Below are positions 1-23,624 of a stretch of DNA of 23,624 bases, piece by piece. Numbering within the stretch: position 1 is the first letter of the stretch; each line of letters starts with the position of its first letter. This DNA is from a virus, in IMG/VR virus record IMGVR_UViG_3300020446_001349, positions 1 to 23,624 of that record; one strand, given 5' to 3'. Below the pieces are notes generated by a model. It searched no databases. It saw only the letters and a program-made list of their open reading frames with translations, and was not told where the DNA came from. The position numbers and the translations under genes were made by a program.

Positions 1-8
1 ATTTTAAG

Positions 9-45
9 TTCTCCTGTAATATAACAACTGTTAAAAGTATTTATA
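9..45 (-). promoter_or_regulatory. T4-like late promoter and Shine-Dalgarno for a gene lying left of the window
   Basis: Read on the minus strand, positions 45-38 are TATAAATA, the exact T4 late promoter core recognised by the gp55-type sigma in T4. Downstream, positions 15-9 read AGGAGAA, a strong Shine-Dalgarno. It is followed by CTTAAAAT, which ends at base 1, so an ATG would be completed if the next base outside the window is G. This implies a leftward late gene starting at the window edge. The motif is seen; promoter activity is inferred. Confidence 0.6.
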
Positions 46-112
46 CGAAATTTGAAAAATCTCCCTGGAAAACACCTTATAAAAGGGGGCAAAAAGGTAT
101 GCTAAATACCAT

Positions 113-448
113 ATGCGTCCTTTATGTAATTATTGTAAGAAAAGGCCTTCCGCTGTCAATTATAAAAAAGGTGGAAAAACTTATTATCGTAAACAATGTG
201 AAACATGTTTACACAATGGTAAAGCACATGGCATTCCTACTTGGTACAAAGCAGGTTATCGTGTTAAAAACGAATGCGACAAGTGTGGGTTCAAAGGTAC
301 AAAGGAACAGTTTAATGTCTATCATATAGACGGACATTTAAACAATGTCCATATTTCAAATCTAAAAACTATATGTGCTAATTGCCAGAGGATTTTACAG
401 AAGCTAGGCGTAAAGTGGAAGCAAGGCGACCTTGTACCTGACTTTTAA
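113..448 (+). CDS. small HNH-like zinc-ribbon protein
   Basis: A 111-residue protein with four CxxC pairs (C5/C8, C29/C32, C55/C58, C88/C91) and, between the last two, an HNH-type core: H71-I-D-G, N78, N83-L, then C88-x2-C91. This is the layout of small HNH nucleases with a zinc ribbon. The residue after the last CxxC is Gln, where many active HNH enzymes have His, so catalysis is uncertain; it may only bind nucleic acid. Reading frame choice rests on the cysteine pairs, since another frame is also open here. No strong Shine-Dalgarno lies next to the ATG; the AAGG at 94-97 is 15 bases away and lies beside the short inverted repeat GGTAT/ATACC (96-110). The last 71 bases overlap the dNMP kinase gene tail to tail. 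Similar small proteins occur in marine T4-like phages; the role is unknown. Confidence 0.75.
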   Translation: MRPLCNYCKKRPSAVNYKKGGKTYYRKQCETCLHNGKAHGIPTWYKAGYRVKNECDKCGFKGTKEQFNVYHIDGHLNNVHISNLKTICANCQRILQKLGVKWKQGDLVPDF

Positions 449-1004
449 GTTCTTCTTTGGTACCTTCATTGTATATGTTATGATCAAATGAAACCTTTGC
501 CCAGCGCCATTCGCTTGGATGCACGTCTTTAGGCTCAATGTCAAGATCAACATACTGTCTAAACCATAAAGGATCAGGACCACGTTTTACACACCAAACT
601 TTACCACCCATTCCTTTTAAAATATCAGCTTCATTTGTAAATCTAACATCTGGTATTACAAAGTTTGTGTCTGGATTGTCTATTATCTTCTTTTTTACAA
701 AGCTGACCCATACACCATCAAAAAACCCATTACGCATACAGTCAGTACCAAATTCTTGCAATACTAGCCTAGGAGTTATTTTACGTCCTGTTTCTTTACT
801 CCAGAAAGTATCTTCCTGTTCTCTCCAAAATCTACTTTCCGAAGTTTCACCTTCTAGCATATCTCTATCCCAATCAAACAGAACAGAAACTGCATCTTTC
901 AATTTATCTGCAAAGCTAATTTTTTGGAAACCGTGTTCGTCGACCAGAACGTCTGCCACAGTACCTTTACCACTACCGATTAGTCCACAAATACCAATAA
1001 TCAT
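378..1004 (-). CDS. 1: deoxynucleoside monophosphate kinase (T4 gp1 family)
   Basis: Phosphorylates dNMPs to dNDPs for phage DNA synthesis, in the cytoplasm. The N-terminus carries an NMP-kinase P-loop, GLIGSGKGT at residues 7-15. Further on, LQEFGTD, a G-V-W-V segment and VIPDVRFTNEAD followed by MGGKVWCVKRG parallel T4 gp1 (LMQALGTD, VPDTRQDHEMD, AMGATVIHVVRPG). At 208 residues it is somewhat shorter than T4 gp1. The ATG has a good Shine-Dalgarno (AAGGA, 6-base spacing). A consensus sigma70 promoter lies immediately upstream, which fits early expression. The last 23 or so codons overlap the convergent HNH-like gene; that tail looks like the least conserved part. The kinase family assignment is firm; exact dNMP specificity is not visible. 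Confidence 0.9.
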   Translation of the reverse strand: MIIGICGLIGSGKGTVADVLVDEHGFQKISFADKLKDAVSVLFDWDRDMLEGETSESRFWREQEDTFWSKETGRKITPRLVLQEFGTDCMRNGFFDGVWVSFVKKKIIDNPDTNFVIPDVRFTNEADILKGMGGKVWCVKRGPDPLWFRQYVDLDIEPKDVHPSEWRWAKVSFDHNIYNEGTKEELKSQVQGRLASTLRLASVKSSGN

Positions 1005-1011
1005 AATGAAT

Positions 1012-1040
1012 CCTTATATGCTAGTAATTATTATATAAGG
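1012..1040 (-). promoter_or_regulatory. inverted repeat overlapping the dNMP kinase Shine-Dalgarno
   Basis: A perfect 8-base inverted repeat, CCTTATAT (1012-1019) and ATATAAGG (1033-1040), has a 13-base loop. On the minus strand its 3' arm contains the AAGG of the kinase Shine-Dalgarno. A transcript from the sigma70 promoter at 1030-1058 would start inside the loop and lack the 5' arm. Only read-through RNA from the gp13-like gene could therefore form the hairpin and mask the site. On the plus strand the same repeat is followed by five Ts (1041-1045), so a weak terminator for rightward RNA is an alternative reading. Confidence 0.45.
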
Positions 1041-1058
1041 TTTTTAGAAGTTTGTCAA
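1030..1058 (-). promoter_or_regulatory. consensus sigma70 (early) promoter for the dNMP kinase gene
   Basis: On the minus strand a perfect -35 box TTGACA (1058-1053) is separated by exactly 17 bases from a perfect -10 box TATAAT (1035-1030). Transcription would begin near 1024-1022, leaving a leader of about 20 bases before the ATG at 1004. T4-like early genes use host-sigma70 promoters of this kind, so this is probably the early promoter of the kinase gene. Confidence 0.8.
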
Positions 1059-1065
1059 GTGGATT

Positions 1066-1827
1066 TTAGCCAATTGTGAAGCCATATCCTTGGCCGCCTG
1101 AAACTTGTGTCTGCACATCTGCTTCTAGTTTATCAATTTCAGCTTGTGCTTCGGCTTTTAGAGCATCACCATTTAAACTTGATCCGCCCTGTGGTCCAGC
1201 AATGGTAGCAAATTTGCTTCTTGCTTCGCCTAACATGTACTTACACTTTGCGAGTGTATAATCTTTTATCCATTGTTTTGCAAGATAATCTTTTAGTAAT
1301 TCACTGTCTGGTCTATAATTATAACACATCAACAATAAATCTTCTTCTGCTCTAATTCTTTGTAAAACAGTTAGTTTCTTTGTTGTTGTATTCCATTTAA
1401 ATTCAATAAAACTACCAAACATTCTACCTACTAGTTCTTGATAACTTGCAAACATATTGTAAGTTGCTAATCCGCCCATATTAGAACTAGCTAATAGATA
1501 TGTGTTTGTGTAAGCTAAATTAAATGGCTCAAAAAGTGTTCCGCCATCGCCGCCACCAGTTCTTGAACCTATACTTCGTCTGAATATTTTTCTTACTTCT
1601 ACGATTTCGTTTGGCAAGGTATAATCGTTTTGATCAATAACTGTTGGTAATGTGACGTATGATTCTTCCACAGAATTATCTGAACGCTGTCTAAACTTAT
1701 TCAATGCTGTATCCAATGCAGTTTCATAGTGCATAGGATCAAGTTCGACATCAATCATGCCTCCACCTAGCATAGCTTCTACATATTTGAATACTTCTTG
1801 TTTTTGTGTGTTTAGATTATTTGCCAT
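1066..1827 (-). CDS. neck protein, T4 gp13-like
   Basis: A 253-residue virion protein. The N-terminus (roughly residues 12-45: VFKYVEAMLGGGMIDVELD, then a helix ending ALNKFRQRS) follows the gp13 pattern seen in T4 (LKDVILRRLGAPIINVELT). The C-terminal part resembles the gp13 end: WIKDYTLAKCKYMLGEAR, a GGSSLNGDALKAEA segment, a glutamate-rich helix, and a terminal Gly-rich GFTIG. T4 gp13 is about 309 residues and, with gp14, forms the neck that seals the head and joins it to the tail. Two genes resembling gp14 and gp15 lie head-to-head with this one, which supports the assignment. Here gp13 is on the opposite strand from its partners, with late promoter motifs in the shared spacer. Assignment is by remembered sequence pattern, not by an alignment. 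Confidence 0.65.
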   Translation of the reverse strand: MANNLNTQKQEVFKYVEAMLGGGMIDVELDPMHYETALDTALNKFRQRSDNSVEESYVTLPTVIDQNDYTLPNEIVEVRKIFRRSIGSRTGGGDGGTLFEPFNLAYTNTYLLASSNMGGLATYNMFASYQELVGRMFGSFIEFKWNTTTKKLTVLQRIRAEEDLLLMCYNYRPDSELLKDYLAKQWIKDYTLAKCKYMLGEARSKFATIAGPQGGSSLNGDALKAEAQAEIDKLEADVQTQVSGGQGYGFTIG

Positions 1828-1849
1828 AAAGTTTCTCTCTTTGTTATAC

Positions 1850-1857
1850 TATTTATG
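1850..1857 (-). promoter_or_regulatory. T4-like late promoter for the gp13-like gene
   Basis: The minus strand reads CATAAATA, one base from the T4 late core TATAAATA, 23 bases upstream of the gp13-like ATG. It forms half of a back-to-back pair with the plus-strand motif at 1862. Confidence 0.55.
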
Positions 1858-1861
1858 CTCG

Positions 1862-1869
1862 GATAAATA
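1862..1869 (+). promoter_or_regulatory. T4-like late promoter for the rightward gp14-to-cupin operon
   Basis: The plus strand reads GATAAATA, 8 bases before the ATG at 1878, so the transcript leader would be very short. The same GATAAATA variant precedes the other structural operon at 20398. No other convincing promoter is seen before the accessory genes of this operon, so they may be co-transcribed late. Confidence 0.55.
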
Positions 1870-1877
1870 CTTACGTT

Positions 1878-3035
1878 ATGCCAAGACTCAGTTTATATAG
1901 ACCCGAAAAGGGAAAAGATTACGAATTCCTAGACAAAACCATTACAGAAATGTTCACTGTAGGTGGCACAGATGTATATGTACACAAGTTTTTAGGACCA
2001 AAGAATCCTGCTACTGGAACAGCTACAGCAGGTACACCAGAATATGATGCTGTTAGCGAAACCAACATACAAGACCTTGTTTTTCTAGAAAATAGGGACA
2101 GAAAATATGCACCTGATGTATATACAATGCGTGGCATTTATAATGTTGCAGATATTGATTTTGATCTTAGTCAATTTGGCTTATTTCTTTCACAAGATAT
2201 ACTGTTTTTAACAGTTCCAATCAATACAGTTGTTAAAACTTTAGGTAGAAGGATTATTCCTGGTGACGTAATTGAATTACCGCATTTGAAAGATGATCAT
2301 GCGTATAATAATTTTGATTTTGCATTAAAAAGATTCTATGTTGTTGAAGACGTAAACAGAGCAAGTGAAGGATTTTCACAAACTTGGTATCCCCATTTAT
2401 ATAGATTAAAACTAAAACAAATTTACGATACACAAGAATATAAGGACATTTTAGATCAAAAAGCAACTGAAGGTTCTGACACAACATTGCGTGATCTAAT
2501 GTCAACTTATAATAAAGAAATAGAAATAAATGATGCAGTTGTAAAACAAGCTGAAGCAGATGCTGGAAAATCAGGATACGAAACTAGTCATTTATATACA
2601 TTGCAAGTTGATGAAAAAGGAAAAACTGAGCTTGTCACCACAGACACAAATGAACTTGATGCAAGCACACAAAATGAACTTGCAGATAGAGTAAATCAAA
2701 CACCAGAAAGAGAAGGTTATGACGGTTACTTAATAGGTGATGGTATCGCTCCTAATGGAGAAGCATTTGGTAGTGGTATTGGATTTCCTAGTTCAAGCAT
2801 AAAGGGAGATTATTTTCTTAGAACAGATATGTTTCCTAATAGATTATTCCGTTATGATGGTAAGAGATGGGTAAAAATGGAAGATAATGTAAGAGTAAAT
2901 CTAAGTAACACTGATACAAAACAAACACAAAAAGGCGGATTTGTAAATAATACAAATACAAGTCAAATTGGTGGTGAAACAGTTCAAGAAAGACAAAGTC
3001 TATCGCAAGCACTAAAACCTAAGGCAGATAATTAA
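1878..3035 (+). CDS. neck protein, T4 gp14-like, with C-terminal extension
   Basis: A 385-residue virion protein of a type common in marine T4-like phages (N-terminus PRLSLYRPEKGKDYEFLD). The core from about residue 60 to 200 has FLENRDRKYAPDVY, SQFGLFL, PGDVIELPHLKDD and a FYVVEDV...QTWYPHLYRLKLK stretch. The order 'flexible arm, GLxL strand, GD-hydrophobic, F-E-x-V-E, P-F/W-Y-x-L-x-L' fits gp14 neck proteins, although T4 gp14 is only about 256 residues. The extra C-terminus holds a charged helical region (about 190-240) and a tail around residues 305-340 with the motif FRYDGKRWV, also seen in two other structural proteins here. It shares one base with the next gene (TAATG), implying coupled translation. 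Other neck or baseplate roles remain possible. Confidence 0.6.
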   Translation: MPRLSLYRPEKGKDYEFLDKTITEMFTVGGTDVYVHKFLGPKNPATGTATAGTPEYDAVSETNIQDLVFLENRDRKYAPDVYTMRGIYNVADIDFDLSQFGLFLSQDILFLTVPINTVVKTLGRRIIPGDVIELPHLKDDHAYNNFDFALKRFYVVEDVNRASEGFSQTWYPHLYRLKLKQIYDTQEYKDILDQKATEGSDTTLRDLMSTYNKEIEINDAVVKQAEADAGKSGYETSHLYTLQVDEKGKTELVTTDTNELDASTQNELADRVNQTPEREGYDGYLIGDGIAPNGEAFGSGIGFPSSSIKGDYFLRTDMFPNRLFRYDGKRWVKMEDNVRVNLSNTDTKQTQKGGFVNNTNTSQIGGETVQERQSLSQALKPKADN

Positions 3036-4492
3036 TGCAACATTTTTATGATGGACAAATAAGAAGATATATTACACAGCTTATAAGACTGTTTAGTAAC
3101 TTCAAGTATAAAGACGGAGAAGGAAAAGAAGTAAAGATTCCCGTGATTTATGGTGACATGACTAGACAAGTTGCAAGCATAATCAGAGATAACAGTGAAA
3201 ATAAATTACCATCTGCTCCTAGAATGGCAGTGTATATTACACAATTAGAGCAAGACAGAACTAGAACAGCAGACGCAAGTTATACAAGCAAGGTTCATAT
3301 TAGAGAAAGAGCATACGACGATGTTGGTCAAGAATATTTAAATACACAAGGCAAAAATTACACAGTAGAACGTATCATGCCTACACCATATACGCTTACT
3401 GTTAATTTAGATATTTGGTCAACAAACACAGATATGAAGTTGCAAATTATGGAACAACTTCTAATGTTGTTTAATCCAAGTTTGGAAATACAAACTACTG
3501 ACAATTATGTTGATTGGACCAGTTTAACTAGTGTTGAACTTACAAGTATTAATTTTTCTACTAGAAGTATTCCTGCAGGAACAGATAGTGAGATAGACAT
3601 TGCACAGCTAGGATTTGTAACACCAATTTATATAAACTTACCAGCTAAGGTGAAAAAATTAGGTGTTATTACAAATGTTGTAATGAGTGTGTTTGATGAA
3701 TCTAAAGGCACTATTGATTTACAGACTAGCATGCCTGAACTGACTGCGTATAGTGATAGTGAACCTAATCAACCTAAAACAGATTTACAAAATGGCAGAA
3801 TTGAAAAGAGTGGTATCAATATACAAGCTGGTAATTATCAAAACTATGATGTGCTAGTAATGGGTAATGTAGCACAAATTATAGACAAAGGCAAGGCTGG
3901 TACAGTAGATTGGTTTACAGTAATCGAACCACATCCTGGACAATATAGAGCAGGCTTATCCCAACTTATGTTGCGTAGAAAACTTATAGAAGGTGAATCA
4001 GGAAGCATTAGTATCAACGGAACAATTACTGTAAACGAATTAGACAGAACACAATTATTAATTACATGGGATCAAGATACAATTCCAACCAATACAAATT
4101 TAACTTCACCTTCAGGAAGAAATAATCAAGGATCGGTAGACTTTATAATAGATCCTGGTAAGTTTAATCCTTCTACAGCAAAAACAAATGGTTTGAGATT
4201 GTTGCTTTTAGGCGATATCAACACCAGTAGCAATGTAGGTAAAGCAGGATATGATGGACCAGATGCATGGAAAAATACTGACAACTCAGACTTTGTAGCT
4301 GGCGAGAATGACATCGTTGAATGGGACGGATCACAATGGCACGTAGTTTTTGATGCCAGCACAGACGACGGTAGCACAACCAAGTATATAACCAATTTAA
4401 ATACAGGTGTGCAATACAGATGGACAGGTACAGAATGGATACTCAGCTGGGAAGGTGAGTATCAAAAAGGTACGTGGCGCCTAGCACTTTAA
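3035..4492 (+). CDS. tail completion/sheath stabiliser, T4 gp15-like, with long C-terminal extension
   Basis: The N-terminal 220 or so residues match the gp15 layout: MQHFYDGQIRRYITQLIRLF then VKIPVIYGD (T4: FYNSSFRRYATLMGDLFSN, IRVPITYAS), LPSAPRMAVYI, and RIMPTPYTLTVNLDIWS followed by MKLQIMEQLLMLFNP (T4: YNPSPIKMIYELSIFT, MFQIVEQILPYFQP). gp15 caps the tail tube and sheath at the neck end. The protein is 485 residues against about 270 for T4 gp15. The extra half (from about 250) ends in two tryptophan motifs, VEWDGSQWHV and YRWTGTEWIL. Translation is coupled to the gp14-like gene. The gp13/gp14/gp15 trio supports each member's call. Confidence 0.72.
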   Translation: MQHFYDGQIRRYITQLIRLFSNFKYKDGEGKEVKIPVIYGDMTRQVASIIRDNSENKLPSAPRMAVYITQLEQDRTRTADASYTSKVHIRERAYDDVGQEYLNTQGKNYTVERIMPTPYTLTVNLDIWSTNTDMKLQIMEQLLMLFNPSLEIQTTDNYVDWTSLTSVELTSINFSTRSIPAGTDSEIDIAQLGFVTPIYINLPAKVKKLGVITNVVMSVFDESKGTIDLQTSMPELTAYSDSEPNQPKTDLQNGRIEKSGINIQAGNYQNYDVLVMGNVAQIIDKGKAGTVDWFTVIEPHPGQYRAGLSQLMLRRKLIEGESGSISINGTITVNELDRTQLLITWDQDTIPTNTNLTSPSGRNNQGSVDFIIDPGKFNPSTAKTNGLRLLLLGDINTSSNVGKAGYDGPDAWKNTDNSDFVAGENDIVEWDGSQWHVVFDASTDDGSTTKYITNLNTGVQYRWTGTEWILSWEGEYQKGTWRLAL

Positions 4493-4505
4493 GATAATTA
4501 TTACT

Positions 4506-4946
4506 ATGAGCCAGGAAATAATATGTAGTGGTGCTCTCTTCTATTCCCTACAAAGCAAGAGATTTTTACTGCTACACAGAACACAAAGTAAACAAAAAAA
4601 TGTTTGGGGACTAGTTGGAGGAACCAACGGTAAAAATGAGTCTCCTTGGCCTGCACTACAACGTGAAATTCAAGAAGAAATAGGATCTTTGCCAGACATA
4701 AAAAAGACAATCCCCTTAGAAACTTTTGTCAGCACTGACAGCAAGTTTCAATTTCATACATATTTGTGCGTAATAAAAGAAGAATTCATTCCAGAATTAA
4801 ATGATGAACATGACGGTTATGCTTGGGTAAGTTTTGGCAAATGGCCAAAACCTTTACATCTTGGTTTAAGAAATACATTACAAAACAAAACAAACCAAAC
4901 AAAACTTAAAACGGTTTTTGATTTAATAACACTATTGGAGAAGTAA
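4506..4946 (+). CDS. Nudix hydrolase
   Basis: A 146-residue single-domain protein with a Nudix box G39-x5-E45-x7-R53-E-I-Q-E57-E58-I-G60. The final hydrophobic position is Ser, the only departure from consensus. Nudix enzymes cleave nucleoside diphosphates linked to another group (X), using the box glutamates to bind Mg2+. Substrate is not visible; candidates in this context are a nucleotide-sugar, an oxidised nucleotide or a dinucleotide cofactor. The tail of the protein is Lys/Asn rich. The gene sits 13 bases after the gp15-like gene and abuts the first halogenase (TAAATG), whose Shine-Dalgarno GGAG lies inside this gene's last codons. It therefore opens the non-structural part of the operon. 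Confidence 0.85.
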   Translation: MSQEIICSGALFYSLQSKRFLLLHRTQSKQKNVWGLVGGTNGKNESPWPALQREIQEEIGSLPDIKKTIPLETFVSTDSKFQFHTYLCVIKEEFIPELNDEHDGYAWVSFGKWPKPLHLGLRNTLQNKTNQTKLKTVFDLITLLEK

Positions 4947-6458
4947 ATGAAGAAGTTAAAAAACATTACCATAGTGGGCGGTGGATCAGCGGCCTGGCTT
5001 GCGGCTACATATCTGCAAAATAATTATTGGGACTTACCAGTCACAGTAATAGATAAAGAAGTAGGTAACCCTATTGGTGTTGGAGAAGCAACTGTATTAA
5101 CATTTCCTCATTTCCTTAGACAATGTGGTATAAACTTACCTGAATGGTTCAAAAATATTGATGCTACTTATAAAGCAGGTATTGAATTTCCGCATTGGAA
5201 AAATCCTAAAAATAATGTGTGGCATCCTTTCTACCTAAATAGAAGTTATCATGTAGATGCATGTACACAGTATGACGTGTGGGCAAATAAACAACACTTA
5301 GATTTTAAAAAAACTGCACTTCCAACATATGAAGTCAATATGTCAAACAAGTTAGATATGTGGGGAGCATTTGAAACTATTGCATATCACATAGACGCAG
5401 GAAAATTAGTTAAAGAATTACAAAGAATTTGTCATACAACAGTTAAAACTATCAAGAGTGATGTTGTAAAGGTTAACAGAGACTTCGATGGAAATATTAT
5501 TAGCTTAGATTTGAAAAACGGAATGAATCATAGCAGTGACTTTTTTATTGACTGCACTGGATTTGCAAGTATATTGAAAGAACCAAAGCGTGTAGAATTA
5601 TTAGGCAATGGCAGGTTGTTTACAAATGCCGCTGTTGCTGGACATGTTCCATATGAAGACTTTGAAAAAGAATGTGTGCCATATGTTAAATGTCCTGCTG
5701 TAGACCATGGATGGATCTGGAAAATACCTGTGCAATCACGTATAGGTTCAGGACTTGTGTTTAACAAAGATATTACAGATCCTGAAGAAGCAAAACGTTA
5801 TTTCTGTGAGCATTGGAATCATAGAATTAAGCCTGAAGATTTGAAATTAATCGATTGGGTTCCTTATTACAGTAAAAACTTTTGGGAAAATAATGTAGTA
5901 TCTATAGGATTAAGTGGTGGCTTCATAGAACCATTAGAGTCAACTGGACTAGCAAGTATGACTACTGGTATAGAAAAACTTATGGATATGATTCCGCAGT
6001 ATGCATACAACGAAGCTAATGTAGAAACATACAATAGAGAAATGGAGTTTTGGTATAATGATGCAGTAGATTTTATAAACAGTCATTATGCAGACACAGA
6101 ATGGAATACGCCTTTTTGGAATTTTGTAAAAGACACACATGTAAAATCAGAAAAACATCTATGGTATGAAGATTGGTTACAAGATCCTAATAGAAAATTT
6201 TATACTCCTGTCAAATCAAGAACTTTATTTCATCCTCCCAATTGGCATCTATGGTTGATACAGATGGGATATCCTGTCAATGTTGACTTAGGTTATTTGC
6301 CGCCAGGAAAACAAGAACATTTACAAAGAGATTTTGATAGGTCAGAAGAAATACGTAAGCATACGAGTATAAAACATGTAGATGCAATAAAGTCAACAAA
6401 CCTTGGTTTAGATTGGCTTGCATTGTCGCAAGCAAGAGGAGATAGAGGCCAGTTATGA
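4947..6458 (+). CDS. flavin-dependent (tryptophan-type) halogenase 1
   Basis: FADH2- and O2-dependent halogenase of the PrnA/RebH family, 503 residues, full length for the family. An N-terminal FAD-binding fold has GGGSAAW (residues 11-17), where the third Gly of GxGxxG is Ala. Next come GVGEATV (44-50) and the catalytic lysine K76 in ATYKAGI. The halogenase signature WIWKIP is at 256-261. The FxxPxxSxG motif, FIEPLESTG (326-334), contains E331, the equivalent of the PrnA/RebH catalytic Glu. Together these suggest HOCl/HOBr generation at the flavin and transfer through Lys. Substrate cannot be deduced; the name tryptophan halogenase is a family name only. The next gene starts within its stop codon (ATGA). 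Hal1 and Hal2 are close relatives and probably arose by duplication. Marine cyanophages are known to carry halogenases, for example VirX1. Confidence 0.9.
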   Translation: MKKLKNITIVGGGSAAWLAATYLQNNYWDLPVTVIDKEVGNPIGVGEATVLTFPHFLRQCGINLPEWFKNIDATYKAGIEFPHWKNPKNNVWHPFYLNRSYHVDACTQYDVWANKQHLDFKKTALPTYEVNMSNKLDMWGAFETIAYHIDAGKLVKELQRICHTTVKTIKSDVVKVNRDFDGNIISLDLKNGMNHSSDFFIDCTGFASILKEPKRVELLGNGRLFTNAAVAGHVPYEDFEKECVPYVKCPAVDHGWIWKIPVQSRIGSGLVFNKDITDPEEAKRYFCEHWNHRIKPEDLKLIDWVPYYSKNFWENNVVSIGLSGGFIEPLESTGLASMTTGIEKLMDMIPQYAYNEANVETYNREMEFWYNDAVDFINSHYADTEWNTPFWNFVKDTHVKSEKHLWYEDWLQDPNRKFYTPVKSRTLFHPPNWHLWLIQMGYPVNVDLGYLPPGKQEHLQRDFDRSEEIRKHTSIKHVDAIKSTNLGLDWLALSQARGDRGQL

Positions 6459-7912
6459 AAATAGTTGTTGTGGGTGGCGGAAGTGCTGGTTGGATGACTG
6501 CCGCATATTTAAAAAACAAACTGCCTAAACATAATATCACAGTAGTTGACAAAGAACATGGAAATCCAGTAGGAGTGGGTGAAGCTACAATAATTGATTT
6601 TGCTCAATATATGGAAGAAGCAGGGTTTGATAGAGAAGAATGGATACCAGCATGTAGAGCCACAGTCAAAGCAGGCATACTATTTCCAAATTGGTTAAGG
6701 AAAGGATTAGAAGTATGGCATCCTTTCTTTATAAACTTTTATGACATGCAAAATGATGCAGATATCTGGGACTATTGGTCTGCAAACAAGAAGTATCCTT
6801 ACAAAGATTATGCAATAATGATGTACGATAGTGCAGTCAGACATAACAAAATTGATCCTAATGATCTAAGCAGTTATGCTTATCATGTTGATTGTGGCGC
6901 TATGGTTCAATATATACAACAAAAAATAAGTTCGCACATACATTTAATTAAACAAGATGTAATACATGTTGAAAAGCAAGGACAGGATATCCAACATTTG
7001 TTATTAAAAAATGGACAAATGGTTCATGCTGATTTATTCATCGATTGCACAGGTTTTCAAAGTTTACTTAAAAAACAAGATAGGGTAGATTTATCTAAGA
7101 GATTATTCTGTGACACAGCCGTTGCTGGTAGAGTAGAATACAAAGACGAAAGCGAATTTGTACCTTATGTTGTTTGTGATGCAGTTGATCACGGTTGGAT
7201 TTGGAAAATACCAACTCAAGACAGAATGGGTTCTGGTTTAGTGTTTAAAAGAAGCATTACTGATCCAGTAGAAGCAGTAGCTTATTTTTGCAAGTATTGG
7301 AACGATAGAATAAAACCTGATCAAACAAAAGTTATAGACTGGACTCCTTACTATAGCAGAAATTTTTGGGAAGGTAATATAGTATCAATAGGACTCAGTG
7401 GGGGATTTATTGAACCGTTAGAATCAACAGGATTAAGCTGTATGATTAAAGGAATAAAACACTTAGAAGAAAGAATTAGAATAGGTTACACAGATCAAAA
7501 TGATAGAAATTATTATAATACAAGACTTGGTTGTTATTACGAAAATGCAATAGATTTTGTAAATATGCATTATTCTAAAACAGAACTATCTAGCAAGTTT
7601 TGGGATTATGTAAAGGAAAATCACACTCCAAGTGATTATCAACTTTGGATGGAAGATGTTATGCGTGATCCTGGCTTTAGAAATCACGTTGCTGTTCAAA
7701 CACAGAACACAAATACAATCTTCCATCCATCGAGTTGGTTTGCTTGGATGGCACAGTTTGAATTTGAATTTAATCCTGAAAAACATTCATTCAAAACTGA
7801 AATTGCAGAATCAAAATTGCTTGATTTTTATGCAGAAGAACAAGCACGTAAAGATAGATGTGTTGATCATAAGGAATATATAGAATCGTTTGGAGGACTA
7901 AAATGGAAATAG
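6455..7912 (+). CDS. flavin-dependent (tryptophan-type) halogenase 2
   Basis: A 485-residue member of the same family with all canonical motifs: GGGSAGW (residues 7-13), GVGEAT (40-45), catalytic lysine K72 in ATVKAGI, WIWKIP (248-253) and FIEPLESTG (318-326) with catalytic Glu E323. It is clearly the closest relative of Hal1 in this window; shared strings include VDHGWIWKIP, GSGLVF, ITDP and SIGLSGGFIEPLESTGL. C-terminal similarity also holds (LWxEDxxxDP, then a FHPxxWxxW segment). The start overlaps the Hal1 stop by 4 bases, and the stop overlaps the Hal3 start by 10 bases. A strong GGAGG for Hal3 lies inside its final codons. Confidence 0.92.
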   Translation: MKIVVVGGGSAGWMTAAYLKNKLPKHNITVVDKEHGNPVGVGEATIIDFAQYMEEAGFDREEWIPACRATVKAGILFPNWLRKGLEVWHPFFINFYDMQNDADIWDYWSANKKYPYKDYAIMMYDSAVRHNKIDPNDLSSYAYHVDCGAMVQYIQQKISSHIHLIKQDVIHVEKQGQDIQHLLLKNGQMVHADLFIDCTGFQSLLKKQDRVDLSKRLFCDTAVAGRVEYKDESEFVPYVVCDAVDHGWIWKIPTQDRMGSGLVFKRSITDPVEAVAYFCKYWNDRIKPDQTKVIDWTPYYSRNFWEGNIVSIGLSGGFIEPLESTGLSCMIKGIKHLEERIRIGYTDQNDRNYYNTRLGCYYENAIDFVNMHYSKTELSSKFWDYVKENHTPSDYQLWMEDVMRDPGFRNHVAVQTQNTNTIFHPSSWFAWMAQFEFEFNPEKHSFKTEIAESKLLDFYAEEQARKDRCVDHKEYIESFGGLKWK

Positions 7913-9381
7913 TTGTAGTAGGTGGAGGTACTGCTGGCTGGCTTGCGGCATTAATGATATCTAAAATTAAACCAGAGCATACTGTTACAGTCATTGAAAG
8001 TTCTAAAATAGGCATTATAGGTGCAGGCGAAGGAAGCACAGGTTCACTAACAACAATAGTGCAAAATGAAATGTTTGATTTAGGTTGTGTTGAGGAGGAC
8101 TTTGTTAAAGAATGTGATGCTACACTAAAACTTGGTATTAAACACATTAATTGGAACAAAGATGTTTCTGGCCATTACATTGCTCCGATAGATGGATCTC
8201 CTACTTCTAATGACCGTTGTGATATTGTGTTCCAACATGCACTAGGATATAGAGATCAAAATCTTTTACATTTAGCAACAGAACTAGGATATAAAATACA
8301 TCATAATAAAAATAGTTTTGTAGAAAAAGACGGTAATCATGCATACCACTTTGATGCACACAAAGTAGGAAAATATTTTAAAAAAATTAGCAATACTGCA
8401 CACATTGACAGTGAAGTAGAGAACGTAATTTTAAATTCAGAAACTGGTTGGGTAGAAAAATTAAAATTAAGTAACGGACAAACAATCCAAGGTGATATGT
8501 TTATTGATGCAAGTGGATTTAATCAAATCTTAATGAAAGCTGTAGGAGGTAAATGGAAAAGTTATAAAGAGAATTTACCTGTCAACAGTGCATTACCATT
8601 TTTATTACCTTACGAAGAAGATGAAAAAATAGAACCTGTAACAAACGCTTGGGCCCAAAACAACGGTTGGTGTTGGCAAATACCAACATTGCATAGAAGA
8701 GGTTGTGGTTATGTTTTTTGTGATGATTTTGTTACACCCGAACAAGCACAAGATGAATTAGAAAAGACAATTGGTAAGAAGGTAGATCCTATACGATTAT
8801 TGAAATTTGAAAGTGGTAGACAAGATAAACTTTGGATCAAAAATGTTTTATCAGTAGGGTTATGTGCGGCTTTTGCAGAACCATTAGAAGCAACAAGTAT
8901 TCATACAACTATTATGCAATTAAAACATTTTGTTTTTGGTTGTCTAAGTGATACAGCAGAAATAACTTGCAATGATGCACAGATCGATTCATATAATAAT
9001 GTTAATGGACACCTTTATGATACAGTCAAAGATTTTTTAGTTGCTCACTATACTTGTGGTAGAAATGATACTGAATTTTGGAAATACATTGATAGTGGTG
9101 CAACTATGACTCAGTTTGTAAAAGACATTCATGCCATGTGCAAATATAGAGTACCAAATGCAACTTTATTTCCAAGACAAGAAGGTAGTGCAGGTTGGCC
9201 GTTATGGAGTTATGTTTTAGCAGGTACAGGAATGTTAAGTGACGAAGTTTGTAGGAAAGAAATAATTTATAATAATGATGAACTAATTGGCAATGCTTCT
9301 TACATTGATTTTGTTGATAAGTTTGATTTTATGGCCAAAGATTTGCCTGATAATACAGAATATATTAGGAATATGCAGTGA
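7903..9381 (+). CDS. flavin-dependent halogenase 3 (second subtype)
   Basis: A 492-residue flavin-dependent halogenase of a different subtype from Hal1/Hal2. It has GGGTAGW (residues 7-13), GAGEGST (40-46, where Hal1/2 have GVGEAT), catalytic lysine K76 in ATLKLGI, WCWQIP (256-261) and FAEPLEATS (324-332) with catalytic Glu E329. The Ser and Gly of the FxxPxxSxG motif are replaced by Ala and Ser. These features, and strings such as GSG...KPW/KLWIKNV, link it to Hal4 on the other strand. Start: ATG with GGAGG at ideal spacing. The stop overlaps the GTG start of HldE (GTGA). Substrate unknown; the different active-site loop suggests a substrate different from that of Hal1/2. Confidence 0.9.
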   Translation: MEIVVVGGGTAGWLAALMISKIKPEHTVTVIESSKIGIIGAGEGSTGSLTTIVQNEMFDLGCVEEDFVKECDATLKLGIKHINWNKDVSGHYIAPIDGSPTSNDRCDIVFQHALGYRDQNLLHLATELGYKIHHNKNSFVEKDGNHAYHFDAHKVGKYFKKISNTAHIDSEVENVILNSETGWVEKLKLSNGQTIQGDMFIDASGFNQILMKAVGGKWKSYKENLPVNSALPFLLPYEEDEKIEPVTNAWAQNNGWCWQIPTLHRRGCGYVFCDDFVTPEQAQDELEKTIGKKVDPIRLLKFESGRQDKLWIKNVLSVGLCAAFAEPLEATSIHTTIMQLKHFVFGCLSDTAEITCNDAQIDSYNNVNGHLYDTVKDFLVAHYTCGRNDTEFWKYIDSGATMTQFVKDIHAMCKYRVPNATLFPRQEGSAGWPLWSYVLAGTGMLSDEVCRKEIIYNNDELIGNASYIDFVDKFDFMAKDLPDNTEYIRNMQ

Positions 9382-10631
9382 TATTAGTATACGGAGATAT
9401 AATGCTTGATCGTTGGATAATAGGTCAAGCAGATAGAATCAGCCCTGAAGCACCAGTACCAATATTGCTTGAAGAACAACAAGATTTCAGCATAGGTGGA
9501 GCAGGAAATTTAGCTGTAAATATTCAATCAATCAACGGTGACGTCAAGCTATATGGAAGTATTGGACAGGACAAAGAAGGATATAAGATCTTAGAATTAC
9601 TTGGTAACACAAATGTTACTCCATATATAGCAAACGATCACTTAATAACAACCACAAAAACACGTTTAGTTAGTCAAAACGGGCAACATATAGTCCGTTG
9701 GGATAGAGAGCAAAAATACATAGGGGAAAATGCGTTTAACCGGCTATTTTCCGACGCTACTATCAATGATGTTATATGTATTAGTGACTATAATAAGGGG
9801 ACAGTTACCAATGATACTGTTTCACAACTTACTGATAAAGGTTGTATGTGTTTGGTAGATCCAAAACAAGATCCAAGTTTTTATAAACATGCATATCTTG
9901 TTAAACCTAATATGAAAGAATACATTGAATGGTTTGGAGAATTTACAAAAGACAAAGCGTTAACAAAAATGCAAGAGCATTACTGGGAATGGTTAGTGGT
10001 TACAGATGGTGCAAACGGACTTCATGTGCTTCACAAGAATGGTGATTATGCTCACTATAAGGAACCTGTACAGGAAGTTGCAGATGTTACAGGTGCAGGA
10101 GATACAGTGCTTGCTATAATTGCTTACGGAATAGAAAGACAAATGGATATTTTCGAAGCCTGTCAACTAGCATGTTATGGAGCCGCACGTATTGTAGAAC
10201 AAAGAGGTGTAGCTGTAATTACAAAAAAAGATTTAAACAAAGGTGTTGTGTTTACTAACGGCGTGTTTGATATTTTACATGTTGGACATCTAAAGTTATT
10301 AAAACATGCAAAAACTTTAGGTAATAAATTAATCGTAGGCATTAATAGTGACGCAAGTGTTAAAAGAATTAAGGGAGATCAAAGACCTATAAACGATCAG
10401 CACAAAAGAAAAGAAGCCTTACTAGAACTAGGGTTTATAGATGATGTAGTCGTTTTTGGTGAAGATACTCCATTAAATGCAATCGAAGATATAAAACCAG
10501 ACATAATAGTAAAAGGAGGTGATTACATACCTGAAACAGTAGTAGGAAACCATTTAGCAGAAGTAGTAATATTTCCAACAGTACAAGGACATAGCACTAC
10601 AAAAACTATTGACAATATTACAAAAAGGTAG
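9378..10631 (+). CDS. hldE: bifunctional heptose-7-phosphate kinase / heptose-1-phosphate adenylyltransferase (HldE-like)
   Basis: Fusion of two enzymes of ADP-heptose synthesis. Residues 1 to about 285 form a PfkB/ribokinase domain: GDIMLDRW near the start, DRISPEAPVPIL, the substrate loop GGAGNLAVNI, and the anion hole DVTGAGDTV with catalytic base D242. From about 289 a nucleotidyltransferase domain begins with FTNGVFDILHVGHL, the HxGH motif being H301-H304, followed by VKRIKGDQRPI and DIIVKGGDY. The domain order is that of E. coli HldE (477 residues); this version is 417, with a shorter kinase domain and linker. The chosen GTG start overlaps the Hal3 stop (GTGA), with AGGA 7 bases upstream. 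Acts between GmhB and HldD in the pathway: the kinase acts on heptose-7-P, and the C-terminal domain on heptose-1-P after GmhB. Confidence 0.93.
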   Translation: MILVYGDIMLDRWIIGQADRISPEAPVPILLEEQQDFSIGGAGNLAVNIQSINGDVKLYGSIGQDKEGYKILELLGNTNVTPYIANDHLITTTKTRLVSQNGQHIVRWDREQKYIGENAFNRLFSDATINDVICISDYNKGTVTNDTVSQLTDKGCMCLVDPKQDPSFYKHAYLVKPNMKEYIEWFGEFTKDKALTKMQEHYWEWLVVTDGANGLHVLHKNGDYAHYKEPVQEVADVTGAGDTVLAIIAYGIERQMDIFEACQLACYGAARIVEQRGVAVITKKDLNKGVVFTNGVFDILHVGHLKLLKHAKTLGNKLIVGINSDASVKRIKGDQRPINDQHKRKEALLELGFIDDVVVFGEDTPLNAIEDIKPDIIVKGGDYIPETVVGNHLAEVVIFPTVQGHSTTKTIDNITKR

Positions 10632-10637
10632 TATATT
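10609..10637 (+). promoter_or_regulatory. possible sigma70 promoter for hldD giving a leaderless transcript
   Basis: TTGACA (10609-10614), a 17-base spacer and TATATT (10632-10637, one mismatch to TATAAT). The expected start point falls on or beside the A of the hldD ATG at 10644, so the RNA would have no leader. The hldD ATG has no clear Shine-Dalgarno, which fits. The motif overlaps the end of hldE and may be chance in AT-rich DNA. Confidence 0.4.
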
Positions 10638-10643
10638 AAAGAT

Positions 10644-11492
10644 ATGAAAATATTAGTAACAGGACATAAGGGATTTATTGGAAGCCATATGGCTCAATAT
10701 CTTGTACATAAAGGTCACGAAGTTGAAGGATTTGATTATGTAGAGAATGTTGTACCTGCTGTTGATCAGTATGACTGGGTAATACATTTAGGAGCAATAT
10801 CTGATACTACTGAACGAGATGTAGCAAAAGTTTGGAAACATAATTATGAATTCACACTTAGACTAATGCAAGTTTGCGATCATTATAGCACAAATATTCA
10901 GTTGGCAAGCACTGCCGCAGTATATGGAAATACTGTGAAAGATATGTATACAGAAGAAGATCCTGTATATCCTATGACTCCTTATGCATGGAGCAAGTAC
11001 CTAATTGACAAGTTTTTAATTGATAACGGTATTGATCAATTCAACGGACTTGTGCAATCATATAGATATTTTAATGTATATGGTCCAGGTGAAGGCCATA
11101 AAGGTGATCAAATGAGTATGGTCAGTAAGTTTCAAAGACAAGCATCAGAAAATGGCGTAATAAAACTTTTTAAAAACAGTGACCAATATAAAAGAGATAT
11201 TGTATGTGTTTACGACCTTGTCAGAATACAAGAAGAAATGCTTCACCAAGACAAGAGCGGATTATTTAATTTAGGAACTTCTAAAGCAGTAGATATTGAA
11301 TCTGTTGCAAAACAAGTTGCAGAAAAAACAGGTGCAAAAATTGAATATATAGACATGCCAGATCATCTAAAAAATCAATATCAGGAATACACTTGTGCTG
11401 ATAATTCAAAGCTACATAACACTATACCAATAAGACATTGGATTACTTTAGAAGAATATTTGAAGGAAATTGTACATGACAGAACGTCTTGA
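10644..11492 (+). CDS. hldD: ADP-L-glycero-D-manno-heptose-6-epimerase-like SDR (HldD-like)
   Basis: An extended short-chain dehydrogenase of 282 residues (E. coli HldD is about 310). It has the nucleotide-binding GHKGFIG (residues 7-13), the HldD-like HLGAISDTTE (48-57), LASTAAVYG (87-95), the catalytic pair Y114-x3-K118 in YAWSK, and the HldD signature RYFNVYGP followed by GHKG (151-154), whose lysine K153 corresponds to the second catalytic Lys of HldD. Later, YQEYTCAD matches the HldD C-terminal YQxxTxAD. It epimerises C6 of ADP-D-glycero-D-manno-heptose to the L-glycero form used as LPS donor. It directly follows hldE (12 bases), which supports the call over a generic UDP-sugar epimerase. 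The 3' end overlaps the cupin start. Confidence 0.88.
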   Translation: MKILVTGHKGFIGSHMAQYLVHKGHEVEGFDYVENVVPAVDQYDWVIHLGAISDTTERDVAKVWKHNYEFTLRLMQVCDHYSTNIQLASTAAVYGNTVKDMYTEEDPVYPMTPYAWSKYLIDKFLIDNGIDQFNGLVQSYRYFNVYGPGEGHKGDQMSMVSKFQRQASENGVIKLFKNSDQYKRDIVCVYDLVRIQEEMLHQDKSGLFNLGTSKAVDIESVAKQVAEKTGAKIEYIDMPDHLKNQYQEYTCADNSKLHNTIPIRHWITLEEYLKEIVHDRTS

Positions 11493-11871
11493 AGGGAAAG
11501 TTGAAAAAGGTTGGGGATATGAATTAATCTGGGCAACCAACGAAAAATACTGTGGTAAAATTATGGTATTTGAAAAAGTTGGTGCTAAATTTTCAATGCA
11601 TTTTCATAGAGAAAAAGACGAAAGTTGGTTTGTGAATAATGGTAAATTTTTACTTAGATGGATAGATACAAAAACATCTCAACTTCATGAACAAGAATTA
11701 ACTTCTGGCATGACCTGGCACAATCCTCCATTGCAACCACATCAATTGGTTTGTTTAGAAGCAAATAGTTCTATAACAGAAGTAAGCACTGCTGATTCAG
11801 TTGAAGATAATTATCGGATTGCTCCTGGAGATAGCCAAAAAGAACCTAGGCCTGAGCCTCACCCCACTTAA
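11476..11871 (+). CDS. cupin protein (phosphomannose-isomerase-like fold)
   Basis: A single-domain cupin of 131 residues. Core motif 1 is FSMHFHREKDESWFV with the metal-binding H-x-H and a glutamate; motif 2 is HNPPLQPHQLV. It ends with TADSVEDNYRI, reminiscent of the C-terminal part of type II mannose-6-phosphate isomerase cupins, which suggests a sugar-phosphate or nucleotide-sugar substrate. This is an inference from fold and place only. A TTG start at 11470 is open, but the ATG at 11476 is preferred because AAGGA lies at a good distance before it. The gene is last in the operon, overlaps hldD by 17 bases, and its 3' end overlaps the convergent 1987-residue structural gene by 26 bases. Confidence 0.72.
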   Translation: MTERLEGKVEKGWGYELIWATNEKYCGKIMVFEKVGAKFSMHFHREKDESWFVNNGKFLLRWIDTKTSQLHEQELTSGMTWHNPPLQPHQLVCLEANSSITEVSTADSVEDNYRIAPGDSQKEPRPEPHPT

Positions 11872-14800
11872 CAATAATATTTGCAGGAGTTGTTGTACCT
11901 TCAGTCTTGTAAATGTTGATAGCTAACACATCAGGACCATTCGGGAACGTACCTCTACCACCTAATGTTGTATTCGTAAGCTCTTTCAACAAGTTAAGAT
12001 CAAGTGTTGACCTCTCGCCTGGTTGTGCAATAAATGAAAATACTGTTTCACCTGGCTGTGCATAAGGTGGTTGTTGGAACGTAAAGTTGAACAAGTCTCC
12101 TGGACTTAACGTCCCGTTGAAAGCATTGTTAAATGTAACTCTATAATACTCGATACCACCACTGTTTTGATCACCGAATAACAATGGACCTTGTATATTT
12201 GATACATAAGATCCCGCTGGCATTGTGATATCATTTTGGTTTGTTGGGTCACCGCTTGAGTCTCCAATCTCAGTACCGTTCTTGGCTCCGCCTGTGTCCC
12301 AAGCAGATTTTGTGAAAAATGCCACGTTTGAATTTACAGTGTCTCCACCTTTTTGGAATGTTTGTGTAGCACCATTTGAACTGTTTGAGTTAGAGTTTTG
12401 TGAGAAGTATACCAAGTATCTACCGTAAATTGTTTGGTCTACAATTTGTTGAATTGTAGTTCCTGCTGGGAAGTATTCGTTACCTCCGCCATCTGCATTG
12501 ACTTCGTCTCCAACTTGTAAGTTTGCTGTTTCCCATGAACTTTGTAAAAAGTATGCATAGCTTCTGTTTGTTCTAAATGACCACCATGGCATCAGTTGTG
12601 CTGTTGTTGTTACCTGTGGCATAACTGCTACTTGTGAGTAAGTTGCAGTATCACCTGAGTTCCAATTGACCGAAGCACCTGAAGCTACCTGAGCAAAGCT
12701 AGGCTGACCTCCTTGTGCTAGTCCTGACAATCCAGTCCAACCAATGTCACTTGGGTTAACAGGATAGTTTTGAGGATTAAGTATACCTTCAATAACAATA
12801 CCACCTGTAATTGGTGCGTTTGAGTTTTGAGGATCAACTCCGTCGGACGTGAGCTCTAAACCTTGCATAAGCAACTGAGCTCTATTTAAAAGTTCTCTGT
12901 CGCCTAAGTCTCCAACAATAGCGTTTGAAACACTAGGTGCTAGTCTTAATAAGAAAGCTGTCTGTCTAGTGGTACTAACTTGGATGCCTGATTCTGTATA
13001 TGAGAAGATGTAACCTCTATCTTCATCAAACATACCATCTGTAATAAACGCTGAACCCCAGTGTGATATAAGTGGTGTAATCGTGTTACTTACAAGTATT
13101 ACACCAGTCCTTGCTTCGTGGCCGCTTGCAGGTCCTGCATTGTATTGTCTTGTAGCACCTGCTTGGAAATTGACTAGTGATGTACCTCTTGTACAGTTAG
13201 TTAATGTTTTTGTTGTATGATCAATAGTTGTGTAAGTTATTAATTCGTTGTCGATATAAACTGTCCCTGAATCTGGGAAAAACTTAGATTCAACAATTTG
13301 AATACTTGTTTGCGAGTCATTTATATCTGATGCTAATTGACTAAATGCACCTTCATTTGTTACTTCATAACGCACTGGCAAGTTACCTGATCTCATAAAT
13401 GCTTCTGTGTTTACGTTTGAATTTCTCATTCTATGACAGAATACAAAGTTACCATCTGCACCACGTGCCATCCAATCAATGAAACCAGCTCCATACCAAC
13501 TGTACTGGATACCAATCATCTGCATGTATCTGACATCCATGTTGTATTTGCTCTGTCCTGTGCCGTCCATTTTATCCAAATTCCACTCTTCTTGTAGAAC
13601 TTTTTTATCAGTTATTAAATTAACCTTCGCCGCATATACAGGATTTACGCCTCTATAGTCTGGAGTAATTGTAATTTGTGTTTGCGAGTCAACATTTGCA
13701 ACGACATGTGTCATTCCTTTAAGAACGATTCTGTCACCTGCTTTTAATTGATCTCTAAATCTTGTGTTTGCACCAGTAATTAAGTTCGAATCTGGAGTTG
13801 CTGTAACTGTACCTGCAATTTGTTTTGTAGAAGTTCTTTGTGCTACACTTATGTTTGAGCCATCAAACTCCCAATAAATTCCGTTTTGATCGTCAAATAT
13901 ACCTGAACGAACAGTTGCACCGTGCCAACCAACCACAGTCATTTGTGCCGCAAATCCTAATACTGCATTTGTTGATCCAAGTCTTCTAGTTGCTAAACAA
14001 CGAAGTGTTCTTTCATCAACAATTTGTGTAACAATATATTCACCATTGTATCCTGCTGTTTCAGCACCAATGATTCTAACTTTACCTCCTACTTGAGCTC
14101 CATGATCATTATCATCTGTAACAATGGTCACAGTTGCACCTATTTCTGTTCCTGATGCTGTGATAGTTCTTACATCATATGAAGGAGCAAAAAGAGCACC
14201 TGTTGTATACATGATACCCTTACCTGATTGGTATCTAATATATTTTTTGGATTGTCTTATCGCTTGAGCACCGTGTTGAGGTCCGCCTGTACCTAACTGA
14301 ACTCCTCCATCATATGGTCTATGAATAAAGAATGAATCTGGTCTTAGATATACGTTTCCGTTTATCTTATCTTCTGTTGAAGTTCCGTCAAATTCTAAAA
14401 TATTTCCTGGAGCTCTAGTGTTATATCTAATTTTCTTTGTGGTTGGTATATTGACTGCAATGAATGATCCTGCCGCCAATGAGTGGTTGTTTGTTCCTCC
14501 ATCGTCTGTGTTTACATCAACAATAAATGTGTCTCCAGGAACAATACCATGTGCGTAAGGCCAAGTAATTTCTATTGTAGCCAATGCTTCAAAGTTTACA
14601 CTAGAAGAAGCTGTAATGGTTTGTGTTGTAAAATCTGTTAAGGTGACAGCATTAACTAGGTTCAATGATCCACCTGCTATACCAGTACCTGTTACTGATG
14701 CACTGCTTAATCCGCCACTGCCGTCAACACCTGTAACTGTAATTACCGCATTGTTTGTTGGAGCAGAACCTCCTAAATTTCCACCTACTATAGTGATTTC

Positions 14801-17800
14801 ATTTCCTACGACATAACCAGATCCATTTGCGTTTATAGCTAGAGAATATACTCCTGACGTTCTTGTTACGTCAAAAGTACCGCTTGCTCCTGCGTGTGCT
14901 TCGTTGGTTCCTGCTTGTCCTGTGAAAGTTGTAGGTAACGTAGGTGCTGTACCTACTATACTAATATTGTTTACTCTACCTTGATCAGCCGCATTTGTAT
15001 TCAAGGTTGAATCTACTGTGATTGTGGCATCATTAGTTGGGCTTGTACCTCCTAATGCAGTACCAGCTATTGTAAATGATTGTCCTGATATATAATCATT
15101 TCCTGCTGTATCAAGAGCCACCGAATACGAAGATCCGTCATTTGTAACATCAAAAACTGCTCCACTACCATTGTAAACAGTAAGTGTTTTTCCAACAAAA
15201 GTTCCACCGTTATAAGGAGTTGCAATCGTTGATTCGTCCGCTCCTTCTGCTCTTACATCAGTAATTCTACCTGTTCCATCTATTGAAACTACTCTTAGAT
15301 ATAAATCATTTGCAGGACTAGAACCTCCTAAATCAGCACCGCTACAAACGATCACATCAGCTGTGTTAAAGCCTGTACCTCCGTTTTGTATTTGCACTTG
15401 ATAAGCCGCGCCTACTCCTGTTTGGATTGATACTTGAAAATCTAAATTAGAACCTGAACCGCCTGTATATGATAATGCACTTGCACCAAAGCTGTATGAT
15501 TTATTTACTGACGGTGGAGTACCTGTTCTACCTGCGGCATTTATAATTGTAATTGATGTAATTGATCCTCCAGCACCAACAGCACCAACCTTCATAACCA
15601 AATCATTACCGCCGTCGTTTTGGCTTCCATCTTGTCCAGTTCCTGGCTCTACATTTTGTCCTGTAATTCTAATTCCGTCGTGTAATGCAAACCCAGTTGT
15701 ATCGTTAGGTGAATTGATATTTACTACTGTGTAAGCATTATTTTCAAATGCAATGTCAAAGTTTGTACTTCCAAGACTACCGCCGCCTCCACTGTAAGTG
15801 TTAGCAACGTTTTGATATGTAATGCTTCCGCTTAATGCAGTACCTGTGATAGTTGCTGATGTAATTCCACCTGTGCCGTTTACTGCTGTAACAGTAATTA
15901 TTGCATCATTGGCTGGTGTAACACCGCCTAAATTATCTCCAGTAATTTTAATTTTGTCACCTTGTTTGTATCCCGAACCTGATTGATTTATTCCATCAAC
16001 TGAATACGCCGCGCCTGTTCTACTTAAATTAAATTGTCCATTAACACCTGCTGGAGCTGTGATTGTTCCGCTTACACCTGTGTATGTTTCCGTGTTTTTA
16101 GTAATATTAGTAGTGAAAGATCCACTCATGCTAATTGTATTTCCAACAATGTTGTTAACAAATATAGCATCTCCAGAACCGTTATCTGCCGCTAATCCTT
16201 GAACAATTCCCGATGTAGAACTTACAGTGAACTGTGTGTTGCCACTTGAAATATCACTTGTTAAATTAACTGGTAAAGCTGTACCTCCTGGTGTACTTGC
16301 AATACCTGAAACCTGTGTACCTGTTGGTAATGCCGCATTCACAATCGGAGCACCAATTTCTGGAACATCTCCTGTAAACGCTAATCTATTTTCACCAATC
16401 TGCGCCGCCAATGAAAGTGACATGGTTCCGTTTGTACCATTACTGAAAACATCAAATCTTGGCTGTCCTACACTTGCACCAGTATAAAAGTTTCCTTGTC
16501 TTAGTTGAGTATATGTTGTTGATAAAACCTGTCCATTGGTAGTACCTACTTTTGCTTTTGCGTAAAATGTAAATGTAGTCGCTGTAGGAACACTGTCAAT
16601 TACAAAAGATCCTTCAGCTCTAGCCGCACCAACTACAGCATCTTCTAATGCTTTAATTGTTATAGGTGTTCCTGGTTCAAATCCGTGAGCACCAATAGTT
16701 GTAACTGTAATTTTAGAAGCACCAATACCGCTTGTGCCTGATGATGCATCAGTAACAACTGTTTGCACTTGTGTATCTGTACCTGGTACTTCGTACACAC
16801 TTGGATAACCCCTCATCATACCTATAGCTGACCATTTTGTCGGCTGTAATCCGTATTCAAAGTCAGCATCAAGCATGGACAATGGAGGAGCAATACGCAT
16901 ACGTTCAATAGCATCTGTTCCAAAATTGTATGGACGCATTATCTGTTCTGGTGTGTCAGTGAAAATCTGAATTTCATCAGACTCTGACATAGAACTTGTA
17001 TCAAATTCTAAATCTAAAACACTAATAGCATCTGTTGTTTGTAAGTATTTTGGAAAATCATCATCTGCGTTTTCATTGGAATTTGTTGAATCGTACTTAA
17101 CAACATAACCACCACTATCTCTAGGAGTAACATCATCTAATCTTGTGATTTTACCGCCTTTAAGTGGATCTGTAAAGTTGAAAATTACTGTAGACTTTGA
17201 AGTGTTAGTTACAATTAACATGTCACTAGTGTCATAGTTTCCTACAAATCTAATATGTCCTAAACCTTTTCTTTCATAGGTTGGTAAACTAGAAAGTCCG
17301 TTTTGAATGACATCTCTTACTACATTTGCAAGGTACTGAATCCTTGTACTTGCCGCTGGTTCACTTGTCTTTGACGAGTCAATTACTTGTGCTACTGCTG
17401 ATTGATATGGTGTAGATTGTGCTGAATTTGTAAGCACGTGGTTGTTAATTAAGTCTCTTGTAAACTCTTTTGCTTTTACTTCAGCAACTCTTGTTCCATC
17501 AACTTGTGCAACGTCTTTTTCCCAATAAGTATTTGCAATTCTATAAGTTTCTGCATTACCTCCATACTTTAAATCATGAACGTAAGCATCAACATTGTAT
17601 CCTGTATCTCTTTCACATTTGGATTCACTATAAGTATACCCTTCAAAACCAGTTGCATTATCTGCCACTTGTTGTGAAATCCAGGCTGTTACTTCTTTTT
17701 GTATAAAAGTCTTGTTAGCTACTATTAATGCTTCAGCATTAGGGTATCTACTACCGTTTAGACCAATGCCTGGGTAAAACTTATAATTATATATTTTTTT

Positions 17801-17809
17801 CTTTGCCAT
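11846..17809 (-). CDS. giant virion structural protein (tail fibre / baseplate-associated)
   Basis: A 1987-residue protein of the kind found in marine T4-like phages. The N-terminus (MAKKKIYNYKFYPGIG) leads to a helical domain with YTYSESKCERDTGYNVDA and LKYGGNAETY. Then come beta-rich regions, including five tandem repeats at about residues 593-1060, each with a GxGY..GDxIxIxG..LGG..P.NDA.ITV core. The far C-terminus, PGETVFSFIAQPGERSTLD then LKELTNTTLGGRGTFPNG and VKWGEAQA, resembles a conserved ending of cyanophage structural proteins. It is rich in Gly, Thr, Ser and Asn and has no enzymatic motif I could see. Shine-Dalgarno GGAG lies 8 bases before the ATG. Last gene of the leftward structural operon. 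A long tail fibre or whisker-like role fits; the exact position in the virion is not known. Confidence 0.8.
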   Translation of the reverse strand: MAKKKIYNYKFYPGIGLNGSRYPNAEALIVANKTFIQKEVTAWISQQVADNATGFEGYTYSESKCERDTGYNVDAYVHDLKYGGNAETYRIANTYWEKDVAQVDGTRVAEVKAKEFTRDLINNHVLTNSAQSTPYQSAVAQVIDSSKTSEPAASTRIQYLANVVRDVIQNGLSSLPTYERKGLGHIRFVGNYDTSDMLIVTNTSKSTVIFNFTDPLKGGKITRLDDVTPRDSGGYVVKYDSTNSNENADDDFPKYLQTTDAISVLDLEFDTSSMSESDEIQIFTDTPEQIMRPYNFGTDAIERMRIAPPLSMLDADFEYGLQPTKWSAIGMMRGYPSVYEVPGTDTQVQTVVTDASSGTSGIGASKITVTTIGAHGFEPGTPITIKALEDAVVGAARAEGSFVIDSVPTATTFTFYAKAKVGTTNGQVLSTTYTQLRQGNFYTGASVGQPRFDVFSNGTNGTMSLSLAAQIGENRLAFTGDVPEIGAPIVNAALPTGTQVSGIASTPGGTALPVNLTSDISSGNTQFTVSSTSGIVQGLAADNGSGDAIFVNNIVGNTISMSGSFTTNITKNTETYTGVSGTITAPAGVNGQFNLSRTGAAYSVDGINQSGSGYKQGDKIKITGDNLGGVTPANDAIITVTAVNGTGGITSATITGTALSGSITYQNVANTYSGGGGSLGSTNFDIAFENNAYTVVNINSPNDTTGFALHDGIRITGQNVEPGTGQDGSQNDGGNDLVMKVGAVGAGGSITSITIINAAGRTGTPPSVNKSYSFGASALSYTGGSGSNLDFQVSIQTGVGAAYQVQIQNGGTGFNTADVIVCSGADLGGSSPANDLYLRVVSIDGTGRITDVRAEGADESTIATPYNGGTFVGKTLTVYNGSGAVFDVTNDGSSYSVALDTAGNDYISGQSFTIAGTALGGTSPTNDATITVDSTLNTNAADQGRVNNISIVGTAPTLPTTFTGQAGTNEAHAGASGTFDVTRTSGVYSLAINANGSGYVVGNEITIVGGNLGGSAPTNNAVITVTGVDGSGGLSSASVTGTGIAGGSLNLVNAVTLTDFTTQTITASSSVNFEALATIEITWPYAHGIVPGDTFIVDVNTDDGGTNNHSLAAGSFIAVNIPTTKKIRYNTRAPGNILEFDGTSTEDKINGNVYLRPDSFFIHRPYDGGVQLGTGGPQHGAQAIRQSKKYIRYQSGKGIMYTTGALFAPSYDVRTITASGTEIGATVTIVTDDNDHGAQVGGKVRIIGAETAGYNGEYIVTQIVDERTLRCLATRRLGSTNAVLGFAAQMTVVGWHGATVRSGIFDDQNGIYWEFDGSNISVAQRTSTKQIAGTVTATPDSNLITGANTRFRDQLKAGDRIVLKGMTHVVANVDSQTQITITPDYRGVNPVYAAKVNLITDKKVLQEEWNLDKMDGTGQSKYNMDVRYMQMIGIQYSWYGAGFIDWMARGADGNFVFCHRMRNSNVNTEAFMRSGNLPVRYEVTNEGAFSQLASDINDSQTSIQIVESKFFPDSGTVYIDNELITYTTIDHTTKTLTNCTRGTSLVNFQAGATRQYNAGPASGHEARTGVILVSNTITPLISHWGSAFITDGMFDEDRGYIFSYTESGIQVSTTRQTAFLLRLAPSVSNAIVGDLGDRELLNRAQLLMQGLELTSDGVDPQNSNAPITGGIVIEGILNPQNYPVNPSDIGWTGLSGLAQGGQPSFAQVASGASVNWNSGDTATYSQVAVMPQVTTTAQLMPWWSFRTNRSYAYFLQSSWETANLQVGDEVNADGGGNEYFPAGTTIQQIVDQTIYGRYLVYFSQNSNSNSSNGATQTFQKGGDTVNSNVAFFTKSAWDTGGAKNGTEIGDSSGDPTNQNDITMPAGSYVSNIQGPLLFGDQNSGGIEYYRVTFNNAFNGTLSPGDLFNFTFQQPPYAQPGETVFSFIAQPGERSTLDLNLLKELTNTTLGGRGTFPNGPDVLAINIYKTEGTTTPANIIVKWGEAQA
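14630..16033 (-). repeat. five tandem approximately 82-107-residue repeats in the giant structural protein
   Basis: Units begin (minus strand) near 16033, 15760, 15439, 15154 and 14875, each with F-x-V/L/I then a Y-x-V/L strand. They continue with a glycine turn, a 'GD/GN-x-I-x-I' strand, LGGxxPxND (loop expanded in unit 2) and I-T-V, and end with a G-x-I/L-x-x segment. The units are diverged in DNA, so this is an old protein-level duplication and not a recent expansion. Confidence 0.8.
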
Positions 17810-17812
17810 TCT

Positions 17813-18370
17813 TTATGCTCCAAATGCCACTGCTAAGGCTGTTGCCGTTGAGTCTACATATCCTTTATTTGTTGCGTGTGTTCCAATACTTGGATCAGAC
17901 TGTAAAACCAAATTGTTTGCCACAGTCAAAGTACCATTCATAGTTGCTCCGTCAACATTAAGTTGGCTTGTGCTACTATCTGGTGCTGTTGTCAAATCAA
18001 TACCATATGCTTTTATTTGAACCGGTGTTTTATAACCAATATCCACATTATCAATTGTGCCTGGAATACCTTCATTATTAATAGATATTCTTCCGTTAAC
18101 TACTGATAGTATTGTGTTGTTTTGATAATTTACTTTGAAAACTCCACCAGTTACAGCTAAACTTTCAAAGCTATTTGAAACCTGCGTACCAGTATCATCT
18201 CCGCCGTCGTCTGTTGGCGGAACATATTGCACAAAAGTTGTACCATTAAGTAAAATATTCTTTACATCTATAGTAGGCGCAGTGATTTTTCCCGAACTAT
18301 CAACAGTGAAGTTAGGACTTTCAAATCCGTTTTGTGCTTGAAATTTATCGTTTACTACTGTACCTGCCAT
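17813..18370 (-). CDS. tail-fibre-like structural protein
   Basis: A 185-residue protein, Ser/Thr/Asn/Gly rich. The N-terminus (GTVVNDKFQAQNGFESPNFTVD) and FESLAVTGGVFKVN look like beta-structured fibre modules. The end, DPSIGTHATNKGYVDS, is the P..HAT.KGYVD motif common at the C-terminus of phage tail-fibre shaft modules, which supports trimeric fibre function. It starts 8 bases after the 494-residue gene, with AGGA before the ATG, and ends 3 bases before the giant gene. No specific name can be given. Confidence 0.65.
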   Translation of the reverse strand: MAGTVVNDKFQAQNGFESPNFTVDSSGKITAPTIDVKNILLNGTTFVQYVPPTDDGGDDTGTQVSNSFESLAVTGGVFKVNYQNNTILSVVNGRISINNEGIPGTIDNVDIGYKTPVQIKAYGIDLTTAPDSSTSQLNVDGATMNGTLTVANNLVLQSDPSIGTHATNKGYVDSTATALAVAFGA

Positions 18371-18378
18371 TGTCTATC

Positions 18379-19863
18379 CTATAGTCCACTTATGTCTTTA
18401 ACAACAATAGTTCCTCTCATTGAACTGTGTACTGTACATTGATATGCATAGTTACCACTTATGTTTGCAGGAACTTTCCAATATAATGTACCCGATGTTT
18501 TACCTTGTGCTTGCGAACCTGTTGAAACTGATCCGTCTAACCCAATGTGCACCAATCCGTTGTTGTATGCTGTGCCACCACTTGTTTCAATTTGGAATGG
18601 ATGATTAGATCCACTATTGATTTTAAATGCAATAGTTGTTCCTGATATTGCATAAATTGTTGGATCTTCTGTATTTCCATATTGATCCATTTTGTATCCG
18701 TTGTTAGAATCTGCTGAAACAACTAGCGTTGTAATTGCAGGTAAAGCCATTTCATCAAAAGTTTTTCCTGTTACATTTGCCCAACCACTACCAGTATAAA
18801 GTAATAGTTGTCCTGTTGCCGCTCCTGATGCTGATACATCTGTCAAACTATCCAAGTTGTTTGATCCAGAGTAATTAATAGTTACTGTGTCACCTGTTAC
18901 TGCTGTTGAAATATTTGTACCACCTGCAATAGTAAGTGTATCTGTTTTACTATCTGCCGCCGCTATACCTGTGTCAGCTTGAACATTAGAAAATGCATTT
19001 TGGTTTTCTTCACCTGAGTTAGGAGAACCAGTGTAAGCAATAGTCACTGTATCACCAACGATGCTTGTAGCAATGTTTGCTCCACCTGCAACAGTTAAAG
19101 TATCAGTAGTTGAGTTTGCAGTTGTTGTGCCAGTGTCAGCATCTACTGTAGCAAAAACATTTTGGTTTCCGCCTGCACTTATTGTTGTAAATGTAAATGT
19201 TCCTGAACCATCTGTGGTTAACACTTGTCCACTTTGACCATCTGAAATACTTAGGTCAGTAAGTGAGCTTGGTACAGTTGGTCGGTTATTTAAATTGTTG
19301 TAATTTAGATAATATGAACCGTCTTGTCCATCAAGTGTATCAGCGTCAGTACCTCCGCCACCTGATGTTGCATCTGTTCCTGGTGCCCATTTGCCACCAT
19401 CCCATTTTAAAACGTTTCCTGTTTGCGGTGGTGTACTTGTTGTGTCAACATCAGATAGGGAATTGATGTTTCCTACATAAGCAACTGTTTTTAATGGATC
19501 TGTGTAATTAGCTACTGCTCCACCACTTGTATCAAGCAACATTTTCCTCCATGCACCTGCATGTGCAACATATACTGTACCACCTTCGTGTACATGTAAC
19601 ATTGCTCCGTGATAAGTCGATGGACTTATCGCATTCATTTGGTTTAATGTTGCGGCATGAAATGCCAATTTATTAATCTTGTTGTCGTCGTTTGGAATAT
19701 CTATTTCCATACTTGAATTGACGATATCTTTTAAATTTACACCATCGCCTAGTGCATTGTACAGCTCATCGGCGTTAGCATTAATCTTAGTAGCACCTGC
19801 TCTAAGACTATCACCAGTTCCGTCATTTGCGGCTGTACCTACGTTTAGTACTGATTTTGCCAT
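18379..19863 (-). CDS. tail-fibre-like structural protein with C-terminal cupredoxin-like domain
   Basis: A 494-residue protein. The N-terminus (LNVGTAANDGTGDSLRAG then KINANADELYNAL) is an attachment module common to marine phage fibre proteins. The middle holds a WDGGKW motif, a TDADTLDGQDGSYYL segment and two near-identical repeats of about 45 residues. The C-terminal 110 residues look like a cupredoxin: H421 in NHPFQI, then YQCTVHSSMRGTIVV with C476, H479 and M482, a full His-Cys-His-Met type 1 copper ligand set. The domain assignment rests on this spacing and on the GTLYWKVP...GNYAYQC pattern. Copper binding is a hypothesis; the domain may be only structural. The ATG has an AGGGTG Shine-Dalgarno, 3 bases after the upstream gene. 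Confidence 0.75.
   Translation of the reverse strand: MAKSVLNVGTAANDGTGDSLRAGATKINANADELYNALGDGVNLKDIVNSSMEIDIPNDDNKINKLAFHAATLNQMNAISPSTYHGAMLHVHEGGTVYVAHAGAWRKMLLDTSGGAVANYTDPLKTVAYVGNINSLSDVDTTSTPPQTGNVLKWDGGKWAPGTDATSGGGGTDADTLDGQDGSYYLNYNNLNNRPTVPSSLTDLSISDGQSGQVLTTDGSGTFTFTTISAGGNQNVFATVDADTGTTTANSTTDTLTVAGGANIATSIVGDTVTIAYTGSPNSGEENQNAFSNVQADTGIAAADSKTDTLTIAGGTNISTAVTGDTVTINYSGSNNLDSLTDVSASGAATGQLLLYTGSGWANVTGKTFDEMALPAITTLVVSADSNNGYKMDQYGNTEDPTIYAISGTTIAFKINSGSNHPFQIETSGGTAYNNGLVHIGLDGSVSTGSQAQGKTSGTLYWKVPANISGNYAYQCTVHSSMRGTIVVKDISGL
18871..19169 (-). repeat. two-copy internal repeat in the 494-residue fibre protein
   Basis: Units at about 19169-19030 and 19005-18871 encode QNVFATVDADTG... 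and QNAFSNVQADTG..., each followed by TDTLTVAGG or TDTLTIAGG, then a GDTVTI strand and a YxGS end. About 45 residues each, in tandem, similar at the DNA level, hence a more recent duplication than the repeats of the giant protein. Confidence 0.75.
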
Positions 19864-19866
19864 CTT

Positions 19867-20379
19867 TTACACCCTATCAAATGTTAATGTTGTATTATCC
19901 ATTGTACTTGTATTACTATCAAAAGTATTTATTCCGCTTACCTCTTCGGTACTCGTATCTGCGACTATAGCAGGAGGAGTAAGTTGATGAATAGTCTTAG
20001 CGTAAGTAGCATGGAATACTAGTTTTGCGCCTGCGTAAGTTTTCGACTTAGGTTCTACGTGAATCTTACATTCACTAGCGTCTACTGTAACAGATATATT
20101 AATTAATTCTTGGTTAATGCTTGATCTACCAAATATATTTGCTACTGCTCTATCGGGTCTAGCAACAACGCTTAATTGCATTATCTCTTTTTCGTTTGAA
20201 TCAAATTCAACTGTGATCTGATAAACAGCACTACTAAATTCACCAACATGAAATGAATCCATTATGGTGTTATACTGAACTCCGATCCAATGGCCTTTAT
20301 AACTAAAGCTAGATCTTTCTGGTAATTCTATAGTATTGTTTGACCCTTTTTTAAATAGATTTGTCAGAAGTTTACTCAT
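19867..20379 (-). CDS. putative virion structural protein, first gene of the fibre operon
   Basis: A 170-residue protein with no recognised enzyme motif. It has a basic start (MSKLLTNLFKKG) and then alternating beta-strand-like segments, including VYQITVEFD, ISVTVDA and AKLVFHATYAKTIHQLTPP. The final 35 residues are Thr/Ser/Asp rich. Its position behind a late promoter and ahead of three structural genes (3-base spacing to the next) suggests a virion or assembly protein. The function is otherwise unknown. Shine-Dalgarno GGAG lies 8 bases before the ATG. Confidence 0.6.
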   Translation of the reverse strand: MSKLLTNLFKKGSNNTIELPERSSFSYKGHWIGVQYNTIMDSFHVGEFSSAVYQITVEFDSNEKEIMQLSVVARPDRAVANIFGRSSINQELINISVTVDASECKIHVEPKSKTYAGAKLVFHATYAKTIHQLTPPAIVADTSTEEVSGINTFDSNTSTMDNTTLTFDRV

Positions 20380-20397
20380 TACACATGCTCCATATTG

Positions 20398-20405
20398 TAT
20401 TTATC
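20398..20405 (-). promoter_or_regulatory. T4-like late promoter of the leftward structural operon
   Basis: The minus strand reads GATAAATA, 19 bases before the ATG at 20379 and between the GmhB-like gene and the fibre operon. It is identical to the motif before the rightward operon at 1862. A weaker AATAAATA lies inside the 170-residue gene at 19926-19933, about 60 bases before the 494-residue gene. Confidence 0.6.
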
Positions 20406-20436
20406 GTTTTGTACAGATATAGAAGAGTATAAAAAG

Positions 20437-21021
20437 CTATGATAAATCTACGAGACTATGAGCGAACTGGCTTAGATTGTCGAATACCTCTGTTTTCTTC
20501 TTTAGGTCTTTGTTAGCAAAGGTATCTAACTTTTTAACTGTTTCTAAACCATAGCCTGTACGCACTAAAATGGGCTTTGCTTTTGCTTTGATAGCCGCTT
20601 TGAGGTCAGTTATTTTGTCACCTACATATACTCCGTTTGTCCAATCAACGCCTATTTCAGCAGAAGCTCGTTTGAACATACCAGGATTAGGTTTTCTATA
20701 AGGATCGTCCTTAAAAGGTGTTGTTGAATAATACAATCCGTTGATGCTTTTACAGCCTATATCTCCTAATAATTGTAACATGTAATTGTTTACAATATCA
20801 ACATCAACTGCATCCATAATTCCTTTTTGTATTCCGGATTGATTAGTCAATATTACTACATCATATCCTTTGTCACGCATAATTTTAATTGCTTCTAAGC
20901 TACCTGGTATTGGTTTGAATTGTTCTGGCTTAATACAGTAGGGTGGTACACCTTCTTGTGTCAATCCTATATCTTGATTTATAGTTCCGTCTCTATCTAA
21001 GCCAATAACGGGTGTACTCAT
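20437..21021 (-). CDS. gmhB: HAD-family phosphatase, GmhB-like (heptose-1,7-bisphosphate 7-phosphatase)
   Basis: A 194-residue HAD subfamily IIIA phosphatase, the same length as E. coli GmhB (191). Motif I is LDRDGTIN with D9 and D11. Motif II lies in VVILTNQSG, followed by the GmhB-like I-Q-K-G. Then GLYYS, K-P-N-P-G-M (motif III lysine) and GVYVGDKITDLKAA (motif IV). In GmhB the product feeds HldE, both of whose domains are encoded in this window. The zinc-binding Cys/His loop usual between YY and RKPxPG is shortened and has no Cys or His. A longer start at 21042 is open, but ATG 21021 aligns with the family and has GGAGA 7 bases upstream. It lies one base past the stop of the SGNH-like gene. 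Histidinol-phosphatase-type HAD enzymes are the nearest alternative. Confidence 0.82.
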   Translation of the reverse strand: MSTPVIGLDRDGTINQDIGLTQEGVPPYCIKPEQFKPIPGSLEAIKIMRDKGYDVVILTNQSGIQKGIMDAVDVDIVNNYMLQLLGDIGCKSINGLYYSTTPFKDDPYRKPNPGMFKRASAEIGVDWTNGVYVGDKITDLKAAIKAKAKPILVRTGYGLETVKKLDTFANKDLKKKTEVFDNLSQFAHSLVDLS

Positions 21022-21022
21022 A

Positions 21023-21877
21023 TTATGGTCTCCATCTATCATCTGACCAACCTAATTTTGCTTTGTTAAACCATTTTAACTCACCTAATATAATTGGATC
21101 TTTTTCTAATAATTGTTCTTTCCATTGTTCAACAAATTCTTTTGTTTCATTACTTAATTTGCAAACATGTGATTCTACGTAATCTGCCGCTTCGTGTGTA
21201 AGTGGATGAAGTTCATGTAACAGCATGTGTTCATGTTCTGGATTTAATGACGGAGTGCTTTTTGGTCTTGTTGCTTGCCATTCCTCTGTTGTTCCAAACT
21301 TCAATGCATTTAATATTGGAGGACAAGATGTTTTAATATCTTCTTTATACATTTCTAAGACTGCACGTAAATCTTCTATTTCTAATTTATCATTTTTAAA
21401 TTGTGTATTTTGGTCTTCCCAACCTTCAAACCAGTCTCTAAAGCAAGTTGTAATAACTTTGCAACCAATTTTTTCTAATGCTTTGTGAGTGCTAGATATC
21501 AAAGCACAATCTCGCATAGTTACATGAATCAAATCAGCCCATTGCCATTTGTTTTTATAGAAAAAATTATTCAAAACCATTGCGTCACCATCAACAGTCA
21601 TATTACTAAAGTTACCAGGTGTCCACCATCCATGCCCCATATGGTATCTATCTTCTCTAAACATACTAGACCATTGTAATAATATTACATCGTCTTCGGT
21701 AAATTTATGTACAGTATTTGCTTCCCATAATCTTGTGAATATATATTGGTTACCTGCTCCACTCCTTGCCCAGTTTTCTCCATGATAACCTTTTTGTTTA
21801 TAGTCATGTAGTACAACATCTGCCCAGGTAGGATAAAAATATTGCGATAGACTACAACCAAAAGCAAAAATTCTCAT
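21023..21877 (-). CDS. SGNH/GDSL-like hydrolase
   Basis: A 284-residue protein resembling SGNH hydrolases: FGCSLS at residues 6-11 (block I, candidate nucleophile S9), SGAGNQ with N43 (block III-like), and a HELHPLTHEAADY segment with H224 in place of the usual DxxHP. Here the Asp position is His, with an adjacent Glu (E222). Family members hydrolyse or transfer acyl groups on sugars, lipids or peptides. The protein is tryptophan-rich (WWTPGNF, FRDWFEGWEDQ), which is compatible with carbohydrate binding. Its start overlaps the Hal4 stop by 4 bases (ATGA), and its stop abuts the GmhB-like gene. That places it in a putative glycan-modification operon. The substrate is not known. Confidence 0.6.
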   Translation of the reverse strand: MRIFAFGCSLSQYFYPTWADVVLHDYKQKGYHGENWARSGAGNQYIFTRLWEANTVHKFTEDDVILLQWSSMFREDRYHMGHGWWTPGNFSNMTVDGDAMVLNNFFYKNKWQWADLIHVTMRDCALISSTHKALEKIGCKVITTCFRDWFEGWEDQNTQFKNDKLEIEDLRAVLEMYKEDIKTSCPPILNALKFGTTEEWQATRPKSTPSLNPEHEHMLLHELHPLTHEAADYVESHVCKLSNETKEFVEQWKEQLLEKDPIILGELKWFNKAKLGWSDDRWRP

Positions 21878-23331
21878 ACTAATCTCCGCAATAAATCTAA
21901 CATCATCTTGTGCGGAATAGCTTTAATTTTATCAAATTCTGTTTTTTCTTGATACAATCTTTCAGTATGGTCCTTCGCTTCTTGTGGTAAATTTTCATAT
22001 TGCATTTTAATTTTTTTGTTATCAAACAATTCAAGACCATTCATTACCAATGCAAAATTATATTCGTTGAATAAAATCTTTTTTGTATGTGAAGTGAAAT
22101 CGTCAGCCACTGGCATCCTTTGTCTCCACATCGCTAAATTGTTTGCTAATGAATCTGGTATCTCTACTTCTGCTACAGCTTTCCAAAAATCTGTATCCCT
22201 GCGTTTTGTTATGTAGTGTAGGACAATAAAATCTCTTATGTTATCCATTATTGCACCTATCTCAACGTTGTATCTATCAATTGTTTGCTTATTATAATTT
22301 ACTAGACGTTGTGCAAGTAAAAAACTTTGATTGATACTTGTTCCAATACTACTTGCTTCTAGGGGTTCTACAAAATTTGCACTCAATCCAATTGCACAAA
22401 CATTTTTAATCCAAGGTTTATCCAAACACCCTGGCTCGAACTTGAGATGTTTTGCAATTTGTACTCCATGTCCTAAGTAGGTTTCGATTTCTATTTGAGC
22501 TTGATCTGGTGTAATGAAGTCGCTATCAAAAATATACCCGTTACCTTTTCTACCCCAAATAGGAATTCGAAACATCCATCCACTATTCATAGCCCTTGCT
22601 AATGTCCATATTGGTATTTCATCTTCTTCAGCAGTAGGAAATACAATAGCTTCTTTCATTTTAAGATACTTACTATAGCTTTGCCACTTTGCTCCTAATT
22701 TTCCAATAAGTAATCTTGCAAAACCTGTACAGTCTACATAAAAATCGTATTCATATGTGTTAGATTGGCTTTTTATTTGTCTCACTGATCCTAAATCATT
22801 AAAAATCACATCTTCTATTTCATCATCAAGTACTACACAACCCTTTTCCTCGGCTTTCTTTGTAAGATAATCATTTAACTTATGTGTATTAAAATGGTAT
22901 TGGCTAACTCCTGTCTCATTAGGTCTTTCTTCCATAAATTTCATGAAAGGTGTTTTGTTTTCATAAAGGTAATCACCAACAAACTCTCTTGGGTCTGCAT
23001 TTTCTCCGATTAGTTTTGCAAATGCCATCGGCATTCCTAAATGATCAAACGTGTAAGGACCATGAACATTTTGCAGATAGTCCTTGCCGCCCCAATCTTT
23101 AAACATAATGCCACTCTTGAAACTTGCATCTGTTTCTTTTACAAGTTCTCCTGCTGAAATACCAACGTAATCCATAAATGCTGTGAAATGTTCTGTAGAT
23201 CCTTCACCAACTCCTATGGTTCCAATCTTTGTTGAACGTATTACGTCAACTTCATACTGCGGAAAACTTGTTTTAAGTATAAGTGCTGACACAAATCCTG
23301 CTGTGCCGCCGCCGACTACAGCAATTTTCAC
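21874..23331 (-). CDS. flavin-dependent halogenase 4 (second subtype, WxF variant)
   Basis: A 485-residue flavin-dependent halogenase related to Hal3: GGGTAGF (residues 7-13), GVGEGST (40-46), catalytic lysine K72 in ASFKSGI, and FVEPLEASS with catalytic Glu E325. The family signature WxWxIP reads WMFRIP (252-257), so the second Trp is Phe. The preferred start is GTG at 23331: it overlaps the upstream stop as GTGA, has GGGGAG 7 bases before it, and gives an N-terminus (MKIAVVGGG) matching Hal2 and Hal3. An in-frame ATG at 23346 would lie inside that Shine-Dalgarno and add five residues. Substrate unknown. It is the only halogenase in the leftward arm and is translationally coupled to the SGNH-like gene. 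Confidence 0.88.
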   Translation of the reverse strand: MKIAVVGGGTAGFVSALILKTSFPQYEVDVIRSTKIGTIGVGEGSTEHFTAFMDYVGISAGELVKETDASFKSGIMFKDWGGKDYLQNVHGPYTFDHLGMPMAFAKLIGENADPREFVGDYLYENKTPFMKFMEERPNETGVSQYHFNTHKLNDYLTKKAEEKGCVVLDDEIEDVIFNDLGSVRQIKSQSNTYEYDFYVDCTGFARLLIGKLGAKWQSYSKYLKMKEAIVFPTAEEDEIPIWTLARAMNSGWMFRIPIWGRKGNGYIFDSDFITPDQAQIEIETYLGHGVQIAKHLKFEPGCLDKPWIKNVCAIGLSANFVEPLEASSIGTSINQSFLLAQRLVNYNKQTIDRYNVEIGAIMDNIRDFIVLHYITKRRDTDFWKAVAEVEIPDSLANNLAMWRQRMPVADDFTSHTKKILFNEYNFALVMNGLELFDNKKIKMQYENLPQEAKDHTERLYQEKTEFDKIKAIPHKMMLDLLRRLV

Positions 23332-23624
23332 GTAGGGTCTCCCCATTCTGCAAGATTTAATTCTGTTCCGTAAGCAATTACACAGTATTGGTAGTAAGGT
23401 GCCGCGTGATATTCTAAAACTGTAAATGATTTTGTTTTAAAATTAGCATATAAGGCAAAAGGTAGAACAGCTGGTGTTGGAGATAATCCATTTGCTTCGT
23501 CTGGGTCTCTAACCTTGCCAAACAATTTGCCAGCAAACACTAATCTTTCGTCTTTATCTCTCAATAAAGGAAAAATTTCTTCTTCAGGGCCACACATCAC
23601 AGGTTTTTCTTGCCATTCACCTGC
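23328..23624 (-). CDS. unrecognised protein, 5' end cut by the window edge
   Basis: The frame is open to the last base of the window, so the gene probably begins outside it. The visible 98 residues include PVMCGPEEEIFPLLRD, LFGKVRDPDE, a proline-containing LSPTPAVLPFALY and EYHAAPYYQY. I do not recognise the family. It is rich in aromatic residues, with no membrane segment or P-loop in the visible part. Internal GTG (23600) and ATG (23597) codons could start a shorter protein, but no good Shine-Dalgarno precedes them. Its stop is joined to the GTG of Hal4 (GTGA), so it shares that operon and may act with the halogenase. Confidence 0.6.
   Translation of the reverse strand, partial: AGEWQEKPVMCGPEEEIFPLLRDKDERLVFAGKLFGKVRDPDEANGLSPTPAVLPFALYANFKTKSFTVLEYHAAPYYQYCVIAYGTELNLAEWGDPT

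Follow-up and report, generated by a model that had tools for sequence, protein, structure and literature searches.

Four predicted flavin-dependent halogenase genes near the tail genes of an uncultured, apparently T4-related phage

The virus record IMGVR_UViG_3300020446_001349 of IMG/VR was analysed over positions 1 to 23,624, a stretch of 23,624 nucleotides that is called the window here. It seems to represent the neck and tail region of a large, uncultured phage related to T4, and it contains four putative flavin-dependent halogenase (FDH) genes, Hal1 to Hal4 (Table 1). Three of these are in tandem with overlapping ends, as the original prediction had it: Hal1 and Hal2 share 4 nt, Hal2 and Hal3 share 10 nt, and Hal3 shares 4 nt with the HldE-like gene. 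The cassette order is NUDIX-Hal1-Hal2-Hal3-HldE-HldD-cupin on one strand and GmhB-284-aa protein-Hal4 on the other. Hal4 had been placed at 21874 to 23331; the gene and its strand stand, but the ORF reaches 23346, five codons further, and an in-frame GTG at 23331 could also serve as the start.

Table 1. Genes of the window and the matches on which their names are based.
Feature	Position	Strand	Details
Head-tail adaptor (gp13-like), genomic anchor	1066..1827	-	phrog_211
Tail sheath stabilizer (gp15-like), genomic anchor	3035..4492	+	phrog_11196, phrog_227
NUDIX hydrolase	4506..4946	+	PF00293 56 bits; phrog_1198; stops one base before Hal1
Hal1, FDH	4947..6458	+	503 aa; PF04820 288.5 bits; K76/E331
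Hal2, FDH	6455..7912	+	485 aa; PF04820 298.4 bits; K72/E323
Hal3, FDH	7903..9381	+	492 aa; PF04820 308.3 bits; K76/E329
HldE-like heptose-phosphate kinase/adenylyltransferase	9378..10631	+	GTG start, overlaps Hal3; PfkB + CTP_transf_like; best NCBIfam HldE 339.9 bits, under cut-off 521
HldD-like ADP-heptose 6-epimerase	10644..11492	+	best NCBIfam heptose_epim 226 bits, under cut-off 274.6
Cupin	11470..11871	+	phrog_7851 'cysteine dioxygenase'; Cupin_2 23.3 bits, below cut-off
1987-aa virion structural protein	11846..17809	-	phrog_5838 832 bits
Baseplate/tail-fibre connector protein	18379..19863	-	494 aa; phrog_677 312 bits; T4_gp9_10_N 38 bits
GmhB-like heptose bisphosphate phosphatase (HAD-IIIA)	20437..21042	-	best NCBIfam D-glycero-beta-D-manno-heptose 1,7-bisphosphate 7-phosphatase 126 bits, under cut-off 178
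284-aa protein	21023..21877	-	overlaps Hal4; 68% in the 262-kb relative G003; no match in Pfam, NCBIfam or PHROG
Hal4, FDH	21874..23346	-	490 aa; PF04820 319 bits; K77/E330

All four proteins match phrog_2928, and they match PF04820 at 288-319 bits against a cut-off of 21. Because 5 of 14 control genomes, E. coli included, also exceed that cut-off, passing it is weak proof, and the family assignment is carried by the high scores, the motifs and the solved relatives. The catalytic Lys and Glu of each align with K79 and E346 of PrnA, as counted on the PrnA rows of the alignment. The flavin motif GxGxxG is present in Hal2, Hal3 and Hal4, with GGGSAA in Hal1, where Ala replaces the last Gly. Hal1-3 conform to WxWxIP, and Hal4 has WMFRIP, without the second Trp; within the Hal4 clade P-SSM2 and S-H38 keep WxWxIP and the member from contig L112 has F. 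ORFs, PF04820 matches and motifs thus bear out the four distinct FDHs predicted, while the signature claimed for each is kept at Lys and Glu in all four and deviates in Hal1 and Hal4. On these grounds the window holds four full-length variant-A FDH genes for which halogenation is predicted. Could they be flavin enzymes of halogenase fold with another reaction in vivo, for example hydroxylation? The Trp absent from Hal4 would fit, as WxWxIP is described as part of the FDH signature in the available part of PMC8407142. We consider this very improbable, since none of the four has lost Lys or Glu and since halogenation by VirX1, which comes from a phage and belongs to the family, is described in the same part of that paper.

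The fold was tested on Hal4, whose predicted structure (pLDDT 91.3) aligns with the tryptophan halogenase SttH with a Z of 44.3 over 465 residues at 2.2 A; the proposed structural check thus returned, as a model and for Hal4, a halogenase fold over the full length. In the fold search on Hal4 the absence of a family from the matches carries no meaning. A single-sequence model of Hal2, made with no alignment, had a pLDDT of 34 and was discarded. Tryptophan halogenases are also the best solved-structure matches of Hal1, Hal3 and Hal4 by sequence comparison. Together with the family name, this would suit a role as auxiliary metabolic genes, with free tryptophan or a different aromatic of the host as the substrate and with a changed host metabolism or the death of competitors as the result. 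However, the alignments to PrnA stop at residues 408-442, short of the C-terminal residues that hold free tryptophan, which we take to be about 443-455 (the Hal4 model does align structurally to the end). Several separate clades would be hard to justify for one substrate, and the location is in a tail region. This role is improbable.

Hal1-4 are 25-44% identical to one another. In the tree, which was made by a quick method and has 43 of its 102 inner branches open, they are placed in three virus-only clades, all outside the clade of VirX1. Hal1 and Hal2 are 44% identical and Hal2 lies outside the ten-row Hal1 clade; their split is old. Hal4 groups with the prnA of P-SSM2, S-H38 and S-SCSM2R (SH-aLRT 100), which are 37-44% identical to it among the matches listed and, unlike the halogenases of the window, are single copy in all three phages. 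The tree was built from viral ORFs of at least 380 aa that no contig end interrupts, plus one short ORF of 402 aa, thinned at 82% identity, and from bacterial ORFs of 440-600 aa, thinned at 55%. The virus/bacteria label needs five changes on this tree, of which the starred branches force only two. Values of dN/dS are 0.041 and 0.056 for Hal1, 0.012 for Hal2, 0.033 and 0.070 for Hal3, and 0.059 and 0.069 for Hal4, by a simple Nei-Gojobori count in which dS is near saturation for several pairs. All four genes are under purifying selection (dN/dS 0.01-0.07), which rules out the decay of duplicates. Recent duplication of one halogenase is ruled out by the identities, the three viral clades and the position of Hal2. 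Intact, distinct enzymes had been predicted, and the divergence and the selection agree with this.

The arrangement is unlikely to be an assembly chimera or artefact, because the tandem recurs in other contigs and because the part of the window between position 14476 and Hal4, with Hal4 included, is also present in contig L117, with identity at 9067 of 9149 bases. Hal1-Hal2 is found in four other contigs, two of which have the Hal1-Hal2-Hal3 tandem, and Hal1 is 84% identical in G003. The usual layout of sister contigs is Hal1 and Hal3 in tandem with Hal4 about 13 kb on. Hal2, present in 4 of 42 Hal1 contigs, is an added copy found only in close relatives of the window. L117 extends beyond Hal4 with 2OG-oxygenase-like genes and a NodU-like carbamoyltransferase gene, and it encodes three Gly/Cys-rich proteins of 278-279 aa that are putative adhesin or fibre proteins; carbamoyltransferase and 2OG oxygenases are present in L117 and G003, outside the window itself. 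In relatives the cassette recurs near gp13, gp15, NUDIX and a large structural gene.

The phage is probably marine, judging from its named relatives and from IMG/VR sample numbers that we take to be marine. A cyanophage is unlikely, because psbA/psbD (PF00124) was found in none of 15 related records, some possibly incomplete, 262-kb and 168-kb contigs included, and because among named phages the gp15-like protein has its best full-length matches in jumbo phages (Atu_ph07, Phosso and PA5oct-like, about 32-33%; shorter matches reach 41%).

Are four halogenases exceptional for a phage, as had been claimed? The counts were made on 47 records of 14 kb or longer, drawn from the full set of contigs. 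Of these, 22 are sister contigs that continue for 13 kb or more after Hal3; every one has a Hal4-type gene, and 19 have all three FDHs (Hal1, Hal3 and Hal4 types) within the record. Four or five FDHs, short or cut ones counted, are carried by 16 of 19 more distant records, which were selected by searching with such genes. At about 33-98 bits the scores of the short FDH-like ORFs are low, near possible control-genome scores, and these ORFs may not be halogenases. Nor are phages limited to the single halogenases for which they were said to be known: VirX1 of Syn10 is one half of a tandem pair, S-RIM44 has three FDHs, and P-TIM40 has two and a short one. The tblastn searches of named phages covered the best 60 of 65-83 records each, and 20 records were scanned for copy number. 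A separate search of named phages gave no near-DNA match to the window. The claim of rarity fails: the finding named beforehand as its refutation, routine carriage of four such genes, largely holds for this phage group. A single copy is present in 12 of the 20 named phages scanned. It looks as though three to five FDHs are often carried by related viruses, as a shared trait of the group and not a one-off. Bacteria have tandem FDHs as well, such as BrvH with its 42.7% neighbour (available part of PMC5945002). More than one FDH-like ORF of at least 300 aa, pieces possibly included, was counted in 25 of 80 bacterial loci kept out of 592; unlike the viral FDHs, these mostly fall in separate clades.

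Phage FDHs such as VirX1 (Syn10, PDB 6QGM) are already known, as is the S-SSM6a-type halogenase-heptose-carbamoyltransferase cluster; what differs here is the presence of four full-length FDHs. VirX1 is likewise a phage variant-A FDH, shares the fold (as judged from the Hal4 model) and catalytic residues, and sits in a tandem pair near tail-fibre genes, but its clade is separate and its phage is a cyanophage with two FDHs. Like the window phage, S-SSM6a and S-SSM7 have FDH, heptose, epimerase, cupin-type, carbamoyltransferase and 2OG oxygenase genes near gp13 (PMC7824862, in the part available), and the FDH, cupin and HAD phosphatase of that cluster are all in the window. A HemK-like methylase there differs, none having been noticed on reading the window or L117, and S-SSM7 has one full-length FDH and a short one of 367 aa.

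This likeness supports the main alternative, that the cassette makes a halogenated sugar/amino-acid conjugate, either a secondary metabolite or a host-surface glycan decoration blocking rival phages; heptose enzymes would give the sugar, and carbamoyltransferase, 2OG oxygenases and halogenases would tailor it. Such a product is predicted for the jumbo cyanophage S-SSM6a in the available part of PMC7824862. Among the named matches listed, Hal1 is matched best by the S-SSM6a FDH (41%), and the S-SSM7 FDH, which matches equally, adjoins genes for heptose kinase/adenylyltransferase, phosphoheptose isomerase, epimerase and carbamoyltransferase. HldE-, HldD- and GmhB-like genes are in the window, and carbamoyltransferase and 2OG-oxygenase-like genes lie beside Hal4 in L117. 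However, no obvious scaffold enzyme (synthetase or aromatic biosynthesis) was noticed on reading the stretches, and the FDHs have late structural genes around them. At the loci of the more distant records the FDHs sit among 2OG-oxygenase-like genes, with none of the heptose genes of the window matched. These oxygenases were counted by BLAST similarity to 4 proteins from L117 and 12 from L112, of which six match a 2OG Pfam model above cut-off and two below it, one matches phrog_81, one DUF6445, and two have no match. We regard this alternative as a real possibility that stops short of probable.

Our leading reading, held tentatively, is that halogenases, oxygenases, ADP-heptose enzymes and carbamoyltransferase form a tailoring cassette, located close to tail genes, whose likeliest target is the tail tip. 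Enzyme identity, selection, distinct clades, recurrence near gp13, gp15 and the large structural gene, and tail links elsewhere support it. These links are a case-by-case listing: the order in S-SRM01 is tail fibre, hypothetical, FDH and gp37-gp38 adhesin tip; in P-SSM2, P-TIM40, P-RSM6, Sf-FP1, S-WAM1 and Sf-FR1 an FDH adjoins or is at most two genes from tail-fibre or tail-fibre-assembly genes; collagen-like genes are one gene away in DSL-LC01 and S-CREM1; and a near neighbour in Syn10 is of a tail-fibre-assembly family with a Gly-rich domain. FDHs also occur away from tail genes, near talC and/or hli genes (third copy of S-RIM44, S-PM2, Syn1), beside psbA (S-MbCM6) and between terminase genes (HTVC008M), and no tail gene was seen at the S-SCSM2R locus. 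Such FDHs count against a tail-tip target, as does the lack of a Flavin_Reduct (PF01613) gene in 15 records, and the heptose, carbamoyl and epimerase genes are no less compatible with a glycan or metabolite. On the supporting side, FDHs that have ribosomal peptides as substrates, MibH and SrpI, are described in the available part of PMC12615548.

By analogy with the known family, each Hal would use reduced flavin, probably supplied by the host, O2 and halide to form hypohalous acid at the flavin; this would pass to the Lys and halogenate an electron-rich aromatic ring that lies beside the Glu. The four may differ in the site that they modify or carry out consecutive steps. Their target may be a late component of the virion, with aromatic residues in tail-tip or adhesin proteins, or a glycan on these proteins, as the likeliest. 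The outcome would be a chemically varied receptor-binding surface. The broader proposal, that the phages of a large group modify their own tail-tip adhesins (or the glycans on these) by halogenation and hydroxylation, with three to five substrate-partitioned halogenases, we judge rather unlikely as a whole.

In this phage group FDHs occur in sets that are conserved and under selection and whose members belong to distinct viral clades, amid oxygenase-like genes near tail genes, and several of these clades are apparently uncharacterised. The vague label 'auxiliary gene' thereby gives way to a question that can be tested, namely whether halogens are attached to virion proteins or to glycans made by the phage. 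If the tail-tip proposal is true, these phages would encode a protein-halogenation system of their own, through which the receptor-binding surface is varied by chemistry as well as by sequence.

The four flavin-dependent halogenase (FDH) genes of the window, a single linear IMG/VR virus record of 23,624 bases to which no named phage gave a megablast match, are confirmed as intact. Each is a full-length ORF, and all four proteins match both phrog_2928 and PF04820, the latter at 288–319 bits against a cut-off of 21. Because five of 14 control genomes also give PF04820 matches over this cut-off, the case for halogenases is carried by the height of the scores, by the motifs and by relatives of solved structure, which are RebH, Tar14 and VirX1, the characterised halogenase of cyanophage Syn10. 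Each protein has the catalytic Lys and Glu at the positions of PrnA K79 and E346 (numbering taken from the aligned PrnA rows), and both columns are invariant across 52 rows. The flavin motif of Hal1 is GGGSAA, compared with GxGxxG, and Hal4 has WMFRIP where the family motif is WxWxIP. For Hal4, a structure model built on the 52-row alignment (mean pLDDT 91.3) has the tryptophan halogenase fold along its whole length (best Z 44.3, 465 residues, 2.2 Å) and matches VirX1 at Z 36.8.

Coordinates of the halogenase genes, their neighbours and features in related records
Feature	Record	Position	Strand	Remark
Hal1	window	4947-6458	+	full-length halogenase ORF
Hal2	window	6455-7912	+	full-length halogenase ORF
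Hal3	window	7903-9381	+	full-length halogenase ORF
Hal4	window	21874-23346	-	full-length halogenase ORF
HldE- and HldD-like genes	window	9378-11492		best NCBIfam match is the named enzyme, below curated cut-off
GmhB-like gene	window	20437-21042		best NCBIfam match is the named enzyme, below curated cut-off
Three tandem paralogues, 278-279 aa	L117	56-2590		29-30 Cys, 50-54 Gly, 9-10 Trp each
Cys-rich ORF	window	113-448		111 aa
Baseplate/fibre connector	window	18379-19863
phrog_1787 protein	L166 (Syn10)	5980-6474
Halogenase with Gln	L168 (S-RIM44)	8001-9437
Short halogenase-like gene	L112	7169-8377	-
GroEL-like protein	L112	2904-4580		558 aa

That the genes are distinct and not decaying duplicates, as originally predicted, is borne out by their identities, the tree and dN/dS values of 0.012–0.070. 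Hal1 and Hal2 are 44% identical, Hal3 and Hal4 35%, and the remaining pairs 25–28%, which rules out recent duplication. Against sister genes, dN/dS is 0.041 and 0.056 for Hal1, 0.012 for Hal2, 0.033 and 0.070 for Hal3, and 0.059 and 0.069 for Hal4, similar to a gp13-like structural control (0.063) and below the HldD-like (0.12) and HldE-like (0.155) genes. These figures are rough, with dS close to saturation in several pairs, yet the constraint on the halogenases is clear. A quick-method tree of 105 rows (51 viral, 54 bacterial) has four main clades made up of viruses only: Hal1/Hal2 with S-SSM7 (14 rows, SH-aLRT 100), Hal3 (13 rows, 99), Hal4 with P-SSM2, S-H38 and S-SCSM2R (11 rows, 100), and VirX1 (8 rows, 99). 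Hal1–Hal4 thus differ from VirX1 in falling outside its clade, in the three others, and a ten-row Hal1 clade (SH-aLRT 100) excludes Hal2. In one S-RIM44 halogenase, Gln stands in place of the catalytic Glu (FLEPLQ); a change of this kind inactivates FDHs according to a review excerpt (PMC8407142). A short, very divergent halogenase-like type (367–402 aa, tree branch >5) occurs in L112, a more distant FDH-rich viral record, and in P-TIM40 and S-SSM7, all of which also have full-length FDHs; the L112 copy retains Lys and Glu.

Hal3, the end of which is overlapped, is followed by HldE-, HldD- and cupin-like genes, and a GmhB-like phosphatase gene is close to Hal4. The tail region of this phage holds three ADP-heptose pathway-like enzymes (HldE, HldD, GmhB); no GmhA was noticed among the part of the window ORFs scanned. 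L117, a contig overlapping the window from the Hal4 side (9067 of 9149 bases identical, two residue differences in Hal4), continues with a NodU-like carbamoyltransferase, three paralogous Gly/Cys-rich proteins, possibly adhesins, and four 2OG-oxygenase-like proteins: one over the 2OG Pfam cut-off, one below it with a phrog_81 match, one DUF6445 and one matchless. The top named match of Hal1 is the S-SSM6a FDH; that of S-SSM7 matches equally and is adjoined by heptose and carbamoyltransferase genes.

What might these enzymes modify? By the chemistry of known FDHs, reduced flavin, O2 and halide would yield hypohalous acid, which would react through the Lys with an aromatic ring, the Glu assisting. 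We favour a late virion component as the putative target, because FDHs of several clades adjoin tail-fibre or adhesin genes. Literature excerpts describe FDHs that act on peptides (MibH, SrpI), so a protein target would be chemically possible. A halogenated metabolite or glycan is nearly as likely, since sugar enzymes are among the FDH neighbours. Of the 20 named-phage stretches in which linkage was read, nine span ~17 kb, ten ~7 kb and the remaining one 10 kb; a tail-fibre or adhesin gene is listed in eight, a count from unequal lengths and without a random-position control, and in one of these, S-H38, it lies >6 kb from the FDH. Collagen-like or giant structural genes are listed in three further stretches, and an unannotated near neighbour in Syn10 belongs to a tail-fibre-assembly family. 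FDHs lie away from tail genes in S-RIM44 (third copy), S-PM2, Syn1, S-MbCM6 and HTVC008M; the S-SCSM2R stretch has no tail gene, the structural genes near the S-SSM7 FDH are limited to minor coat proteins and gp13/gp14, and the MT835646 stretch is unannotated.

A small phrog_1787 protein (135–221 aa in seven sequences) matches 20 named records, all of them the 20 best VirX1 matches, with the halogenase directly downstream wherever coordinates were compared; it may work together with the VirX1-type enzyme or be its substrate. By eye, the C-terminus of the window's connector protein has an H...C..H...M stretch, which we take to resemble a blue-copper (cupredoxin) site.

The window phage appears to be large and T4-related and probably has a non-cyanobacterial host, as neither psbA nor psbD was found in 15 related, possibly incomplete records (among them contigs of 262, 168 and 124 kb) and the best full-length matches of its tail sheath stabilizer (~32–33%) are in Agrobacterium phage Atu_ph07, Sinorhizobium phage Phosso and PA5oct-like Pseudomonas jumbo phages. 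From its named relatives we infer a marine origin. NUDIX is also listed near the matched stabilizer in Pseudomonas jumbo phages Cassandra, Deifobo, Ettore, Paride and vB_Pa-PAC2, so it may belong to an old structural neighbourhood rather than to the halogenase system. The Cys-rich ORF, 75% conserved in the 262-kb relative G003, is by eye possibly a small zinc-binding or HNH-like protein.

Is a copy number of four exceptional? Twenty named phage records, picked among tblastn matches, were scanned whole: S-RIM44 has three FDHs, P-TIM40 two plus a short one (391 aa), S-SSM7 one plus a short one (367 aa), Syn10, P-RSM6, Sf-CH11, Sf-FP1 and MT835646 two each, and the remaining 12 a single copy. VirX1, recognised by its sequence row in the alignment, is the second gene of an overlapping pair in Syn10. 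Published counts agree, as far as the source excerpts go: six of 16 cyanophage genomes carry prnA, which is present twice in two of them (PMC3037559), and 20 of 153 carry an FDH (PMC10452541). The portions of the open-licence literature searched held no description of four or more in one phage. Bacteria, too, commonly have FDHs in tandem: of 80 bacterial loci (L190–L269), 25 have more than one FDH-like ORF within ~7 kb.

Closer relatives of the window tell otherwise. Hal1 is followed immediately by Hal3 in 35 of 42 viral contigs with Hal1 relatives and by Hal2 in four; three stop too early to tell. Among 47 sister records, 22 contain a close relative of Hal3 and extend 13 kb or more beyond it; every one of these has a Hal4-type gene on the opposite strand, and 19 hold all three FDHs, the other three being cut before Hal1 could be scored. 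Three FDHs thus look like the norm of the lineage, with Hal2 an addition. Searching with the Hal2- and Hal4-type genes of L112 (G037) retrieved a more distant set of 19 records. L112 itself has four full-length FDHs, one per viral clade, as well as a short FDH of 402 aa, all set amid 12 2OG-oxygenase-like proteins (seven with profile support). Four or five FDHs are present in 16 of the 19 (five in six records), three in two and one in one; the set was selected for such genes, some records look like near-duplicates, and counts include short and cut ORFs, two-piece ORFs being counted once. In 18, 7–10 2OG-oxygenase-like ORFs, called by BLAST similarity, surround the FDHs; the exception, L303, has one FDH and none. 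Eight stretches carry homologues of the window gp13, gp15 and NUDIX, or of the 1987-aa structural gene. Adjoining the L112 cassette is a protein that by eye resembles the GroEL chaperonin. The original prediction therefore stands as to four halogenases and fails, for this phage group, as to their exceptional number, given the three to five of related viruses. A conserved cassette of three to five halogenases is notable in itself.
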